Below, in pieces: positions 1 through 64,000 of a DNA stretch of 64,000 nucleotides. The DNA is taken from assembly GCF_026712245.1 (NCBI RefSeq), contig NZ_JAPPUY010000006.1:124001-188000 (forward strand), in the 5' to 3' direction. The DNA comes from Roseateles hydrophilus. GTDB taxonomy: Bacteria; Pseudomonadota; Gammaproteobacteria; Burkholderiales; Burkholderiaceae_C. The translations under genes were made by a program, and so were the position numbers. A model generated the notes under the pieces. The model ran no database searches. It was not told the origin of the DNA and saw only the letters and a program-made list of their open reading frames with translations. The stretch's first letter is position 1. Each line of letters starts with the position of its first letter.

Positions 1-162
1 CCGCCGTTGGTCGCAGGCCTGCTGCCCGGCGTGCTGCGTGCCGAGCTGCTGGCGCAGGGCCGCATCCGGGAGGCGCGCCTGACGCGCGACGACCTCGCGC
101 GCGCCACGGACCTGGCCTTTTTCAACAGCCTGCGCGGCTGGTTGCCGGCGCGGCTTGCGTGA
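1..162 (+). CDS. C-terminal end of aminodeoxychorismate lyase (PabC-type), partial
   Basis: Open from the first base to a TGA at 160-162 (53 residues). The visible peptide contains LLPGVLRAELL, a run of acidic and basic residues, and FFNSLRGWLP. This is the typical end of class IV PLP-dependent aminodeoxychorismate lyase, which releases pyruvate from 4-amino-4-deoxychorismate to give p-aminobenzoate for folate. In Burkholderiales this domain is often fused behind PabB, so the full gene may be a PabB-PabC fusion; the missing 5' part decides this. The assignment rests on a short stretch only. Confidence 0.65.
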   Translation, partial: PPLVAGLLPGVLRAELLAQGRIREARLTRDDLARATDLAFFNSLRGWLPARLA

Positions 163-184
163 AAACCCTAGTCGCGGCTAGAAT
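155..184 (+). promoter_or_regulatory. Putative sigma-70 promoter for rhlE
   Basis: TTGCGT at 155-160 and TAGAAT at 179-184 are separated by 18 bases. The -35 box overlaps the last codons of the PabC-type gene. Transcription would start near 191 and give a leader of about 280 nt ahead of rhlE. Confidence 0.45.
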
Positions 185-472
185 CGCGGCTTCGCCTGGG
201 GTCACCCCAGGTGTTCCACGTCTCCTCTGACCTCGTTCGATCAAACGCATTCACGCGGGCATCGGACTCCGAACACGGATCGGTCGGCGGCGATGAAGCC
301 GTCGCTTTGACTGACTGTTCCCCTGCGCCGCACCCGGGCTGAAGTAGTTGCCCGAGCCGCACGACGCGAGCTATCTGATCTCCCAGCGACTTTTGTGATT
401 CCGAAGGGCTTGTCGATGCCCCTCGGCGCTGCGCGTTTGCCTGCGCGGCGAGATTTGATTGAAAGAACGAAG
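185..472 (+). promoter_or_regulatory. Long 5' leader of rhlE, no gene seen
   Basis: About 290 bases separate the putative promoter from the helicase ATG, and no credible coding frame of the right strand is visible. A 7-bp hairpin (CCTGGGG/CCCCAGG, 195-211) lies at the start. Long structured leaders are known for cold-induced DEAD-box helicase genes and allow post-transcriptional control. That this leader is regulatory is inference from its length and position. Confidence 0.4.
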
Positions 473-2182
473 ATGAGTTTCGAGACCCTGGGCCTGAGCC
501 CCGCCGTGCTGCAAGCCGTCAAGGATTCCGGCTACGAGAACGCCACCGACGTGCAGGCGCAAGCCATTCCCGCCGCCATCGCGAACAAGGACCTGATGGT
601 CTCGTCGCGCACCGGCTCGGGCAAGACCGCCGCCTTCATCCTGCCGGCGCTGGAAAAGATCCTGGCCGCCCGTGGCGACAACACCAAGCGCCGTGAGAAG
701 GGCGTGATCTACGGCCCGCGCGTGCTGGTGCTGGCCCCCACGCGTGAACTGGCCATGCAGGTGGCCAAGGCCGCCCAAACCTACGGCCGCCACATCCCGG
801 GCCTGAAGGTCGCGACCGTGCTGGGCGGCATGCCGTATCCGCTGCAGATCCGCCAGCTCACCGGCCCGCTGGACATCCTGATCGCCACCCCTGGCCGTCT
901 GCTGGACCACCTGGCCAGCGGCAAGTGCGTGCTGAGCAATGTCGAGATGCTGGTGCTGGACGAAGCCGACCGCATGCTGGACATGGGCTTCATCGACGAC
1001 ATCAATGTCGTGACCAGCCACACGCCGGACACCAGGCAGACGGTGATGTTCAGCGCCACCTTTGCCGGCCACGTCGGCCGCCTGGCGCAGCAGCTGCTGA
1101 AGGAGCCGCAGCGCATCGAGGTGGCGTCGCACACCGAGACGCACGAGAACATCGAGCAGCGCCTGCACTGGGCCGACAACCCGCACCACAAGGACCAACT
1201 GCTGGAGTCCATCCTGGCCGCGCCTGAGCTGGACCAGGCCGTCGTCTTCACCAGCACGCAGCGCGATGCCGACTGGCTGGCCGAGCGCCTGGCGGAGATC
1301 GGCCACGCCGTGGCCCCGCTGCACGGCGCCATGCCCCAGGGCAAGCGCAACCGCGTGCTGATGGGCCTGCGCCGCGGTGACCTGAAGGTGCTGGTGGCCA
1401 CCGACGTCGCTGCCCGCGGCATCGACGTGCCGACGATCAGTCACGTCATCAACTACGGCCTGCCGATGAAGGCCGAGGACTACGTGCACCGCATCGGCCG
1501 CACGGGCCGCGCCGGCCGTTCGGGCCTGGCGATCACGCTGGGCCTGCGCGAGGACGTGTCCATGATCCGCCGCATCCAGCAGTTCACGACCCAGTCCATC
1601 CCGGTCTCGCAGATCGCGGGCCTGGAGCCCAAGTCGCAAGAGCCGCGCATCTTCCCGCCGCGCCCGGCGGGCCAGGGCTTCGACCGCGGCGGCGATCGCT
1701 TCGGCGGCCGCCCGGGTTTCGGCAACAAGAGCTTCCGCCGCGATGACGGTGGCTACGGTGGTGGCCGCCCGCACCATGGCGGCGGCAAGCCCTTCGGTCA
1801 CGGTGGCGATCGCGGCTTCGCACCGCGCGGCGATGACCGTGGTGGTTTCCATGGCCGTGACGAGCGGGGCTTCCAGCCGCGCGAGGACCGTGGTTTCACC
1901 CCGCGCGGTGAAGGCCAGGGCTTCCAGCCGCGTGGCGACAACCGTGGCTTCCAGCCGCGTGAAGACCGGGGCTTCCAGAACCGTGACGGCTTTCAACCGC
2001 GTGGCGAGTTCCAGCCCCGTGACGATCGTGGCTTCCAGCCGCGTGGTGATCGCCCGTTCAACGCCGGTGGCAAGCCCGCGTTCGGCGGCAAGCCCAGCTT
2101 CGGCGGCGGTGGTGATCGTCCGTCCTTCGGCGGCGAGCGCCGCGGCCCGGGCGGCCCGCGCAAGGGTGGCTTCGGCCGCTAA
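473..2182 (+). CDS. rhlE: DEAD-box ATP-dependent RNA helicase, RhlE type
   Basis: A 569-residue cytoplasmic helicase that unwinds short RNA duplexes with ATP, with family roles in RNA decay, ribosome assembly and cold adaptation. The motifs appear in order: Q motif region after MSFETLGLSP, motif I SSRTGSGKT, Ia APTRELAMQ, Ib ATPGRLLD, II VLDEADRMLDMGF, III SAT, V ATDVAARGID and VI HRIGRTGRAGR. The core ends near residue 390. A tail of about 180 residues follows, rich in Gly, Arg, Asp and Phe and built of GFQPR-type repeats, probably an RNA-binding extension. The ATG at 473 was chosen over an upstream in-frame ATG at 395 because it starts directly at the conserved N-terminus and has GAAAGA in front. 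Confidence 0.93.
   Translation: MSFETLGLSPAVLQAVKDSGYENATDVQAQAIPAAIANKDLMVSSRTGSGKTAAFILPALEKILAARGDNTKRREKGVIYGPRVLVLAPTRELAMQVAKAAQTYGRHIPGLKVATVLGGMPYPLQIRQLTGPLDILIATPGRLLDHLASGKCVLSNVEMLVLDEADRMLDMGFIDDINVVTSHTPDTRQTVMFSATFAGHVGRLAQQLLKEPQRIEVASHTETHENIEQRLHWADNPHHKDQLLESILAAPELDQAVVFTSTQRDADWLAERLAEIGHAVAPLHGAMPQGKRNRVLMGLRRGDLKVLVATDVAARGIDVPTISHVINYGLPMKAEDYVHRIGRTGRAGRSGLAITLGLREDVSMIRRIQQFTTQSIPVSQIAGLEPKSQEPRIFPPRPAGQGFDRGGDRFGGRPGFGNKSFRRDDGGYGGGRPHHGGGKPFGHGGDRGFAPRGDDRGGFHGRDERGFQPREDRGFTPRGEGQGFQPRGDNRGFQPREDRGFQNRDGFQPRGEFQPRDDRGFQPRGDRPFNAGGKPAFGGKPSFGGGGDRPSFGGERRGPGGPRKGGFGR
1858..2052 (+). repeat. GFQPR-type tandem repeats in the RhlE tail
   Basis: The coding sequence repeats a unit of roughly 24-30 bases that encodes variants of RGFQPRxD, about eight times, with degenerate spacing. 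It is an in-frame protein repeat, not a CRISPR. Low-complexity RGG-like tails in DEAD-box helicases bind RNA and can drive condensate formation; that role here is inference. Confidence 0.75.
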
Positions 2183-2188
2183 GCCCTG

Positions 2189-2707
2189 ATGAGTCGCGTG
2201 CAGTTGCGCGCGATGACTCCCGTCGATCTCGACGCCGTACTGGCGCTGCAACAGCGCTGCTACGGCGTCGACTTTTTGGAGCATCGCGATGCTTTCGCCG
2301 CCAAGCTGGCGGTGACCGAAGGGCTGGACTGCTGCTGGCTGGCCCGTCGTGAGGACGGCGAGCTGCTGGCCTATGCGGTCAGTTTGCCGGTCTGCGAGGC
2401 CACGCTGCCGGCGCTGGACGCGCCGCGCTGCGAGCGGCCGGCGCAACCGACGCTGCTGTACCTGCATGACATGGCCGTGGCACCTGAGGCGCGCTCGCTG
2501 GGGCTGGCCTCAGGCCTGCTGGCGCAGTTGAAGGAGCGGGCGCTCGCGCTGCACCTGCCGCAGATGGGCCTGGTGGCCGTGCAGGGCTCGGTGCCGTACT
2601 GGCAGCGCCAGGGTTTTGCCGAGCCGGCCGCGCTGGCGCCGGCGCTGCGGGCCAAGCTCGCCAGCTTCGGCGCCGACGCGCGCTTTCTGCTTCAGTCCTT
2701 CAGGTAG
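2189..2707 (+). CDS. GNAT family N-acetyltransferase
   Basis: A 172-residue protein with a GNAT fold pattern: an N-terminal MTPVDLDAVLALQ segment, central strands ending in LHDMAVAPEARSLGLASGLL (the acetyl-CoA binding region, with a degenerate R/Q-x-x-G-x-G/A loop), and a C-terminal V-x-x-S-V-P-Y-W-Q-R-Q-G-F segment typical of the family. The acceptor substrate cannot be told from sequence. It starts 6 bases after rhlE, so the two may be cotranscribed. Its last 16 bases overlap the end of the convergent GH5 gene. Confidence 0.8.
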   Translation: MSRVQLRAMTPVDLDAVLALQQRCYGVDFLEHRDAFAAKLAVTEGLDCCWLARREDGELLAYAVSLPVCEATLPALDAPRCERPAQPTLLYLHDMAVAPEARSLGLASGLLAQLKERALALHLPQMGLVAVQGSVPYWQRQGFAEPAALAPALRAKLASFGADARFLLQSFR

Positions 2708-3693
2708 GGCTTGAGCCAGCGCATCTGCGGCTTGTCCTTGCCGCCTTCGGGCTCCAGCGACAGGAAGTAGTCGCCCCAGGTCGGGCCGCCGGCCCACCAC
2801 AGCCAGCCGGTCCAGACGTCCGCGTTGGCTTGCAGATGCTTCAGCGCACCGGCCACCGCCTGCTCGCAGACGGCGTTGGCGCCACCGCCCAGTTCGCCCA
2901 GCAGCGCGCGGCGCTTGTTGGCCTTGAGCCATTGCGTGAAGCGCTGCAGCCGCTCGACGCCGATGGTGGGGCTGACGCATTCGGTGTGGGTGCCCGAGCC
3001 GTCCTTGTCGAGGTATTGATGCACCTCGAACACCATGTGGTCGAGTGGATCCTTCACGCGGCCCATGACATCGGCGTTGGGCGTGCCGTACCAGGTGCTT
3101 TCAAACCAGCTCCAGGCGCCCGTGTAGCCGTTGCCCGGCAGTGTGATGAGGTTCTTCGCGCCGGTTTGGCGGATGGCGTCGACGGCGGCCTGCGCGGCGT
3201 CGGCCCAGGTTTCGGTCGGCATGTTGCGCGGCTCGTTGACGAGGCCGAACTGCACGCGGGCGTTGTCCTTGAACTGCAGCGCCAGCCGGCGCCAGAAGTC
3301 GGCGAAGGCCGCGTGCGGCACCTCGGGGCGGCCGATGTGGACGTCCTTGTAGGCGGCGTAGTTGTGCGGGTCCAGCAGCACATGCAGGCCGCGTGCGGTC
3401 GTGCCGTCCACAAAGGCACGCAGCCGGGCCAGCTCGGTCGCGTCCAGCTCGCCCATCAGCACGGGCTGCAGCCGCTCCCAGCGGAACGCGATGCGCATGA
3501 GGTTCATGCCCTGGGCCTGGTAGTAGGCCGTGCTGGCAACGCTGGGGTAGACGTAGTCCTTGCCGTAGACGCCAGGGAAGGGCAGCTTCTCCCCCCATTC
3601 GGCGCTGGACAGGCTGATGCCGCGCCATTCCAGCGGTGCGGCGTGGGCAGCGGCCGCGGCGGCGAGCAGTGTGGAGGCGAGCAGGCGTTTCAT
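2692..3693 (-). CDS. Secreted glycoside hydrolase family 5 (GH5_5-like) endoglycanase
   Basis: A 333-residue protein with a Sec signal peptide (MKRLLASTLLAAAAAAHA). It cuts internal beta-1,4 bonds of glucan or glucomannan. NEPRNMPTETW holds the general acid/base Glu. The segment EVHQYLDKDGSGTHTEC followed by LLGELGG holds the nucleophile Glu. The HQYLD-x-D-x-SGTH pattern recalls subfamily GH5_5 endoglucanases. Its ATG overlaps the stop of the upstream epimerase gene as ATGA, making it the last gene of a three-gene operon with that gene and the SGNH esterase. A mannan-side role comes from context; cellulose-type activity is equally possible from sequence alone. Confidence 0.85.
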   Translation of the reverse strand: MKRLLASTLLAAAAAAHAAPLEWRGISLSSAEWGEKLPFPGVYGKDYVYPSVASTAYYQAQGMNLMRIAFRWERLQPVLMGELDATELARLRAFVDGTTARGLHVLLDPHNYAAYKDVHIGRPEVPHAAFADFWRRLALQFKDNARVQFGLVNEPRNMPTETWADAAQAAVDAIRQTGAKNLITLPGNGYTGAWSWFESTWYGTPNADVMGRVKDPLDHMVFEVHQYLDKDGSGTHTECVSPTIGVERLQRFTQWLKANKRRALLGELGGGANAVCEQAVAGALKHLQANADVWTGWLWWAGGPTWGDYFLSLEPEGGKDKPQMRWLKPYLKD

Positions 3694-4910
3694 GCGGCGG
3701 CTTTCGCGGGTGGTTGGATGCCGAGGGCGGCCAGCACGTCCTGGCAGGCACCCATCGTGTGGTAGTCGGTCTTGCCGGCGGGGCTCTTCTCGTCGGTGAG
3801 CTTGGCGTTGTCGGGGCCGAGGATGCGGTACCAGGCGCCGTGCTCGTGGTCGACGAAGTGCTGCCAGGCGTAGGCCCAGAGGCGGTCGTACCACTGCCAG
3901 TAGCCGGCGTCGCCGGTGCGCACGGCCAGCCAGGCGGCGGCGGCCAGGCTCTCGGCCTGCACCCAGAAATACTTGTCGCCGTCGCAGACGTCGCCATCGG
4001 GTGCGAAGCCGTAGACGAGGCCGCCGTGCACGGCGTCCCAGCCGCGCAGCATGGCGGTGTCGAAGAAGTGGCGGGCCGTGTGCACCAGCCAGCCGGGCGC
4101 GGCGCCGCCCAGGCGGCGGTCCAGCATCAGCAAGAGCTTGGCCCACTCGGTGAGGTGACCGGTCTGGAAGCCCCAGGGACGGAAGATGTTGGTCTTGTCG
4201 TCGCGGTTGTAGTCCCAGTCGGGCGTCCAGTCGGTGCGGTAGTGCTCCCAGACCAGCCCGCCGGCGAGCGACGCCTGGCGCTGCGTGATGGAGGTTGCCA
4301 GCGTCAGCGCACGATCCAGGTAGCGCGCCTCGCCGGTGGCGGCATGCGCGGCCAGCATGGCTTCGCAGGCGTGCATGTTGGCGTTCTGGCCGCGGTAGGG
4401 GCCGACCTGCCAATCGGGTGTGGCCTCGTCGGCGTAGAGGCCGTGGGCGGGCTCCCAGAAGCGGCGCTCCATCAGCTCGAAGGTCGCGGCGATGCCTTCG
4501 CGCGCGCCAGGCACGCCGGCCTCGGCCGCATGGGCGTTGGCCAGCAGCACGAAGGCCAGGCCGTAGCAGTGGTTGGTGCCGTCGGCGATGGTGGCGCGGC
4601 CGTCGTGCCAGTCCAGCACCCACGCGTAGCCGCCTTGAGGTTGCGCGTGCGCCGCGTTGACGAAGGCCAGCGCATGCGCCACGTCGCTCGTGGGGCCGCC
4701 GAACCAGCGCCAGGCCAGCGCATGGTTGAAGACGAAGCGCGTGCTGCTGACGAGGTGGCGGGTGCGGCGGTCATACACCGTGCCGTCGTCCTTGAAGAAC
4801 TGGAAGCAGCCGCCGCTCGGGTCCATCACGCGCGGCGCGTAGAAGGCCAGCGTGTGGCGCATGTGGGCCCACAGCGCGTCGGGGCGGCGCAGGTCGGGAA
4901 CAGCCGTCAT
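3690..4910 (-). CDS. AGE family sugar isomerase/2-epimerase, probably mannose isomerase
   Basis: A 406-residue cytoplasmic (alpha/alpha)6-barrel enzyme of the N-acylglucosamine 2-epimerase superfamily. Conserved segments are NHCYGLAFVLLA, RGQNANMHACEAMLAAH, GFQTGHLTEWAKLL and KTDYHTMGAC, which carry the ring-opening and proton-transfer His residues of the YihS/mannose-isomerase branch. With beta-mannosidase and a PfkB kinase in the same locus, the best reading is D-mannose to D-fructose isomerisation. Cellobiose/mannobiose 2-epimerase is an alternative. It is the middle gene of the operon, joined by ATGA overlaps to the SGNH esterase upstream (4907-4910) and GH5 downstream (3690-3693). Confidence 0.82.
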   Translation of the reverse strand: MTAVPDLRRPDALWAHMRHTLAFYAPRVMDPSGGCFQFFKDDGTVYDRRTRHLVSSTRFVFNHALAWRWFGGPTSDVAHALAFVNAAHAQPQGGYAWVLDWHDGRATIADGTNHCYGLAFVLLANAHAAEAGVPGAREGIAATFELMERRFWEPAHGLYADEATPDWQVGPYRGQNANMHACEAMLAAHAATGEARYLDRALTLATSITQRQASLAGGLVWEHYRTDWTPDWDYNRDDKTNIFRPWGFQTGHLTEWAKLLLMLDRRLGGAAPGWLVHTARHFFDTAMLRGWDAVHGGLVYGFAPDGDVCDGDKYFWVQAESLAAAAWLAVRTGDAGYWQWYDRLWAYAWQHFVDHEHGAWYRILGPDNAKLTDEKSPAGKTDYHTMGACQDVLAALGIQPPAKAAA

Positions 4911-7063
4911 TTCAATACCTCGGTCTGCAGGAAGCGGGTCAGCTCATCGGCCATCTGCGTGTGGACGTCGATGCGGGGGTGGGCGTAGGCGAAGGCCTGG
5001 AAGGTGTAGGTCCAGACGCGGGCATCGCCCTCGCCGCGCAGCGTCGCCACCGCCTGGCTCAGTGCGCGGGGGATGGCGGGTTCGTCCTTCCAGGCCGTCA
5101 TGCCGCCGGCCAGCAGCACCAGGCGGGCGTGCGGATAGCGTGCACGCAGGCTGCGCACGAAGGCCAGGTAGCGCGGCGCGAAGTCGGGGGCGATGCGCTG
5201 CCCCTTGGTGCCGGGGAAGCCATGGTCGTTCTGGCCGAGGTTGACGAACACGACATCGGGCGCACGCGGGTCGGGCGGGGCGACGGGCGCGTCCAGCCGC
5301 GGCGCGTAGCGGTCCCACACCTGGGGCATCAGCAGCTCGTTGAAGGTGGCCGTGATGCCGATGCCGCTGACGGCAATGCCGACGTAGTCGGCCCCCAGCC
5401 GCGCGGCGGTCAGCGCGCCGTAGGCCCGCGTGCCGTCGTGGGGGTAGAGGTCGTCGTACTGGTCGTCGCCCACATCGCCGTTGCAGGCGCCGGCGGTGAT
5501 GGAGTCGCCGTAAAACTCGAACTTCAACGGCCGTGCCGGCGGCGGGGCCAGCAGCGTGCCGCCGGGCGCCAAGTGCAGGCCGTGGAAGACGAGCTCGGAC
5601 ATCGGTGCCTCGGTGCGCTTGACGATGCGCAGCGTGTGTTCGCCGTCGCCGAGCGGCTCGCGCAGCCGCCAGGTCGTGCGGGCGTTGCCCGGCACGGCCA
5701 GCGGCAGCGTGCGGCCGTCGATCTCGACGGCGAGATGCGTCGTGCCCCAGTGCGTGGATGAAAACGCCAAGCTCAGCTCGCGGCCGGTGAAGCGCGCGCG
5801 CAGCTCGCTGCCGCTCCAGACCAGCAGCTTGGCATCCGGCGTGGCCGCCGGGGCGATGCGGCCGGCCCAGCGCAGCCGCGCGTCGCTGGCCGGGATGAGG
5901 CCGGGCCAGCCGGTGGGCGTGGTTTGCTCGAAGGCGCTGGCGCGCAGCGCGGGCGGCAGCAGGCCGGCGGTCATGACGGCCGCCATGCTCGCCGGGCGGC
6001 CGCTGCCAGCCCAGGTGTCGCGCTTCACGCGCACATGCAGCAGGTGGGCCGTGGGTTCCAGTCCTTGCCCGACGACGCGGTAATGCCAGCCCAGGTAGCC
6101 CCGGCGTTCAGGCACATGACCTTGCAGCGTGACCCAGGGGCCGTCGTCCACACGGGCTTCCAGGTTGCGATGGTGCTCGCTCTCGGCGTGGAAGACGGCG
6201 ACCTCGCTGCCCCAGACGAGAAAGCGGGCCTCGGCGTCGTCCTGCGTCGTGACCCAGCCGGGCTGCTGGCCGGGCCACTCGGGATGCACCGCGCCGCCGC
6301 GCATGAAGCCGTGGCTTTGGTATGGGTTGAGCGTGTCGCCCATGTGCAGGCGCGTGAACTCGTGGGCGCGGCCGCGCAGCGCAGCCGGCAGCGGCCGGGT
6401 GGCGTCGGCGGCGGGGCGGCGCAGCGTCTCGGCCAGGGCCTGGGCGATGCGCTGGTGGCCGGTGGCGTTGGGGTGCACGGGCTCGTCGTACAGCGCGGCC
6501 CAGCGGTCGGTGCCGGCGTCGACGCGGGCCTGCATCCAGCGGCCGAAGTCCAGCGCCGGCAGGCCGTAATGGGCGGCGAGCTGCAACTGCAGGTCGGTGG
6601 CGTCGCGCGGCTGGTTGCCTTGTTGCGTGAGGCCCAGCACGACGACGGCGGGGGCGCGCTTCGCGGTCAGCAGCCGGCGCAGCAGGGCCTCGTAGCTGCT
6701 GCCGCGCACGGCCGGGTCCAGCCACTGGTCATTGACGCCGAACTCGACGATGACGAGGTCGGGTTGCGCGTCCAGCAACTGCGCCTGCAGCCGGTGCGCA
6801 GCGGCGGCCGAGTCGGTGCCGCTGACGCCGGCATTCACCAGCCGCACCCGCGGCCCCAGCGAGCGCGCCAGCAGCGCCGCCCAGCCGTTCTCACGCGGCG
6901 GCTGGGCCGCGTAGCCGGTGGTGATGGACCCGCCGATGACGGCCAGCGTGACGGGCTCGCCCGCGTCCACGCGCTTCATGACGGCCTGCAGCGCCGTGTT
7001 CGCCGCGGCCACGGCCGGCAGCATCAGTGACAAGGCCAACCCCCATCCTTTCAACCAGTTCAT
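4907..7063 (-). CDS. Secreted protein with two SGNH esterase domains (CE2-like), likely mannan acetyl esterase
   Basis: 718 residues with a signal peptide ending near AANTAL. The first SGNH domain (about 35-225) has GGSIT with the nucleophile Ser near 46, GVND, and a terminal HPNATGH. The middle part (about 240-510) looks like beta-sandwich or CE2 N-terminal-type sequence. The second SGNH domain (about 514-718) has FYGDSITAG, LGQND and an AHPRIDVH end segment. SGNH enzymes remove acetyl groups from hemicelluloses. The ATG at 7063 was chosen because it begins the signal peptide and has GAGGGTGA upstream; the frame is open further upstream. First gene of the operon with AGE and GH5. Confidence 0.85.
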   Translation of the reverse strand: MNWLKGWGLALSLMLPAVAAANTALQAVMKRVDAGEPVTLAVIGGSITTGYAAQPPRENGWAALLARSLGPRVRLVNAGVSGTDSAAAAHRLQAQLLDAQPDLVIVEFGVNDQWLDPAVRGSSYEALLRRLLTAKRAPAVVVLGLTQQGNQPRDATDLQLQLAAHYGLPALDFGRWMQARVDAGTDRWAALYDEPVHPNATGHQRIAQALAETLRRPAADATRPLPAALRGRAHEFTRLHMGDTLNPYQSHGFMRGGAVHPEWPGQQPGWVTTQDDAEARFLVWGSEVAVFHAESEHHRNLEARVDDGPWVTLQGHVPERRGYLGWHYRVVGQGLEPTAHLLHVRVKRDTWAGSGRPASMAAVMTAGLLPPALRASAFEQTTPTGWPGLIPASDARLRWAGRIAPAATPDAKLLVWSGSELRARFTGRELSLAFSSTHWGTTHLAVEIDGRTLPLAVPGNARTTWRLREPLGDGEHTLRIVKRTEAPMSELVFHGLHLAPGGTLLAPPPARPLKFEFYGDSITAGACNGDVGDDQYDDLYPHDGTRAYGALTAARLGADYVGIAVSGIGITATFNELLMPQVWDRYAPRLDAPVAPPDPRAPDVVFVNLGQNDHGFPGTKGQRIAPDFAPRYLAFVRSLRARYPHARLVLLAGGMTAWKDEPAIPRALSQAVATLRGEGDARVWTYTFQAFAYAHPRIDVHTQMADELTRFLQTEVLK

Positions 7064-7211
7064 CTCATTCACCCTCGTTGGCGCTGGCCTGCAGCCGATC
7101 GTGTGGCGGGCCGCACCCGAGGCGGCCCGTGCGTCAGCGCGTGCGGCGCAGCGGCGATGCGGGAGCTGCATGGCGGCAGCAGGCCGGCGGATGGCGCTCC
7201 CGTTCTTCAGA

Positions 7212-7224
7212 TGTTTACTAAACG
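7212..7224. promoter_or_regulatory. Putative LacI-family operator, site A
   Basis: TGTTTACTAAACG is a 13-bp palindrome around a central C with one end mismatch. It lies between the divergent SGNH esterase (149 bases from its start) and beta-mannosidase (100 bases from its start). It matches the sites at 20165 and 21458, and the only LacI gene in the window is at 20319. Confidence 0.65.
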
Positions 7225-7323
7225 AATTTCATTATGAACTCAGGCTGTGCGCTGTCGCACCGTCTGTTGCTTGCAAAACATCGGTGGTATCCCCGAGTGT
7301 GGTCGGAAATTTAGAGAAACAGA

Positions 7324-9936
7324 ATGCGCAACAAAACAATGTTTAGCTTTGCCTTTGGGTGGGGCAGGAGACGAGTCGCAGCCCTTGCGGTGCGGGCCTC
7401 CTGTCGCGTGCCTGATGCCCTGACGACGACCCCTGACGTGATCTCTCAACGACTGATCGACCTGCATGACGGCTGGCTGTTGGCCGAGGCGCCCGCTGGC
7501 GTGGACGGCGCGGCGCTCGCTGCGCTGCCCGCCGATGCTTGGCTGCCTGCGGCGGTGCCCGGCACGGCGCACGGCGCGCTGCTGGCCGCCGGCCGCATTC
7601 CCGATCCTTTCTACGGCCGCAACGAGCTGGAGGTGCGCTGGGTGGCCGAGCGCCGCTGGGTGTGGAAGCTGGCCTTCGACGCTGGCGAGCTGGCGGCGCG
7701 CGAAGAGCTGGTGTTCGAGGGCCTGGACACCTACTGCAGCGTCTGGCTGAACGGCGAGCGGCTGCTGCAGACCGACAACATGTTCGTGCCGCAGCGTGTG
7801 GACGTGCGCGAGCGCCTGCGGCCCGGGCGCAACGAGTTGCTGCTGTGCTTTGAGCCGGCGCTGGCGGAAGCGCGCAAGGTGGAGGCGGTGCATGGCAAGC
7901 GCGCGCTGTGGAACGGCGACAGCGCACGGCTGCATGCGCGCAAGGCGCAGTACCACTTCGGCTGGGACTGGGGCCCCGAGCTTGTCACCTGCGGCCCGTG
8001 GCGCGCGGTGCGGCGCGACAGCGCTTGCGGCCGAATTGCCGAGCTGCTGTGCCGCGCCGATGTGGCGGTGGCGCAGCGGGCGGCGACGCTGAGTGTCAGT
8101 GCGGTGCTGGTGGGTGCCGGCACGCGCTGCGTGTTCGAGCTGCTGGACCCCGAGGGCCGCCGCGTGGCGCTGTGCCCGGTGCCGGCGGCCGGCCCTGTGC
8201 AGGCCGTGCTGGCGGTGCCCGACGCGCAGCTGTGGTGGCCGCACGGCCTGGGCGGCCAGCCGCTGTACACGCTGCTGGCAACGCTGCAGGACGACGATGG
8301 CCAGGTGCTGGCGCAGGAGCGCCGCCGCATCGGGCTGCGTCGCCTGCGCCTGGTGCAGGACGAGGTGGCTGGCGAGGCGGGCCGCAGCTTCCACTTCGAG
8401 GTCAACGGCCGGGACTTCTTTGCCGGCGGCGCGAACTGGATTCCCGACGACAGCCTGCTGGAGCGCATCACGCCGGCCCGCTATCGCGAGCGCGTGGCGC
8501 AGGCCGCCGCCGCAAACATGACCATGCTGCGCATCTGGGGCGGCGGCATCTACGAGCACGAGGCCTTCTACGACGCCTGCGACGAGCTCGGCATCCTGGT
8601 GTGGCAGGACTTCATGTTCGCCTGCGGGCTGTATCCGGCCAACGAGGCCTTCCAGGCCAGCGTGCGTGCGGAGGCCCAAGCGCAGGTGAAGCGGCTGCGC
8701 CACCATGCCTGCCTGGCGCTCTGGTGCGGCAACAACGAGGACTACATGCTGGCCGAGTCCCAAGGGCTGGCCGGCCCAGGCGTTCCGGCCGAGCGTTTCG
8801 AGGCGCGGGCGATCTACGAGCGGCTGCTGCCCGAGGTTTGCGCCGCGCTCGACCCGGACCGCCCTTACTGGCCCGGCAGCCCGTTCACGCCGGGCGACGG
8901 CGCCTCGTCCTCAGACGCGACCGTGGGCGACCGCCACAGCTGGGAGGTCTGGCACCAGCAGATGCTGCCCTACCAGCGCTACGGCGATGTGCAGGCGCGC
9001 TTTGTCAGCGAGTTCGGCATGCAGTCGATGCCGTCGCTGGCGCTGTTCGAGTCTGTGCTGCCCGAGGGGGAGCGCTTCCCCGAGAGCCGCACCGTGCAAT
9101 GGCACAACAAGGCCGGGTCGCCCGCGGGGCCGGACGGACATCGCCGCCTGGCGGTCTACCAGGCCGACAACCTGCGCGTGGGCCCCACGCTGGCTGAGCA
9201 TGTGTACGCGACGCAGTTCGTGCAGGCCGAGGCCATGCGCGTGGCCTACCAGGACTTCCGCCGCCGCTGGCAGCGCCCGGGCGCGCGTGCCGTGGGCGGG
9301 GCGCTGGTGTGGCAGCTCAACGACTGCTGGCCGGTCACGAGCTGGGCACTGATCGACGCGGCCGGCATGCCCAAGCCGGCCTGGCATGTTGTGCGCCGGG
9401 CGTTGGCGCCGCTGGCTGTTGCCGTGCGGCTGGAGGCCGGCCAAGTGCGCCTGGCGGTCATGAATGGCGGCGTGGATGACATCGCGCTGACGCTGCGCCT
9501 GCGCGTGTACTCGCTGGCGGGGCAGCCATTGGCGGATGCCGACTTGCCGCACCTGGCGGCTGCGGGCTGCTGCGCGGAACTGGTGCAGGCCGTGGCGGCG
9601 GCCGCGGGCGATGGGCCCGTGGTGGCCGAGCTCTGCGCGCTGGACGGCGACGGTGCGGAGCTGGCGCGCGACTGCGCGTGGACCGAGCCCTTCAAGTTCT
9701 ACAGCTTGGCTGGTGCGCGCGTGCAGATCGGCGTTGAGGACGGGCGGCTGCGGCTGCAGGCCGATCGGCCGGTCAAGGGGCTGTGGTTGCAGGCCCGCGG
9801 CGTGTCGTTCGCCGACAACTTCATCGACCTGATGCCCAGAGAACCCCGCTGGCTGGATCAAAAGATAGCGTTACCATTTGTCATGGAGGCGGTTGCGTTG
9901 GACCACGCAATGCAACGTTTTGTGCTGCAGCCATAG
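7324..9936 (+). CDS. Beta-mannosidase, glycoside hydrolase family 2
   Basis: Up to 870 residues. It removes terminal beta-mannose from manno-oligosaccharides. The sugar-binding jelly roll runs from about residue 40 to 210 with HFGWDWGPE. The TIM-barrel part shows RIWGGGIYE, then LWCGNNEDYM with the acid/base Glu, and RFVSEFGMQS with the nucleophile Glu; a C-terminal beta domain follows. All these match GH2 beta-mannosidases. The start is uncertain: the ATG at 7324 has GAGAAACAG in front, but the family N-terminus begins only at VISQRLIDLHDGW, where an in-frame GTG lies at 7438. No clear signal peptide is seen, so it is probably cytoplasmic or periplasmic. Confidence 0.9.
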   Translation: MRNKTMFSFAFGWGRRRVAALAVRASCRVPDALTTTPDVISQRLIDLHDGWLLAEAPAGVDGAALAALPADAWLPAAVPGTAHGALLAAGRIPDPFYGRNELEVRWVAERRWVWKLAFDAGELAAREELVFEGLDTYCSVWLNGERLLQTDNMFVPQRVDVRERLRPGRNELLLCFEPALAEARKVEAVHGKRALWNGDSARLHARKAQYHFGWDWGPELVTCGPWRAVRRDSACGRIAELLCRADVAVAQRAATLSVSAVLVGAGTRCVFELLDPEGRRVALCPVPAAGPVQAVLAVPDAQLWWPHGLGGQPLYTLLATLQDDDGQVLAQERRRIGLRRLRLVQDEVAGEAGRSFHFEVNGRDFFAGGANWIPDDSLLERITPARYRERVAQAAAANMTMLRIWGGGIYEHEAFYDACDELGILVWQDFMFACGLYPANEAFQASVRAEAQAQVKRLRHHACLALWCGNNEDYMLAESQGLAGPGVPAERFEARAIYERLLPEVCAALDPDRPYWPGSPFTPGDGASSSDATVGDRHSWEVWHQQMLPYQRYGDVQARFVSEFGMQSMPSLALFESVLPEGERFPESRTVQWHNKAGSPAGPDGHRRLAVYQADNLRVGPTLAEHVYATQFVQAEAMRVAYQDFRRRWQRPGARAVGGALVWQLNDCWPVTSWALIDAAGMPKPAWHVVRRALAPLAVAVRLEAGQVRLAVMNGGVDDIALTLRLRVYSLAGQPLADADLPHLAAAGCCAELVQAVAAAAGDGPVVAELCALDGDGAELARDCAWTEPFKFYSLAGARVQIGVEDGRLRLQADRPVKGLWLQARGVSFADNFIDLMPREPRWLDQKIALPFVMEAVALDHAMQRFVLQP
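9863..9876. promoter_or_regulatory. Possible LacI/GntR-type half-conserved operator inside the beta-mannosidase 3' end
   Basis: AGATAGCGTTACCA fits TGnTAnCGnTAnCA except for the first base. Its centre is 146 bp upstream of the better site at 10009, close to a whole number of helical turns. It may be coincidence because it lies in coding sequence. Confidence 0.3.
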
Positions 9937-10008
9937 GAGAGGTGCATCGCCCACGGAATGGGTGGAACCCCTGTAATTGATTGTCCCGATGTGGTCGGGC
10001 GCGCATAT

Positions 10009-10022
10009 TGTTACCGTTATCA
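10009..10022. promoter_or_regulatory. Putative LacI-family operator ahead of the TonB receptor
   Basis: TGTTACCGTTATCA fits every fixed position of TGnTAnCGnTAnCA, the operator type known for sugar regulators and TonB-receptor genes of Xanthomonas and Caulobacter. It lies 83 bases upstream of the receptor ATG. It differs from the 13-bp palindrome shared by the other units, so another regulator may act here. Confidence 0.5.
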
Positions 10023-10105
10023 AAACGGGTTGAGGCCATGAGCCGCCAACCGCGGCATCGCGCCCGCCAGGGCCGGTGCTTCCCACCAAAGAGGAGACAA
10101 CCAGG

Positions 10106-13100
10106 ATGAGACATTTCAGACAGACAACCTTGTCATTGGCGGCAGCCCAGGCCTTGATGGTCTTGGCCATGCCGGCCATGGCTCAGCAGGCGCCTGCCGC
10201 CGCGGCGTCGGCGCCGGGCAAGTCGCAGCAACTGGAGACCGTCGTCGTCTCTGGCCAGCGTGCAGCGCTGCAGTCGGCGCAGAAGCTCAAGCAGGAGTCC
10301 GACGAGATCGTCGACTCCATCGTGGCTGACGACATCGGCAAGCTGCCGGACCGTTCGGTCTCCGAGGTGTTGCAGCGCATCGTCGGCGTGACGATGGACC
10401 GCGTGCTGTCGCGTGGCGACCCGATGCGGGTGTCCGTGGAGGGCTCGGGCGTCATCATCCGTGGCCTGACCTATGTGTCCTCGCAGCTCAACGGCCGCGA
10501 GAGCTTCTCTGCCAACGGGGGGCGCGGCCTGAGTTTCGAGGACGTGCCGCCCGAGCTGATGGCGGGCGTGGACGTCTACAAGAACCCGTCCGCCGAACAG
10601 ATCGAAGGGGCCATCGGTGGCCTGGTGAACCTGCGCACGGCGCTGCCCTTTGACTACAACGGCTTCAAGGCCAGCCTGAGCGGCTCGCTGACGAAGAACG
10701 TGCTGCGTGGCAACCAGAAGCCGACCGTCTCCGGCCTGCTGGCCAACACGTGGAACACGGACCTGGGCAAGATCGGCCTGCTCGTGCATGCCGCGCACTC
10801 CGAGAGCTCGACGCGCACGGACGGCATGGTGGTGGACCCGTACTTCCGCGAGGTGGTGCGCTGGAATCGCCCCGAGGACACGAACAACGCCTACTACCGC
10901 CCGACTGCCGAGAACCACTGGTTCCCCAAGGCCGTGGGCTGGCAATCGCTCGCGTTCGACCGCACGCGCAAGGGCACCTACGCCGCCGCGCAATGGAAGA
11001 AGGACACGCTGCAGGCCGCGGCGACCTTCTTCCGTTCCAAGTACGACTTCTACTGGGATGAAAGCTCCATCGCCAGCCAGGCAGATCCGTACTCGTCGCT
11101 GGTGTCGAACGCCAAGTGGGGCAGCAACGGCGCGCTGCTGACGGGCACGCTCACCGACCCGCAGAAGGGCGGCATCCCCTTCAATGCGAACACGCGCTTC
11201 TCCACGAGCGGTTCGGACACGAAGGAGTCGACCTTCAACGTGATCTGGACGCCGACGGCGCAGTGGCGCATCGTCAATGACTTCCAGTTCATCGAGTCCG
11301 AGACGGGCACGTTCGACTCGACGGTGGCGACCGGCATCAACATGCCCAAGGAAACCCTGGACCTCAGCGGCGACATGCCGCGCCTGGTGCTGGACGCGGC
11401 GGACCGGGCCTACCTGGCCGATCCGTCCAAGTACTACTGGGGCTTCACGATGGAGCGCCTGTCGGAGAGCAAGGCCAAGCAGAAGGCGTGGAAGGGCGAC
11501 GTCAAGTACACCTTTGACCACCCGGTGCTCTATGACGTGCGCTTCGGCCTGCGCCTCACCGACCGCGACGTGACCAACAAGGTGCCGCGTTGGTACAACT
11601 GGCAGGCCGTGTCGCAGACGTGGCAATCCGCCGAGTTCGATCAGGGCGCCATCGGCCAGAGCTGGGACTGGCACCCGATCAAGAGCCTGGCGTACCTGAA
11701 CCGCTTCGGCGGCGAGACGCAGGTCAAGTCGTTCAACAACTTCATGAACGGCAAGAACAACGTCGCGTCGCTGGTGCTGCCGAAGATGGCGGTGGCGGCG
11801 AACTACCCCGACTCCTACGCGCTGCTGCACAGCTACTACACCACGCTGTGCGAGGAGTACAAGGCCGAGAAGATCTCCAAGGGCGGCTCGCCTGGCAACA
11901 GCTGTGCCCCGGCGTTCACGCCGCCTGTGGCCGGCACGATTTCGCCGCGCGACAACACGCAGCAGGAGACCACCAAGGCGGCCTATGCGCAGCTGCGGTT
12001 CGGGTTTGACGAGTGGGGCGTGCCGGTCGACGGCAATGCGGGTCTCCGCGTCGTCAACACCAACTACAAGTCGGCGGGCTACCAGTCGCTGAACTACCAG
12101 GCGACCGCCGCCGTGACCGGCACCCTCACGGGCGGCCCGATCCCGGTCTTCACGTCCTACCGCCGGCCGATCGAGGTGGACAACAGCTACACCGATGTGC
12201 TGCCCAGCCTCAACCTGCGTTGGAAGTTCAACGACAAGATGCAGCTGCGGTTCGCGTTCGCGAAGGCGCTCGCGCGTCCTGACCTGAGCGCGCTGCAGCC
12301 CAACCTGATCCTGGATGCCGGCAGCGCCACCATCCGGACGACGGTGGACGAGACGGTGACGCCGGCTGTGCGTGAGAACGTGGTGACCGACCTCCGCAAC
12401 CGCGGCCAGGCTTTGGGCAACCCGACCTTGAAGCCGGTCAAGTCCGACCAGTTCGACCTGTCGGCCGAGTGGTACATCGACAAGGCCAGTTCGGTCACGA
12501 TGGCGGCCTTCAACAAGCAGCTGAAGGACGTGATCGTCAACCAGGTGGGCATCCTCACGGCGGCAGACACCACCGGCAAGGTACACGAGTTCGCCTACTC
12601 GACGCAGGTCAACGGTGCCAAGGGTTGGGCGCGTGGCGTGGAGCTGTCAGCGCAGCACTACTTCAACGGCCTGCCGGGCTTGCTGGCCGGTTTGGGTGTG
12701 CAGGCCAATGTGACCTACGTGGACAGCAAGCAAAAGCGCTACAACGCCGTCGGCAACGAGTGGTGCAGCAGCGCCAGCGATGGCCGCAACCTGAACCTGT
12801 TCGTCAACGGTTGCGACACCAACGGCCAGTCCTACGGTGACCATCCGCTGCCCAACCTGTCGCGCAAGGCGTTCAACGTGGCGGTGCTGTACGACCACGG
12901 CCCGATCTCGGCGCGTGTGGCTTACGCCTGGCGTGGCAAGTACATGAACGGCGTGGCCTTCCCGGACAACACCGGCCCGAACCAGACCAACGGCCTGGAT
13001 GGCAATCCGAACAGCAAGCAGTACGGCCGCAACAACATGCCGCTGGGTTTGCCGATCTGGACGGATGCCTTTGGCCAGCTGGACCTGGGCGTGCAGTACC

Positions 13101-13252
13101 GGCTCAGCGACAACGTGACGCTGGCGTTCGAGGGCCAGAACCTGACGGATGCGGTCTACAAGCAGTTGATGCAACAGCACATCGGCTTCACGGGTCGTTC
13201 CTGGTTCGCCTCCGGCCCGCGTTACACCGTGTCGGCACGCGTCAACTTCTGA
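10106..13252 (+). CDS. TonB-dependent outer-membrane receptor, probably for mannan oligosaccharides
   Basis: A 1048-residue outer-membrane barrel with a signal peptide ending in AMPAMA-QQ. A TonB box (ETVVVSG) follows near residue 45, then a plug domain with IGKLPDRSVSEVLQRIVGV and EGAIGGLVNLRTALPFD, and a long beta-barrel ending in YTVSARVNF with the usual terminal Phe. Length and plug wording fit the Xanthomonas/Caulobacter TonB receptor subfamily that imports plant glycans. No SusD homologue is present. The ATG at 10106 was chosen over one at 10076 because it starts the signal peptide and follows GAGGAG. Substrate is inferred from the neighbours. Confidence 0.92.
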   Translation: MRHFRQTTLSLAAAQALMVLAMPAMAQQAPAAAASAPGKSQQLETVVVSGQRAALQSAQKLKQESDEIVDSIVADDIGKLPDRSVSEVLQRIVGVTMDRVLSRGDPMRVSVEGSGVIIRGLTYVSSQLNGRESFSANGGRGLSFEDVPPELMAGVDVYKNPSAEQIEGAIGGLVNLRTALPFDYNGFKASLSGSLTKNVLRGNQKPTVSGLLANTWNTDLGKIGLLVHAAHSESSTRTDGMVVDPYFREVVRWNRPEDTNNAYYRPTAENHWFPKAVGWQSLAFDRTRKGTYAAAQWKKDTLQAAATFFRSKYDFYWDESSIASQADPYSSLVSNAKWGSNGALLTGTLTDPQKGGIPFNANTRFSTSGSDTKESTFNVIWTPTAQWRIVNDFQFIESETGTFDSTVATGINMPKETLDLSGDMPRLVLDAADRAYLADPSKYYWGFTMERLSESKAKQKAWKGDVKYTFDHPVLYDVRFGLRLTDRDVTNKVPRWYNWQAVSQTWQSAEFDQGAIGQSWDWHPIKSLAYLNRFGGETQVKSFNNFMNGKNNVASLVLPKMAVAANYPDSYALLHSYYTTLCEEYKAEKISKGGSPGNSCAPAFTPPVAGTISPRDNTQQETTKAAYAQLRFGFDEWGVPVDGNAGLRVVNTNYKSAGYQSLNYQATAAVTGTLTGGPIPVFTSYRRPIEVDNSYTDVLPSLNLRWKFNDKMQLRFAFAKALARPDLSALQPNLILDAGSATIRTTVDETVTPAVRENVVTDLRNRGQALGNPTLKPVKSDQFDLSAEWYIDKASSVTMAAFNKQLKDVIVNQVGILTAADTTGKVHEFAYSTQVNGAKGWARGVELSAQHYFNGLPGLLAGLGVQANVTYVDSKQKRYNAVGNEWCSSASDGRNLNLFVNGCDTNGQSYGDHPLPNLSRKAFNVAVLYDHGPISARVAYAWRGKYMNGVAFPDNTGPNQTNGLDGNPNSKQYGRNNMPLGLPIWTDAFGQLDLGVQYRLSDNVTLAFEGQNLTDAVYKQLMQQHIGFTGRSWFASGPRYTVSARVNF

Positions 13253-13283
13253 CCGACGCCGGGTTTGTCCCGGCTCTCGGAGA

Positions 13284-13314
13284 GCCCGGCACGGCGGTGC
13301 CGGGCCTTTTTTTT
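13284..13314 (+). terminator. Rho-independent terminator after the TonB receptor
   Basis: GCCCGGCAC and GTGCCGGGC form a perfect 9-bp stem around a 4-base loop, followed by C and eight T. It begins 32 bases after the receptor stop and separates it from the halogenase-like genes, which then depend on read-through or on a promoter within this short gap. Confidence 0.9.
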
Positions 13315-13350
13315 GGGGTACTGTTTCAGCGACAACAAGAGGGTGCGCCC

Positions 13351-14907
13351 ATGGAGAAACAACGCATGCCTGAGGCCGGCCCGCTGCGCCGCGTCGTCAT
13401 CGTCGGGGGGGGCACGGCGGGCTGGATGACGGCCGCGCCGCTGGCCCAGTTGCTTGGCGGCCGTGACCACGCGGCCTGCTGCGAGATCGTGCTCGTCGAG
13501 TCGCCGGAGATCGGCACCGTCGGCGTGGGCGAGGCCACGCTGCCCACCATCCGCTACTACAACAACTCGCTGCAACTCGACCACGCGGAGTTCATCCGCG
13601 AAACCCAGGCCAGCTTCAAGCTGGGCATCGAGTTCAAGGACTGGGGCCACCTCGGCAACCGCTTCTTTCACGGCTTTGGCGAGTTCGGCCCGGCCATCCA
13701 GAACCGCTCATCCATCATGCACTGGCTGCGCCTGCATGGCCTGGGCGGCATGGCCAGCCACGAGCAGTGGTCCACCGCCACCGTCATGGCCATGCGCAAC
13801 CGCTTCGTGCCGCCGGAGGGTGGCGAGGTGGCCTCCGCGGCCAATGCCTATGCCTATGCCTTCCACTTCGACGCCGGCCTGTACGCCGCCTACCTGCGCA
13901 ACTACGCAGTCGCCCGGGGCGTGCAGCGCGAGGAGGGCACCATCGTCGACGTGTCCGTGCGCCCCGGCGACGGCTTCGTCACCGCCGTCACGCTGGCCGA
14001 CGGCCGGCGCATCGAAGGCGACCTGTTCATCGACTGCTCAGGCTTCCGCGGCCTGCTGATCGAGGGCGTGTGCCAGGCCGGTTACCACGACTGGACGCAC
14101 TGGCTGCCCTGCGACAGCGCCCAGGCCGTGCCCTGCGCCCGCGTCGAGCCGCTCACGCCCTACACCACGTCGACCGCGCGCAGCGCCGGCTGGCAATGGC
14201 GCATCCCGCTGCAGCACCGCACGGGCAACGGCCATGTCTACTGCAGCGGATACATCAGCGACGACCAGGCCGGCCGCGTGCTGATGCACAGCCTCGACGG
14301 CGCGCCGCAGGGCGAGCCGCGCCAGTTGCGCTTCAAGACCGGCATGCGCAAGAAGATCTGGGACCGCAACGTCGTTGCCATCGGCCTGGCCTCGGGCTTC
14401 CTGGAGCCGCTGGAGTCCACCAGCATCCAGCTCATCATGGACGGCGTGGGCCGCCTCATCGAGCTGTGGCCCGACCGCCGCTGCGACACGCACCTCGCCG
14501 ACGAATACAACCGCCGCATGGCGCAGCAGTACGCGTCCATCCGCGACTTCATCGTGCTGCACTACAAGCTCACGCGCCGCGACGACAGCGAGTTCTGGCG
14601 CTATTGCCGTGACATGCCCATCCCTGACACGCTGGCTCACCAGATCGAGCTGTTTCGCCGCAGCGGCCGCGTCGCCATCCTTGACCCCGACAGCTTCGCC
14701 GAGCCGTCGTGGATGTCGCTGTTCCTGGGCCTGGGCCTGTGGCCCGAGCGGCTGGACCCGCTGCTCGCGCAGATCGACGAACAGGCGCTGCGCCAGCACT
14801 TTGAACGGCTGCGCCAAGCCATCTCCCAGACCGTGGACGCCATGCCGGACCACGGCGCCTTCATCCACCACCACGTGCGGGCCCAGCCCGTGAAGGCGGC
14901 CGCATGA
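13351..14907 (+). CDS. Tryptophan-halogenase-like FAD-dependent monooxygenase, copy 1
   Basis: A 518-residue flavoprotein of the tryptophan halogenase family. It has the FAD motif VVIVGGGTAGWM at the N-terminus, GVGEATLPTIRYYN, FKLGIEFKDWG in the region of the catalytic Lys, and WQWRIPLQ, the W-x-W-x-I-P hallmark. Members beside TonB receptors in carbohydrate loci of Xanthomonas, Caulobacter and relatives are common, and their real substrate is mostly unknown. Halogenation is therefore not claimed. The ATG at 13351 follows AAGAGGG by 8 bases; a GTG at 13297 lies inside the terminator hairpin and was rejected. The downstream paralogue overlaps by ATGA. Confidence 0.88.
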   Translation: MEKQRMPEAGPLRRVVIVGGGTAGWMTAAPLAQLLGGRDHAACCEIVLVESPEIGTVGVGEATLPTIRYYNNSLQLDHAEFIRETQASFKLGIEFKDWGHLGNRFFHGFGEFGPAIQNRSSIMHWLRLHGLGGMASHEQWSTATVMAMRNRFVPPEGGEVASAANAYAYAFHFDAGLYAAYLRNYAVARGVQREEGTIVDVSVRPGDGFVTAVTLADGRRIEGDLFIDCSGFRGLLIEGVCQAGYHDWTHWLPCDSAQAVPCARVEPLTPYTTSTARSAGWQWRIPLQHRTGNGHVYCSGYISDDQAGRVLMHSLDGAPQGEPRQLRFKTGMRKKIWDRNVVAIGLASGFLEPLESTSIQLIMDGVGRLIELWPDRRCDTHLADEYNRRMAQQYASIRDFIVLHYKLTRRDDSEFWRYCRDMPIPDTLAHQIELFRRSGRVAILDPDSFAEPSWMSLFLGLGLWPERLDPLLAQIDEQALRQHFERLRQAISQTVDAMPDHGAFIHHHVRAQPVKAAA

Positions 14908-16451
14908 CGCCCGAACTGCAGGATCAGCGCATCCGCCGCATCGTCATCGTCGGCGGCGGCTCCGCCGGCTGGATGTGCGCCGCGCCGCTCGCCCAAGTGT
15001 TCGGCTCGCCGCCCGGCGGCCCTGCCAACCCGGTGGGCTGCGAGATCGTGCTGGTCGAGTCTGCCGACATCGGCACAGTCGGCGTCGGCGAGGCCACGCT
15101 GCCCAGCATCCGCGCCTACAACGACGCGCTGGGCCTGGACAACGCCGACTTCATGCGCAAGACGCAGGCCAGCTTCAAGCTCGGCATTGAGTTCAAGGAC
15201 TGGGGCCACATCGGCAACCGCTTCTTCCACGGCTTCGGCGGCTTCGGCCCGGCCATCGTCAACCGCTCGTCGGTGGCGCACTGGCTGCGGCTGGCGCGCG
15301 AGGGCGGCATGGCCAGCCACGAGGAATGGTCCGTCGCCACCGCCATGGCGCGGCGTAATCGCTTCGCGCTGCCGGAGGCCGGCCCGCCGTCCGCCGCCAA
15401 CGCGTACTCCTACGCCTTCCACTTCGACGCCGGCTTGTACGCCGCCTATCTGCGCGACTACGCGGTGGCGCGCGGCGTGCAGCGCGAGGAGGGCACCATC
15501 GTCGACGTGTCCGTGCGCCCTGGCGACGGCTTCGTCACCGCCGTCACGCTGGCCGACGGCCGCCGCATCGCGGGCGACCTGTTCATCGACTGCTCGGGTT
15601 TCCGCGGCCTGCTCATCGAAGGCGTGTGCCGCGCTGGCTATCACGACTGGACCCACTGGCTGCCCTGCGACAGCGCGCAGGCAGTACCTCGTGACAAGGT
15701 TCAGCCGCTCACGCCCTACACCACGTCCACCGCCCACTCAGCCGGCTGGCAGTGGCGCATCCCGCTGCAGCACCGCACCGGCAACGGCCATGTCTACAGC
15801 AGCGCCCACATCAGCGACGAGGACGCGAGCCGCGTGCTGATGAGCCACCTGGACGGCGCGCCCCAGGGCGAGCCGCGCCAGCTGCGCTTCAAGACCGGCC
15901 TGCGCCGCAAGGTCTGGGACCGCAATGTCGTCGCCGTGGGCCTGTCGTCGGGCTTCCTGGAGCCGCTGGAGTCCACCAGCCTGTCGCTGGTCATCCACGG
16001 CATCAGTGCGCTGGTGGAGCTGTTCCCCGACCGCCATTGCGAGCGCCACCTGGTGGACGAGTACAACCGCCGCATGACGCGGCAGTACGAGTCCATCCGC
16101 GACTTCATCATCCTGCACTACAAGCTCACCACCCGGGACGACAGCGCGTTCTGGCGCTACTGCCGCGGCATGCCCATCCCGGACACGCTGGCCCACCAGA
16201 TCGACAGCTTCCGCCGCAACGGCCGCGTCGTCATCCTCGACCGCGACAGCTTCGGCGAGGACTCCTGGTACTCGCTTTACCTTGGCCTCGGCGTGCGGCC
16301 TGAGGGGTTGGACCCGCTGCTGCAGCAGGTGGACGCGGTGCCACTGCGGGAGCATTTCCAGCGGCTGCATGCAGCCATCGCGCGGACGGTGGAGGGCATG
16401 CCGGACCATGCGACGTACCTTGAGCGCTTGATGGCGACTCGGGGCGTTTGA
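14904..16451 (+). CDS. Tryptophan-halogenase-like FAD-dependent monooxygenase, copy 2
   Basis: A 515-residue paralogue of the preceding gene, translationally coupled through ATGA. It repeats all landmarks: VVIVGGGSAGWM, GVGEATLPSIRAYN, FKLGIEFKDWG, WQWRIPLQ and GLSSGFLEPLESTS. Long blocks, such as the one around GTIVDVSVRPGDGF, are identical between the copies, so the pair arose by tandem duplication. The copies differ most at the N-terminus and near the C-terminus, where substrate specificity could have diverged. Function beyond flavin-dependent oxidation or halogenation is unknown; the context suggests a link to glycan uptake. Confidence 0.87.
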   Translation: MTPELQDQRIRRIVIVGGGSAGWMCAAPLAQVFGSPPGGPANPVGCEIVLVESADIGTVGVGEATLPSIRAYNDALGLDNADFMRKTQASFKLGIEFKDWGHIGNRFFHGFGGFGPAIVNRSSVAHWLRLAREGGMASHEEWSVATAMARRNRFALPEAGPPSAANAYSYAFHFDAGLYAAYLRDYAVARGVQREEGTIVDVSVRPGDGFVTAVTLADGRRIAGDLFIDCSGFRGLLIEGVCRAGYHDWTHWLPCDSAQAVPRDKVQPLTPYTTSTAHSAGWQWRIPLQHRTGNGHVYSSAHISDEDASRVLMSHLDGAPQGEPRQLRFKTGLRRKVWDRNVVAVGLSSGFLEPLESTSLSLVIHGISALVELFPDRHCERHLVDEYNRRMTRQYESIRDFIILHYKLTTRDDSAFWRYCRGMPIPDTLAHQIDSFRRNGRVVILDRDSFGEDSWYSLYLGLGVRPEGLDPLLQQVDAVPLREHFQRLHAAIARTVEGMPDHATYLERLMATRGV

Positions 16452-16577
16452 AGATCGGTTCGTCGCTGCGAGGCCTACCGGCTGATGTTGGCCTTACAGC
16501 GTGGATTCTTTTCGTGACGGTGGCTGTCGACCCATAGCGGCATTTGGCTGCGGCTGTGTCGAAGCCCCGAAGCGGCC

Positions 16578-16646
16578 GTTCAACGTTTGACATGAGGCGC
16601 AGCCGCCGGTTTGCCGGTGGCTGTCGCCTCGGTGGAAGGGTTAGGC
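16578..16646 (-). repeat. Integron attC site of a solitary cassette
   Basis: On the minus strand it starts with GCCTAAC (16646-16640), has complementary inner arms around ACCGGCAAACCGG, continues through ATGTCAAAC and ends with GTTGAAC (16584-16578). Both ends fit RYYYAAC and GTTRRRY. The stop codon of the upstream minus-strand gene lies inside the first core, as is usual in cassettes. A stretch of about 125 bases between the halogenase stop and this site shows nothing recognisable. Confidence 0.75.
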
Positions 16647-17048
16647 GCTATCTCCGCAGAGGTAGTGAAGGATGTACCCGGAGTAGACCAGCGCACCAGC
16701 CACGACTTCAGCTTTGAAGCAGGCTTCAAGCTCTTTCTCGGACTGGAACCCGTACTGGCCAAGTTTCCCTTCGGCAAAGCCGGAAAGACGCCAGACATCG
16801 AACCCGTCGATCTGACCGTTTTCTCCGAAGTCGAAGTCCACCGTACCGCTCTTGAGATGGACCGCGCAACCATAGCCATGCTTGAAGTACTTCACTCCGC
16901 CGGGCAACACGCCAGTCTGAGGTATTCCGTTGCACGCCCATTCCGTGTTGCTATTGGGCCGACCAATGCCGCCCTGCTCCAGAAGCCCCACAGCGAAGGA
17001 CACCGAAGCGGTGTAGTCGTCAATGAGGATGGCGAGCCGCTTGTCCAT
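16641..17048 (-). CDS. DUF6896-like small protein, cassette-encoded
   Basis: A 135-residue soluble protein with no assigned function. The wording KHGYGCAVHLKSGTVDFDFG and IDGFDVWRLSGFAEGK recalls the DUF6896 family of short proteins often found in variable regions. Its TAA forms part of the attC core at 16640-16646, and a degenerate core (GTTACGC, minus strand 17058-17052) lies just before the start. It therefore looks like the payload of a single integron cassette inserted between the halogenases and cbrC. Base composition is less GC-rich than the neighbours, which fits transfer. Confidence 0.7.
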   Translation of the reverse strand: MDKRLAILIDDYTASVSFAVGLLEQGGIGRPNSNTEWACNGIPQTGVLPGGVKYFKHGYGCAVHLKSGTVDFDFGENGQIDGFDVWRLSGFAEGKLGQYGFQSEKELEACFKAEVVAGALVYSGYILHYLCGDSA

Positions 17049-17191
17049 GGAGCGTAACGTGTCGTATGCGGATCGTTAGGGATTTCTGCCCATCATTTGA
17101 GCATGTGACCTGAGCCGTCCGTCGGCAGTCTTCACTCCGCGAAAGCCGTCGCTGGCCAGTACCTGTTCCTGGCCGACAACAACCACCCGGC

Positions 17192-17722
17192 TCACGCGCA
17201 ATCCCACCCCAGCCTCACCACCCCGCAGTGCCGGCACACGAACTTGTAGAACGCGTTGTCGCCGGCCGGCTCGTAGTCGCGCGTGGCGGCGGCCCATTGC
17301 TTGGCGGTCTTGCCGTAGCGCTGCATCCAGTCGGCCTTCACGGCGTCGCTGGCGTCCTCCACATCGTCTTCCGACGCATCGCCGTGGAACTCGCAGGCGT
17401 CGTTGCAGTGCGCCAGCCACTCCTCCTGCTGCCAGCAGGAGTAGCCCGGCGTGCGCAGGCTCACCTCGTCGATGACGTCGGCCGCCACGCCGGCCTGTTG
17501 CAGCGGCGCGGGGTCGGAGAAGCTGGCGCCCAGCTTCGCGGCGGCCGAGCCGTCGGCGATGCACCAGGGGCACAGCTTCTCGTCCAGTTCGGTCGTCGCG
17601 TACACGGGCTGCACGTAGACGAAGCCGCGCGGCTCGCCGCAGCAGGCGCAGGTGATGGGGCGGGGCTCGATGGCGCCGGTGGCCAGCGGGTCGGGGTGGT
17701 AGCGGAAGGTGGGCAGGTCCAT
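17192..17722 (-). CDS. CbrC family protein (UPF0167)
   Basis: A 176-residue protein beginning MDLPTFRYHPDPLATGAI. Cys pairs in TCACCGEPRG, LCPWCIADG and, near the C-terminus, FVCRHCGV suggest zinc binding. This arrangement is that of the CbrC family, named for a gene linked to colicin sensitivity in E. coli but biochemically uncharacterised. It is read toward the cassette, separate from the carbohydrate genes on either side. The 143 bases between it and the cassette gene hold no gene. Confidence 0.75.
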   Translation of the reverse strand: MDLPTFRYHPDPLATGAIEPRPITCACCGEPRGFVYVQPVYATTELDEKLCPWCIADGSAAAKLGASFSDPAPLQQAGVAADVIDEVSLRTPGYSCWQQEEWLAHCNDACEFHGDASEDDVEDASDAVKADWMQRYGKTAKQWAAATRDYEPAGDNAFYKFVCRHCGVVRLGWDCA

Positions 17723-17754
17723 GCCGTCACGCTACCAGAGCCCGGCGGCGGCGC

Positions 17755-19140
17755 TCAGCGCCCGGCGCGCTCCCGCAGGAAATCGGCATACGCCAGTGCG
17801 CTGCGCTTGAGCGTGCGCTGCTGGGTTTCGAAATCCACATGCACAAGGCCGAAGCGGCGTTCGTAGCCGAAGGCCCATTCGAAGTTGTCCATTAGCGACC
17901 AGATGAAGTAGCCGCGCACGTCCACACCGTTGGCCATCGCCCGCGAGCAGGCCGCGAAGTGGCGCTTGATGTAGGACTGGCGTTGCAGGTCGTCCACCTC
18001 ACCGCGGGCGTTCACCTCGTCGTGGCTGGACATGCCGTTCTCGGTCACGTACAGCGGTGGCAGGTTGGGGTAGTCGCGCTTGAAGGCCTCGAACAGGTCC
18101 TGCATGCCTTGCGGGTAGACCTCCCAGTCCATCGTCGTGCGCTCGACGCCGTCGTGCCGCACCCAGTCAATCGTGTCCGCGCCCTTGGAGCGCAGCACGG
18201 CGCGGCTGTAGAAGTTGATACCGAGGTAGTCGATGGGGCGGCGGATGATGTCCATGTCGCCGTCCAGCACCAGCGGCTCGCAGCCTTTCCACAGCCGCCA
18301 CAGGTCGGCGGGGTACTCGCCCTTGAGCAGCGGGTCCAGCACCCAGCGGTTCTGGAAGGTCTCGAACAGCGAGGCGGCGTCGCGGTCCTCGGCGGTGTCG
18401 CTGTCGGCATAGCCCGGCGCGCAGTTGGCGACGATGCCGTGCAGCGCCTGCGGCGCGTTGGCGCGCAGGATGGGCAGCGCCAGGCCGTGGCCCAGCAGCA
18501 GGTGGTGCATGGCCTGCGCGGCCCAGCGGTGGCTCTTCAGGCCCGGCGCATGGTGGCCGTCGCCGTAGCCCAGGTAGGCCGAGCACCAGGGCTCGTTGTG
18601 CGTGGTCCACGCGGCCACGTCGCCATGGCCGGCGAGCTCGCGGCTCATCAGGTCGGCGTAGTCGGCGAAGCGGTAGGCGGTCTCGCGGTTCAGCCAGCCA
18701 CCCTTGTCTTCGAGGTGCTGCGGCAGGTCCCAGTGGTACAGCGTGACGAAGGCGCGGATGCCGCGCTCGCCCAGGCCGTCCAGCAGGCGCTTGTAGAAAT
18801 CGATGCCGCGTGCATTGGGCCGGCCGGCTTCGTCCATCACGCGCGGCCAGGCGATGGAGAAGCGGTAGGCGTCCACGCCCAGGCGCTGCAGGATGTCCAG
18901 GTCTTCGCCGAGGCGGTGGTAGTGGTCGCAGGCGATGTCGCCGTTCTCGCCGCGCAGCACCTTGCCGGGCGTCGCGCAGAAGCGGTCCCAGATGGACTCG
19001 AGCCGGCCGTCCGCGTGGGCGGCGCCTTCGATCTGGTACGAGGAGGTGCCGCAGCCGAACACGAAGTCGCGGCGGCGCATGGGCGAGTCGGCCGGCGGGG
19101 CGATGAGGTCGGCGAGCGAGGCGGGAGGGGTCTGGGCCAT
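17755..19140 (-). CDS. Beta-glucosidase, glycoside hydrolase family 1
   Basis: A 461-residue TIM-barrel retaining beta-glycosidase. FGCGTSSYQIEGAAHADGR starts the barrel, TTHNEPW carries the acid/base Glu, YVTENGM the nucleophile Glu, and WSLMDNFEWAFGYERRFGL is the family C-terminal signature. It would release glucose (or mannose) from oligosaccharides of glucomannan. There is no signal peptide, so it is intracellular. It starts 19 bases after the PfkB kinase stop and is its operon partner. The ATG at 19140 lacks an obvious ribosome site, and an ATG at 19080 (MRRRDFVFG) is a possible alternative. Confidence 0.9.
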   Translation of the reverse strand: MAQTPPASLADLIAPPADSPMRRRDFVFGCGTSSYQIEGAAHADGRLESIWDRFCATPGKVLRGENGDIACDHYHRLGEDLDILQRLGVDAYRFSIAWPRVMDEAGRPNARGIDFYKRLLDGLGERGIRAFVTLYHWDLPQHLEDKGGWLNRETAYRFADYADLMSRELAGHGDVAAWTTHNEPWCSAYLGYGDGHHAPGLKSHRWAAQAMHHLLLGHGLALPILRANAPQALHGIVANCAPGYADSDTAEDRDAASLFETFQNRWVLDPLLKGEYPADLWRLWKGCEPLVLDGDMDIIRRPIDYLGINFYSRAVLRSKGADTIDWVRHDGVERTTMDWEVYPQGMQDLFEAFKRDYPNLPPLYVTENGMSSHDEVNARGEVDDLQRQSYIKRHFAACSRAMANGVDVRGYFIWSLMDNFEWAFGYERRFGLVHVDFETQQRTLKRSALAYADFLRERAGR

Positions 19141-19159
19141 GTCGAAGCGGTGGGCAGGG

Positions 19160-20122
19160 TCAAGGGAAGGGCGGCAGCGCCAGCAGGGCGTCACGCCATG
19201 GGGACAGGGCTTGCGGGTGGGCCGGCAGAGGCCCTCGCACGCCACAGATGAAGGCCGCATAGCGGTTGGCCAGCGACAGCGTCGCGGCCAGGTCGCGACG
19301 CAGCGCCAGGCCGGCCAGCAGCAGGGCCGTGAAGGCATCGCCCGCGCCGACGGTGTCCACCAGCGCCGGCTGGGGTTCACCCGGGCCGTGCGCCAGCACC
19401 GTGCCGCCCGGGCCGTAGAAGCGCCAGCCGTCGGCGCCCAGCGTCAGCACCACGCGCTGCAGCGCGAAGCGGTCCATCAGCGCCGCCACCTGGCGGGCTT
19501 CCTGGCCTGCGGTCGGGGTCGCGGTCGCGCTTGCGGTCGGGGTGTTCGGCAGGTCGAACCATGCAGCCAGCCGGGCGAGTTCGTCGTCGTTGACCTTGAG
19601 CCAGTCGGCCAGCATCAGCGACTCGGCGGCGAGCAGCGCATCGTCGGTGCCGGGGCGCAGGTTGAGGTCCAGCAGGCGCAGGCCGGTGAAGGGCTTGACC
19701 AGCGCGCGCAGCGCGGCGCGCGAGGCCGGGTGGCGCTGCGCGAGGCTGCCGAAGTACAGCAGGTCAGCCGGTGTGCCAGCCAGCGCAGCGCGGGCGGCGG
19801 GCAGATCCAAGTGGTCCCAGGCGGCGTCGGCGTGGATCTCGAAGCGGTGGCCGCCGCCGGGGTGTTCGTGCACGCTGACGCGGCCGGTGGCGTGCGCGGC
19901 ATCGCGCTGCAGGCCGGCGAGGCTCAGGCCGTAGCGCGTGGCGTTGTCCTGCACCTGCCGGCCGTTGTCATCGGCGGCGCCGATGCGGCTGATGAACAGC
20001 ACGTCGGCGCCCAGCGCCGCCAGCGAGCGCGCCACGTTGAAGGGCGCGCCGCCGGCCACCGGGCCGTCATGGAATTCGTCCACCAGGGCTTCGCCCAGGA
20101 CGGCAAGGGAGCGGGAAGGCAT
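19160..20122 (-). CDS. PfkB family carbohydrate kinase, fructokinase-like
   Basis: A 320-residue ribokinase-fold kinase. The N-terminal GEALVDEF and GGAPFNVARSLAALG bind sugar, and DTVGAGDAFTALLLAGL is the PfkB signature with the catalytic Asp and anion hole. Fructose is the likely substrate because of the mannose-isomerase-like enzyme in the same regulon. A short insert rich in Thr/Ala repeats (TPTASATATPTAG, near residue 190) is unusual. The first gene of the operon with GH1, it lies 42 bases from the operator at 20165. The ATG at 20122 was preferred to an upstream TTG. Confidence 0.85.
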   Translation of the reverse strand: MPSRSLAVLGEALVDEFHDGPVAGGAPFNVARSLAALGADVLFISRIGAADDNGRQVQDNATRYGLSLAGLQRDAAHATGRVSVHEHPGGGHRFEIHADAAWDHLDLPAARAALAGTPADLLYFGSLAQRHPASRAALRALVKPFTGLRLLDLNLRPGTDDALLAAESLMLADWLKVNDDELARLAAWFDLPNTPTASATATPTAGQEARQVAALMDRFALQRVVLTLGADGWRFYGPGGTVLAHGPGEPQPALVDTVGAGDAFTALLLAGLALRRDLAATLSLANRYAAFICGVRGPLPAHPQALSPWRDALLALPPFP

Positions 20123-20164
20123 GCGCAAAAGGTGCGGAAATGAAATTTCTGCCGCAACAATAAA

Positions 20165-20177
20165 TGTTTAGTGAACA
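20165..20177. promoter_or_regulatory. Putative LacI-family operator, site B
   Basis: TGTTTAGTGAACA is a 13-bp palindrome with one internal mismatch. It lies between the divergent pfkB (-) and lacI (+) genes, 42 bases upstream of the kinase start, well placed to block its promoter. Confidence 0.68.
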
Positions 20178-20287
20178 ATCGGCAACGGGGTGATCCCGTG
20201 CGGCCGTGGTGCCAGGCCGCGTCAGCGAGGAACACCCGGGTTACAGGCGGCTCTGCGGAGGCGCGGTGCCACAATCGCGACGGGTTC

Positions 20288-20300
20288 AAGGCACTAAACA
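20288..20300. promoter_or_regulatory. Possible half-site for LacI autoregulation
   Basis: Read on the minus strand this is TGTTTAGTGCCTT: the left half of the operator is intact and the right half is not. It ends 18 bases before the lacI start codon. Confidence 0.3.
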
Positions 20301-20318
20301 ACAGCGGGAGTTCGCGGC

Positions 20319-21362
20319 ATGGCCGACAAACGAGGGGTGACGATTCGCGAGCTTGCGCAGGCCGCCGGGGTGTCCATCGGCACCGTGTCGCGCGCGCTCA
20401 AGGGTCAGCCGGGCCTGTCGGAGCAGACGCGTTCCCAGGTGCTGGAGGTGGCCGGGCAACTGGGCTACGACACCGCCAAGCTGCGCACCGGCAAGCCGCG
20501 GCGCATGCTGTTCCTGTACAGCCGCAGCATCGGCTCGTTGGCCACCAACCCTTTCTATTCCTACGTGCTGCATGGCGCCGAGACGGCGTGCCGCGAGGCC
20601 GGCGTGCCGCTGAGCATCATGTCGGTGCTGGCCGGCGAGGACATCGCCGGCCTGGTGCGTCGGCACGAGGCGGACGCGCTGCTCGTGGCTGGCTACATCG
20701 AGTCGGAGGCGATGGAGGCGGTGCGGCGCTGCGAGTTGCCGCTGGTGCTGGTGGACCACTTCTACCCCGGCGTGCGCTGCGTCAACGACGACAACCTGCG
20801 CGGCGGCTGGCTGGCCACGCAGCACCTGCTGGACGGGCAGGCTCAGCGCATCGCGGCCATCTTCGGCCCCATGGTGCATTACTCGGTGTCGCTGCGGGCC
20901 AAGGGCTTCCGGCGTGCGCTGTTCGAGGCCGGGCGCCTGTTCGACCCCGACTACGAGGTGGTGCTGGACCCGTCGCTGGAGTACCGCGACGCCGGCCGCG
21001 ACGCGATGCGCCGCCTGCTGGAGTTGCCCAACCCGCCGGACGCGGTGTTTGCCTACAACGACTCCACGGCCATGACGGCCATCGAGTACTGCCGGGAGCG
21101 CGGCCTGCGCGTGCCTGAGGACATCCGCTTCGTCGGCTATGACGACATCGAGGCCGCCGCCCACTGCAAGCCGCCGCTGACCACGGTCAAGATGGATAAG
21201 GAAGCGCTGGGCCATGTGGCCGCGCGCGCGCTGATCGAGGGCGACGTGGCGCCCAACGAGGCCTCGCTGCCGGTGGAGCTGGTGGTGCGCGACAGCTCGG
21301 TGCCTGCCACGCCCGCCGTGGCGCGCAAGCCCCGGCGCCAGGCAGCCGCAGCGACGTCCTGA
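20319..21362 (+). CDS. LacI family transcriptional regulator of the mannan locus
   Basis: A 347-residue repressor-type protein. An N-terminal helix-turn-helix TIRELAQAAGVSIGTVSRAL, a hinge around residue 55, and a periplasmic-binding-like sensor domain with DALLVAGYI, VFAYNDSTAMTAIEYCRERG and IRFVGYDDIE are visible. A short basic and Ala-rich tail follows. It is divergent from pfkB-GH1 and adjacent to the GPH transporter and GH27 genes. The shared palindromes at 7212, 20165 and 21458 are its most likely operators; the inducer would be a mannan-derived sugar. Both points are inference. Confidence 0.92.
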   Translation: MADKRGVTIRELAQAAGVSIGTVSRALKGQPGLSEQTRSQVLEVAGQLGYDTAKLRTGKPRRMLFLYSRSIGSLATNPFYSYVLHGAETACREAGVPLSIMSVLAGEDIAGLVRRHEADALLVAGYIESEAMEAVRRCELPLVLVDHFYPGVRCVNDDNLRGGWLATQHLLDGQAQRIAAIFGPMVHYSVSLRAKGFRRALFEAGRLFDPDYEVVLDPSLEYRDAGRDAMRRLLELPNPPDAVFAYNDSTAMTAIEYCRERGLRVPEDIRFVGYDDIEAAAHCKPPLTTVKMDKEALGHVAARALIEGDVAPNEASLPVELVVRDSSVPATPAVARKPRRQAAAATS

Positions 21363-21457
21363 GCGCCGGCCCCGGCCAGCGCCCAGGCCGCCGCGGGCTG
21401 CGTGGCCTCAGGTCTTTCCCGCGTTCTATTGGTTTGGTGATCTAACGAAAATCTCCT

Positions 21458-21470
21458 TGTTTACTAAAAC
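21458..21470. promoter_or_regulatory. Putative LacI-family operator, site C
   Basis: TGTTTACTAAAAC keeps the left half and most of the right half of the 13-bp palindrome. It lies 45 bases upstream of the GPH transporter start. The rest of the 153-base gap after lacI shows no gene. Confidence 0.6.
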
Positions 21471-21515
21471 GCGCTGTCCAGGTGCCATGACGCCGACGGC
21501 CAAGGAGACTTCGAC

Positions 21516-23015
21516 ATGCTTGCCAACAGCGACGGCGCCACGGCGCCCCTGATGCCGCAACGCCCGGGCGCTGCTCGAACGGCTGTGGCGTCGCCCTCGC
21601 CAGCCCCGGCCGATGCCGCCGACGACCGCGTGCCGATGGCGCAGAAGGTCGGTTTCGGGCTGGGCTCCTTCCACGACATGTGGGGCCACTGGCTCTACCA
21701 GTCGCTGGTGTTCCATGTGTTCAACATCGGCCTGGGCGTGGCGCCGCAGCTGATTTCGATGGCCATGGGCATCAAGATCTTTGCGGACGCGGTGTCGGAC
21801 GCGCTGTTCGGCTGGATCTCCGACAACACCCGCAGCCGCTGGGGGCGGCGGCGCCCCTTCATCCTCGTCGGCGGCATCCTGACGGGCATCGGCCTGCCGC
21901 TGCTGTTCGCGGTCGGGCGGGGCTGGAGCGACACCGAGTACTTCATCTTCCTGCTCGTCTCGACCTGCCTGTACGCGCCGGTGATGAGCTGCTTCGCGAT
22001 GCCCTGGAACAGCCTGGGCGCCGAACTGACGCCGGGCTACCACGAGCGCACGCGCGTGATGTCCATCAAGAACGCGATCCAGAAGATTCCCGAGCTGGGC
22101 ATGTTCGTCGCCGCGCAGTTCACAACGCTCTGGTTCTTCCACGATGCGTCCGGCAAGCCCGACATCCTGCTGGGGGCCCAGGTCTACACCAGCATCCTGG
22201 GCGGCATCCTGGTGGTGCTGGCCATCGCCATCTTTTCGCTGACGCGCGAGCGCTACTACGAGAGCTTCGTCGCGCAGAGCCGCCAGCGCGTGCCCTTCAA
22301 GGACACGCTCTACCGCACGCTGAAGAACAAGCCCTTCCGCCTGATGCTGGGCACCATGCTGACCTACAACATGGCCACGGCCATGGTGGGCCTGCTCGGC
22401 TACTACGCGACCGTCTACTACGTCTGCGGCGGCAATGTCGTGGAGGCCACCAAGTGGAACTCGCTGATGGGCGTGGCCGGCCTCGTCAGCGGCCTGGCCG
22501 GCATCGCCTTCGCGGGCTGGGTGGCCAGGCGCTGGGGTAAGCGCAATGCGCTGATGACCGTGCTGTGGCTGGGCATCGCCGCGTTCATTGGCGACTGGTT
22601 CTTCTACAACCCGCAGCTGCCGTGGCTGCAGCTGTTTGCCAGCGGCGGCGTGGCCTTCATCGGCGCGGGCTTCTGGACCATCTACGGCTCGGCCATGGCC
22701 GACGTCATCGACCACGACGAGCTCGCCACCGGCCAGCGCCGCGAGGGCTCGTTCGCGGCCTGTGGTTCGTGGATCAGCAAATGCGGCCTGGCCCTGGGCA
22801 ACAGCGCCTCGGGCTGGGTGCTGGCCTTCACCGGCTTCGACGCCAAGCTGCCCGTCCAGGGCGAGGAGGCCATCTTCCTGATCCGCGTCTGCCTGTCCGG
22901 CATTCCCATCGTGGGTTTGCTGATCGCGCTGGTCGTCGTGTCGCGCTACTTCCTGACCGAGCAGCGCATGCACGACATCCGCGCCGCGCTGGAAGCCCGC
23001 CGCGGCACCGTCTAA
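21516..23015 (+). CDS. GPH family (MFS) sugar:cation symporter
   Basis: A 499-residue inner-membrane transporter with about twelve hydrophobic segments after a 40-residue Ala/Pro-rich N-terminus. GFGLGSFHDMWGHWL opens the membrane domain. FADAVSDALFGWISDNTRSRWGRRRPF is the glycoside-pentoside-hexuronide family loop with the conserved D-x-x-x-D and R-x-G-R-R-R. It would import mannose, galactose or short manno-oligosaccharides with protons or sodium. The ATG at 21516 follows AAGGAG. The GH27 gene starts 17 bases after its stop, so the two form an operon behind operator C. Confidence 0.88.
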   Translation: MLANSDGATAPLMPQRPGAARTAVASPSPAPADAADDRVPMAQKVGFGLGSFHDMWGHWLYQSLVFHVFNIGLGVAPQLISMAMGIKIFADAVSDALFGWISDNTRSRWGRRRPFILVGGILTGIGLPLLFAVGRGWSDTEYFIFLLVSTCLYAPVMSCFAMPWNSLGAELTPGYHERTRVMSIKNAIQKIPELGMFVAAQFTTLWFFHDASGKPDILLGAQVYTSILGGILVVLAIAIFSLTRERYYESFVAQSRQRVPFKDTLYRTLKNKPFRLMLGTMLTYNMATAMVGLLGYYATVYYVCGGNVVEATKWNSLMGVAGLVSGLAGIAFAGWVARRWGKRNALMTVLWLGIAAFIGDWFFYNPQLPWLQLFASGGVAFIGAGFWTIYGSAMADVIDHDELATGQRREGSFAACGSWISKCGLALGNSASGWVLAFTGFDAKLPVQGEEAIFLIRVCLSGIPIVGLLIALVVVSRYFLTEQRMHDIRAALEARRGTV

Positions 23016-23032
23016 CCCGAAAGGAGTTCTCC

Positions 23033-24250
23033 GTGATCTTTTCCTGGCTGCGCCCAACGTTGCTGGCCCTGCTGACCTGTACTGCCGCCTCGGCCGCGCA
23101 GGCGCAGATCGGCCACGAAACCCTCAAGCTCGACGCCCCCAAGCCCATGCTCGCACCCACGCCGCCCATGGGCTGGAATTCGTGGAACAAGTTCAAGTGC
23201 GACGTCAGCGAGAAGCTGATCCGCGAACAGGCCGACGCCATGGTGGCCTCCGGCATGAAGGCCGCCGGCTACCAGTACATCGTCATCGACGACTGCTGGC
23301 AGAAGAGCCGCGACGCCGACGGCAACATCCAGCCCGACCCCGAGCGCTTCCCCAGCGGCATGAAGGCGCTGGCCGACTACGTGCACAGCAAGGGCCTGAA
23401 GTTCGGCCTCTACTCCGATGCCGGCGCGCTGACCTGCGGCGGCCGCCCGGGCAGCGCCGGCCATGAGTTCCAGGACGCACGCCAGTACGCCAAGTGGGGG
23501 GTGGACTACCTCAAGTACGACTGGTGCTACACCGGCCCGCGCAACCCTGAAGCGGCCTACACCATCATGGCCAAGGCGCTGCGCGAGTCTGGCCGCGACA
23601 TCGTGCTGTCCATCTGCGAGTGGGGCAACAGCCGCCCCGGCCGCTGGGCCGCGCCGGTGGGCCACCTGTGGCGCACCACGGGCGACATCTGGGATGCCTG
23701 GAAGGGCAAGAAGGAGTGGTCGCACGGCATGCTGGACATCCTCGACATGAACGCCGACCTGTGGAGCGAGGCCGGCCCCAACGGCTGGAACGACCCCGAC
23801 ATGCTGGAGGTCGGCAACGGTGGCATGACGCACACCGAGTACGTCAGCCACTTCTCGCTGTGGGCCATGCTGGCCGCGCCGCTGATCGCGGGCAACGACC
23901 TGTCGAAGATGGACGAGCCCACGCGCCGCATCCTGACCAACGCCGAGGTCATCCGTGTCGACCAGGACCCGCTGGGCCGCCAGGGCCGGCGCATCTGGCG
24001 CCAGGGCGACCTGGAGATCTGGGTGCGCCCGCTGGCCGGCGGCGACCGTGCCGCTGTGCTGTTCAACCGCGGCGACAAGCCGGCCGACATGGCCGTGACC
24101 TGGGATCAGCTCGACCTGCCGGCGCGGCTCAAGGCCGACGTGCTGGATCTGTGGTCGGGCAAGAAGACCCCGGCCGTCGCCGGGCGCCATGGCGGCACGG
24201 TGGCGCCGCATGGCGTGCTGATGTTCCGCATCTCGCCCGTGACCCACTGA
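23033..24250 (+). CDS. Secreted alpha-galactosidase, glycoside hydrolase family 27
   Basis: 405 residues with a signal peptide ending in AAQAQ. It removes alpha-1,6-galactose side groups from galactomannan. Landmarks are TPPMGWNSWNKF, VIDDCWQ, FGLYSDAG, YLKYDWC with the nucleophile Asp, SICEWG and WNDPDMLEVGN with the acid/base Asp; a C-terminal beta domain ends near residue 400. The start is a GTG at 23033 preceded by AAAGGAG at the normal distance. It is the second gene of the operon with the GPH transporter. Confidence 0.92.
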   Translation: MIFSWLRPTLLALLTCTAASAAQAQIGHETLKLDAPKPMLAPTPPMGWNSWNKFKCDVSEKLIREQADAMVASGMKAAGYQYIVIDDCWQKSRDADGNIQPDPERFPSGMKALADYVHSKGLKFGLYSDAGALTCGGRPGSAGHEFQDARQYAKWGVDYLKYDWCYTGPRNPEAAYTIMAKALRESGRDIVLSICEWGNSRPGRWAAPVGHLWRTTGDIWDAWKGKKEWSHGMLDILDMNADLWSEAGPNGWNDPDMLEVGNGGMTHTEYVSHFSLWAMLAAPLIAGNDLSKMDEPTRRILTNAEVIRVDQDPLGRQGRRIWRQGDLEIWVRPLAGGDRAAVLFNRGDKPADMAVTWDQLDLPARLKADVLDLWSGKKTPAVAGRHGGTVAPHGVLMFRISPVTH

Positions 24251-24277
24251 CGCCCTCGGGCCGAGCGCCGGGCCTGT

Positions 24278-24919
24278 TCAATAGCCCAAGGTGAAGCGCT
24301 CGCGGCGGTGCTGCGGCGCTTCCAGCTCGTTGACGATGGCCACGGCCAGGTCGGCCACGCTGATGCGGTTCACGCCCTGGCCGTCGAACACCGGCGCTTC
24401 AGTGCCCAGGCGGAACTGGCCCGTGCGCGCGCCCGGCTGCAGTTCGATGGCGGGGGACACGAAGCTCCAATCCAGCGTGCTGGTGTCGGCGCGCAGGCGG
24501 GTCAGGGCTTCGCGTGCGGCCAGCGCGCCGGCCTTCCACTCGGCCGGGAAGTCGGGCGAATCCACCAGTTGCTGGCCCGGCGCGATGTAGAGGCTGCCAG
24601 CGCCGCCGACCACGATCAGGCGCACGCCGGCCGTGCGGGCCGCCGCCGCGATCGCATCGCTGCCGCGCAGGAAGTCGTCATGCAGCTGCGGGTTGGCCCA
24701 GCCGGCGTTGAAGGCGCTCACCACTGCGTCCACGCCGGCCAGCTCGGCCGCCAGGTCGCCGCCGGCCAGCACGTCCACCGAGCGCACGGTGAGCGCCGGG
24801 CGCGTCGCCAGCTTGGCCGCGTCGCGCTGCAGCGCGCGCACGGCGTGGCCGCGGCTCAGCAGTTCTTCCAGCACGGCCTGGCCGACAAAGCCGGTGGCGC
24901 CGATCAGGGCGATGTTCAT
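24278..24919 (-). CDS. NAD(P)-binding oxidoreductase, NmrA/YwnB-like
   Basis: A 213-residue Rossmann protein of the atypical short-chain dehydrogenase group. It has the dinucleotide motif IGATGFVGQAVLEEL at residues 5-19, VVSAFNAGW, and IVVGGAGSLYIAPG in place of the usual Y-x-x-x-K active site. Such proteins act as NAD(P)H-dependent reductases or redox sensors; the substrate is unknown. It is divergent from the LysR gene at 25020, 100 bases apart, the usual layout for a LysR target. The ATG at 24919 follows GGAG. Confidence 0.8.
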   Translation of the reverse strand: MNIALIGATGFVGQAVLEELLSRGHAVRALQRDAAKLATRPALTVRSVDVLAGGDLAAELAGVDAVVSAFNAGWANPQLHDDFLRGSDAIAAAARTAGVRLIVVGGAGSLYIAPGQQLVDSPDFPAEWKAGALAAREALTRLRADTSTLDWSFVSPAIELQPGARTGQFRLGTEAPVFDGQGVNRISVADLAVAIVNELEAPQHRRERFTLGY

Positions 24920-25019
24920 GGGGTTCTCCAGTCGAGGGGTTGCGATGGCGATCATTGTTTCGGCTTCACAATGCGTCGATAAGCCGGCCTCGAATGCCTG
25001 CACTGTTTAGAAGAACTTC

Positions 25020-25895
25020 ATGCTCGACCAGCTCAAGCGCATGGCGGTGTTCGCCAGCGTCATCCGCCACGGCAGCTTCGCCGCAGCCGCGCGCCAGTTG
25101 CGCACCAGCACCTCGGCCGTCAGCCAGCAGGTGCGGGCGCTGGAGTCCGACATGGGTGTCACGCTGCTGCACCGCTCCACCCGCAAGCTCAGCCTCACGC
25201 CGGCCGGCGCGCGCTTCCACACCGGCTGCGCGGCCATGGTGGCAGCGGCCGAGGCCGCCCAGGCCCAGTTGCAGCAGCTGCGCGACGCGCCCGAGGGCGA
25301 GCTGCGCATCGCCATGACCGTGGGCTACGCCCGCCGGCTGGGCCCGGCGCTGGCGCCGCTGCTGGCCGCCCACCCCGGGCTGACGCTGCACCTGCAGGTG
25401 GAGGACGGCTTCACCGACCTCGTGGCCCATCGCATCGATCTGGCCATCCGCTTCGGCCGCCTGCCCGACAGCGCCTGGGTGGCGCAGCGCGTGGGCACGG
25501 TGCACACCGCGCTCTATGCGGCGCCGGCCTACCTGGCCCGGCATGGTGTGCCGACCACGGCAGAGGCGCTGCGCCAGGCCCAGTGGCTGATGCTGGGCGA
25601 CAGCCCCGATGCCGAACGCCCCCTGCTGGGCAGCGATCTGCGCGTGGCGCCGCGCTGCACCAGCAACAACCAGCTCACGCTGCAGCAGCTGTGCGAGGCC
25701 GGCCTGGGCCTGGCGCCGCTGGGCGACGAGGACGTCGCCGAGGCCGTGGCCGCCGGCCGCCTGCTGCGGCTGGACACCACGCTGGCGCTGCCCGAGCTGC
25801 CGGTCTGGGCGCTGACCCCGCAACGGGACGCCCAGCCGGCCAAGGTGCGCCACGCCATCGCGGCCCTCAAGGCCCACCTGGAGTCGCTGCGATGA
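25020..25895 (+). CDS. LysR family transcriptional regulator
   Basis: A 291-residue regulator with an N-terminal winged helix (FAAAARQLRTSTSAVSQQVRALE) and a C-terminal substrate-binding domain (LRIAMTVGYARRLGPAL, ADLAIRFGRLPDSAWVAQRV-like segment). The wording places it in the CrgA/DmlR-like branch that often controls a divergent oxidoreductase gene, here the NmrA-like gene at 24278-24919. The effector is unknown. Its TGA overlaps the start of the cold-shock/DUF1294 gene. Confidence 0.88.
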   Translation: MLDQLKRMAVFASVIRHGSFAAAARQLRTSTSAVSQQVRALESDMGVTLLHRSTRKLSLTPAGARFHTGCAAMVAAAEAAQAQLQQLRDAPEGELRIAMTVGYARRLGPALAPLLAAHPGLTLHLQVEDGFTDLVAHRIDLAIRFGRLPDSAWVAQRVGTVHTALYAAPAYLARHGVPTTAEALRQAQWLMLGDSPDAERPLLGSDLRVAPRCTSNNQLTLQQLCEAGLGLAPLGDEDVAEAVAAGRLLRLDTTLALPELPVWALTPQRDAQPAKVRHAIAALKAHLESLR

Positions 25896-26476
25896 AGGGC
25901 ACGCTGACGCAGTGGGACGACGCCAAGGGCTACGGCTTCATCACGCCGGACGGTGGCGGGCCCCGCTGCTTCGTCCACGCCAAGGCCTTCGGGCTGCGGC
26001 CGCACCGGCCCTTCGTCGGCGAGCGGCTGCGCTACACCGAAGGGCAGGACGCCCAGGGCAAGCGGCGCGCGGTCGACGTGCAAGGCCTGGCCCCGCGCAG
26101 CGCGCCCGCCGCGCCGCGCCCGCGCGACGGCGGCCACGTTCTGCTGCTCATCCCGGCCTTCGCCGCCGCCGTGCTGGCCGTGCGCCTGGTGTGGGGCGTG
26201 CCCAACTGGCTGTGGGGCTTCTACTCGGCCATGAGCATGGCCACCTTCATCACCTACTGGCTGGACAAGCGCGCCGCCCAGCGCGGCGACTGGCGTGTGC
26301 CCGAGAACACACTGCATGCACTGGCCCTGGCCTGTGGCTGGCCCGGCGCCTTGCTGGCGCAGCGGCTGCTGCGGCACAAGAGCGCCAAGCGGCCGTTCCT
26401 GCGTGTGTACTGGGCGATGGTGGTGCTCAACATCGCCGCGTTCGCGGCGCTGTTCACGCCGCTGTTCAAAAGTTGA
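25892..26476 (+). CDS. Cold-shock domain plus DUF1294 membrane protein
   Basis: A 194-residue protein. The N-terminal 65 residues resemble a cold-shock/OB domain (MKGTLTQWDDAKGYGFI, CFVHAKAF), a nucleic-acid-binding fold. After a Pro/Ala/Arg linker come three hydrophobic segments of a DUF1294 domain, with SAMSMATFITYWLDKRAA and ENTLHALALACGWPGALLAQRL. This fusion is widespread in Proteobacteria, and its role is unknown. It overlaps the upstream LysR stop by ATGA and ends 11 bases inside the convergent hydratase gene. Confidence 0.85.
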   Translation: MKGTLTQWDDAKGYGFITPDGGGPRCFVHAKAFGLRPHRPFVGERLRYTEGQDAQGKRRAVDVQGLAPRSAPAAPRPRDGGHVLLLIPAFAAAVLAVRLVWGVPNWLWGFYSAMSMATFITYWLDKRAAQRGDWRVPENTLHALALACGWPGALLAQRLLRHKSAKRPFLRVYWAMVVLNIAAFAALFTPLFKS

Positions 26477-27125
26477 GTTCGCCCAAGCCTTCGATCACCA
26501 GCGTGCCGCGCGCCTCGGTGGCCGCGTGCAGGCCGCCCCAGGCGCCGGTGGTCACGACCGTGCCCGGTGCGATGTCGCCGTGGCGGCTGGCGTGGCGGTG
26601 CCAGGCGGGCAGCACGCCGGCCGGGTTGGCCAGCGAATGCCCGCCCCGGCGCACGATCTCCGGCTGGCCGGGCAGGCACAGGCGCCAGCTGAGCGCGGCC
26701 CAGTCCAGCGCCCGGTAGGGCTGCCAGTCGCCCAGCAGCAGGCCGGCATTGCTCTGGAAGTCGGCCATGCGCAGCAGCGCCGGGGCGTCCATGCCCTCGG
26801 CCCAGCGCGAGGCCACCAGCTCCACGGCGATGCACATGGCCTCGGGCTGGCCGTCGGCGCCGAGGCGCAGCGCCACCTCGGCCTCCACGCCCAGCAAAGC
26901 GCGGCTGTCGACCTGCGGGTTGACCGGCGAGTGGCTGAACGGCCCCTGCGGCCCGGCGCCGCCGGACTTCCAGCGCGTGGCCGGCCAGCCCAGCGCACGG
27001 GCCACGCCGTCCTGCACGGCGTAGGCATCGGCCTCGTCGCGTACGGCGCCCACCCAGTCGGCGGCGTGCAGGTGGCTGCCGTCGCGGTGGCAGCGGGCGA
27101 GGGCCTGGGTCAGTGCTTCAATCAT
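26466..27125 (-). CDS. Fumarylacetoacetase-fold hydratase/decarboxylase (MhpD-like)
   Basis: A 219-residue protein resembling 2-keto-4-pentenoate hydratases. Features are AVRDEADAYAVQDGVARALG near the N-terminus, LLGVEAEVALRL with the metal-binding Glu pair, ELVASRW, and the C-terminal PGTVVTTGAWGGLH. These enzymes add water to 2-hydroxydienoates in aromatic catabolism, but no partner genes for such a pathway are nearby. It could instead hydrate or decarboxylate another 2-oxo acid. The ATG at 27125 was chosen over an upstream start because homologous sequence starts with MIEALTQAL. Confidence 0.72.
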   Translation of the reverse strand: MIEALTQALARCHRDGSHLHAADWVGAVRDEADAYAVQDGVARALGWPATRWKSGGAGPQGPFSHSPVNPQVDSRALLGVEAEVALRLGADGQPEAMCIAVELVASRWAEGMDAPALLRMADFQSNAGLLLGDWQPYRALDWAALSWRLCLPGQPEIVRRGGHSLANPAGVLPAWHRHASRHGDIAPGTVVTTGAWGGLHAATEARGTLVIEGLGELNF

Positions 27126-27248
27126 GTGGGTGAGTGTTTGGCGCGTGTCCGGATTGGCCCCGCGCCTGAGGTGAAATTCGGGCCGGGCCAAGGGCCCGCA
27201 TATCAGGGCCTCGCAGCAGGCGAGGCCGAGCTATTTTCCGGGGAATGC

Positions 27249-28178
27249 ATGTCTTTGAAGTTGGGTTTGGTGGGCATCGGCAAGATCGCCCGTGATCAAC
27301 ACATTCCGGCCATCGCGGCCGATCCGCGTTTCGAGCTGGTCGCCACGGCCAGCCGCAACGCCAGCGTGGATGGCGTGGCCGCCTTCACCAGCGTGGAGGC
27401 CATGCTGGCCGCCGTGCCCGAGCTGGACGCCATCTCCATCTGCACGCCGCCGCAGGCCCACTTCACGGCCGCGCTGGCCGCGCTGCGCGCCGGCAAGCAT
27501 GTGATGCTGGAGAAGCCGCCTGCGGCCACCACGCGCGAGATCACGCTGTTGCAGGCCGAGGCCGCGCGCCACGGGCGCACGCTGTTCCAGACCTGGCACT
27601 CGCGCTTTGCCGCCGGCGTGGACGCCGCGCGCGACTGGGTCAAGGGCCGCACGCTGACCGGCGGGCGCATCATCTGGAAGGAAGACGTGCACCACTGGCA
27701 CCCGGGTCAGCAGTGGATCTTCGACGCGGGCGGCCTGGGCGTGTTCGACCCGGGCATCAACGCACTGTCAGTGCTGACCGAGGTGTTGGCTGAAGAGGTG
27801 GTGGTGAACAAGGCGGTGCTGGAGTTCCCGTCCAACCAGCAGGCGCCCATCGCGGCGCAGCTGGACCTGCGCACCGAGTCCGGCGTGGCCATCGACACCG
27901 TGTTCGACTTCCGCCAGAAGGGCGAGCAGACCTGGGACATCGAGCTGCACTCGGCGACCGGCCAGCTGCGCCTGTCGCACGGCGGCGGCATGCTGGCCAT
28001 CGACGGCCAGCCGGTGGCCGCCGACGCGGCCCTGGCCGGCGAGTACCCGCGCCTGTACGCACGCTTTGCCGACATGGTGGCGGCCGGCCGCTCGGAGGTG
28101 GACTGGCGGCCCTTCCAACTGGTGGCCGATGCCTTCCTGATCGGCGAGCGCCGCACGGTGGCGGCGCATCAGGTCTAG
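27249..28178 (+). CDS. Gfo/Idh/MocA oxidoreductase, probable D-galactose 1-dehydrogenase
   Basis: A 309-residue NAD(P)-dependent dehydrogenase. The N-terminal Rossmann motif is LGLVGIGKIARDQHIPAI, the signature Lys lies in HVMLEKPPAATTREI, and KEDVHHWHPGQQW with GGLGVFDPGINALS matches the galactose/arabinose 1-dehydrogenase branch. It would oxidise D-galactose to galactonolactone, the first step of the DeLey-Doudoroff path, and fits galactose released by the GH27 enzyme. L-arabinose dehydrogenase is an alternative. No copy of the 13-bp operator is visible upstream. It overlaps the convergent DODA gene by 4 bases. Confidence 0.8.
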   Translation: MSLKLGLVGIGKIARDQHIPAIAADPRFELVATASRNASVDGVAAFTSVEAMLAAVPELDAISICTPPQAHFTAALAALRAGKHVMLEKPPAATTREITLLQAEAARHGRTLFQTWHSRFAAGVDAARDWVKGRTLTGGRIIWKEDVHHWHPGQQWIFDAGGLGVFDPGINALSVLTEVLAEEVVVNKAVLEFPSNQQAPIAAQLDLRTESGVAIDTVFDFRQKGEQTWDIELHSATGQLRLSHGGGMLAIDGQPVAADAALAGEYPRLYARFADMVAAGRSEVDWRPFQLVADAFLIGERRTVAAHQV

Positions 28179-28969
28179 CCGAAACGGAAGCTCGACGCCG
28201 TGATGCCGCCGAGGTAGTTGGCCTCGTGATAGCTGCAGCTCGCGGCGTCGCCCTCGGCCGCGCCAGCGGCCACCATCAGCGGCAGCAGGTGTTCCTCACG
28301 GGCGTGGGCCTGCCGCGCGGCAGGCGCCTGCGCCCAGGCTGACAGCCGCTCTGCCCGGCCTTCGGGCGCGGGCAGGGCGCCTTGCAGCCACGCGTCGAAC
28401 GCGACCGACGGCGCCTGCCCGCGGCCGTTGAACATCAGGCCCAGGTTGTGGAAGCTGAAGCCGCTGCCGAGGATGAGCACGCCCTCGTCGCGCAGTGGCG
28501 CCAACGCCCGGCCCAGGGCCAGGTGCTCGGCCGGGTCCAGCCCCTGGCGCAGCGACAGCTGCACGACGGGGATGTTGGCGTCCGGATACATGGGCACCAG
28601 CGTGCAGAACGCGCCGTGGTCGAAGCCGCGCTGGCTGTCGCGGGCGGCCGGCAGGCCGGCGGCCTCGATCAGCGCCACCACGCGCTCGGCCAGCGCCGGG
28701 TCGCCCGGGGCGGGGTAGACCACCTCGTAGGTGTGCGGCGGAAAGCCGCCGTAGTCGTACAGCATGCCCGGGCGCGGCGACGTCTGCACCGTGAAGGCCG
28801 GAGCCTCCCAGTGCGCCGAGATCATCAGGATGGCCCGGGGCGCCTCGGGCAGCGACGCCGGCACGGCCTGCAGCGAGGCTTCCAGCCGGGCATGGGCCTG
28901 GCGGAAGTCGCCGTCCATCCAGGGCCAGGGGCCGCCGCCGTGGGAGAGGAAGAATGTCGGTTGCTTCAT
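28175..28969 (-). CDS. DODA-type extradiol ring-cleavage dioxygenase family protein
   Basis: A 264-residue metal-dependent dioxygenase of the LigB/YgiD type. Metal ligands are seen in FFLSHGGGP, ISAHWEAP, FDHGAFC and SFHNL. Plant relatives open the ring of DOPA, and bacterial members cleave catechol-like compounds. Substrate is not predictable, and no other aromatic-pathway gene is beside it except the hydratase-like gene at 26466, which could in principle act downstream of ring cleavage. The 266 bases beyond its start hold the promoter of the PEP-CTERM gene. Confidence 0.83.
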   Translation of the reverse strand: MKQPTFFLSHGGGPWPWMDGDFRQAHARLEASLQAVPASLPEAPRAILMISAHWEAPAFTVQTSPRPGMLYDYGGFPPHTYEVVYPAPGDPALAERVVALIEAAGLPAARDSQRGFDHGAFCTLVPMYPDANIPVVQLSLRQGLDPAEHLALGRALAPLRDEGVLILGSGFSFHNLGLMFNGRGQAPSVAFDAWLQGALPAPEGRAERLSAWAQAPAARQAHAREEHLLPLMVAAGAAEGDAASCSYHEANYLGGITASSFRFG

Positions 28970-29181
28970 GCCGGCGAGGCTAACGCCACGGCGCCGCGCC
29001 TCGGTTCGAAACCGTCGATGGCAGGGCTCAAAGCCGTTGAAGTGTCACCGCGCGTACCTTGGCTGAGTGGCCTCAAGTCGGGGTGTTGGAACCCGCACAG
29101 ACCGTCGACTTCCTTTACAGGTGCCGGGTGCGCAGGCGGAGGTGTCGTTGCAAGTGGTTGATCTTGAATGATTGGAATCGT

Positions 29182-29197
29182 TGGCATTGAGTTTGCT
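29182..29197 (+). promoter_or_regulatory. Putative sigma-54 promoter of a PEP-CTERM gene
   Basis: TGGCATTGAGTTTGCT has the -24 GG and -12 GC with the required ten bases between them and agrees closely with TGGCAC-N5-TTGCT. Transcription would start about 28 bases before the GTG at 29236. RpoN control of PEP-CTERM genes is known in Betaproteobacteria. Confidence 0.7.
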
Positions 29198-29235
29198 ATA
29201 GACGGATATTCATTTCCGAACGCTGAGGTCTTCCC

Positions 29236-29853
29236 GTGTCAGTTCAATCTCGGATTCCGTCCTTCCTGCGCAAGACGCTGGCCGCCGTGGCGCTGGCGGG
29301 TGTGGCACAGGCGCCTGCCCACGCGGGCCTGGTGCTGACGGTCAAGAGCCTGACCACGGATGAACTCTGGCTGCAGATCAGCGGTACCTTTGACGCCGAC
29401 ACCATCGGAGAGAGCAAGGGCTACCTTGCCGTGAAGAACAAGTGGTCCAGCAACGTCGGCGTGCACACGGAGATGTTCGCCTTCGCTCCGGCGGTCACGC
29501 TGAACACCATCACGATCGGCGGCTCCGCCGTCACGACCGCTGTTCAAGACGCCCTGGCGACCTGGACGGACAACATCTTCTTCATCAACCCTCAAGGCAG
29601 TGAACGCTCGATCCTGGCTGGCACGGCCGTCGGTGGCGAAATTCGCTTGTCTGGCGCGGGTGCCTTCAACCCGGCCAACCTGAGCCTCGAGCTGGTTTCG
29701 GGCTTGAATCGCCCCATCGGCCGAGACGACTGGGCCCGCCTGGAAGCCGTGGCTGAGGCGAGTTCCGGCCAGTTGCCCGAACCCGGCGCTCTGGCCCTGG
29801 TGTCCATGGCATTGCTGAGCGGTTTTGTGTCGGCGCGACGCCGCCAGCGCTGA
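29236..29853 (+). CDS. PEP-CTERM sorting domain protein, secreted
   Basis: A 205-residue exported protein: a basic start and signal peptide ending AHAG, a beta-rich middle without a recognised domain, and a C-terminal sorting signal LPEPGALALVSMALLSGFVSARRRQR (PEP box, hydrophobic helix, basic tail) starting near residue 180. The signal is cut by an exosortase (not in the window), and the protein ends up at the cell surface or in the matrix, often with exopolysaccharide. GTG start at 29236 with TGAGG upstream. The middle has no known function. Confidence 0.85.
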   Translation: MSVQSRIPSFLRKTLAAVALAGVAQAPAHAGLVLTVKSLTTDELWLQISGTFDADTIGESKGYLAVKNKWSSNVGVHTEMFAFAPAVTLNTITIGGSAVTTAVQDALATWTDNIFFINPQGSERSILAGTAVGGEIRLSGAGAFNPANLSLELVSGLNRPIGRDDWARLEAVAEASSGQLPEPGALALVSMALLSGFVSARRRQR

Positions 29854-29882
29854 ACCGCAGCGCGTCCGCGCGCTCGTGTTGC

Positions 29883-29920
29883 AACGCCGCCTGCGGGCTT
29901 GCCGCGGCGGCGTTCTCATT
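29883..29920 (+). terminator. Likely terminator after the PEP-CTERM gene
   Basis: AACGCCGCC and GGCGGCGTT form a 9-bp stem around a 14-base loop, followed by the weak tract CTCATTT. It lies 30 bases after the stop and separates the gene from mksF. Confidence 0.5.
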
Positions 29921-29997
29921 TGTGGCGCATGCCTTGTCGTGCGGCTTGCTGGCAGCTTCGGGTGGGGCCTGCGGGCCCCGCCGATAATCCGCGCCCC

Positions 29998-31311
29998 ATG
30001 TCCCATCCGCCTCCACTACCCGATTCCGACGACGCCCAGCGCCCCGACCGCGTGGAAGACTACTTCCGCGACGGCGCGGCGCCGAACGAAGCGCTGCTGT
30101 GGTGGCAGCTCGAACGCCAGGACGCCCTACAGGCCGCGTTGCGCGCGCTCTTCCAGGGCCCGGCGGGCCTGACGCGCCTGCGGCTGTGGGTGTTCCTGGA
30201 GCTGATGGCGCTGCGCGAATCGCGCCTGACGCGTGAGGCGCTGAACCAGGCCTTCCACGTGCTGCGCGACGAGGTGCTGGACAGCGTGCTCAAGCGCCTG
30301 CGCGAGGCTGAGCTGCTGGCCTGGGACGCGACCGCGCAGACCTATGCCGTCACGCCGCTGGCCCAGCAGGTGGTGGGCCTGTTGCAGCCGCTGACGCAGG
30401 AGCAGTCGCCCGACGGCGACCTGGCTTCGCTGCTGGCCGGTGTGGCCGGCGCGCACCAGCTGGGCACGCTGCAACCCGCACAGCTGCAGCACCTGCTGGC
30501 GCAGCTTTCGCGTCTCTACGACGAATTTGCCGACGCGATCGCCAGCGGCAGCGAGTTCGCACTGCGCCGTGCGCGCACCCGCTTCGAGAAGGCGCTGACG
30601 CTGGTGGATCGTGCCGGTGAGGCGCTGGGCGCCATCATTGCGCAGGCCGAATCGGCCGGCGAGGCGCGGCTGGAACGCCTGGCCCGCGAGCTGGGCCTGG
30701 CGCAGGCGCGGCTCTTGGCGATGGCCAGCCAGTTCAACCGGGCGCTGCAGCAGGCCGACCGCCAGCGGGTGACGCTGGGCTCTACCGGCATCACCACCAC
30801 CGACGTGCGCCGCTGGCTGCAGAGCCAGGGCGACCTGGCCGCGCTGCTGAACGGCGCGTGGGAGCGGCCCGTGCACCCAGTGCTGGTGGCGCAGCGCGAC
30901 CTTGTGGACACGGCCGAGGCCGAGTTCGAGCGCGACCGGCCCAAGCCGGCGGATGCTGCGGTGCTGCCCCAGGGCCAGACCGCGCCGCCGGGCGAGCTGG
31001 CCGTGCTGCAGCTGCCGCCTGAGATGGGCCAGATGCAGGCGCTGCTGAACGCCTGGACGGCGGCCGGCACCACCGAGCCGCAAGACCTGGCACCGGCCGT
31101 GCTGGGCGGCAGCTACGCCCGCGCTGCCTACCGCGCCCAGTTGCTGCCGCTGCTGGGCGATGCGCAGGCCCGCCACCTGAAGGGCGCCACCGGCGACATG
31201 GCGCGCCAGCCGTGGAGCGTGCGCTGGTCGGCCGAGCAAGGCGAAGTCGACGATGAATTCGTCAAATGGATGAGCCGCGGCGTCCTGAACCCCGAACCCA
31301 ATTCCCCATGA
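29998..31311 (+). CDS. mksF: Condensin MksF-like kleisin subunit
   Basis: A 437-residue, mostly helical protein with a winged-helix-like N-terminus (LTRLRLWVFLELMALRESRLTREAL) and a long central coiled region around residues 170-280. It is the first gene of a three-gene set in the order and with the sizes of mksF-mksE-mksB, where it would bridge the MksB heads. The alternative is JetA of a Wadjet system, but the fourth gene (nuclease JetD/MksG) is absent. The ATG at 29998 was preferred to an upstream ATG at 29899. It overlaps mksE by ATGA. Assignment rests on architecture and neighbours more than motifs. Confidence 0.68.
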   Translation: MSHPPPLPDSDDAQRPDRVEDYFRDGAAPNEALLWWQLERQDALQAALRALFQGPAGLTRLRLWVFLELMALRESRLTREALNQAFHVLRDEVLDSVLKRLREAELLAWDATAQTYAVTPLAQQVVGLLQPLTQEQSPDGDLASLLAGVAGAHQLGTLQPAQLQHLLAQLSRLYDEFADAIASGSEFALRRARTRFEKALTLVDRAGEALGAIIAQAESAGEARLERLARELGLAQARLLAMASQFNRALQQADRQRVTLGSTGITTTDVRRWLQSQGDLAALLNGAWERPVHPVLVAQRDLVDTAEAEFERDRPKPADAAVLPQGQTAPPGELAVLQLPPEMGQMQALLNAWTAAGTTEPQDLAPAVLGGSYARAAYRAQLLPLLGDAQARHLKGATGDMARQPWSVRWSAEQGEVDDEFVKWMSRGVLNPEPNSP

Positions 31312-31991
31312 GCCCACTCGACGACTCCCAGCAACTCGCCGCGCAACTGCTGGCCCGCCGCTGGCTGCCGCGCAGCCATCCGCTCGTGAAGCGCGCGCTG
31401 ATCGACACCGAGCTGTGGAACCAGCTGGGCGCGCGCCTGGCCGGCGTGGGCCTGCAGTTGGTGGACAACGTACACGCCGACCACATTGCGGTCGCGCTGA
31501 TGCGCCCGGCAGAGAGCGCGGTGTTCGGCGAATCGGGCCTGGCCGCCAACAACAACCTCGACATCCCGCGCGACGGCGTGGCGTTGCTGGTGATCCTGTG
31601 GAGCCTGATCGTGCTGCCCAAGCGCCAGCGCCAAGTGGCGCGCAGCGACGCCATCCACGCCGGCCAGGGCGAGATGTTCGCCACCGACAAGCCCATGCCG
31701 CAGGCCGCCAGCGTGGCGCCGCTGATCAGCTACCGCAGCCTGCTGGCTGACTTCGGCGATCAGCTCGGCAAGAAGCTGCGCATGGACACCAACCTGAAGC
31801 TGCTGGAGCGCCACGGCTTCATCACGCGCCGCGGCGAGGACATTGCCGAAGGCCCGCTGCTGGACCTGCTGATCGACTACGACCTGCTGGCGCCGCGCAT
31901 CCTCGACGGCGCCCTGGGCGACGTGCTGGCCCGCGCCGGCCATCCCGTGTCGCGCCCCGACGAAGCCGAACAACAAGACATTGACGACTGA
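31308..31991 (+). CDS. mksE: Condensin MksE-like subunit
   Basis: A 227-residue protein with winged-helix character (LLARRWLPRSHPLVKRALIDTEL; LKLLERHGFITRRGEDIAEG), the expected kite-type partner of the kleisin. The acidic C-terminus ends DEAEQQDIDD. Start and stop overlap both neighbours (ATGA with mksF, TGATG with mksB), so the three are translated as a unit. MksE binds MksF and helps the complex load on DNA. Family assignment is by size, fold and operon. Confidence 0.68.
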   Translation: MSPLDDSQQLAAQLLARRWLPRSHPLVKRALIDTELWNQLGARLAGVGLQLVDNVHADHIAVALMRPAESAVFGESGLAANNNLDIPRDGVALLVILWSLIVLPKRQRQVARSDAIHAGQGEMFATDKPMPQAASVAPLISYRSLLADFGDQLGKKLRMDTNLKLLERHGFITRRGEDIAEGPLLDLLIDYDLLAPRILDGALGDVLARAGHPVSRPDEAEQQDIDD

Positions 31992-34807
31992 TGTTCCACC
32001 TGCAATCGCTTGAACTGCTGCACTGGGACTACTGCCAGCGCGTCACGCTGCCGCTGGACGGCGCCATCATCACCATCGCCGGCCCCAACGGCTCGGGCAA
32101 GACCACGCTGCTGGACGCGATGCGCACGCTGCTCGGCCTGGAGTGCTCGGGCGGCCGCACCTACAAGACCTACGCCCGCCACGCCAACGCCGAGACGGCC
32201 TGGCTGCGCGCGCTGGTGGACAACCGCCCGCGCACCCGCCAGAACAGCAGCCGGCCGTTCGCGTCGTCGCTGCTGTACGCCGACCAGGTGACGCTGGCCT
32301 GCCGCATCGAGCGTCACGGCGGCGACTGGGTGCGCCGCTACGTCATCCTCGATGGCGTGCACGAGATCGAGCAGCTGGCCGAGAAGGGCGACCGCGACTG
32401 GCTGGGTATCGAGGCCTGGAAGAAGCGGCTGGAGGCCGCCGGCCTGACGCGCGCCATCGGCCGCGTGCTGGCGCTGGAGCAGGGCCAGACCGACCGGCTG
32501 TGCGAGCTGAGCCCGAAGGAGTTGCTGCGCCTGGTGTTCGAGGTGTTCGGCGACCAGGAGGTGCTGGACCGCTACGAGCAGGCCCGCAGCCACCAGCAGC
32601 ACCTGGGCAAAGAGGTGGAGCAGGCCGCCGCCGAGCTGGCGCACACGCAAGCGCAGCTGTCCGACCTGGCCAACCGCGTGAACAGCCACCGCCAGTACCA
32701 GCTAAAGATCGCCGAGCGCGAGCGCCTGGCCACCGAGGTGCTGCCGGTGCTGCGCTGGAGCGAGGCCCGCGAGCGCATCGCGCGGGATGCGCGCGAGCTG
32801 CACCGCCAGCGCCTGTTCGCGTCGGGCGACATCAAGGCGCTCAGCGAGAAGCGCGCGGCGCTGCACAGCCTGTTCACCGCGCAGGAGGCGGCCAAGGCCC
32901 GGCTGAAGGCGCTGGACGGCGAACGCCGCGAGGCCCGTGCCGCGTTCGATGCCGCCCGCGAGGCCGAGCGGCCTGCTGAGGCGCTGGTCAAGCGCGAAGA
33001 CGAGCTGAAGGCGCTGGCCGACGTGGAGGCCGACGCCGCCGCGCTGACCGTCAAGCTGCAGGAGCTGGCCACCGAGCGCGACCGCCTGCGCGCCGACTAC
33101 ACCCGCGCCAGCGACAAGGCCGCCAAGGCGCAGGCCGCGCTGGGCGAGCTCAGCGGCAAGCGCCTGCCGCCGCCGCCGCCCGAGGTCGCGCCGATGAAGC
33201 GCGCGCTGGACGACGCCGGCATCGCGCACTACCTCGTCGCCGACAGCATCGACATTGCCGACGAGACCTGGCGCGCCGCCGCCGAAGGCCTGCTGCGGCC
33301 GTCGCGCTGGGTGGTGGTGCTGAAGCACCGCAGCGACGAGGGCCGCGCCTTCGACATCGCGGCCAAGCAGCGCTACCGCCACTACGTCGTGTCCGACACC
33401 GCGCCCGTCACGCAGGCACCGGCCGGCACGCTGCTGGCGGCGCTGAACGTCAGCGCGCCGCTGCCGGCATGGCTGGCGCGGCAGCTGGGCGGCATCCGCT
33501 GCGTCACGTCCACGGAGGAGGGCGCCAAGGTCGGCGGCGAATGGATCACCACCGACGCCTACTACCGCGATGGCCGCGGCGGCCGCAGCGTGTTCGTCGA
33601 GCCGCGCGACCACCAGTTCGGCGCGTCGGCGGTCGACTCGCGCCGCGGCGCGCTGGAGGCTGAACTGGCCCGCTGGGACGGCGAGCTGAGCCGCATCGCC
33701 AAGGCCCAGGCCGAGGTGGAGCGCCAGTTCAAGGACGTGCAGCGCGCCGCCGTGGGCCACAAGGCCGCGCAGGAGCTCTCCGAGCGGGCCGATGAGTTCG
33801 CCGAAGCGCGCACGCGCCTGCCGGTGCTGCGCCAGGCCCGCGCCGAGGCCTCCACCCGCATGAGCGCGCTGGACAGCGAGCACGAACGCGTGGTGCGCGA
33901 GTCCACCCGCAGCGAACAGGCTTATGAGGGCGCGCAGATCGCGCTGAAGGACGGCGAGGGCTCTGCCGCCGGCCGGCTGCGCGAGCATGAGGCGCGTCGC
34001 GAGGCGCTGCGCAAGGCCTCGCAGGAGTCGCGCAAGCAGAAGGCCCAGTTCCCGCCCGCGTGGGTCACGCCCGCGGCGCTGGCCGCCGTGCGCGACGAGT
34101 TCGAGAACGCCCGCCAGGCCGAGATCCGCGCCCACCATGTGGACCAGGAGCTGCAGACCGGCCATTGGGAGGTGGATGCCAGCGTCGTCGAGCGCCACGC
34201 CCGCATGGCCGCGCAGGTGCACGAGCAGGACACCCAGCTCAGCGACCGCCGCGCCAGCAACGAGCTGGCCCGCATCGCCGCCTTCAACGCCCGCGAGCGC
34301 TACATCGACGTGATGCGCGCCACCATCCGCCGCTACAAGAAGAACGTCGCCGAACTGGGCGAGCTGGCCGGCGTGACCGCCGAGGCCGTGCCGCCGCACC
34401 TGGACAATGACGACACCGTGCTGGCCCAGGCCGGCCTGCACGTGAAGTTCAACTTCGACGGCAAGGGCGAGGTGGGCCTGAACGACGGCGAGGCCTCGGG
34501 CGGCCAGCAGGTGCTGAAGAGCCTGATCCTGCTGGTCGGCCTGATGAAGGACGACGAGACGCCCGGCGGCTTCGTGTTCATCGACGAGCCCTTCGCCCAC
34601 CTGGACGTGCGCAACATCCAGCTGGTCGGCCACTTCCTGCGCAGCACGCGTGCGCAGTACCTGCTGACCACGCCGATCACGCACAACGTCGAGGTGTTCG
34701 AGCCCAGCGAGATCACGCTGGTGACCAGCAAGAAGCCGCGCGGCGAGCGCTGGGCGCCGCCGATTGCCGTGCTGGCGCGCCGGCCCGAAGTCTCGGTCTA
34801 TGACTGA
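31991..34807 (+). CDS. mksB: SMC-like condensin ATPase MksB
   Basis: A 938-residue SMC-type ATPase that compacts DNA. Walker A GPNGSGKTT is at residues 31-39, and two long coiled-coil arms rich in Glu/Arg/Ala flank a hinge-like globular part around residues 400-540 (ALDDAGIAHYLVADSIDIAD; GEWITTDAYYRDGRGG). The signature SGGQ lies near 837 and Walker B FVFIDEPFAHLD near 861. Shorter arms than SMC or MukB fit the Mks group. It ends operon mksFEB; the next gene overlaps by 8 bases but is an unrelated thioesterase. No JetD-like nuclease follows, which argues for chromosome maintenance rather than plasmid defence. Confidence 0.82.
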   Translation: MFHLQSLELLHWDYCQRVTLPLDGAIITIAGPNGSGKTTLLDAMRTLLGLECSGGRTYKTYARHANAETAWLRALVDNRPRTRQNSSRPFASSLLYADQVTLACRIERHGGDWVRRYVILDGVHEIEQLAEKGDRDWLGIEAWKKRLEAAGLTRAIGRVLALEQGQTDRLCELSPKELLRLVFEVFGDQEVLDRYEQARSHQQHLGKEVEQAAAELAHTQAQLSDLANRVNSHRQYQLKIAERERLATEVLPVLRWSEARERIARDARELHRQRLFASGDIKALSEKRAALHSLFTAQEAAKARLKALDGERREARAAFDAAREAERPAEALVKREDELKALADVEADAAALTVKLQELATERDRLRADYTRASDKAAKAQAALGELSGKRLPPPPPEVAPMKRALDDAGIAHYLVADSIDIADETWRAAAEGLLRPSRWVVVLKHRSDEGRAFDIAAKQRYRHYVVSDTAPVTQAPAGTLLAALNVSAPLPAWLARQLGGIRCVTSTEEGAKVGGEWITTDAYYRDGRGGRSVFVEPRDHQFGASAVDSRRGALEAELARWDGELSRIAKAQAEVERQFKDVQRAAVGHKAAQELSERADEFAEARTRLPVLRQARAEASTRMSALDSEHERVVRESTRSEQAYEGAQIALKDGEGSAAGRLREHEARREALRKASQESRKQKAQFPPAWVTPAALAAVRDEFENARQAEIRAHHVDQELQTGHWEVDASVVERHARMAAQVHEQDTQLSDRRASNELARIAAFNARERYIDVMRATIRRYKKNVAELGELAGVTAEAVPPHLDNDDTVLAQAGLHVKFNFDGKGEVGLNDGEASGGQQVLKSLILLVGLMKDDETPGGFVFIDEPFAHLDVRNIQLVGHFLRSTRAQYLLTTPITHNVEVFEPSEITLVTSKKPRGERWAPPIAVLARRPEVSVYD

Positions 34808-35252
34808 GTGGGACTGGCCCGCGCCGTTCACGCTGGCGCTGTCGCCCGCCGCCGAACACATCGACGGCCTGGGCCACACCAACAACGCCGTCTACGTGCA
34901 GTGGTGCGAGCAGGCGGGCTGGGCGCACTCCGAGGCGCTGGGCCTCACGCTGGACGACTACCGGCGCCTGGACCGCGCGATGGCCATCCGCGAGGGGCAT
35001 TACGACTACCTGCTGCCCTCGTTCGAAGGCGAAGCGTTGGTGCTCGGCACCTGGCTGACCGCCAGCGACGGCCGCCTGACGATGGAGCGGCGCTTCCAGC
35101 TGCGGCGCGCGAGCGATGGCGCGACGCTGGTGCGCGGGCGCTGGCAGCTGGTGTGCATCGCGATCAGCAGCGGCCAGCCGAAGCGCATGCCGGCGGAGTT
35201 CCTGCAGATCTACGACGCGGCCGTCGTCAGTCGCCCAGGCCTGCCCGGCTGA
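34800..35252 (+). CDS. Hotdog-fold acyl-CoA thioesterase
   Basis: A 150-residue 4-hydroxybenzoyl-CoA-thioesterase-like protein. It has HIDGLGHTNNAVYVQWCEQAGW, the helix with the catalytic acidic or Asn region, and a strand pattern ending with LVCIAISSGQPKRMP. It hydrolyses acyl-CoA thioesters in the cytoplasm; chain specificity is unknown. Its ATG lies 8 bases inside the mksB stop region, so it is probably cotranscribed with the condensin genes. Its last 26 bases overlap the convergent LysR gene. Confidence 0.85.
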   Translation: MTEWDWPAPFTLALSPAAEHIDGLGHTNNAVYVQWCEQAGWAHSEALGLTLDDYRRLDRAMAIREGHYDYLLPSFEGEALVLGTWLTASDGRLTMERRFQLRRASDGATLVRGRWQLVCIAISSGQPKRMPAEFLQIYDAAVVSRPGLPG

Positions 35253-36141
35253 ACCAGTCGGCCAGGAACTCCACGCAGACGCGCACCCGCGCCGACGCCG
35301 ACAGCCGCGACGGGCACACGGCCCACACGTCGGCGGGCTGGTGGTAGGCCGGCAGCACGGGCAGCAACCGACCGGCGGCCAGGTCGTCCTGCACGTCCCA
35401 GGTGGAGCGCAGGATGATGCCGTGGCCGTCCAGCGCCCATTGCCGCACGACGCCGCCCTGGTTGGCCGACAGCGGGCCGGACACGCGCACCGACGCCGCG
35501 CCGTCGGGGCCGACGAGGTCCCAGCGGGCGAAGTCCTGGTCGCGCTCGCGGATGGGGATGCAGCGGTGCGTGGCCAGCTCGGCCAGCGTCTGCGGGTGGC
35601 CGTGGCGCGCCAGGTAGGCCGGCGAGGCGCACAGCACGCGGCGGTTGCGGGCCACGCGCCGCGCGGTGACATGGCCCTCGTGCACCTGGCCCAGGCGCAG
35701 GTCGAGCTGGAAGCCTTCCTCGATCAGGTCCACCGGCCGGTCCAGCAGCGCCAGCTCGATCTGCAGCTGCGGGTGCTGCGTGGCCAGCGCCGACAGCGCC
35801 GGGGCCAGGTGGCGGCTGCCAAAGCCCGTGCTGCTGCACAGCCGCAGCAGGCCGGCCGGCGCCGCGCGCTCCTGCGACAGCGCCTCGCCCAGCAGGTCCA
35901 CGTCCTCGCTGATGCGGCGCGCCCAGGGCAGCACCAGCTCGCCCTGCGGCGTCAGCGTGATGCTGCGCGTCGTGCGGTGGAACAGCCGCACCTGCAGCGC
36001 CGCCTCCAGCAGCGCGATGCGCTTGCTGACCAGCGCCTTGGACACGCCCAGCGTGCGCGCCGCCGTCGCAAAGCTGCCATGCCGCGCCACGCCGCAAAAC
36101 AGGCGCAGGTCGTCGAGCTGGGGGAGGGCTTGGGTGTTCAC
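35227..36141 (-). CDS. LysR family regulator, DmlR-like
   Basis: A 304-residue LysR regulator with an N-terminal winged helix (LFCGVARHGSFATAARTLGV, KALVSKRIALLE) and an effector domain with LRLCSSTGFGSRHLAP. It is divergent from the tartrate/D-malate dehydrogenase gene, the same arrangement as dmlR-dmlA of E. coli, where the regulator activates the enzyme gene in response to D-malate. The start is uncertain: the GTG at 36141 is used here, and a TTG at 36162 is the alternative. Its 91-base gap to the enzyme gene must hold both promoters. Confidence 0.83.
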   Translation of the reverse strand: MNTQALPQLDDLRLFCGVARHGSFATAARTLGVSKALVSKRIALLEAALQVRLFHRTTRSITLTPQGELVLPWARRISEDVDLLGEALSQERAAPAGLLRLCSSTGFGSRHLAPALSALATQHPQLQIELALLDRPVDLIEEGFQLDLRLGQVHEGHVTARRVARNRRVLCASPAYLARHGHPQTLAELATHRCIPIRERDQDFARWDLVGPDGAASVRVSGPLSANQGGVVRQWALDGHGIILRSTWDVQDDLAAGRLLPVLPAYHQPADVWAVCPSRLSASARVRVCVEFLADWFSRAGLGD

Positions 36142-36232
36142 GCTTCGTGGTCGCTGAATCAACGGAGCCGGTGATTGTGGCTGTGCGCGTTGTCGATAAG
36201 CTGGCGGCCATCTTCAACGCCGGAGGCACTCC

Positions 36233-37312
36233 ATGACCCATCGCATCGCCGTCATCGCCGGAGACGGCATCGGCCAGGAAGTGATGCCCGAAGGCCTGCG
36301 CGTGCTGGACGCCGCCGCGCGCCGCTTCGGGCTGGACCTGCAGTTCACGCATTTCGACTGGGCCCACTGCGACTACTACCTGCAGCATGGCCAGATGATG
36401 CCGGCCGACTGGTTCGAGCAGCTGTGCGGCTTCGACGCCATCTACTTCGGCGCCGTGGGCTGGCCCGACAAGGTGCCCGACCACATCTCGCTGTGGGGCT
36501 CGCTGCTGCAGTTCCGCCGCCGCTTCGACCAGTACGCCAACGTGCGCCCCGTGCGTTTGATGCCCGGCGTGCCGTGCCCGCTGGCCGGCAAGCAGGTCGG
36601 CGACATCGACTTCCTCGTCATCCGCGAGAACACCGAGGGCGAGTACTCGTCGGTGGGCGGCCGCATGTTCGAGGGCACCGAGCGCGAGACTGTGCTGCAG
36701 GAGGCCGTGTTCACGCGCCACGGCACCGACCGCATCCTGAAGTACGCGTTCGAGCTGGCGCAGTCACGGCCCAAGAAGCACCTGACCTCGGCCACCAAGT
36801 CCAACGGCATCGCGATCTCAATGCCCTACTGGGACGAGCGCGTCGAGGCCATGGCCAAGGACTACCCGGCCGTGCGCTGGGACAAGTCCCACATCGACAT
36901 CCTGACCGCCCGCTTCGTGCTGACGCCCGAGCGCTTCGACGTGGTGGTGGCGTCCAACCTGTTCGGCGACATCCTGTCCGACCTGGGCCCGGCCTGCACC
37001 GGCACCATCGGCATCGCGCCGTCGGCCAACCTGAACCCGGAGCGGCGTTTCCCGTCGCTGTTCGAGCCGGTGCACGGCTCGGCGCCGGACATCGCCGGCC
37101 GCGGCATTGCCAACCCGGTGGCGATGATCTGGTCCGGCGCGCTGATGCTGGACTTCCTGGGGCAGGGCGACGCCCGCTTCGAGGCCGCCCGCGCCGCCGT
37201 CATGGCCGCCATCGAGGCCGTGCTGCAGCACGGCCCGCGCACGCCCGACATGGGTGGCAGCGCCAGCACCCGCGCGCTGGGCGAGGCCGTGGCGGCACAC
37301 ATCGCTGGCTGA
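36233..37312 (+). CDS. dmlA: Tartrate dehydrogenase / D-malate dehydrogenase (decarboxylating)
   Basis: A 359-residue enzyme of the isocitrate/isopropylmalate dehydrogenase family. It oxidises tartrate and D-malate with NAD+ and Mg/Mn. Landmarks are IAVIAGDGIGQEVMPEG at the N-terminus, FLVIRENTEGEYSS with the substrate-binding Arg and Glu, and NLFGDILSDLGP with the metal-binding Asp residues, then EPVHGSAPDIAG. Length and the phrase GAVGWPDKVPDHISLWG fit the TtuC/DmlA branch, not LeuB. Likely regulated by the divergent LysR gene. Confidence 0.9.
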   Translation: MTHRIAVIAGDGIGQEVMPEGLRVLDAAARRFGLDLQFTHFDWAHCDYYLQHGQMMPADWFEQLCGFDAIYFGAVGWPDKVPDHISLWGSLLQFRRRFDQYANVRPVRLMPGVPCPLAGKQVGDIDFLVIRENTEGEYSSVGGRMFEGTERETVLQEAVFTRHGTDRILKYAFELAQSRPKKHLTSATKSNGIAISMPYWDERVEAMAKDYPAVRWDKSHIDILTARFVLTPERFDVVVASNLFGDILSDLGPACTGTIGIAPSANLNPERRFPSLFEPVHGSAPDIAGRGIANPVAMIWSGALMLDFLGQGDARFEAARAAVMAAIEAVLQHGPRTPDMGGSASTRALGEAVAAHIAG

Positions 37313-37327
37313 GCTTGCGGCTGCTGA

Positions 37328-37353
37328 TATACGGTTTGTATACGAATCGTATA
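37328..37353. promoter_or_regulatory. Overlapping palindromes, putative autoregulatory operator of the ParD-like gene
   Basis: TATACGAATCGTATA (37339-37353) is a perfect 15-bp palindrome. An imperfect one, TATAC-N5-GTATA (37328-37342), overlaps its left end by 4 bases. Both lie 11-36 bases upstream of the ParD-like start codon, where a promoter would be expected. Confidence 0.7.
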
Positions 37354-37363
37354 TAGTGCCGGC

Positions 37364-37624
37364 ATGGGAATCGTCAAAATCTCCGATCCGTTGCACGAGA
37401 GCCTGCGCGTGGCCAGCCAGGCCCTGTCGCGCTCCATCAATGCCCAGGCCGAGCACTGGATGCGCATCGGCCTGCTGGCCGAACTGCACCCGCAGCTCAA
37501 CCACAGCGAGCTGTGCCAGCTGCTGATTCGCGCCGAGCAGGAAGGCGGGCTGGATCTGGCCCGCGTCGCCGGCTGGATGCAGCCCGCTGCCGCCAAAGCC
37601 CAGGCCAAGGGAGCGCGCGCATGA
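37364..37624 (+). CDS. ParD-like antitoxin family protein
   Basis: An 86-residue protein resembling the ParD-like family. MGIVKISDPLHESLRVAS and LSRSINAQAEHWMRIGLLAELHP give a ribbon-helix-helix-type DNA-binding start. No toxin gene follows. The next gene, joined by ATGA, is a methionine aminopeptidase, a pairing known in other Proteobacteria. It probably binds the palindromes just upstream and represses its own operon; this is inferred from their position. Confidence 0.8.
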   Translation: MGIVKISDPLHESLRVASQALSRSINAQAEHWMRIGLLAELHPQLNHSELCQLLIRAEQEGGLDLARVAGWMQPAAAKAQAKGARA

Positions 37625-38412
37625 AGAGCCTCAAGCTGCGCACGCCCGAGGAAATCGCCAAGGCCCGCGCGGCCGGTCACCTCATCGCCGAGGTGCTGGC
37701 CATGCTCAAGCCCCATGTGGTGCCCGGCGTCACGACCGAGGAGCTGGACGCGATCTGCCACGACTACATCGTGAACACGCTCAAGTGCATCCCGTCCAAC
37801 GTGGGCTACCACGGCTTCCCCAAGACGGCCTGCATCTCGCCCAACCACGTGGTCTGCCACGGCATCCCGAGCAAGGACAAGACGCTCAAGAAGGGCGACA
37901 TCGTCAACGTCGACGTCACGCTGACCAAGGACGGCTGGTTCGGCGACAGCAGCCGCATGTTCATCGTCGGCGAGGCCAGCGTGCTGGCGCGCCGGCTGGT
38001 GATGACCACCTACGAGGCGCTGCGCGCCGGCATCCGCCAGGTGCGCCCCGGCGCCACGCTGGGCGATGTGGGCCATGCCATCCAGAAGGTGGCCCATTCG
38101 GCCGGCTTCAGCGTCGTGCGCGAGTACGGCGGCCACGGCATTGGCGACGTCTATCACGACGAGCCGCACGTCAACCACTTCGGCCGCCCGGGCGAAGGCC
38201 TGAAGCTGCAGGAGGGCATGATCTTCACGATCGAGCCCATGATCAACGCGGGCGGCGCCGCCATCCGCGAGCTCAATGACGGCTGGACCGTGGTGACGCG
38301 CGACAAGTCGCTGTCGGCGCAGTGGGAGCACATGGTGGCCGTCACCAAGGACGGCTTCGAGATCCTCACGCCATGGCCGGACGGCCTGGGCGACTACCCG
38401 GCGATCGACTGA
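37621..38412 (+). CDS. map: Type I methionine aminopeptidase
   Basis: A 263-residue metalloprotease that removes the initiator Met from nascent proteins. It starts KLRTPEEIAKARAAGHL; YHGFPKTACISPNHVVCHG carries the conserved His; VNVDVTLTKDGWFGDSSR holds the first two metal Asp residues; GGHGIGDVYHDEPHV holds the metal His; FTIEPMIN the metal Glu; and QWEHMVAVT the last Glu. Length is usual for the family. Because it is coupled to a ParD-like gene, it may be an additional MAP rather than the only one. The ATG at 37621 overlaps the upstream stop. Confidence 0.92.
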   Translation: MKSLKLRTPEEIAKARAAGHLIAEVLAMLKPHVVPGVTTEELDAICHDYIVNTLKCIPSNVGYHGFPKTACISPNHVVCHGIPSKDKTLKKGDIVNVDVTLTKDGWFGDSSRMFIVGEASVLARRLVMTTYEALRAGIRQVRPGATLGDVGHAIQKVAHSAGFSVVREYGGHGIGDVYHDEPHVNHFGRPGEGLKLQEGMIFTIEPMINAGGAAIRELNDGWTVVTRDKSLSAQWEHMVAVTKDGFEILTPWPDGLGDYPAID

Positions 38413-38451
38413 TCGCCGCGGCGCCTGGAGGGGGGCGGCCCGGGCCCGGGG

Positions 38452-38868
38452 TCAGGCCAGGGCCGTCATGCGCTCCACGAGCACGCAGCGCACCCACTTG
38501 CGCGCGGTGATCTGCGCCGTTTGCGTGCGCAGGAACTCCTCGGCCTGCGAGTGCGCCGTCTCGAACTCGAAACCGCACAGCTGCACGATCTTGCTGAGCT
38601 GCCGCGTCCAGACGCGGCGCACCGAGGCGCTGAACAGCGGCACGCCCTCGTCCTCACCCAGCAGCAGGCGCAGCTCGTAATGCTGCGCGTCCAGCGCGGG
38701 CTCGGCGGCGGTCAGGATCTGCAGGCCGTCCTCGCTGAGGTTGACGACCACGCCGCCGCGGGCATCGGCCAGGCTTTGCGGCTTGATCACCCAGACGGGC
38801 AATTGCTCGTGCGCCTCGGGCACGAGGAAGAACTCGACACGGGGAGAGCGGCGTTGGTCAATCGACAT
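38452..38868 (-). CDS. PilZ domain protein
   Basis: A 138-residue protein that may bind cyclic di-GMP. DQRRSPRVEFFLVP at the N-terminus gives the R-x-x-x-R motif, and VVNLSEDGLQIL gives the second (D/N)-x-S-x-x-G motif. Such proteins link c-di-GMP to motility, exopolysaccharide or transcription; the target is unknown. The ATG at 38868 is preferred to one at 38889, because a 10-bp inverted repeat occupies the stretch between and beyond them. The neighbouring genes (map, FKBP) give no functional clue. Confidence 0.82.
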   Translation of the reverse strand: MSIDQRRSPRVEFFLVPEAHEQLPVWVIKPQSLADARGGVVVNLSEDGLQILTAAEPALDAQHYELRLLLGEDEGVPLFSASVRRVWTRQLSKIVQLCGFEFETAHSQAEEFLRTQTAQITARKWVRCVLVERMTALA

Positions 38869-38870
38869 GG

Positions 38871-38903
38871 TGTGATCCGGTAGTTCCATCGGGCCGGATC
38901 ACA
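38871..38903. promoter_or_regulatory. 10-bp inverted repeat upstream of the PilZ gene
   Basis: TGTGATCCGG and CCGGATCACA are perfect complements 13 bases apart. The repeat ends 3 bases before the PilZ start codon, so it could be an operator or a hairpin over the ribosome site. It is too widely spaced for a CRP site. Confidence 0.45.
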
Positions 38904-38938
38904 GCATTGCCGAATGACAAGGACTTGTCAGCCCCTTT

Positions 38939-38958
38939 CGTCGCTGAATCCAGCGACG
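38939..38958 (-). terminator. Hairpin directly after the FKBP gene, weak terminator candidate
   Basis: CGTCGCTG and CAGCGACG form an 8-bp stem around 4 bases, starting one base after the FKBP stop on the minus strand. No T tract follows (AAAGG), so it could be a transcript-end stabiliser instead. Confidence 0.35.
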
Positions 38959-38959
38959 G

Positions 38960-39682
38960 TCAAACCGCCAGCAGGTCCACTTCGAACAGCAGCGTCGCGT
39001 TCGGCGGGATCACGCCGCCGGCACCGTAGGCGCCATAGCCCAGCTCGGGCGGCAGCACCAGCATGCGCGTGCCGCCCACCTTCATGCCCTGCACGCCCTC
39101 GTCCCAGCCGGCGATGACCTCGCCGCCACCCAGGCGGAACTTGAAGGCCTGGCCGCGGTCCTTGCTGGAGTCGAACTTCTTGCCGCGCAGGCCGTCCTTG
39201 TAGAGCCAGCCGGTGTAGTGAACCGACACGCGCTGGCCCTTGGCCGCCACGGCGCCTTCGCCAACGACGCGGTCCTCAAACTGCAGGCCGCTGGCGGTGG
39301 TCTGCAGCGTCAGCTCGATGGCCTCGGGGCCGCCGGCCACGCCCAGCAGCTCCACGTCGAAGCACAGCGTCGCGTTCGGCGGGATCACGCCGCCCGCGCC
39401 GCGCGCGCCATAGCCCAGTTCGGCCGGGATGATGAGCGTGCGCTTGCCGCCGATCTTCATGCCCTGCACGCCTTCGTCCCAGCCGCGAATGACCATGCCG
39501 GCGCCCAGCTCGAACTCGAAGGGGTCGTTGCGGTCCTTGCTGGAGTCGAACTTGGTGGTCTTGGCGCCGTTCACCCACAGCCAGCCGGTGTAGTGCACGG
39601 TGACGTCCTGGCCGGCCGCCGCCGTCTTGCCGTCACCCACGACGGTGTCTTCGAACTGCAGGCCGCTGGGGGTGGTGTTCAT
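38960..39682 (-). CDS. Tandem-domain FKBP-type peptidyl-prolyl isomerase
   Basis: A 240-residue protein with two complete FKBP domains (about 1-115 and 125-240). Each shows VHYTGWL, FDSSKDR, GMVIRGWDEGVQGM or GEVIAGWDEGVQGM, LGYGA and GGVIPPNATL. FKBPs catalyse cis-trans isomerisation of prolyl bonds. There is no signal peptide, so it acts in the cytoplasm. Bacterial FKBPs of this small type usually have one domain; here an internal duplication made two. The ATG at 39682 (MNTTPSGLQFEDTVV) was chosen because both repeats begin with SGLQFED; the upstream extension is low-complexity. Confidence 0.9.
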   Translation of the reverse strand: MNTTPSGLQFEDTVVGDGKTAAAGQDVTVHYTGWLWVNGAKTTKFDSSKDRNDPFEFELGAGMVIRGWDEGVQGMKIGGKRTLIIPAELGYGARGAGGVIPPNATLCFDVELLGVAGGPEAIELTLQTTASGLQFEDRVVGEGAVAAKGQRVSVHYTGWLYKDGLRGKKFDSSKDRGQAFKFRLGGGEVIAGWDEGVQGMKVGGTRMLVLPPELGYGAYGAGGVIPPNATLLFEVDLLAV

Positions 39683-40321
39683 GGGGGAATCCTTGCAATG
39701 GAAATGGGGAGGGCGGATTGTCGCTGGGTGGCGCGGTCGCGGAGGGGCGTTGGTCGGCGGGGGGGGGCCCCTTGCGGTCGCCCGGCATCGCGTACCCAAC
39801 GACAGCCGTGGCGTAGCCACCCGCGATGGCGCCAGATGCCTGGGCAGGCGCACGGCAGTTTTCACCGAGTGCGTGCGAACGGGGGGCTGGCATCATTTGC
39901 GCACGACTGACGCCGTTCTTCGGGCGAAGAGAACTTGTTACAACGCGCCGCTTTTGTCGGAAATTTAATGACCGTTTCGCCCGTCAATATTTTTGGAAAC
40001 TGCTGATGAATCAAGTGCTTGCAGCATTCAACCAGGGGTGTGTTGTGGCGCACCGTTCCGGCTTAAGTAGCAGTGGCTGTCTCCCGAAAACACGTTCCCT
40101 TGATCATCTGCTGCAGCCAACCTAACAGGATAATCGAAAGACTGTATGTTTATACAGAATCGAATAACTGCTAACTTGCGCTGCGTAGCAGGCGCGCACG
40201 CCCAAGCGAGCTTGGTGCGGACGAGCCAGCAACGCAGCGTGAACGTATCAGCCTTGCGTAGGCTGTTTTGTGCACAGAGCGGTGCGCAAAACCCCGTTCG
40301 AGCGTGCCCCGCAGAAGCTCC
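39683..40321. other. Gene-free stretch between FKBP and the cassette array
   Basis: About 640 bases with no convincing gene on either strand; the short open frames resemble nothing known. From about 39900 the sequence is less GC-rich than the flanks. It contains the LexA-type box at 40142. No integrase remnant could be recognised, although this is where an intI gene and attI site would be expected beside a cassette array. A loss of intI by deletion is possible. Confidence 0.5.
40142..40157. promoter_or_regulatory. Perfect LexA-type SOS box
   Basis: CTGTATGTTTATACAG fits CTGT-N8-ACAG exactly, with an AT-rich middle. Integron integrase promoters are commonly LexA-controlled, and this box lies 165 bases upstream of the first attC-like site. 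No SOS gene is seen beside it. Confidence 0.6.
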
Positions 40322-40381
40322 AGAGAACCTGTCGCTAGAACGGACGCCACTGCGTGGCGCCGCTCACCTTTCACGTTAGGC
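40322..40381 (+). repeat. Degenerate attC site at the start of the cassette array
   Basis: It ends with a perfect GTTAGGC (40375-40381). Inner arms GAACGGACGCC and GGCGCCGCTC pair with small bulges. The left core reads AGAGAAC and so keeps only the AAC of RYYYAAC. It may be a decayed attC or attI-proximal junction. Confidence 0.5.
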
Positions 40382-40400
40382 CTCGCAACCAACCCTCTTC

Positions 40401-40892
40401 ATGCTCCGCCGCCTTTGTGTCGCACTGGCCGTGGCCGCCCTCACTGTCACTGCGGCCGCCGAACCAGTCTCGGTCAACCTTCCCGGCTTTCACTGCACGG
40501 GGATGAAGGAGAGCGTACGTCTTCCCGGCAAGCTCTCTCAGCTACGCAAGCTCGGAAAGCTGAGCGATGAGCAGACCATCCACGTCGAGGAATGGGACGG
40601 ATACAAGGCCATTGAAAAGTTGCTCCGGTTCAACGGCCTGCACGTTCAAGTCATCACATTCACCAACGACTCAGAACGCTACAACCTCGCCGCCGTCTAC
40701 ATCGAATCGCCGGGTTGGTCGGTAAGCCCTGTGCGCGTTGGCGCTCAAGCGAATGAACTTCTGTCCCGGCTTGGTGCAGTCAAGCCAGAGCCAAATGGCA
40801 CGTGGCGCTTTGCCGGCGAATCGGACTCCCTGTATGTCGAAGCTCGCAATGGCAGAGTCTTCCGCGTAGTCTATGAGTGCTACACGGGGTAG
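40401..40892 (+). CDS. Secreted hypothetical protein, cassette 1
   Basis: A 163-residue protein with a signal peptide (MLRRLCVALAVAALTVTAAA). I do not recognise the mature part; it holds two Cys (HCTG near the N-terminus and YECYTG at the C-terminus) that could pair in the periplasm. It begins 20 bases after the GTTAGGC core and is followed by an attC, so it is the payload of an integron cassette. Base composition is less GC-rich than the chromosomal genes. Confidence 0.7.
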   Translation: MLRRLCVALAVAALTVTAAAEPVSVNLPGFHCTGMKESVRLPGKLSQLRKLGKLSDEQTIHVEEWDGYKAIEKLLRFNGLHVQVITFTNDSERYNLAAVYIESPGWSVSPVRVGAQANELLSRLGAVKPEPNGTWRFAGESDSLYVEARNGRVFRVVYECYTG

Positions 40893-40910
40893 CAGGCGAG
40901 CGCGAGCGAG

Positions 40911-41029
40911 GCCTAACCCCTCGCTCGAGGGGACCGCCACCGGCAAGGCGCTTGGCCCGCGAGCCGGTGTAGTTCATCATCCGCCTCGCGGGCCAAGCGC
41001 CTTGCCGGCGTCGGCCCCTCAGCTCAAAC
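40911..41029 (+). repeat. attC of cassette 1, split from its last core by an IS
   Basis: It starts with GCCTAAC (40911-40917) and ends at AGCTCAAAC (41029). The missing GTTRRRY core, GTTAGGT, resumes at 42519-42525 after the insertion sequence. Two perfectly complementary 23-base arms (40941-40963 and 40985-41007) form the long central hairpin. L-box arms CTCGAGGGGACC and GTCGGCCCCTCAG also pair. Confidence 0.8.
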
Positions 41030-41392
41030 TACAAGGGCTTCCCCGTCCGTCAAGCCAAACGAATCCCTGATGGCCCGTTTTGCGGGCCATTTCTTCATCT
41101 GCATTCCCTTCTAGACCTGCCACCGTGGCGTCAGCGTGCGCTGGCGAGAAGAACAACAAGGTGCGGACTGGCCAAACTACAAACGGTCATCGATGTGGCG
41201 TTCGATGCCACGGACCCTGATGAAGGACGCACGCGGGGGACCCATTCGTTAGCCGGCAAGCTTGCGCCGCCCTTGAATTCATCGGTCACGCCCCGCGCAG
41301 GTCCAAACCTGTTGTCATCAACGCTTGCCGTCACACGGCGGTGGTTCTGTGTTTCTCTGGCTTCGGTGTGTGGTGAGTCGGGTCGGATTGGG
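41030..41392. ncRNA. Noncoding end of IS copy 1, candidate bridge-RNA region
   Basis: In the IS1111 group the bridge RNA is encoded 3' of the recombinase gene, which is this stretch. It contains CATTCGTTAG (41243-41252), the same ten bases that span the right IS end and target core (42514-42523), as expected for a guide loop. A hairpin ATGGCCCG/CGGGCCAT (41070-41090) followed by TTCTTC lies near the outer end. RNA production itself is not shown by sequence. Confidence 0.45.
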
Positions 41393-42409
41393 TCAAGCAG
41401 GCAGCACGAACTCATCGCCGCGCCGCAGGACCGCCCAGGCCATGCGTGCGTTCTTGGCTGCGATGGCCACCACGGCCCGCCAGTAGCCGCGCCGCTCAGC
41501 CAAGGCGAGGGCCCAGCGGCTGACGGGGTCGGCCTTGTTCTTGGCGGCGGCCAGCAGCGCCTTGGCGCCCAGTACAAGCAGGCTGCGCAGGTAGGCGTCG
41601 CCGGCCTTGGTGATGCGCCCGAGCCGGGTTTTGCCACCCGAGCTGTACTGGCCCGGCGTCAGGCCCAGCCAGGCGGCGAACTGGCGGCCGCAATCGAAGT
41701 CGTGCCCGTTGCCGATCATGGCCAGCAGGCAGGTGGCCGTGGTGGGCCCCACGCCGCCGAGCTGCATCAGCTGCTTGGCCCGCTCGTCGTCCTTGGCCAT
41801 GGCCTGGATGTGGGTGTCGTACTGCGCAATGCGCTCGTCCAGGTGGGTGACTTCGCTGAGCAGGTCGCCGATGACGGTGTTGGCGTGGCCCGGCAGGTCT
41901 TCCAGGCACTCGCAGGCACGGCGGCGCACGGTGGCGGCCTTGAGCGGCAGCACGATGCCGAACTCGCTGAGCAAGCCGCGGATGCGGTTGATCGTGGCGG
42001 TGCGCTGCTCGACAAACCCCTGGCGGGCGCGGTGCACCATCAGGCGCGACTGCTGTTCGAGGTTCTTGAGCGGCACGAAGCGCATGTGGGGCCGCTGGAT
42101 GGCCTCGCAGATCGCTGCAGCGTCGGCGGCGTCGTTCTTGCCGCGCTTGCCCGTCATGCGGTAAGGCGTGACGAACTTCGGTGCGATCAGCCGCACGGTG
42201 TGGCCCGAGGCCTGGAACAGCCGCGCCCAGTGGTGGGCGCCGGAGCAGGCCTCCATGCCGATGACACACGGTGGCAGGCTGGCGATGAGCTCGTGGAGCT
42301 TGTCGCGCGGCACTGCCGGGCGGATCAGTTCGGCCTTGCCGGCGTCGTTGACGCCATGAACCGCAAAAACGTTCTTGGCGAGGTCGATACCCACGGTCAG
42401 AATCGTCAT
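41393..42409 (-). CDS. IS110 family transposase (DEDD recombinase), copy 1
   Basis: A 338-residue recombinase. The N-terminal RuvC-like domain shows VGIDLAKN (first Asp), GMEACSGAHHWAR (Glu) and GKNDAADAAAI (last Asp pair). The C-terminal domain has LGGVGPTTATCLLAMIG and YSSGGKTRLGRITKAGD with the catalytic Ser. The ATG at 42409 was chosen over one at 42454 because GGAAGGGGAAG lies directly upstream. Differs from copy 2 by three residues. Intact, so the element may still move. Confidence 0.9.
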   Translation of the reverse strand: MTILTVGIDLAKNVFAVHGVNDAGKAELIRPAVPRDKLHELIASLPPCVIGMEACSGAHHWARLFQASGHTVRLIAPKFVTPYRMTGKRGKNDAADAAAICEAIQRPHMRFVPLKNLEQQSRLMVHRARQGFVEQRTATINRIRGLLSEFGIVLPLKAATVRRRACECLEDLPGHANTVIGDLLSEVTHLDERIAQYDTHIQAMAKDDERAKQLMQLGGVGPTTATCLLAMIGNGHDFDCGRQFAAWLGLTPGQYSSGGKTRLGRITKAGDAYLRSLLVLGAKALLAAAKNKADPVSRWALALAERRGYWRAVVAIAAKNARMAWAVLRRGDEFVLPA

Positions 42410-42530
42410 GGACTTCCCCTTCCGGATGAGTTGATGAGAGATCGCACTTCCCATCGTGGCACCTGGTTGCCGTTTGCCGCAACGTGGCTAGTTCGGGACG
42501 GGGAAGTCCCTTTCATTCGTTAGGTTTGCC

Positions 42531-42953
42531 ATGGGATCGTCAATACCGGCCCTCATCGCGATTTTGTTGGCGCCATTGGTGCAGCAACTCCCGATGGTGC
42601 TCTTGTCCGCGCTAATCTTTGCTGCACTCAGGAAACGGGAAGAAAGTCTGTCCTCCCTGAAGATATGGAGTGCTTCCTTTCAAATCTACGCTTTGGCAGC
42701 GGTAATACATCTGTCAGCCTGGCTAATTTGGTATGCCCGGAATTTCTCGACCAAAGATGGATTCCTCGCCCGTCCTTCATTCCTGGTCACAAATCCCATT
42801 GTTTATCTATTTCTGGGAAGTAGTGTTTATTTTGCAGTGTTGGGTTCGCAGGGCAAATTCTCCCGACCCGCCCTATTCAAATCATGGATTTATTTCCTTT
42901 CCGCAGGCCTATTGTTGCTACTCTTGACGCGGCTCAGTGGGTTGTCATTTTGA
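42531..42953 (+). CDS. Hypothetical membrane protein, cassette 2
   Basis: A 140-residue protein with about four hydrophobic segments (LLAPLVQQLPMVLLSALIFAAL, a segment around IYALAAVIHLSAWLIW, NPIVYLFLGSSVYFAVLG, and the C-terminus). No family is recognised. It starts 12 bases after the GTTAGGT core and its attC follows, so it is an integron cassette payload. Codon use is clearly AT-richer than all chromosomal neighbours, a sign of foreign origin. Confidence 0.72.
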   Translation: MGSSIPALIAILLAPLVQQLPMVLLSALIFAALRKREESLSSLKIWSASFQIYALAAVIHLSAWLIWYARNFSTKDGFLARPSFLVTNPIVYLFLGSSVYFAVLGSQGKFSRPALFKSWIYFLSAGLLLLLLTRLSGLSF

Positions 42954-42999
42954 GAAAATTCATGCAAGCGTGGAAACTCAGTGCTATTGAGGCACAGAA

Positions 43000-43049
43000 A
43001 CCTAACCTGGCATTGCAGCGGACGCCTTCGGCGCACGCTGAATTTCAAC
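43000..43049 (+). repeat. attC of cassette 2, split from its last core by the second IS
   Basis: It runs from ACCTAAC (43000-43006) through CAGCGGACGCC, a TTCG loop, GGCGCACGCTG and AATTTCAAC, where the IS begins. The final core GTTAGGC resumes at 44539-44545. Without the IS it would be a short attC of about 57 bp. Confidence 0.78.
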
Positions 43050-44538
43050 TACAAGGGCTTCCCCGTCCGTCAAGCCAAACGAATCCCTGATGGCCCGCCG
43101 TGCGGGCCATCTCTTCATCTGCATTCCCTTCTAGACCTGCCACCGTGGCGTCAGCGTGCGCTGACGAGAAGAACAACAAGGTGCGGACTGGCCAAACTAC
43201 AAACGGTCATCGATGTGGCGTTCGATGCCACGGACCCTGATGAAGGACGCACGCGGGGGACCCATTCGTTAGCCGGCAAGCTTGCGCCGCCCTTGAATTC
43301 ATCGGTCACGCCCCGCGCAGGTCCAAACCTGTTGTCATCAACGCTTGCCGTCACACGGCGGTGGTTCTGTGTTTCTCTGGCTTCGGTGTGTGGCGAGTCG
43401 GGTCGGATTGGGTCAAGCAGGCAGCACGAACTCATCGCCGCGCCGCAGGACCGCCCAGGCCATGCGTGCGTTCTTGGCTGCGATGGCCACCACGGCCCGC
43501 CAGTAGCCGCGCCGCTCAGCCAAGGCGAGGGCCCAGCGGCTGACGGGGTCGGCCTTGTTCTTGGCGGCGGCCAGCAGCGCCTTGGCGCCCAGTACAAGCA
43601 GGCTGCGCAGGTAGGCGTCGCCGGCCTTGGTGATGCGCCCGAGCCGGGTTTTGCCACCCGAGCTGTACTGGCCCGGCGTCAGGCCCAGCCAGGCGGCGAA
43701 CTGGCGGCCGCAATCGAAGTCGTGCCCGTTGCCGATCATGGCCAGCAGGCAGGTGGCCGTGGTGGGCCCCACGCCGCCGAGCTGCATCAGCTGCTTGGCC
43801 CGCTCGTCGTCCTTGGCCATGGCCTGGATGTGGGTGTCGTACTGCGCAATGCGCTCGTCCAGGTGGGTGACCTCGCTGAGCAGGTCGCCGATGACGGTGT
43901 TGGCGTGGCCCGGCAGGTCTTCCAGGCACTCGCAGGCGCGGCGGCGCACGGTGGCGGCCTTGAGCGGCAGCACGATGCCGAACTCGCTGAGCAAGCCGCG
44001 GATGCGGTTGATCGTGGCGGTGCGCTGCTCGACAAACCCCTGGCGGGCGCGGTGCACCATCAGGCGCGACTGCTGTTCGAGGGTCTTGAGCGGCACGAAG
44101 CGCATGTGGGGCCGCTGGATGGCCTCGCAGATCGCTGCGGCGTCGGCGGCGTCGTTCTTGCCGCGCTTGCCCGTCATGCGGTAAGGCGTGACGAACTTCG
44201 GTGCGATCAGCCGCACGGTGTGGCCCGAGGCCTGGAACAGCCGCGCCCAGTGGTGGGCGCCGGAGCAGGCCTCCATGCCGATGACACACGGCGGCAGGCT
44301 GGCGATGAGCTCGTGGAGCTTGTCGCGCGGCACCGCCGGGCGGATCAGTTCGGCCTTGCCGGCCTCGTTGATGCCATGAACCGCAAAAACGTTCTTGGCG
44401 AGGTCGATACCCACGGTCAGAATCGTCATGGACTTCCCCTTCCGGATGAGTTGATGAGAGATCGCACTTCCCATCGTGGCACCTGGTTGCCGTTTGCCGC
44501 AACGCGGCTAGTTCGGGACGGGGAAGTCCCTTTCATTC
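43050..44538 (-). mobile_element. IS110 family (IS1111/attC group) insertion sequence, copy 2
   Basis: Same length, orientation and insertion point relative to attC as copy 1, nearly identical in sequence. The noncoding end (43050-43412) repeats CATTCGTTAG and the outer hairpin; there the stem is conserved while the loop changed from TTTTG to CCGTG. Two copies flank cassette 2, giving a composite arrangement in direct orientation. Confidence 0.85.
43413..44429 (-). CDS. IS110 family transposase (DEDD recombinase), copy 2
   Basis: 338 residues, differing from copy 1 by Val/Ile and Asp/Glu in the HGxNxAGKAE segment and Asn/Thr in PLKxLEQ. All catalytic motifs are intact: VGIDLAKN, GMEACSG, GKNDAADAA, and SSGGKTRLGRI with the Ser nucleophile. 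Same start choice as copy 1. High similarity with a handful of silent changes indicates recent duplication or two arrivals of the same element. Confidence 0.9.
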   Translation of the reverse strand: MTILTVGIDLAKNVFAVHGINEAGKAELIRPAVPRDKLHELIASLPPCVIGMEACSGAHHWARLFQASGHTVRLIAPKFVTPYRMTGKRGKNDAADAAAICEAIQRPHMRFVPLKTLEQQSRLMVHRARQGFVEQRTATINRIRGLLSEFGIVLPLKAATVRRRACECLEDLPGHANTVIGDLLSEVTHLDERIAQYDTHIQAMAKDDERAKQLMQLGGVGPTTATCLLAMIGNGHDFDCGRQFAAWLGLTPGQYSSGGKTRLGRITKAGDAYLRSLLVLGAKALLAAAKNKADPVSRWALALAERRGYWRAVVAIAAKNARMAWAVLRRGDEFVLPA

Positions 44539-44587
44539 GTTAGGCCGCATAGCCCTCCGTCTTGCCATCTCGAACCTTCGTCGCCGC

Positions 44588-44953
44588 GTGAGCTACTGGT
44601 CTACTCCAGACGATCCCCATTTCGCCGCAGGTCACTACGTGGAGCCTTGGGAACTGGAATACATCAGCTCCGCGTCAAGTGCAGTTCGCGCGCTGCTCAC
44701 ACAGGAGGCAGCAACCGGCAACAAGCTCGTTGCAGTGACCAGGCGGTCCTTCCAGTTCAGTCGCGCTCTTGGCACCAGCGTACTGTCCTTGCCCGAGGGC
44801 TTGGCATTCGTCACTCCTCTCAGCTCCCATGGCGCACGCGTACTCGACGGAGATGAAGACGGTGTTGTCCTGTGCCTAGCGTCTGGCGCACGCGCGTTCC
44901 CTCATGGGCATGAGCGACAACCCGACGACTGGCTGCAACCGAATGCGGCCTAA
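44588..44953 (+). CDS. Hypothetical protein, cassette 3
   Basis: A 121-residue soluble protein starting with GTG (MSYWSTPDDPHFAAG). No family recognised. Its TAA (44951-44953) lies inside the GCCTAAC core of the following attC, the usual cassette geometry. It begins 43 bases after the GTTAGGC core at 44539. GC content is lower than the flanking chromosome. Confidence 0.68.
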   Translation: MSYWSTPDDPHFAAGHYVEPWELEYISSASSAVRALLTQEAATGNKLVAVTRRSFQFSRALGTSVLSLPEGLAFVTPLSSHGARVLDGDEDGVVLCLASGARAFPHGHERQPDDWLQPNAA

Positions 44954-45073
44954 CCCTTCGCTCAAGGCGACCCCCAACGGCATGGCACCTGGGCCGCTGC
45001 GGTCGGCTTACTATCTTGCCCTTCGCGGCCCAGGCGCCACACCGCCGGGGTCGCCTTAGCTCAAAAGTTGGGC
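44948..45073 (+). repeat. Complete attC of cassette 3
   Basis: It runs from GCCTAAC (44948-44954) to GTTGGGC (45067-45073). CTCAAGGCGACCCC pairs with GGGGTCGCCTTAG, and inner arms around ACCTGGGCCGC/GCGGCCCAGGCGCC extend the hairpin. It is the only uninterrupted, well-preserved attC of the array and carries no IS. Confidence 0.82.
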
Positions 45074-45143
45074 AGCTGCATCCCGGCTTTGACCAGTCTC
45101 TGACCGTGCCGTAGCGAATTACCGCTCCTGGCCGTCATCCGCC

Positions 45144-45150
45144 GCCCAAC
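45144..45150 (+). repeat. attC remnant at the array end
   Basis: GCCCAAC followed by GATTCGTTGTGGCCGC resembles the left half of another attC, 71 bases after the last full core. No right half is found before the gluQ stop at 45203. The stretch 45074-45202 otherwise holds no gene; it may be the stump of a deleted fourth cassette. Confidence 0.4.
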
Positions 45151-45202
45151 GATTCGTTGTGGCCGCGGCCTTTCCCGTCGGACGGTATCCCGCGCAGCGG
45201 GT

Positions 45203-46123
45203 TCACCCCACCGCATCTCCACGTGGCGCCGTGTCACAAGACAGACGGTTGGCCTGCCGCCATTGCTCAGCCGCAGCGGCCAGCAGCTCCGCAGGCGTTG
45301 CGGCGCTCTCGGTGAGCGTGAGCCCCAGCCGCACCGCAGCCTCGCGCAGCCGCGCGAGCGGGGCGGCGAGATCGAGGGCCGCCGCACCGTTCTGCTTGGA
45401 CAGCTTGTGCCCGTCCGCCGCCAGCACCAGCGGCGTGTGCAGGTAGCGCGGTGTGGCCACGCCCAGCGCGCGCTGCAGCGCGATCTGCCGCGGCGTGTTG
45501 TCGGCCAGGTCTTCGCCGCGCACGACGTCGGTGATGCCCTGCTCGGCGTCGTCCACGACGACCGCGAGCTGGTAGGCCCACAGGCCGTCGGCGCGCTTCA
45601 GCACGAAGTCGCCGACGTCGGCGTCGAGGTCCTGCGACTGCGCGCCGAGCCGGCGGTCCTGCCACGCGATGCAGCCTTGCACGCGGTAGCGCCAGGCGCG
45701 CGGCGGGCGAGCGCCGGTGCCCGCGCGGCAGGTGCCGGGGTAGACCAGCTCGCCGTGCTTGGGGCGCGGGCCAAGGCTGCGTTCGTAGGCGGCGGCGATC
45801 TCGGCACGCGTGCAGGCGCAGCCGTAGGCGTGGCCGGCGGCGATCAGGCGGTCCAGCGCGGCCTGGTAGCGGTCCCCGCGTTGCGATTGCCACACGGGCG
45901 TTTCGTCCGGGTGCAGGCCCAGCGCAGCAAGCTGGCCCAGGATGAGCTCGCCCGTGCCCGGCGGGCAGCGCGGGCCGTCCACGTCCTCGATGCGCACCAG
46001 CCACTGGCCGCCGTGGGCGCGGGCGTCCAGCCAGCTGGCCAGCGCTGCCACCAGCGAGCCGTCGTGCAGCGGGCCGGTGGGCGAGGGCGCAAAACGGCCT
46101 CGGTAGCGGGCGCTTCCGGTCAC
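45203..46123 (-). CDS. gluQ: Glutamyl-Q tRNA(Asp) synthetase
   Basis: A 306-residue truncated class I synthetase that attaches glutamate to queuosine of tRNA-Asp. [16 protein letters not shown] is the HIGH-like region, [10 protein letters not shown] binds the substrate, and the Cys pattern in GCACTRAE with YPGTCR suits the zinc site. HKLSKQNGA is the KMSKS-like motif. The anticodon-binding part is absent, as expected for GluQ. The GTG at 46123 overlaps the upstream LysR stop as GTGA, a coupling that favours it over the longer frame. Confidence 0.9.
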
Positions 46124-47088
46124 AGCACCAGGCCTTCGTGCTGCTCCAGCAGGGCGCGGCGCGTGGCCTCGCTGCGCAGCTTGTCCAGCCACCAGGCCAG
46201 GGCCTTGCCGGGCGCCTGGCCGGTGTCGCGCCAGGCGTAGTGCATGACGCCGGAGCGCCGGCCCTCGTAGGTGGCCTTGCGCACCAGGCGGCCGGCGTCC
46301 AGGTGGCGGCGCACCATGCTGACGGGCAGTGAGCCGCAGCCCAGGCCGCGCAGCAGGGCTTCGAGCTTGGTGGCCATGGAGGGCATGGTCAGCACGTCCT
46401 GCCCGGGCAGCAGGCCCACGGTGATGGGCGCCAGCGTGCGGGCGCTGTCGGCCACGGCCACGATGCGGTGTTCGGCGATTTGCGCGGCCGTCAGCGGCTC
46501 GGGCAGCGCGGCCAGCGGGTGGTGCGGCGCGATGCAGAACGCGAACTCCAGCTCGCCGGCCGGCTCGCAGTGGATGTTGCTGCTGGCGGCCTGCGCGGGC
46601 ACGCCCAGTGCGAGGTCGGCCTGGCCGTGCAGCAGCGCCTCCCAGGTGCCGGCCAGCACCTCCACGCGCAGCTTCAGCCGCGTCGGCGGCGGTGTGCCGT
46701 CCTCGCAGCGCTCGGCGTAGAAGGCCTCCATCAGGTCGAACACCGCGCGGCGGGCGACGGCGTCGTCCATCACCAGCGTGAGCTCGCTCTCCCAGCCGGT
46801 GGCGATACGGCGCACGCGGTTGGCCACGGCGTCCAACTCCTGCAGCAGGCGCCGGCCTTCCATCAGCAGCTCCTGGCCGGCGGAGGTCAGCACGGCCTGG
46901 CGGGAGCTGCGGTCGAACAGCAGCACGTCCAGCGCGTCCTCCAGCTGGCGCACGGAGTAGGTCAGCGCCGACGGCACGCGGCCCATCTCGCGCGCGGCGG
47001 CGGCAAAGCTGCCGGTGCGGGCAATGGTGTCCATCATGGACAGGGCCTCGGGGGTCAGGGCACGGCGCTTGTCTTGGGCATGGGGCAT
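46120..47088 (-). CDS. LysR family transcriptional regulator
   Basis: A 322-residue LysR protein. The helix-turn-helix [25 protein letters not shown] lies at residues 30-55, and the ligand-binding domain follows with [18 protein letters not shown]. It is divergent from the pirin gene (100 bases apart), so pirin and the WrbA-like gene are its likely targets, a common Burkholderiales arrangement. It is coupled by GTGA to gluQ downstream, probably without functional link. Effector unknown. Confidence 0.88.
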
Positions 47089-47188
47089 GCGTTCAGTCTA
47101 TTTGAACGGTGTCCTCAAGCCGCGCTGGTCGATAGGGGATAGGCTGGCTCCTACATTGACTCCATCGCCAACAAGCAAGGAGCCTCAG

Positions 47189-47935
47189 ATGACCACCCAA
47201 CTGATCAAGTCTTCGGACCGCGGCTATGCCGACCATGGCTGGCTGAAGTCCTTCCACAGCTTCTCGTTCGCCGACTACTACGACCCGGCGCGCATGGGCT
47301 TCGGCGCGCTGCGCGTCATCAACGAGGACCGCGTGGCCCCGGGCCGTGGCTTCGGCACGCATGGCCACCGAGACATGGAGATCATCAGCTACGTGCTGTC
47401 GGGCGAGCTGGCGCACAAGGACAGCATGGGCAATGGCGAGCGCGGGGCGGCGCAGAACGGCAAGGAGGCGGGCGTCATCCGCCCCGGTGACGTGCAGCGC
47501 ATGAGCGCCGGCACGGGCGTCATGCACAGCGAGTTCAACCATGCCAAGGACGAGACCACGCATTTCCTGCAGATCTGGATCCAGCCCGACCGCCGCGGCA
47601 TTGCGCCCAGCTATGAGCAGAAGCATTTCGACCCGGCGTCCAAGCGCGGCAAGCTGCGCCTGGTGGCGGCCAACGATGGCGAGGCACAGGCGCAGGGCGC
47701 GGTGACCATCCATGCTGACGCGAAGCTGTATGCCGGCCTGTTCGACGGCGCGGAGAGTGCCGAGCTGGCGCTCGACCCCGCCCGCCTGGCCTACATCCAT
47801 GTCGTGCGCGGAGCGCTGACCGTCAACGGCCAAGCCCTGACGGCGGGCGATGCCTTGCAGGTGCGTGCAGCATCGCGGCTTTCGCTGTCCGCCGGCCACG
47901 ACGCTGAAGTCCTCGTCTTCGACCTCGCCGCCTGA
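47189..47935 (+). CDS. Pirin family protein (YhhW-type quercetin dioxygenase-like)
   Basis: A 248-residue double-cupin protein. RGYADHGWLKSFHSFSFADYYDP starts the pirin domain, GFGTHGHRDMEIISYVLSGELAHKDSMGN carries the metal-binding His/His/Glu set, and MSAGTGVMHSEFNH completes the cupin. Pirins of this type have quercetinase activity or act as redox-responsive partners. The ATG at 47189 follows AAGGAG. It is the first of two genes, with the WrbA-like gene 29 bases downstream, opposite to the LysR gene. Confidence 0.9.
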   Translation: MTTQLIKSSDRGYADHGWLKSFHSFSFADYYDPARMGFGALRVINEDRVAPGRGFGTHGHRDMEIISYVLSGELAHKDSMGNGERGAAQNGKEAGVIRPGDVQRMSAGTGVMHSEFNHAKDETTHFLQIWIQPDRRGIAPSYEQKHFDPASKRGKLRLVAANDGEAQAQGAVTIHADAKLYAGLFDGAESAELALDPARLAYIHVVRGALTVNGQALTAGDALQVRAASRLSLSAGHDAEVLVFDLAA

Positions 47936-47964
47936 ATCCCTTCCACCCCTCACAAGGAACTGTC

Positions 47965-48519
47965 ATGAGCAAGATCGTCGTTCTGTACCACTCCGGCTAC
48001 GGCCACACCAAGAAGGTCGCCGAGGCCGTGGCCGGCACTGCTGGCGCGCAGCTGATCGCCATCGACGCCGAAGGCAACATCACCGAGGCCGACTGGGCCA
48101 CGCTGGCGGCGGCCGACGGCATCATCTTCGGCACGCCGACCTACATGGGCGGCCCGAGCTGGCAGTTCAAGAAGTTCGCCGACGCGAGCAGCAAGCCCTG
48201 GTACGCCCAGCTGTGGAAGGACAAGATCGCCGCCGGCTTCACCAACAGCGCCACGCTCAATGGTGACAAGCAGGGCACCATCCAGTACCTGCATGCGCTG
48301 AGCCAGCAGCACAGCATGATCTGGGTCGGCACCGGCATGAAGGCGCCCAACCACAAGGCCGCCACGCGCGACGACGTCAACAACCTCGGCGGCTATGCCG
48401 GTCTCATCACGGCCACGCCCAGCGACGCCTCGGCCGAGGAGATGGTGCCGGGCGACATCGCCACGGCCAAGGCCTTCGGCGAGCGCGTGAAGGCGGTTGT
48501 GGAGCGCTGGACTAAATAA
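47965..48519 (+). CDS. NAD(P)H-dependent flavodoxin-fold oxidoreductase, WrbA-like
   Basis: A 184-residue flavodoxin-fold protein. IVVLYHSGYGHTKKVAEAV is the FMN phosphate loop, IIFGTPTYMGGPSWQFKKF the second FMN loop, and WVGTGMKAPN lies near the isoalloxazine site. It reduces quinones or related compounds by two electrons. Start with AAGGAAC upstream. In the pirin-NADPH reductase pair it probably serves electrophile or oxidative stress defence under the LysR gene. It overlaps the convergent DUF1501 gene by 8 bases. Confidence 0.85.
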   Translation: MSKIVVLYHSGYGHTKKVAEAVAGTAGAQLIAIDAEGNITEADWATLAAADGIIFGTPTYMGGPSWQFKKFADASSKPWYAQLWKDKIAAGFTNSATLNGDKQGTIQYLHALSQQHSMIWVGTGMKAPNHKAATRDDVNNLGGYAGLITATPSDASAEEMVPGDIATAKAFGERVKAVVERWTK

Positions 48520-49702
48520 GGCCCAGGTCGCGCGGGCTGGCGCCAGGAAAGACCTGCGCCAGCTGCGCGTCGTTCAGGCCGTACATGCGCCGGAACAGGC
48601 CACCCAGCGTGGCCCGCACCTCGTTGAGCACGGGCCAGTCGCGGTTCTGGTGCAGCGTGGCCGCGCTGACGGCCACCTGCTCGCCCGCGATGCGCCCGCC
48701 GCGCACGGCGCCGCCCAGCACCCAGTAGGCGCTGCCGTGGCCGTGGTCGGTGCCGCGGTTGCCGTTCTCGCGGAAGGTGCGGCCGAACTCGCTCATCACC
48801 ACGACGACGGTGTGGCGCCATTGCGGCCCCATCTCGTCGGCAAACAGCGCCAGGCCGCGCCCCAGCTCGCCCAGCCGCGTGGCCAGCGTGCCAGTGGCGC
48901 CGCCCTGGCCCACGTGGGTGTCCCAGCCGCCCACGTCGATGAAGCCCAGCGTGACACGCTCGCGCATCAGCCGCGCGACGCGGCGCGCCTCCAGCGCGAA
49001 GCCCTTGGGCGCGATGGCGCCACGGCTGGCGGCCTGCATCTCGGCGGCCATCTCTTCGGCCTTCATGCCGGCCATCTCTCGGGCGACCTCGTCGCGCACC
49101 TCGAAGCCGCCGCTCACGGCCTCGGCGAAGCGTGTGCCGGCGTACATGCCGCTGATGAGCTGGGCCTGGGCCGGCGTGATGGCCGGCTTGTTCACGTCGC
49201 GAAGCGCCTGGTTGGCCACCGGCTGCTCGCCGCGCAGGATCAGCGGCAGCTGGTCGGTGAAGGCCATGGCCTGCAGGCGCGTGGGGCTGCCCAGCACCGT
49301 GGCCAGCCGGTTCATGAAGCCGCTGCGGAAGTCGCGCGGCCCCTGCTCGGCCTGGCCCAGCTCGATGTGGTCCTGCGTCTCGAAATGGCTGCGCGACAGG
49401 TCGCGGCTGCCGGCAAACGGCACGAAGGCCGCTTGCTGGCGCCGCCACAGCGGGTGCACGCTGTCGGCCAGCGCGGGCGCCAGGCCCCAGTCGCTGTCCA
49501 GCGCCAGCGCGGCGGCCTTCGGGATCGCAATGTTGGGGCGCGCCTCGGCATAGAAGGGCGCCGTGGGCACCAGCAGGTTGGCGGCGTCGTAGCCGCCGCG
49601 CAGGAACACCACCAGCAGGCGCGGCGCGTCTGGTGCGCCGGCCCATACGCGGGCGGGCAGCGCGGCGCCCAGGCCCAGTTGAAGCAGCAGTCGTCGGTCC
49701 AT
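48512..49702 (-). CDS. DUF1501 exported protein
   Basis: A 396-residue protein of the DUF1501 family (alkaline-phosphatase-like fold). A signal with two Arg (MDRRLLLQLGLGAALPARVWAG) suggests export. Family features are LLVVFLRGGYDAANLLVPT, SRSHFETQDHIELG, IDVGGWDTHVGQ, VVVVMSEFGRTFRENGNRGTDHGHG and YWVLGGAVRGG. Function is unknown; the His/Asp clusters suggest metal-dependent hydrolysis. It follows the DUF1800 gene by 5 bases. These two families almost always occur together. Confidence 0.88.
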   Translation of the reverse strand: MDRRLLLQLGLGAALPARVWAGAPDAPRLLVVFLRGGYDAANLLVPTAPFYAEARPNIAIPKAAALALDSDWGLAPALADSVHPLWRRQQAAFVPFAGSRDLSRSHFETQDHIELGQAEQGPRDFRSGFMNRLATVLGSPTRLQAMAFTDQLPLILRGEQPVANQALRDVNKPAITPAQAQLISGMYAGTRFAEAVSGGFEVRDEVAREMAGMKAEEMAAEMQAASRGAIAPKGFALEARRVARLMRERVTLGFIDVGGWDTHVGQGGATGTLATRLGELGRGLALFADEMGPQWRHTVVVVMSEFGRTFRENGNRGTDHGHGSAYWVLGGAVRGGRIAGEQVAVSAATLHQNRDWPVLNEVRATLGGLFRRMYGLNDAQLAQVFPGASPRDLGLI

Positions 49703-49707
49703 GGCGC

Positions 49708-51234
49708 TCACCGGTGCATGAGTTCGGGGGAGGACAGCAGCAGGCCGTTCCATTCCTGCTGCGAGCCGGCCGCGGCCAGTGCCTGCCGCGTGGCTGCGGT
49801 CAGACGCGGCGCGATGGCGTCGAAGTACAGCGGCTGCGCCAGCTGCGGGAAGGCCGGCCGCTCGCGCGTGTCGCCCTCGGGCTTGAACAGGCCGGCGCTG
49901 CCGCTGCCCAGCGTGCGGGCGATCTCGAAGCGCGTGTTCAGCTGGCCGGGGCCGGCCCAGGCGCTTTCGTCCAGCGGGTAGCCATCGGGTGTCTGTCGGT
50001 TGAAGGGCGACTGCCCCAACCGGCCCAGCCAGCCCAGCATGGGGCCGGTGTTGAGCACCACGCGGTCGGCATAGGCCAGCCGCACCGCGCCGATCACGAA
50101 GTGCGCCGGGTCCTTGAACTTGGCGCCCAGCGAGGCCTCGAACTCGGGCGCGCTGACCATGGCGCGCAGCACCTCGTCCAGCCGGCCGTCGGTCTGCTGC
50201 CAGCGCTGCACCATGCGCGCCACCAGCGCGGGCGGCGGCGTGTCGGCCACGAAGTACTGGGCCAGCTTGCGCGACACGTGGCGGGCGGTGCTGGGGTGGC
50301 GGGCCAGCAGGTCCAGCACCTGGTCCAGCTCGGCCTCGCCCTGGCCCTTGATCGTGAGGCCCAGCAGCTGCTTGTCGCCGAAGTCGTGCCGCGCGGGGTG
50401 GAACTCGGTCAGCCCGGCCAGCCGGTAGCCGGCCTCGTGCTCGGGCTTGAGGCGGGGCCTGCTGCCGCTGGCGTTGACGCCCAGGCCGGTCAGCACGCGG
50501 GCGAGCTCCTGCACATCGCGCTGGCTGTAGCCGCCGTCCACGCCCAGCGTGTGCAGCTCCAGCAGCTCGCGCGCGTAGTTCTCGTTGAGGCGGCCGGCGG
50601 CGTTCTGGTCGTTGTCCAGGTAGCGCAGCATGGCCGGGTGGCGGGCCGTGTAGCCCAGCAGGTCGCGGAAGCGCCCGAGCGAGCGCTCGTGCAGGCCCTG
50701 CTCGTAGTCGCCCACCATGGCGCGCAGGTTGTGCTTGTACTGGTGGACGTTGAAGTGGTTGAACCAGAACCAGCCCAGCTGCGCCTGCAGTTGCTGCGGG
50801 GCGTACAGCGCCCGCAGCAGCTGGCGCGTGGCGGCGTCGCGGGCCAGCCGATTCATGGCGGCCTGGTACTGCTTCTGCGCCTCGGCCTTGGCCGTGTCGT
50901 CGGTCAGCGCATCGGCGGCCTTGCGCTGGGCTTCCATGCGCTGCACCAGCGCGGGCAGCGGCTCGCGCAGGCTGGGCAGCGCGTCGAGCTGGGCCTGGGC
51001 CGCCTCGGGCAGCGGGGCGTTGGTGGCCGGCTGCAGCTGGGCGGCCAGCCAGGTGCTGCGGCCCTGGCGGCGCAGTTGCGCCAGGTCTGCGCTGCGGGCA
51101 CCCCAGGTCAGCCGGTCCAGCCACAGCGCGTCCCGTGCCGGGTCTTGCCCCGTCGCGGGCGATGTGGGCGCCGTGGCACAGCCGGTGAGGGCTGTCATGA
51201 CCAGGGCGGCAAGGGTGAGGGCGAGCGTTCTCAT
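49708..51234 (-). CDS. DUF1800 lipoprotein
   Basis: A 508-residue helical protein of the DUF1800 family. A lipobox at TALTGCATAP near residue 18 points to membrane anchoring. Family landmarks are LDRLTWGARSADLAQLRRQG, LGWFWFNHFNVHQYKHNLR, LDNDQNAAGRLNENYARELLELHTLGVDGGYSQRDVQELARVLTG and ARHPSTARHVSRKLAQYFV. Role unknown. It leads a two-gene operon with DUF1501. The ATG at 51234 was chosen because it begins the lipoprotein signal; upstream in-frame ATG codons do not. Confidence 0.87.
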   Translation of the reverse strand: MRTLALTLAALVMTALTGCATAPTSPATGQDPARDALWLDRLTWGARSADLAQLRRQGRSTWLAAQLQPATNAPLPEAAQAQLDALPSLREPLPALVQRMEAQRKAADALTDDTAKAEAQKQYQAAMNRLARDAATRQLLRALYAPQQLQAQLGWFWFNHFNVHQYKHNLRAMVGDYEQGLHERSLGRFRDLLGYTARHPAMLRYLDNDQNAAGRLNENYARELLELHTLGVDGGYSQRDVQELARVLTGLGVNASGSRPRLKPEHEAGYRLAGLTEFHPARHDFGDKQLLGLTIKGQGEAELDQVLDLLARHPSTARHVSRKLAQYFVADTPPPALVARMVQRWQQTDGRLDEVLRAMVSAPEFEASLGAKFKDPAHFVIGAVRLAYADRVVLNTGPMLGWLGRLGQSPFNRQTPDGYPLDESAWAGPGQLNTRFEIARTLGSGSAGLFKPEGDTRERPAFPQLAQPLYFDAIAPRLTAATRQALAAAGSQQEWNGLLLSSPELMHR

Positions 51235-51388
51235 GGCGGGCGCCATGATGGCGCGGCCGGGCTCGGCCGTCGATGGCGGCAACAAGACTTCACATGTCGG
51301 CGCTGCTGTCGTGCCTTGGCGCGGGCCGAGCGCCAGGCTGCCCCCAATGCCTGCGTTCAGCAGAAGCGCTTGGGGGCGAGGGCTTCGT

Positions 51389-52372
51389 TTACTTGATGTA
51401 GATCTTGTCGAACAGGCCGCCGTCGTCGAAGTGCGCCTTCTGCGCCGTGCGCCAGTCGCCGAACAGCTCGCCCAGCGTGAACAGCTTCACCGGCTGGAAG
51501 GTCTTCGCGTACTTCGCCGCCACCTTGCCATCACGCGGACGGTAGTAGTTCTGAGCGGCCAGCTCCTGGCCTTCGGGGCCGTACAGGAACTCCAGGTAGG
51601 CCTGGGCCTGCTTGCGCGTGCCGCGCTTGTCCACCACCTTGTCCACCACCGCCACCGGCGGCTCGGCCAGGATGGACAGGCTGGGCGTGACGATCTCGAA
51701 CTTCTCCGGGCCTAGCTCCTTCACGGCCAGGAAGGCCTCGTTCTCCCACGCGATCAGCACGTCACCGATGCCGCGCTCGACAAACGTCGTCGTGGAGCCG
51801 CGCGCGCCGGAGTCCAGCACCTTGGTGTTGGCGTAGATCTTCTTGACGAACTCCTGCGCCGTGGCGGGCGTGCCGCCGTTCTTCAGGTTGTAGCCCCAGG
51901 CGGCCAGGTAGTTCCAGCGCGCGCCGCCGCTGGTCTTGGGGTTGGGGGTGATGACTTCCACGCCCGGCTTGACCAGGTCGTTCCAGTCCTTGATGCCCTT
52001 GGGGTTGCCCTTGCGCACCAGGAAGACGATGGTGGAGGTGTAGGGGCTGGCGTTCTGCGGCAGGCGCTTCTGCCAGTCCAGCGGCAGCAGCTTGTGGTCG
52101 GCCACGGCGTCGATGTCGTAGGCCAGGGCCAGCGTGACGACATCGGCCTCCAGGCCGTCGATGACGGAGCGGGCTTGCTTGCCCGAGCCGCCGTGCGAGG
52201 TCTTGATGGTGACGGTCTCGCCCGTCTTGGCCTTCCAGTGGGCCGCGAAGGCCTTGTTGAAGTCCTGGTAGAGCTCGCGCGTCGGGTCGTAGGAGACGTT
52301 GAGCAGCGTGGTCTGCGCAAAGGCGCCGGTGGCGGCAAGGGTCAGGGCGAGGGTGGCAAGAACGGTTCGCAT
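51389..52372 (-). CDS. Sulfate/thiosulfate-binding periplasmic protein, first copy
   Basis: A 327-residue periplasmic protein with signal peptide ending in [48 protein letters not shown] and [14 protein letters not shown] match the sulfate-binding family (Sbp/CysP). No permease or ATPase gene adjoins it; it would have to share the CysTWA transporter at 58-61 kb. It stands alone, with 154 bases to the DUF1800 gene and 204 bases to the divergent dioxygenase. Confidence 0.88.
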
Positions 52373-52576
52373 GAAAGGCCTGCTGAAGTGATGGGCCTCA
52401 CTCTAGGAAGGCGGCCCGGCACTCACAACGAAGGCTTGCGCAGCTGCTCATGCGTTTTTCGTTGCATCCGGCGGCGCATGTGTCGGCTTGGTGATATGGC
52501 AGCCACACACGGGAAACCCGGCCTTCCTACAGTGACCGCGAGACCCCAACGACGCCGCCGCAAAGGCGGCCTGCCC

Positions 52577-53509
52577 ATGCGTTCCACTGCTGATTCCCCC
52601 ACCCGCCCCGATGCCAATCGCCGCCGCCTGCTGGGCGCGTTAGGCGCCCTGTGTGCCCCGGCCGCCAGCCCGGCGGCCGATGGCGCCGTGCCGGTGACCA
52701 CGGCCACGCCACTGGAGGCCGAACTGCAGCGACTGGCGGGTCAGGCGGCGGCGGGCTGCAGCGTGGTGGCCCACGAAACGGAAGGGCCTTTCCCGCTGCG
52801 CGCGGCGTTGGCCGGCTCGGCGCTGCTGCGCAGCGACATGACCGAGGGCCGCCCCGGCGTGCCGCTGACGCTGCGCGTCGTCGTGACGGACGCGAGCCGG
52901 CGCTGCGCCCCACTGGCGGGCGCCTGGGTCTACCTGTGGCATTGCGACAAAGACGGCGCCTACTCCGGCGACGAGCAGGCCGGCGCCGGCGCTGCCCAGC
53001 CCTCGACCTTCATGCGCGCTGTGCAGCGCTGCGATGCCGACGGCGCGGTGACGTTTCGCACCGTCTACCCCGGCTGGTACGAGGGCCGCATCACGCACAT
53101 CCACTGCATGGTGTTCCTGCCCGGCAGCGCGCTGTCGGCACGCAGCGCCTCGGTGGCGACGACGCAGTTCGCGTTCCCGCCCGCGGTGACGGACACCGTC
53201 TACGCCAGCCCGCTGTACGGCCAGGGCCCCAACACCTCGGTGCGCAGCTTTGCGGAGGACATGGTGTTTGCCGACGGCACCGCCACCGAGATGCTGGCCC
53301 TGTCGGGCAGCGTGGCAGCCGGCTACCTGGCCGGCATCACGCTCGCAGTGGACCCGGCCGCGCCGCCGCGGGCGGAGCTGCTGGGCGAGCCGGGCGGCCC
53401 CGGCCGGGGCCCGCGTCCGCCGGACGGCGCGTTGCCGCCCCCGCCGCTGGGCCTGGGGCTGCGGCCCCTGCCTGGCGGGCCAGGACCGCGCTCGCGCCGT
53501 CCTGGCTGA
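52577..53509 (+). CDS. Intradiol dioxygenase-like secreted protein
   Basis: A 310-residue protein with a Tat-like signal (NRRRLLGALGALCAPAASPA). ETEGPF near residue 70 is the family start. AWVYLWHCDKDGAYSG has the first iron Tyr, and YPGWYEGRITHIH holds the second Tyr and the two His ligands. Secreted intradiol enzymes of this type open catechol-like rings; partner and substrate are unknown. The last 40 residues are a Pro/Gly/Arg tail without similarity to the fold. It ends at the stop of the convergent LysR gene. Confidence 0.82.
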   Translation: MRSTADSPTRPDANRRRLLGALGALCAPAASPAADGAVPVTTATPLEAELQRLAGQAAAGCSVVAHETEGPFPLRAALAGSALLRSDMTEGRPGVPLTLRVVVTDASRRCAPLAGAWVYLWHCDKDGAYSGDEQAGAGAAQPSTFMRAVQRCDADGAVTFRTVYPGWYEGRITHIHCMVFLPGSALSARSASVATTQFAFPPAVTDTVYASPLYGQGPNTSVRSFAEDMVFADGTATEMLALSGSVAAGYLAGITLAVDPAAPPRAELLGEPGGPGRGPRPPDGALPPPPLGLGLRPLPGGPGPRSRRPG

Positions 53510-54481
53510 TCAGCCGCCCACGGCGCGCAGCAGCGGCGGCAGCGTGTCGCCGCTGTCGTCCGCCGTCAGCTGGCGCTGGGCGTCGACCACCTCGCGCGTC
53601 AACGGCGAAGCGAAGGTCTGGATGAAGGCGTACACGTAGTCGCGCAGGTAGGCGCTGCGGCGCACGGCCAGCCGCGTCATGTTGTCGGCGAACAGGTGGC
53701 GGGCGTCGAGTGCGCGCAGCTGGCGGTCGCGCTCGTCATCGAAGGCGATGGCCGCGACGATGCCCACGCCCAGGCCCAGCTCCACGTAGGTCTTGATGAC
53801 GTCGGCGTCCATCGCGCTGAGCACGATGTGTGGCGCGAGCTGCGCGCTGGCGAAGGCCTCGTCGATGTGCGAGCGGCCGGTGTAGCCGGGCTCGTAGGTG
53901 ACGATGGGGAACTGCGCCAGGCGGGCCAGCGTGAGCGGGCCGTCCAGCAGCGGGTGGCCCGGCGGCACGACGACCGAATGCGTCCAGCGGTAGCAGGGCA
54001 GGGCGATCAGCTCGGGGTACTCGGCCAGCGCCTCGGTGGCGATGCCCACGTCGGCCTCGCCGTCCAGCAGCAACTTGGCGATCTGCTGCGGCGAGCCTTG
54101 CTGCAGGTGCAGGCTGACGTCGGGGTGGTGGGCGCGGAAGTCGCGCACGGCGGGCGGCAGCGCGTAGCGCGCCTGGCTGTGCGTGGCGGCGATGCGCAAG
54201 CGGCCGCTGCCCGCCTGCGCGAAGTCATCGGCGGCGCGCTTGAGGTTCTCGGCCTCCTGCAGCAGCCGCTCGATGACGGGCAGCACATGCTCGCCCGGCT
54301 CGGTCAGCCCGGTCAGTCGCTTGCCGACGCGCACGAACAGCTCGATGCCCAGCTCCTCCTCCAACTCGCGGATCTGCCTGCTCACGCCGGGCTGCGAGGT
54401 GTGCAGGGCCTGGGCGACTTCGGTCAGGTTGAAGCCACGGCGCTGGGCCTCGCGAACGGAACGGAGCTGCTGGAAGTTCAT
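53510..54481 (-). CDS. CysB/Cbl-type LysR regulator
   Basis: A 323-residue regulator starting MNFQQLRSVREAQRRGFNLTEVA, the typical CysB N-terminus, with HTSQPGVSRQIRELEEELG as the recognition helix region. The sensor domain shows RIAATHSQARYALPP, sulfate/acetylserine-type pocket wording QQGSPQQIAKLLLDGEADVGIATE and VVPPGHPL. It should control sulfur assimilation, including the sbp and cysTWA genes in this window. The ATG at 54481 is fixed by the conserved N-terminus. Confidence 0.9.
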   Translation of the reverse strand: MNFQQLRSVREAQRRGFNLTEVAQALHTSQPGVSRQIRELEEELGIELFVRVGKRLTGLTEPGEHVLPVIERLLQEAENLKRAADDFAQAGSGRLRIAATHSQARYALPPAVRDFRAHHPDVSLHLQQGSPQQIAKLLLDGEADVGIATEALAEYPELIALPCYRWTHSVVVPPGHPLLDGPLTLARLAQFPIVTYEPGYTGRSHIDEAFASAQLAPHIVLSAMDADVIKTYVELGLGVGIVAAIAFDDERDRQLRALDARHLFADNMTRLAVRRSAYLRDYVYAFIQTFASPLTREVVDAQRQLTADDSGDTLPPLLRAVGG

Positions 54482-54614
54482 GCGGCGGCATTCTGGTGAG
54501 TCGGGCTGCGCCTGTCGTCGAACGAATCGCGATATCGATATGCGTTTCCCGCCAGGCTCTCGGGGGCATTGCCGGCTCACTACAGTCGCGGCTTCCCGCA
54601 CTTGGAGATCCGCG

Positions 54615-55496
54615 ATGACCCGTCCGCACGAGATTCCGGCCGAGGCCTGGCCACTGTTTGACCGCTATGTGCACGGCGACCTCAGCCGCCGTGGGTTTCT
54701 GGACCAGGCGGCGCGCTTTGCCGGCGGCCCGGCCGGTGCGGCCGCGCTGCTGGCCGCACTCAGCCCCAATTTCGCCGCGGCGCAGCAGGTCAAGCCCGAC
54801 GACGTGCGCCTCGGCACGCGCCGGCAGGCGTTTGCGTCGCCGGACGGCCATGGCGAAGTGAAGGGCTATCTCGCCAAGCCGGCGGGTGCGACGGGCAAGC
54901 TGCCCGCGGTGCTGGTGATCCACGAGAACCGCGGCCTGAACCCGCACATCGAGGACATCACCCGCCGCGTGGCACTGGCGGGCTATGTGGCCTATGCGCC
55001 TGACGCGCTGACACCGCTGGGCGGCTACCCGGGCACGGAGGACGAGGCCCGGGCCTTGTTCCAGAAGCTGGACCCGGCCAAGGCGCGCGCCGACATCGTG
55101 GCCAGCGCGCGCGGGCTGCTGAGGCTGGCCGATGCCAACGGCAAGGTCGGCGTGGTGGGTTTCTGCTACGGCGGTTCGCTGGCCAACCACATCGCCACGC
55201 AGGTGTCCGAGGTGGCGGTGGCCGTGCCGTTTTACGGTGGCGCCCCGGCGCTGGAGGACGTGCCGCGCATCAAGGCGCGACTGCTCATCCACCACGCGGC
55301 CAACGACGAACGCATCAACGCCGCCTGGCCGGCCTACGAGGCCGCCTTGAAGGCGGCCGGCGTGCGCTACGAGCAGCACAGCTACCCGGGCACACAGCAT
55401 GGCTTCAACAATGACACGACGCCGCGGTATGACGCCGCGGCGGCGCAGTTGGCGTGGGAGCGGACGCTGGCGGCGTTCAAGCAGGCGCTGGGGTAG
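54615..55496 (+). CDS. Dienelactone hydrolase family protein, Tat-exported
   Basis: A 293-residue alpha/beta hydrolase. A Tat-like signal (SRRGFLDQAARFAGG then a hydrophobic stretch to AAAQQ) occupies residues 25-60. VLVIHENRGLNPHIEDI and VGVVGFCYGGSLANH (nucleophile Cys in G-x-C-x-G-G) and QHGFNND (His) match dienelactone hydrolase; the Asp lies in IHHAANDERI. Substrate is unknown. It is divergent from the CysB-type gene, 133 bases apart. Confidence 0.87.
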   Translation: MTRPHEIPAEAWPLFDRYVHGDLSRRGFLDQAARFAGGPAGAAALLAALSPNFAAAQQVKPDDVRLGTRRQAFASPDGHGEVKGYLAKPAGATGKLPAVLVIHENRGLNPHIEDITRRVALAGYVAYAPDALTPLGGYPGTEDEARALFQKLDPAKARADIVASARGLLRLADANGKVGVVGFCYGGSLANHIATQVSEVAVAVPFYGGAPALEDVPRIKARLLIHHAANDERINAAWPAYEAALKAAGVRYEQHSYPGTQHGFNNDTTPRYDAAAAQLAWERTLAAFKQALG

Positions 55497-55606
55497 TGGG
55501 TGCGCGTGACGGTCGGGTAGGGGATGTCGACTAGCGGCCAGGAACGGGCGGCGGCCAAGGTTCGCTTTCGATGGCCACCCTTCCGGGCTGTTCCACAATC
55601 CGCGCC

Positions 55607-56065
55607 ATGTCATTCGCCTTGGCTCTACTGATCTACGTAGGCGTCTACATCGCGTCACAGCGCTGGCTAGGCGACATCTTCACCGCCTACACGCGGATTT
55701 GCATCACCTTCCTACTGTCGCCTGCAGTTCTGTTCTGCTCTTTTGCATTGCTTGAGTTGCTAACTGGAGAGGGCAACGGGCTTGCTGCATTGGTGGCCAT
55801 AGCCGTTTTCGGGCTTCCACTTTTCTTGCTTGCGTTGGTTGGCCTGTTTCTCGGGTCGGTAGTAGGTTGGGTTCGCTTGGGCGCAGGACCCAGCGTTGGC
55901 CGGCCTTCATCTGAAGAGCTTGCATCAGAAGCAACGTGTTCTCGCTGTGGACATCCGCTTGCTACACACCGCCTGAGTGATACCAAGCCGGTTTACTTGC
56001 AGTGCGACCATGCAGGGTGCGGATGCACTACGCATCAAGATGAGCAGCGTGGGAATTCCGTGTGA
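55607..56065 (+). CDS. Hypothetical membrane protein with a C-terminal Cys-rich motif
   Basis: A 152-residue protein with three to four hydrophobic segments (residues 1-20, 35-60, 65-95) and a cytoplasmic-type tail holding CSRCGHPLATH and LQCDHAGCGC, which could bind zinc. No family recognised. The ATG at 55607 starts the first membrane segment; an in-frame upstream ATG at 55571 would add 12 polar residues. GC is clearly lower than in its neighbours, so it may have been acquired, but no attC or mobile-element end was found around it. Confidence 0.65.
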   Translation: MSFALALLIYVGVYIASQRWLGDIFTAYTRICITFLLSPAVLFCSFALLELLTGEGNGLAALVAIAVFGLPLFLLALVGLFLGSVVGWVRLGAGPSVGRPSSEELASEATCSRCGHPLATHRLSDTKPVYLQCDHAGCGCTTHQDEQRGNSV

Positions 56066-56206
56066 GTGAATGGAGCATAGGCAGGCTTCGAATCACTGCA
56101 TCGAAGCGAGCGCCTCGGCGACACGAAGTACAGCTCCGGCTCGGGAACTGCCGGCCTCGGCTTCCTCGATGGTTGACGGGATCGCCGACTTTGCCAAGTC
56201 ATCCGG

Positions 56207-56794
56207 CTACACCGCAAACGCCCATTCGCGGAACTCCGCGTGCCGGGGCCGTTGTTCCGCAGCGTGGCGCGCTCGCGCCGCATCGACCCAGCTCTTGGCC
56301 ACGGGCAGCGGCCCGAAGCCGGCCTCTGCATTGATGTGGCCGACGGCGCCGAGGTTGCTGTAACTGGCGCCCCAGCGATGTGCCCACCGGGCGGCGCTGG
56401 CCGCGCTCATCCAGGGGTCGTTGCTGCTGGCGATCAGGCGCGCGCGACCCGGCAGGCGATGGTGGGGCAGGGCTTCAGCCAGGCCGAAGCGGTCGGGTTC
56501 GGCCGGGGCGACGAACAGCGCCTCGCGGATGGGCGAGTCGGGGTGGTCGGCCAGGTGTTTGGCCAGCGCCAGGCAGCCAAAGCTGTGGGCCACGGCCAGC
56601 CATTCACCTTCGCCAGCAACCTCCAGCGTGCGCTGGACGCGTTCGGCCCAGCGCTCCAGGTCGGGCTTGCTGGGGTCGCGTTGCACGACGCGGCGGGCGT
56701 CGCGGTACTGGCCCTGCAGCCAGGTCTGCCAGTGGGCCGGGCCGCTGTCGTGCAGGCCCGGGATGATGAGGACACGCGGCGGCTTGTAGGGCAT
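56207..56794 (-). CDS. RBBP9/YdeN family alpha/beta hydrolase
   Basis: A 195-residue serine hydrolase-like protein. VLIIPGLHDSGPAHWQTWLQ is the family start, VAHSFGCLALAKHLAD holds the nucleophile Ser (H-S-F-G), SSNDPW the Asp, and GHINAEAGFG the His. Substrate unknown. It starts 10 bases after the TOBE/Mop gene stop and forms an operon with it. The 141 bases beyond its stop hold no gene. Confidence 0.85.
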   Translation of the reverse strand: MPYKPPRVLIIPGLHDSGPAHWQTWLQGQYRDARRVVQRDPSKPDLERWAERVQRTLEVAGEGEWLAVAHSFGCLALAKHLADHPDSPIREALFVAPAEPDRFGLAEALPHHRLPGRARLIASSNDPWMSAASAARWAHRWGASYSNLGAVGHINAEAGFGPLPVAKSWVDAARARHAAEQRPRHAEFREWAFAV

Positions 56795-56804
56795 GACCGT
56801 CTCC

Positions 56805-57023
56805 TCAGAGCGTGGCGATGGACACCTCGGTGGACTTGACCAGGGCCACGACCTCGCGGCCGACTTCGAGGCCGAGGTCCTTGACCGAGCGCGTCGTGAT
56901 GACCGAGGTGACGATGTCGCCGCTGCGGGTCACGACGTCGACCTCGGAGACGACCGGGCCCTCGATGATTTCCTTGATGGTGCCGCGGAACTGGTTGCGG
57001 ACGTTGATGGCGGTGATGGTCAT
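56805..57023 (-). CDS. TOBE/Mop-domain molybdate-binding protein (molbindin)
   Basis: A 72-residue single TOBE domain: MTITAINVRNQFRGTIKEIIEGPVVSEV, then SGDIVTSVITTRSVKDLGLEVG and VALVKSTEVSIATL. Such small proteins assemble into hexamers and store molybdate or tungstate in the cytoplasm. The ATG at 57023 was chosen because the domain starts there. It leads the short operon with the hydrolase; no molybdate transport gene is nearby. Confidence 0.9.
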   Translation of the reverse strand: MTITAINVRNQFRGTIKEIIEGPVVSEVDVVTRSGDIVTSVITTRSVKDLGLEVGREVVALVKSTEVSIATL

Positions 57024-57119
57024 GCTGAGCCTCAGGGAGTGAGGGCTCAGTGTGGAAGCCAGTGCGAGCGCGCGGAACGAAGGGTTTCGCAGAACGCCAT
57101 GCGGTCGCCGAAGATGCAA

Positions 57120-57150
57120 GGGCCGGCCTTGCATGCAGCAAGGCCGGCCC
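57120..57150 (-). terminator. Strong hairpin after the PEP-CTERM gene
   Basis: Two perfectly complementary 13-base arms (57120-57132 and 57138-57150) enclose 5 bases. On the minus strand it lies 25 bases after the PEP-CTERM stop and is followed by TTGCATCTTC, a poor T tract. It separates that gene from the Mop gene. Confidence 0.6.
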
Positions 57151-57175
57151 CTGGGCTCGGTATTGGCTTGTGGAC

Positions 57176-58120
57176 TCAGCGCTGCTTTTGCTGGCGGGCG
57201 CGCAGGCCCAGGCCCAGCAAGGCGACCGACACCAGGGCCAGGCTGCCTGGCTCAGGCAGTTTGTTGTCCGTGGTCTGCACCGTGAAGGTGGCGTTGGCGA
57301 ATGCCAGTGTCTCGTCGCGGCTGCCGGCAGCGCCGTTGCCTTCGTAGTGGAAGTACCAGCGGTTGGTTGTCGGGTCCACGGTGAAGTTGGCCAGATCGCT
57401 CAACAGTGTGAGTGATGCGACGGTGCTGGTCGCGCCGTCACTCACGCGCTTGCGCAGGATGTTGGTGCTGTTGCCAGTCCAGGCTTGCGCATAGGTGATG
57501 TAGTCCTCGCCGCCAAAGTACTCCGCGACACCCCAGTGCGCCCAGTTCTCCGCACCCATCGCGTTGGTGGCCGAAGTCGAACCCAGGTTGGTCACGCTGC
57601 CCGTGTCGATGCTGACCTTGCGCGTTTGGCCTGACACGTCACGGACGATCACGCTGCCCCAGCCGGCATACACGCCGTTCTGACTGCTGCTCGTGCTGAT
57701 CTGGAATGCCGTGCCCAGGGCCACGTTGTTGCTGGTGGGCTGGCCCAGCGCGTTCAGCTCGATCAGGTGGGTGATGTTGGTGGTGCCACCGTAGGTGTAC
57801 GGCGTCGACGCAGAGGTGCCGAACGTGTAGGCCTTGCCGGTCGAGATGTCGGTGAACACGCCATCCATGACGCGCCCGGCATCGCCAGCGTAGACCAGCG
57901 AGTTCTTGTTGAAGCTGGCCAGCCGCCCGTCACCATTCAGAAGCACATTGCCGCCGCTCATCGCGATGCCACCGCGGTCATCGCCCGTGCGGGTATTGAC
58001 TTCAACGGCCGTCACCTGGTTCAGGGTCAGGCTGTCGATACGGAAAGTGACAAGCGCGGCCTGGGCGACGCCGGTGGACAGCAGAGCGGTGGCAATCAGC
58101 GAACGAACGAGACGGGACAT
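57176..58120 (-). CDS. PEP-CTERM sorting domain protein, second copy
   Basis: A 314-residue exported protein with a signal peptide ending in VAQAALV, a Thr/Ser/Asn-rich beta-type body of unknown function, and a C-terminal LPEPGSLALVSVALLGLGLRARQQKQR signal. The exosortase target motif PEP is at about residue 290. The ATG at 58120 follows AAGGAAG. A sigma-54-like promoter lies 32 bases upstream, as for the other PEP-CTERM gene at 29236. Confidence 0.85.
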   Translation of the reverse strand: MSRLVRSLIATALLSTGVAQAALVTFRIDSLTLNQVTAVEVNTRTGDDRGGIAMSGGNVLLNGDGRLASFNKNSLVYAGDAGRVMDGVFTDISTGKAYTFGTSASTPYTYGGTTNITHLIELNALGQPTSNNVALGTAFQISTSSSQNGVYAGWGSVIVRDVSGQTRKVSIDTGSVTNLGSTSATNAMGAENWAHWGVAEYFGGEDYITYAQAWTGNSTNILRKRVSDGATSTVASLTLLSDLANFTVDPTTNRWYFHYEGNGAAGSRDETLAFANATFTVQTTDNKLPEPGSLALVSVALLGLGLRARQQKQR

Positions 58121-58151
58121 GTTCTTCCTTGTTGTTTGACTGTGCGCCCGT

Positions 58152-58167
58152 AGCGATTTCTGTGCCT
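58152..58167 (-). promoter_or_regulatory. Putative sigma-54 promoter of the second PEP-CTERM gene
   Basis: On the minus strand AGGCACAGAAATCGCT has -24 GGCAC and -12 GC with exactly ten bases between GG and GC. Transcription would begin near 58141, about 20 bases before the start codon. Confidence 0.6.
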
Positions 58168-58211
58168 GGCTGGAAAAATCCTTTTCGTTCAATGGCTTGT
58201 GTTTAGTGCAT

Positions 58212-58225
58212 CCCTAGTTGTAGGG
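58212..58225. promoter_or_regulatory. Palindrome upstream of the sigma-54 promoter
   Basis: CCCTAGTTGTAGGG is a perfect inverted repeat (5-base arms, 4-base centre), 45 bases upstream of the sigma-54-like promoter at 58152-58167. An enhancer-binding protein site is expected at such a position. No copy is seen upstream of the other PEP-CTERM gene. Confidence 0.4.
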
Positions 58226-58262
58226 GTGGCTGTAAAACAGTGCGACACGCGTGAATCGGGGG

Positions 58263-59320
<1,058 letters not shown>

Positions 59321-59324
<4 letters not shown>

Positions 59325-60202
59325 TCTTCCTTTGCCGACTGGCTGGCACGCCACTCGATGAATTGCTTGATCACCAGCGTCACCAGCGCGAGCAGCGCCA
59401 GCAGCGAGGCCACGGCAAACGCGGCAGCGAACTGGTATTCGTTGTAGAGGATCTCGACGTGCAGCGGCAGCGTGTTGGTCAGGCCGCGGATGTGGCCCGA
59501 CACCACCGACACGGCGCCGAACTCGCCCATGGCCCGCGCGTTGCACAGGATGACGCCGTACAGCAGGCCCCATTTGATGTTGGGCAGCGTGACGCGGCGG
59601 AAGGTCTGCCAGCCGCTGGCGCCCAGCACGGTGGCAGCTTCTTCCTCGTCCTTGCCCTGGGCCTGCATCAGCGGGATCAGCTCGCGGGCGACGAACGGGA
59701 AGGTCACGAACACGGTGGCCAGCACGATGCCCGGCACGGCGAAGATGATCTTCACGTCGTGTTCTTGCAGCCAGGGGCCGAACCAGCCGTTGGCGCCGAA
59801 CACCAGCACGTACATCAGGCCCGCCACGACGGGCGACACCGAGAACGGCAGGTCGATCAGCGTGATCAGGAACTGCTTGCCCGGGAACTCATGCTTGGCG
59901 ATCAGCCAGGCCGCGCTGACGCCGAACACGAGGTTCAACGGCACGGCAATGGCCGCCGCCGTCAGCGTGAGCTTGATGGCCGACAAGGTCTCGGGGTCGG
60001 CCAGTGACGAGAAGTAGAGCTCCCAGCCCTTGCGCAGCGCCTCGGTGAACACCGCGACCAGCGGCAGCAGCAGGAAGATGGCGAAGAAGCCCAGCGCCAG
60101 CGTCAGCAGCGTGAACCGCACCAGCGGCGATTCGCGCGTGGCGGGGTTGTCCTGGTACTTGGCGCGGGCACGGGCCGGCGCGAGATGGAGGGCCGTGCTC
60201 AT
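59321..60202 (-). CDS. cysW: Sulfate ABC transporter permease CysW
   Basis: A 293-residue inner-membrane permease with about six helices. The EAA loop [38 protein letters not shown] couples to Cys[21 protein letters not shown] and [19 protein letters not shown] are family marks. The ATG at 60202 overlaps the cysT stop (ATGA), and its own stop overlaps cysA. Confidence 0.94.
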
Positions 60203-61065
60203 CGTGCACCTCGTTTGCTGGTCCAGGCCTGCAGCCCGTTGATGATGAGCAGCAGCACGAAGCTGACGATCAGCATGACGGCCGCAATGGCGGTGGCGCC
60301 GACGTAGTCGTACTGCTCCAACTTGGAGATGATCATCAGCGGCGTGATCTCGCTGACCATGGGGATGTTGCCGGCGATGAAGATCACCGAGCCGTACTCG
60401 CCCACCGCGCGCGCGAAGGCCAGCGCGAAGCCGGTCAGCAGTGCCGGCAGCAGCGTGGGCAGCACCACGTAGCGGAAGGTCGTCCAGCGCTGCGCGCCCA
60501 GGCTCGCGGCGGCTTCTTCCAGCTCGGTCTCCATGTCCTCCAGCACCGGCTGCACCGTGCGCACGATGAAGGGCAGGCCGATGAAGATCAGCGCCAGCAG
60601 CACGCCCAGCGGCGTGAAGGCGATCTTGAGGCCCTCGGGGCCGAACAGGAAGGCCAGTGCGCCGCCCGGGGCGAACAGCGAGCCAACCCAGCCGTTGGGC
60701 GCATACAGCGCCGTCAGCGCGATGCCGGCGACGGCCGTGGGCAGCGCGAAGGGCAGGTCGATGAGCGCATCGACCAGCTTCTTGCCCGGGAACTCGTAGC
60801 GCACGATGCACCACGCGAGCATCAGCCCGAACACGAGGTTGATGAGCGCGGCGATCAGCGACGCGCCGAAGCTGAGCTTGTACGACGCGACGACGCGCGG
60901 CGACGTGGCCGCGGCCCAGAAGGCGTCGAAACCGTGGCCCGATGACTTCAGGAACACCGCGGCCAGCGGGATCAGCACGATCAGCGACAGGTAGAACAGC
61001 GTGAAGCCCAGCGTCGGCGCGAAGCCGGGGAGCACGCGGCGTCTACCCAGGGAGAAGGAAGCCAT
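60199..61065 (-). CDS. cysT: Sulfate ABC transporter permease CysT (CysU)
   Basis: A 288-residue inner-membrane permease. [23 protein letters not shown] is the first helix, [28 protein letters not shown] a family mark, and [20 protein letters not shown] the EAA coupling loop. The ATG at 61065 follows GGGAGAAGGA. It is the first of three overlapping genes cysT-cysW-cysA; the sulfate-binding gene lies 247 bases upstream. Confidence 0.94.
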
Positions 61066-61091
61066 AAATTGATTTATCTGGTGTATTCGGG

Positions 61092-61117
61092 CCGAGCGCC
61101 GGGCCGCCCCAAGCCGG
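61092..61117. repeat. 26-bp dispersed intergenic repeat, copy 1
   Basis: Begins CCGAGCGCCGGG and is identical over 26 bases to 63628-63653. It lies in the gap between the sulfate-binding gene and cysT, inside a GC-rich stretch (61066-61312) that holds no gene and extends the similarity with further C/G runs. Shorter matches are seen near 24257 and 51327. It resembles an intergenic repeat family. Confidence 0.65.
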
Positions 61118-61312
61118 CCCGCGTGGGCGATGTGCGAGCGGGGCACGCCCCGTGAGCATCGCGGTCCCCTCGGGGGCTGAGGCCGGGCACATGGAGCCCA
61201 GTGGGCGCGACGTGCCTGCCGAAGGGCTGCGGCACTGCCGCAGCGCGGTCTGCAGGACCGACCAGACCCGCCCGCGTCCAGCGCGGCGGGCTGGGCGAGG
61301 GGCCAACGGTCC

Positions 61313-62323
61313 TTATCGTTTGATGCTCGCCATCACCTGGTCAAACGAGCCGCCGTCCGCAAAGTGCTGCTTGCTGACCTTGGCCCAGCCGCCCAGCGTC
61401 TGGTCCACCGTGAACAGCTTGATGTTGGCGAAGCGCTGCTGGTGCTTCTTGAAGATGGCCGGGTCGCGCGGGCGGAAGTTGTTCTTGGCGATGATTTCCT
61501 GAGCCTCGGGTGTCCAGTGGAAGTCCAGGTAGGCCTTGGCCAGCGCGGCCGTGCCCTTCTTGGCGGCGACCTTGTCGACCAGCGCGACCGGCGCGTCCGT
61601 CTCGATGGAGATGCTGGGGTTGACCTGCTCGAAGTTGCCCTTGCCGAACTCGTTCTCGATCAGCTCCACCTCGGCCTCGAAGGTGACGAGCACGTCACCG
61701 ATGCCGCGCTGTGTGAAGGTGGTCGTCGCGCCGCGGCCGCCGCCGTCCAGCACGGGCACGTTGGTCAGCACCTTGGTGACCAGCTCGCGCGCCTGGGCCT
61801 CGGTGCCGCCATTGGCGATGACGCTGCCCCAGATGGCCAGGTAGCTGTAGCGGCCGTTGCCCGTCACCTTGGGGTTGGGCAGGATGACCTGCACGCCGGG
61901 GCGGGCCAGGTCGGCCCAGTCCTTGATGCCCTTGGGGTTGCCCTTGCGCACCAGGAAGGTCATGGTCGACGAATAGGGCGCCGCGCCGTTGGGGAAGCGG
62001 CTGCGCCAGTCGGCCGGCGTGAGGCCGCTGCTGGCGAGCTGGTCCACATCGGTGGCCTGGTTCATCGTCACCACGTCGGCTTCCAGGCCGCCGATGACGG
62101 CGCCGATCTGCTTGCTGGAGCCGCCGTGGCTCTGGTTCACGGCGACGGTCACGCCCTTGGCCTTCTGGGCGGCGATGAAGGCCGGATTGATCTGCTTGTA
62201 CAGCTCGCGGGCCACGTCGTACGAGACGTTCAGCAGCGTCGGGTCGGCGGCCAGCGCAGGCAGCGAGGCGGAGGCCGTCAGCAGGGCGAGGGCGGTGCGG
62301 CGGGTCAGCAGGGAGAGGGACAT
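61313..62323 (-). CDS. Sulfate-binding periplasmic protein of the cysTWA operon
   Basis: A 336-residue periplasmic protein, signal peptide ending [65 protein letters not shown] and RGIGDVLVTFEAE are sulfate-binding family segments. Upstream of and on the same strand as cysTWA, it supplies that transporter. It is a paralogue of the protein at 51389-52372, and the two keep the same motif order. Confidence 0.92.
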   Translation of the reverse strand: MSLSLLTRRTALALLTASASLPALAADPTLLNVSYDVARELYKQINPAFIAAQKAKGVTVAVNQSHGGSSKQIGAVIGGLEADVVTMNQATDVDQLASSGLTPADWRSRFPNGAAPYSSTMTFLVRKGNPKGIKDWADLARPGVQVILPNPKVTGNGRYSYLAIWGSVIANGGTEAQARELVTKVLTNVPVLDGGGRGATTTFTQRGIGDVLVTFEAEVELIENEFGKGNFEQVNPSISIETDAPVALVDKVAAKKGTAALAKAYLDFHWTPEAQEIIAKNNFRPRDPAIFKKHQQRFANIKLFTVDQTLGGWAKVSKQHFADGGSFDQVMASIKR

Positions 62324-62368
62324 GTCGTGACCATCGGTGGAAGGAAAGCCGAGAGGGTGCCCCAAGTC

Positions 62369-62408
62369 CCTTATTCGCCAAACGACAGTTTGCTTATTTC
62401 CTTATTCG
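62369..62408. promoter_or_regulatory. Direct repeats in the divergent sbp/histidine kinase promoter region
   Basis: CCTTATTCG occurs at 62369-62377 and 62400-62408, 31 bases apart (about three helical turns), with a related GCTTATTTC between (62392-62400). The AT-rich block stands out from the surroundings. It could hold CysB sites or both promoters. Confidence 0.4.
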
Positions 62409-62451
62409 AAATGCACCAGTCGGTGGCACGTGGTTTGCTGGCCTGTTGCGC

Positions 62452-63621
62452 ATGCCCTTGCCCGTGCCGCCCACGCTGACCGACCCGCCGCTGGCCTCCG
62501 AGGCAGCCCACCGCCGCCTGACGCTGCTGCTGGAAAGCACGGGCGAGGGCATCTTCGGCATCGACATGGCCGGCCGTTGCACCTTTGTGAACCGCGCCGC
62601 CTGCGAGCTGCTCGGCTGGCGCACCGACGAGGTGCTGGGGCGCAACATGCACCAGCTCATCCACCACTCGCGCGAAAGCGGTGCGCACTACCCCGAGTGC
62701 GACTGCCCCATCTTCAACGCCTTCCGCCGCGGCGACCCTTGCCGCATCGCCGACGAGGTGCTGTGGCGGGCCGACGGCAGCGCCTTCCCGGCGGAGTATT
62801 CGAGCTACCCGGTCATCGAGCACGGCGAGGTGCAGGGCGCCGTCGTCACCTTTGTCGACATCTCTGCCCGCCGCCAGGCCGAGGCCGCACTGCGCGCCAG
62901 CCACGACGAGCTGGAGCGGCGCGTGGCTGAGCGCACGGCCGAACTGCGCGAGCTGGCGCATCACCTGGAGGCCGCCCGCGAGGCCGAACGCAAGCGCATC
63001 GCCCGTGAGGTGCACGACGAACTCGGCTCGCTGCTGGTGGCGCTGAAGATGGACATGGGCTGGCTGGCGCGGCGCGTGGGCGACGCGGCCCAGCGCGAGG
63101 CCATGCTGGCCAAGTGCGACCGCATGGGCGGGCTGGTGGACACGGCCGTGGACGCGGTCGGCCGCATCATCACGGACCTGCGCCCCAGCATCCTGGACCA
63201 CCAGGGCCTGTGGGCCGCGCTGGAGTGGCAGGCGCAGGAGTTTCAGCGGGCCGGCAGCGACGAGCGCGAGGTCGATGTCCAGATGCATGTTGCCGCCGAC
63301 GTGATGCCGCCAGAAGGTGGCCTGGCCATCGCCGTGTTCCGCATCTTCCAGGAGGTGCTGTCCAACGTCGCCCGGCATGCGCGCGCGCGCCGGGTTCACA
63401 TCCGCATCGACGTGGACGCGCCGCCCGGACCGGTGCTGTATCTGCAGGTGCGTGATGACGGCGTGGGGGCCACGCCCGCGGCGCTCGCCGATGCGCGCAG
63501 CTACGGCGTGCTGGGCATGCGCGAGCGGGCGGCGCATTTCGGCGGCCGCCTAACCATCGAGAGCCGCCCAGGGCGCGGCACGACGGTGCGGTTGGTGATG
63601 CCCTTGGAGACGCTGCAATGA
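62452..63621 (+). CDS. PAS domain sensor histidine kinase (NarL/DegS type)
   Basis: A 389-residue kinase. A PAS domain (about 20-140) includes LLESTGEGIFGIDMAGRCTFVN and a Cys-rich loop YPECDCPIFNAFRRGDPC that might hold a metal or redox sensor. A coiled coil (about 145-180) precedes the HisKA_3 helix REVHDELGSLLVALK with the phospho-His near residue 188, and an ATPase domain shows EVLSNVARHA (N-box), DDGVG and GVLGMRERA. No membrane segment, so it senses an internal signal. Divergent from the sulfate-binding gene. The response regulator follows 85 bases downstream. Confidence 0.9.
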   Translation: MPLPVPPTLTDPPLASEAAHRRLTLLLESTGEGIFGIDMAGRCTFVNRAACELLGWRTDEVLGRNMHQLIHHSRESGAHYPECDCPIFNAFRRGDPCRIADEVLWRADGSAFPAEYSSYPVIEHGEVQGAVVTFVDISARRQAEAALRASHDELERRVAERTAELRELAHHLEAAREAERKRIAREVHDELGSLLVALKMDMGWLARRVGDAAQREAMLAKCDRMGGLVDTAVDAVGRIITDLRPSILDHQGLWAALEWQAQEFQRAGSDEREVDVQMHVAADVMPPEGGLAIAVFRIFQEVLSNVARHARARRVHIRIDVDAPPGPVLYLQVRDDGVGATPAALADARSYGVLGMRERAAHFGGRLTIESRPGRGTTVRLVMPLETLQ

Positions 63622-63627
63622 CGCGCA

Positions 63628-63653
63628 CCGAGCGCCGGGCCGCCCCAAGCCGG
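63628..63653. repeat. 26-bp dispersed intergenic repeat, copy 2
   Basis: Identical to 61092-61117. It lies just after the kinase stop, in the 85-base gap before the response regulator gene, followed by further GC-rich sequence ending GACGAGGGGAACGC before the ATG. Confidence 0.65.
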
Positions 63654-63706
63654 GCCGCGCTCCGCTCGGGGGACCGGCCGACGTACTCGTCGGACGAGGG
63701 GAACGC

Positions 63707-64000
63707 ATGATCCGCGTGCTGATCTGCGACGACCACCTCATCGTCCGCCAGGGCATCAAGCAGGTGCTGGCCGAGGCTGAGGACATCCGTGTGGTCGGCG
63801 AGGCCGCCAACGGGCCCGAGGCCATCCAGCAGGTGAGGGCGGCGCCGCCGGACGTCGTGCTGCTGGACATCGCGATGCCGCAGCGCGACGGGCTGGACAT
63901 CCTGAAGGCGCTGAAGTCCGAGTTCCCCCGGCTGCCGGTGCTGATGCTCTCCACCTACCCGGACCGCCAGTACGCCGTGCGCAGCCTCAAGCTGGGCGCC
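63707..64000 (+). CDS. LuxR/NarL-type response regulator, 5' part
   Basis: 98 residues to the window end, open. It is a receiver domain: VLICDDHLIVRQGI with the acidic pair, VVLLDIAMPQRDG with the phospho-acceptor Asp near residue 53, MLSTYPDRQYAVRSLKLGA with the conserved Ser and a degenerate Lys region. The sequence pattern DDH-x-x-V-R-x-G is that of NarL-type regulators, so a LuxR DNA-binding domain should follow. It pairs with the kinase just upstream. Start preceded by GAGGGGAA. Confidence 0.9.
   Translation, partial: MIRVLICDDHLIVRQGIKQVLAEAEDIRVVGEAANGPEAIQQVRAAPPDVVLLDIAMPQRDGLDILKALKSEFPRLPVLMLSTYPDRQYAVRSLKLGA

What the first reader, a model, noticed from the sequence alone, without database searches (positions are those of the whole stretch)
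2692..24250. A mannan-use regulon joined by a shared 13-bp palindrome
Seen: TGTTTACTAAACG (7212), TGTTTAGTGAACA (20165) and TGTTTACTAAAAC (21458) stand upstream of three transcription units that carry SGNH-AGE-GH5, GH2, PfkB-GH1 and GPH-GH27 genes, and a half-site lies before the lacI start. Known: GH2 beta-mannosidase, GH27 alpha-galactosidase and SGNH esterases act on acetylated galacto/glucomannan. Inference: the LacI protein at 20319 binds this palindrome and controls all units. An odd-centred operator without the usual central CG is uncommon for LacI proteins.
Basis: partly seen in the sequence, partly recalled or inferred. Interest (0 to 1): 0.7.

Follow-up and report, generated by a model that had tools for sequence, protein, structure and literature searches.

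The report
Mannan sugar-use switch, unusual LacI operator
A bacterium appears to switch on its plant-mannan-eating genes with a LacI-family repressor whose DNA-bending hinge is four amino acids short and which reads an unusual odd-centred DNA palindrome, conserved in many related bacteria and much like one known from lactose repressors of lactic acid bacteria.

Summary
In detail: the three palindromes are at 7212, 20165 and 21458, with a half-site before lacI. TGTTTASTRAAC is exact at only 4 places in the 4.77-Mb genome: two in the window, one before a second secreted GH5 gene, one before an MFS gene. In 14 Roseateles-type loci aligned with the window, TGTTTAGTGAACA before pfkB/lacI and TGTTTACTAAA before the GPH gene do not vary. 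A looser form lies before most orthologous lacI genes of Burkholderia and Paraburkholderia, where the operon is lacI-AGE-pfkB. The LacI protein is the likely binder; binding is untested. AGE is nearest to D-mannose isomerases, so the route is probably mannose -> fructose -> fructose 6-phosphate, and the substrate acetylated galactoglucomannan. New here: this LacI clade has 4 residues in the hinge where canonical paralogues have 8 (80 of 80 orthologues), and its operator lacks the central CG. That operator class is in print for 'EbgR-like' LacI proteins (LacR of Lactobacillus delbrueckii has almost the same sites), but the window protein lacks their insertion and groups apart, though a sister relation is not rejected. 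Ordinary kind of regulon; new variant of a known kind of repressor.

The parts
2692..3693 (-). GH5 endo-beta-glucanase-type gene (start judged from the ATG after the overlap with AGE; the open frame runs to 4623)
   Evidence: Pfam PF00150; nearest solved structures are cellulases such as 5hnn; signal-like N-terminus by eye
3690..4910 (-). AGE-family gene, nearest to D-mannose isomerases
   Evidence: PF07221; NCBIfam D-mannose isomerase 205 bits, under its cut-off of 600; 3gt5 and 5x32 at E 1e-155 and 1e-138 against 1e-11 for the best cellobiose 2-epimerase; the PDB names of these two say 2-epimerase, that 5x32 is a mannose isomerase is recalled
4907..7171 (-). SGNH + CE2 esterase gene, first gene of the leftward unit
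   Evidence: PF13472 and PF17996; NCBIfam acetylxylan esterase/glucomannan deacetylase AxeC2 87 bits, below cut-off 500
7212..7224 (.). operator 1, between divergent SGNH and GH2 genes; next to a promoter-like -10 CATAAT on the minus strand
   Evidence: GTTTASTAAAC kept in 5 of 5 genomes in a region that otherwise drifts; promoter-like match 7258-7231
7324..9936 (+). GH2 beta-mannosidase gene
   Evidence: PF22666; the 11 best solved structures are beta-mannosidases, 5n6u E 2.8e-140
10076..13252 (+). TonB-dependent receptor gene, possibly same unit as GH2
   Evidence: TIGR01782 594 bits, above cut-off 310
13297..14907 (+). tryptophan-halogenase-family gene 1
   Evidence: PF04820
14904..16451 (+). 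tryptophan-halogenase-family gene 2
   Evidence: PF04820
17755..19161 (-). GH1 beta-glucosidase gene (start approximate)
   Evidence: TIGR03356 597 bits, above cut-off 478.5; nearest 8puo
19160..20128 (-). PfkB sugar kinase gene, nearest to fructokinase
   Evidence: PF00294; 2qhp fructokinase E 1.4e-24; NCBIfam fructokinase 66.9 bits, below cut-off 450
20165..20177 (.). operator 2, 37 bp before pfkB and about 148 bp before lacI
   Evidence: TGTTTAGTGAACA invariant in 15 of 15 aligned rows
20292..20301 (.). half-site CACTAAACAA just before lacI
   Evidence: CTAAACA invariant in 15 of 15 rows
20319..21362 (+). lacI-family regulator with a hinge 4 residues short (LGYDTAKLRTGKPRR)
   Evidence: PF00356 and PF13377; hinge comparison
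21458..21470 (.). operator 3, 46 bp before the GPH transporter gene
   Evidence: TGTTTACTAAA invariant in 15 of 15 rows
21516..23015 (+). GPH sugar:cation symporter gene
   Evidence: PF13347; TIGR00792 180.8 bits, below cut-off 231
23000..24250 (+). GH27 alpha-galactosidase gene (start approximate; open frame from 22565)
   Evidence: PF16499 and PF17801

Best explanation
The LacI protein at 20319 is a local repressor of a galactoglucomannan/mannoside regulon. It binds, as a dimer, an odd palindrome of about 17 bp, ATTGTTTA-S-TAAACAAT, at three places in the window (before SGNH-AGE-GH5 and GH2-TBDT-halogenases; before PfkB-GH1; before GPH-GH27), a half-site at its own gene, and perhaps a site before a second GH5 gene 92 kb before the window. 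When glycan breakdown yields the inducer (most likely mannose or fructose, the sugars of the AGE and PfkB genes that are linked to this lacI in most of the clades seen) the protein lets go. Hydrolysis then gives mannose and glucose; the AGE protein turns mannose into fructose and PfkB phosphorylates it. Because the hinge lacks four residues, the protein cannot place the usual hinge helix at a central CG step, which fits an operator with a single central C or G. Shown here by sequence: sites, their conservation, hinge length, gene families. Inferred: binding, repression, inducer, route, role of the hinge.
For: 12-bp sites rare genome-wide and placed before the units. In five genomes GTTTASTRAA lies at 25 distinct places; 16 of them are at the three homologous regulon positions. 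Window + 14 Roseateles-type loci: 13 and 11 invariant bases in two otherwise drifting intergenic regions. Among the 80 named relatives kept of 495, the best 15-bp match within 300 bp before lacI is >=12 in 16/16 Roseateles-type, 30/48 Burkholderia/Paraburkholderia (47/48 at >=11; Markov control 0.6% and 4%) and 2/4 others; none of 41 permuted palindromes does as well in those three sets, the best reaching 7, 18 and 0. Recognition residues are as constant as the site: IG..R in 74 of 80, VG 5, SG 1. AGE is linked in 48/48 and PfkB in 47/48 Burkholderia/Paraburkholderia loci, by similarity to the L070 genes, which Pfam names. Enzyme assignments.
Against: No binding or expression data. By count alone the 10-mer core is not far above the reversed control (32 against 22 strand-matches in five genomes). 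In Burkholderia/Paraburkholderia the left half is degenerate (TTTTACTAWACAA). In the Rhizobacter/Piscinibacter/Sphaerotilus/Leptothrix set only 1 of 11 has a site within 300 bp of lacI, where 1 of 41 permuted palindromes does as well; 6 of the 12 have it 1.04-1.09 kb upstream, L053 has one after lacI, and L057, L058, L060 and L100 showed none. Both Silvimonas loci lack a site and AGE/PfkB. Of seven further relatives five have a short hinge and a site at >=11 of 15, L183 has a short hinge and no site, L185 was not read. The MFS-gene site is absent in 3 of 3 congeners with that gene, and the full palindrome before the second GH5 is absent in 3 of 3 (only half-sites). NCBIfam scores of AGE, PfkB, CE2 and GPH are below the curated cut-offs.
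Confidence: 0.86

Rival explanations
1. Another transcription factor, not this LacI, binds the palindrome; LacI sits in the region by chance or has its own CG-centred operator.
For: No binding experiment. LacI operators usually have a central CG (PMC4052901), and this one has none.
Against: In Burkholderia/Paraburkholderia, of the window genes searched for only lacI, AGE and PfkB kin were found, yet a form of the palindrome is there, before lacI. The site and the recognition helix are both near-constant. A missing central CG is what Francke et al. saw where the hinge residues are missing (PMC2329647).
Confidence: 0.08
2. The protein is simply a member of the EbgR-like LacI subfamily (EbgR, LacR, GalR, RafR) and nothing about it is separate.
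For: Same operator class: L. delbrueckii LacR sites TTG TTT ACT AAA AAT and TTG TTT AGT AAA CGG in a table of Francke et al.. Four of seven EbgR-like genes fetched here have TTTASTAA 33-70 bp before the gene. The data do not reject a clade of both groups (AU p 0.376, hinge and insert columns left out).
Against: It lacks the two-residue insertion before helix 3 that marks them, keeps a hinge Leu, and forms its own group (100/100) apart from the EbgR-like group (100/99); but the fork between them is weak (79/88) and E. coli LacI falls on the EbgR side. Its nearest named families are RbsR 158 bits and CytR 149, EbgR only 96.
Confidence: 0.2
3. The conserved palindrome is a promoter or RNA element, not an operator.
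For: It lies close to promoters; a promoter-like match ends 7 bp from it at 7258-7231.
Against: Odd dyad symmetry kept at three different genes and at variable distances from them.
Confidence: 0.04

Closest known systems
EbgR-like LacI-family repressors (EbgR; LacR, GalR, RafR of lactic acid bacteria)
   Same: Odd operator with a single central C or G and no CG pair; sites of L. delbrueckii LacR are nearly identical to those here (PMC2329647). Altered hinge.
   Different: They carry an insertion before helix 3 and are said to lack the hinge Ala/Leu; the window protein has no insertion and instead has a clean four-residue gap with a Leu kept. Separate group in the tree, sister relation not rejected; different sugars.
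Canonical LacI/GalR repressors with the YxPxxxAxxL hinge (LacI, PurR, RbsR, GalR)
   Same: Domain order, TVSR recognition helix, whole-protein similarity (RbsR best).
   Different: They have 8 residues between hinge Tyr and Leu against 4 here; Pro and Ala of the motif are missing. LacI-family operators are mostly even with a central CG.
ManR-type LacI regulators of mannose/mannosides (listed in Ravcheev et al. 2014, Table 1)
   Same: Same pathway class by name (passage seen).
   Different: Their sequences and motifs were not compared here.

Membership tests
LacI/GalR family | N-terminal LacI HTH plus periplasmic-binding-protein-like sensor domain | tested here: met
   PF00356 44 bits (cut-off 27), PF13377 114 bits; AlphaFold model, mean pLDDT 87.3
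Canonical (YPAL) LacI/GalR | YxPxxxAxxL hinge, 8 residues between Tyr and Leu | tested here: not met
   GYDTAKL: 4 residues, no Pro/Ala at the motif places; 4 in 80 of 80 named orthologues (77 by the first pattern, L053, L106, L109 by the second); 8 in 24 of 24 parsed paralogues of 30 fetched
Canonical (YPAL) LacI/GalR | even palindrome with central CG | tested here: not met
   window sites are odd, centre TA-S-TA or TA-S-TG
EbgR-like LacI | conserved insertion before helix 3 | tested here: not met
   17 residues from TVSR to TR as in PurR; EbgR and the 7 EbgR-like rows have about 19, counted by eye
EbgR-like LacI | hinge Ala and Leu lacking | tested here: inconclusive
   the motif Ala is missing; a Leu is present after the four-residue gap
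EbgR-like LacI | operator with single central C/G, no CG pair | tested here: met
   that the protein binds it is inferred
EbgR-like LacI | falls in the EbgR-like clade | tested here: inconclusive
   own group 100/100, but one group with EbgR-like not rejected, AU p 0.376
D-mannose isomerase (AGE superfamily) | sequence group of mannose isomerases rather than 2-epimerases | tested here: inconclusive
   best structures 3gt5, 5x32, far ahead of cellobiose 2-epimerases; NF051846 is the best NCBIfam model, 205 bits, but below its cut-off 600. That 5x32 is a mannose isomerase is recalled
D-mannose isomerase (AGE superfamily) | mannose to fructose activity | not testable with these tools
   needs assay

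The most novel reading that the evidence does not exclude
A second, separate LacI lineage has lost the hinge-helix intercalation used by nearly all LacI proteins. By deleting one helical turn (four residues) and loading the rest with arginine/lysine (4 basic residues in the 8 after the hinge Leu in 70 of 79 read; paralogues have 1 in 16, 2 in 7 and 3 in 1 of 24), it reads the A/T-rich centre TTTA-S-TAAA through the minor groove with an arm instead of a helix, and so converged on the same operator as EbgR-like repressors.
Probability: 0.3. Interest if true: 0.66.

Novelty: new variant of a known kind. Interest (0 to 1): 0.48.

Why it matters
It gives a natural comparison for how the LacI hinge sets operator geometry: same fold, four residues fewer, no central CG, odd centre, and two groups with the same kind of DNA target. 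It also proposes a regulator and site for mannose/glucomannan use in Roseateles and for the lacI-AGE-pfkB operons of Burkholderia and Paraburkholderia.

Tried and rejected
Structural comparison by VIA-align was not available. The first orthologue extraction ignored strand and was discarded (redone). One script read two of seven distant loci in a wrong frame; one of them, L184, was read, L185 was not. Promoter scans at operators 2 and 3 found nothing. Considered and rejected: that the MFS gene at G000:C6 is a secure regulon member (its site is absent in three congeners); that the palindrome is merely a promoter box; that the AGE protein is a cellobiose 2-epimerase. Convergence with EbgR-like proteins is left open (AU p 0.376). 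Literature searches that could have met this regulator; no listed title or shown start of abstract describes it; full texts were not read beyond those named.
Full report
Observation. With one mismatch allowed, the window holds the 13-bp pattern at these three places only; shuffles give 0.10 matches on average and none of 100 reached 5. In the whole genome (G000, 4.77 Mb) TGTTTASTRAAC is exact at 4 places: two in the window (7212, 20165), one at C10:31554, about 170 bp before a second secreted-looking GH5 gene (L015:9727-11241), and one at C6:370297, about 130 bp before an MFS gene (L016:8023-9165). With one mismatch there are 14 strand-matches at 10 distinct places, against 4 matches for the reversed pattern.

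Genes. Pfam, NCBIfam and solved-structure searches give: SGNH+CE2 esterase, AGE nearest to D-mannose isomerases, GH5 of the endoglucanase type, GH2 beta-mannosidase, TonB-dependent receptor, two tryptophan-halogenase-family proteins, GH1 beta-glucosidase, PfkB nearest to fructokinase, LacI, GPH symporter and GH27 alpha-galactosidase. Of the NCBIfam matches only the TonB receptor and GH1 pass their curated cut-offs. The second GH5 is nearest to Cel5A entries such as 3amc, recalled as a Thermotoga enzyme acting on glucan and mannan. A mix of endoglucanase, beta-glucosidase, beta-mannosidase, alpha-galactosidase and acetyl esterase points to acetylated galactoglucomannan more than to pure mannan; no protein nearest to a mannanase was met among those scanned. 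AGE plus PfkB would give mannose to fructose to fructose 6-phosphate. This route is inference from families.

Conservation within the genus. In G030, G156, G238 and G084 the 10-mer GTTTASTRAA recurs at the same three positions: before GH2, between pfkB and lacI, and before GPH. Of 25 distinct places in five genomes (window genome included), 16 are at these positions, one of them (G238:C27:26899) at the GH2 gene start. The total, 32 strand-matches, is not far above the reversed control, 22, and in G030 (6 against 9) and G084 (4 against 7) below it: for this short core the evidence is where it lies. Aligning the window with 14 named loci (L037-L049, L052; L050 and L051 were left out as more distant) shows TGTTTAGTGAACA invariant in 15 of 15 rows before pfkB/lacI, CTAAACA invariant just before lacI, and TGTTTACTAAA invariant before GPH. 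Before GH2 the palindrome GTTTASTAAAC is kept in 5 of 5 while most of the region drifts, and a -10-like ATTAT beside it is kept in 4 of 5 (promoter-like match). Scans at the other two operators found no promoter match.

Conservation beyond the genus. Of 299 genomes of the family 16 (own included) have a relative at E <= 1e-40, 13 of them with the short hinge and 3 canonical. One scan of named genomes returned the 80 best of 495 relatives. A 17-bp odd-centred palindrome is near many of these lacI genes. Within 300 bp before lacI the best 15-bp match is >=12 in 16 of 16 Roseateles-type, 30 of 48 Burkholderia/Paraburkholderia, 1 of 11 Rhizobacter/Piscinibacter/Sphaerotilus/Leptothrix (L100 skipped, too short) and 2 of 4 others; Markov controls 0 to 0.6%. 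None of 41 permuted palindromes reaches the real count in the first, second and fourth sets; in the third one does. Burkholderia/Paraburkholderia sites read TTTTACTAAACAA and TTTTACTATACAA, so the left half is weaker; at >=13 of 17, 36 of 48 have one and 13 have two, 90 bp apart in 11 and 100-101 in 2. In six of the 12 Rhizobacter-type loci the site is 1.04-1.09 kb upstream; in L054 it stands 28 bp before the called start (GTG) of a gene of 342 codons with no Pfam match that runs up to lacI. Linked genes within the flanks held: AGE in 2 of 16, 9 of 12, 48 of 48 and 2 of 4; PfkB in 12 of 16, 0 of 12, 47 of 48 and 2 of 4. L041, L043 and L046 have neither in this search, GH1 lying nearer lacI. 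In the window's genus AGE lies in the SGNH unit, mostly outside the flanks. In a sample of 398 genomes of the phylum 8 have a close relative: the window's own, 6 of the same order and 1 outside it. Of these 7 new loci five have a short hinge and a site at >=11 of 15, L183 has a short hinge and no site, L185 was not read.

The hinge. Between the Tyr of LGY and the hinge Leu the window protein has 4 residues (DTAK). 80 of 80 named orthologues have 4 (77 by the first pattern, L053, L106 and L109 by the second), and 24 of 24 paralogues parsed out of 30 fetched from five genomes have 8. E. coli LacI, PurR, GalR and RbsR also have 8; EbgR has 7. The 8 residues after the Leu hold 4 basic ones in 70 of 79 read, 3 in 7 and 5 in 2; paralogues have 1 in 16, 2 in 7 and 3 in 1 of 24. 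The AlphaFold model (33 rows, mean pLDDT 87.3) shows no helix at residues 49-62, where confidence is low (mean 62 for 51-60); without a canonical control this says little. Two canonical paralogues in relatives (L159, L161) have even, CG-centred TTGAAAGCGCTTTCAA upstream; most other paralogues showed no clear palindrome of either kind.

What is known. Ravcheev et al. 2014: 1251 of 1303 LacI regulators have even motifs, 1173 with central CG, 4% odd (PMC4052901; abstract, section 9 and passages seen). Francke et al. 2008: EbgR-like LacI proteins lack hinge Ala/Leu and their operators have a single central C or G; L. delbrueckii LacR O1 TTG TTT ACT AAA AAT and O2 TTG TTT AGT AAA CGG (PMC2329647; sections 7, 9 and passages). 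The YPAL motif is in about 60% of LacI/GalR linkers and its presence tracks classes of DNA ligand (PMC3875437, passages; also PMC3877293 and PMC13056197, passages). Camas et al. 2010 call exceptions to the hinge/CG union rare (PMC2978694, passages). So the link between hinge and operator centre is known; the four-residue-deletion clade was not met in these passages.

Same class or same clade. A tree of 37 proteins puts 14 short-hinge proteins in one group (100/100) and 8 EbgR-like in another (100/99); the fork between is weak (79/88) and has E. coli LacI on the EbgR side. With the insert and hinge columns removed, holding both groups together costs 5.0 log units, AU p 0.376: not rejected. Short-hinge proteins have no insertion before helix 3. 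EbgR-like genes fetched from plasmid-collection records have TTTASTAA 33-70 bp before the gene in 4 of 7. So: it works like an EbgR-type system by its site, and is not shown to be a member.

Results against. Outlying sites not conserved, missing sites in Silvimonas and in some Rhizobacter/Piscinibacter-type loci, the 10-mer control and enzyme scores below curated cut-offs are told above. No binding, expression or sugar data exist here.

Verdict. A real, conserved regulon with a well-supported regulator; the operator type is known from another LacI group; the four-residue hinge deletion that goes with it here is the part a specialist would look at.

Noticed in passing
L016:9263-9278: An even, CG-centred palindrome CTGAAAGCGTTTTCAG lies about 18 bp from the odd palindrome (9297) before the MFS gene; it resembles TTGAAAGCGCTTTCAA before paralogous lacI genes (L159, L161), so that gene may answer to two LacI proteins.
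   Followed up: partly
L015:9634-9655 and upstream regions in L199-L201: Second-GH5 orthologues keep two everted half-sites, TAAACA ... TGTTTA, 4-9 bp apart, 43-93 bp before the match start, in 4 of 4 genomes, while the full palindrome is only in the window's genome.
   Followed up: partly
window 7340-7346: A TGTTTAG half-site inside the first codons of the GH2 gene; TGTTTA is kept in 5 of 5 genomes; it may be coding constraint.
   Followed up: no
window 21363-21430: A conserved block (TAGGTGTTTGCACCGC in many relatives, altered in the window) follows the lacI stop before operator 3; unexplained.
   Followed up: no
window 13297-16451: Two tryptophan-halogenase-family genes beside a TonB-dependent receptor in a glycan locus; their role there is unknown to me.
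   Followed up: no
L054:8964-9992, L087:8946-10007: A gene of about 350 codons with no Pfam match precedes lacI in Rhizobacter and Leptothrix, just after the palindrome.
   Followed up: partly
L054:15214-16464 and relatives: A Gig2-like (PF07350) gene lies next to the AGE gene in 8 of the 12 Rhizobacter/Piscinibacter/Sphaerotilus/Leptothrix loci (L054-L058, L060, L087, L094).
   Followed up: no
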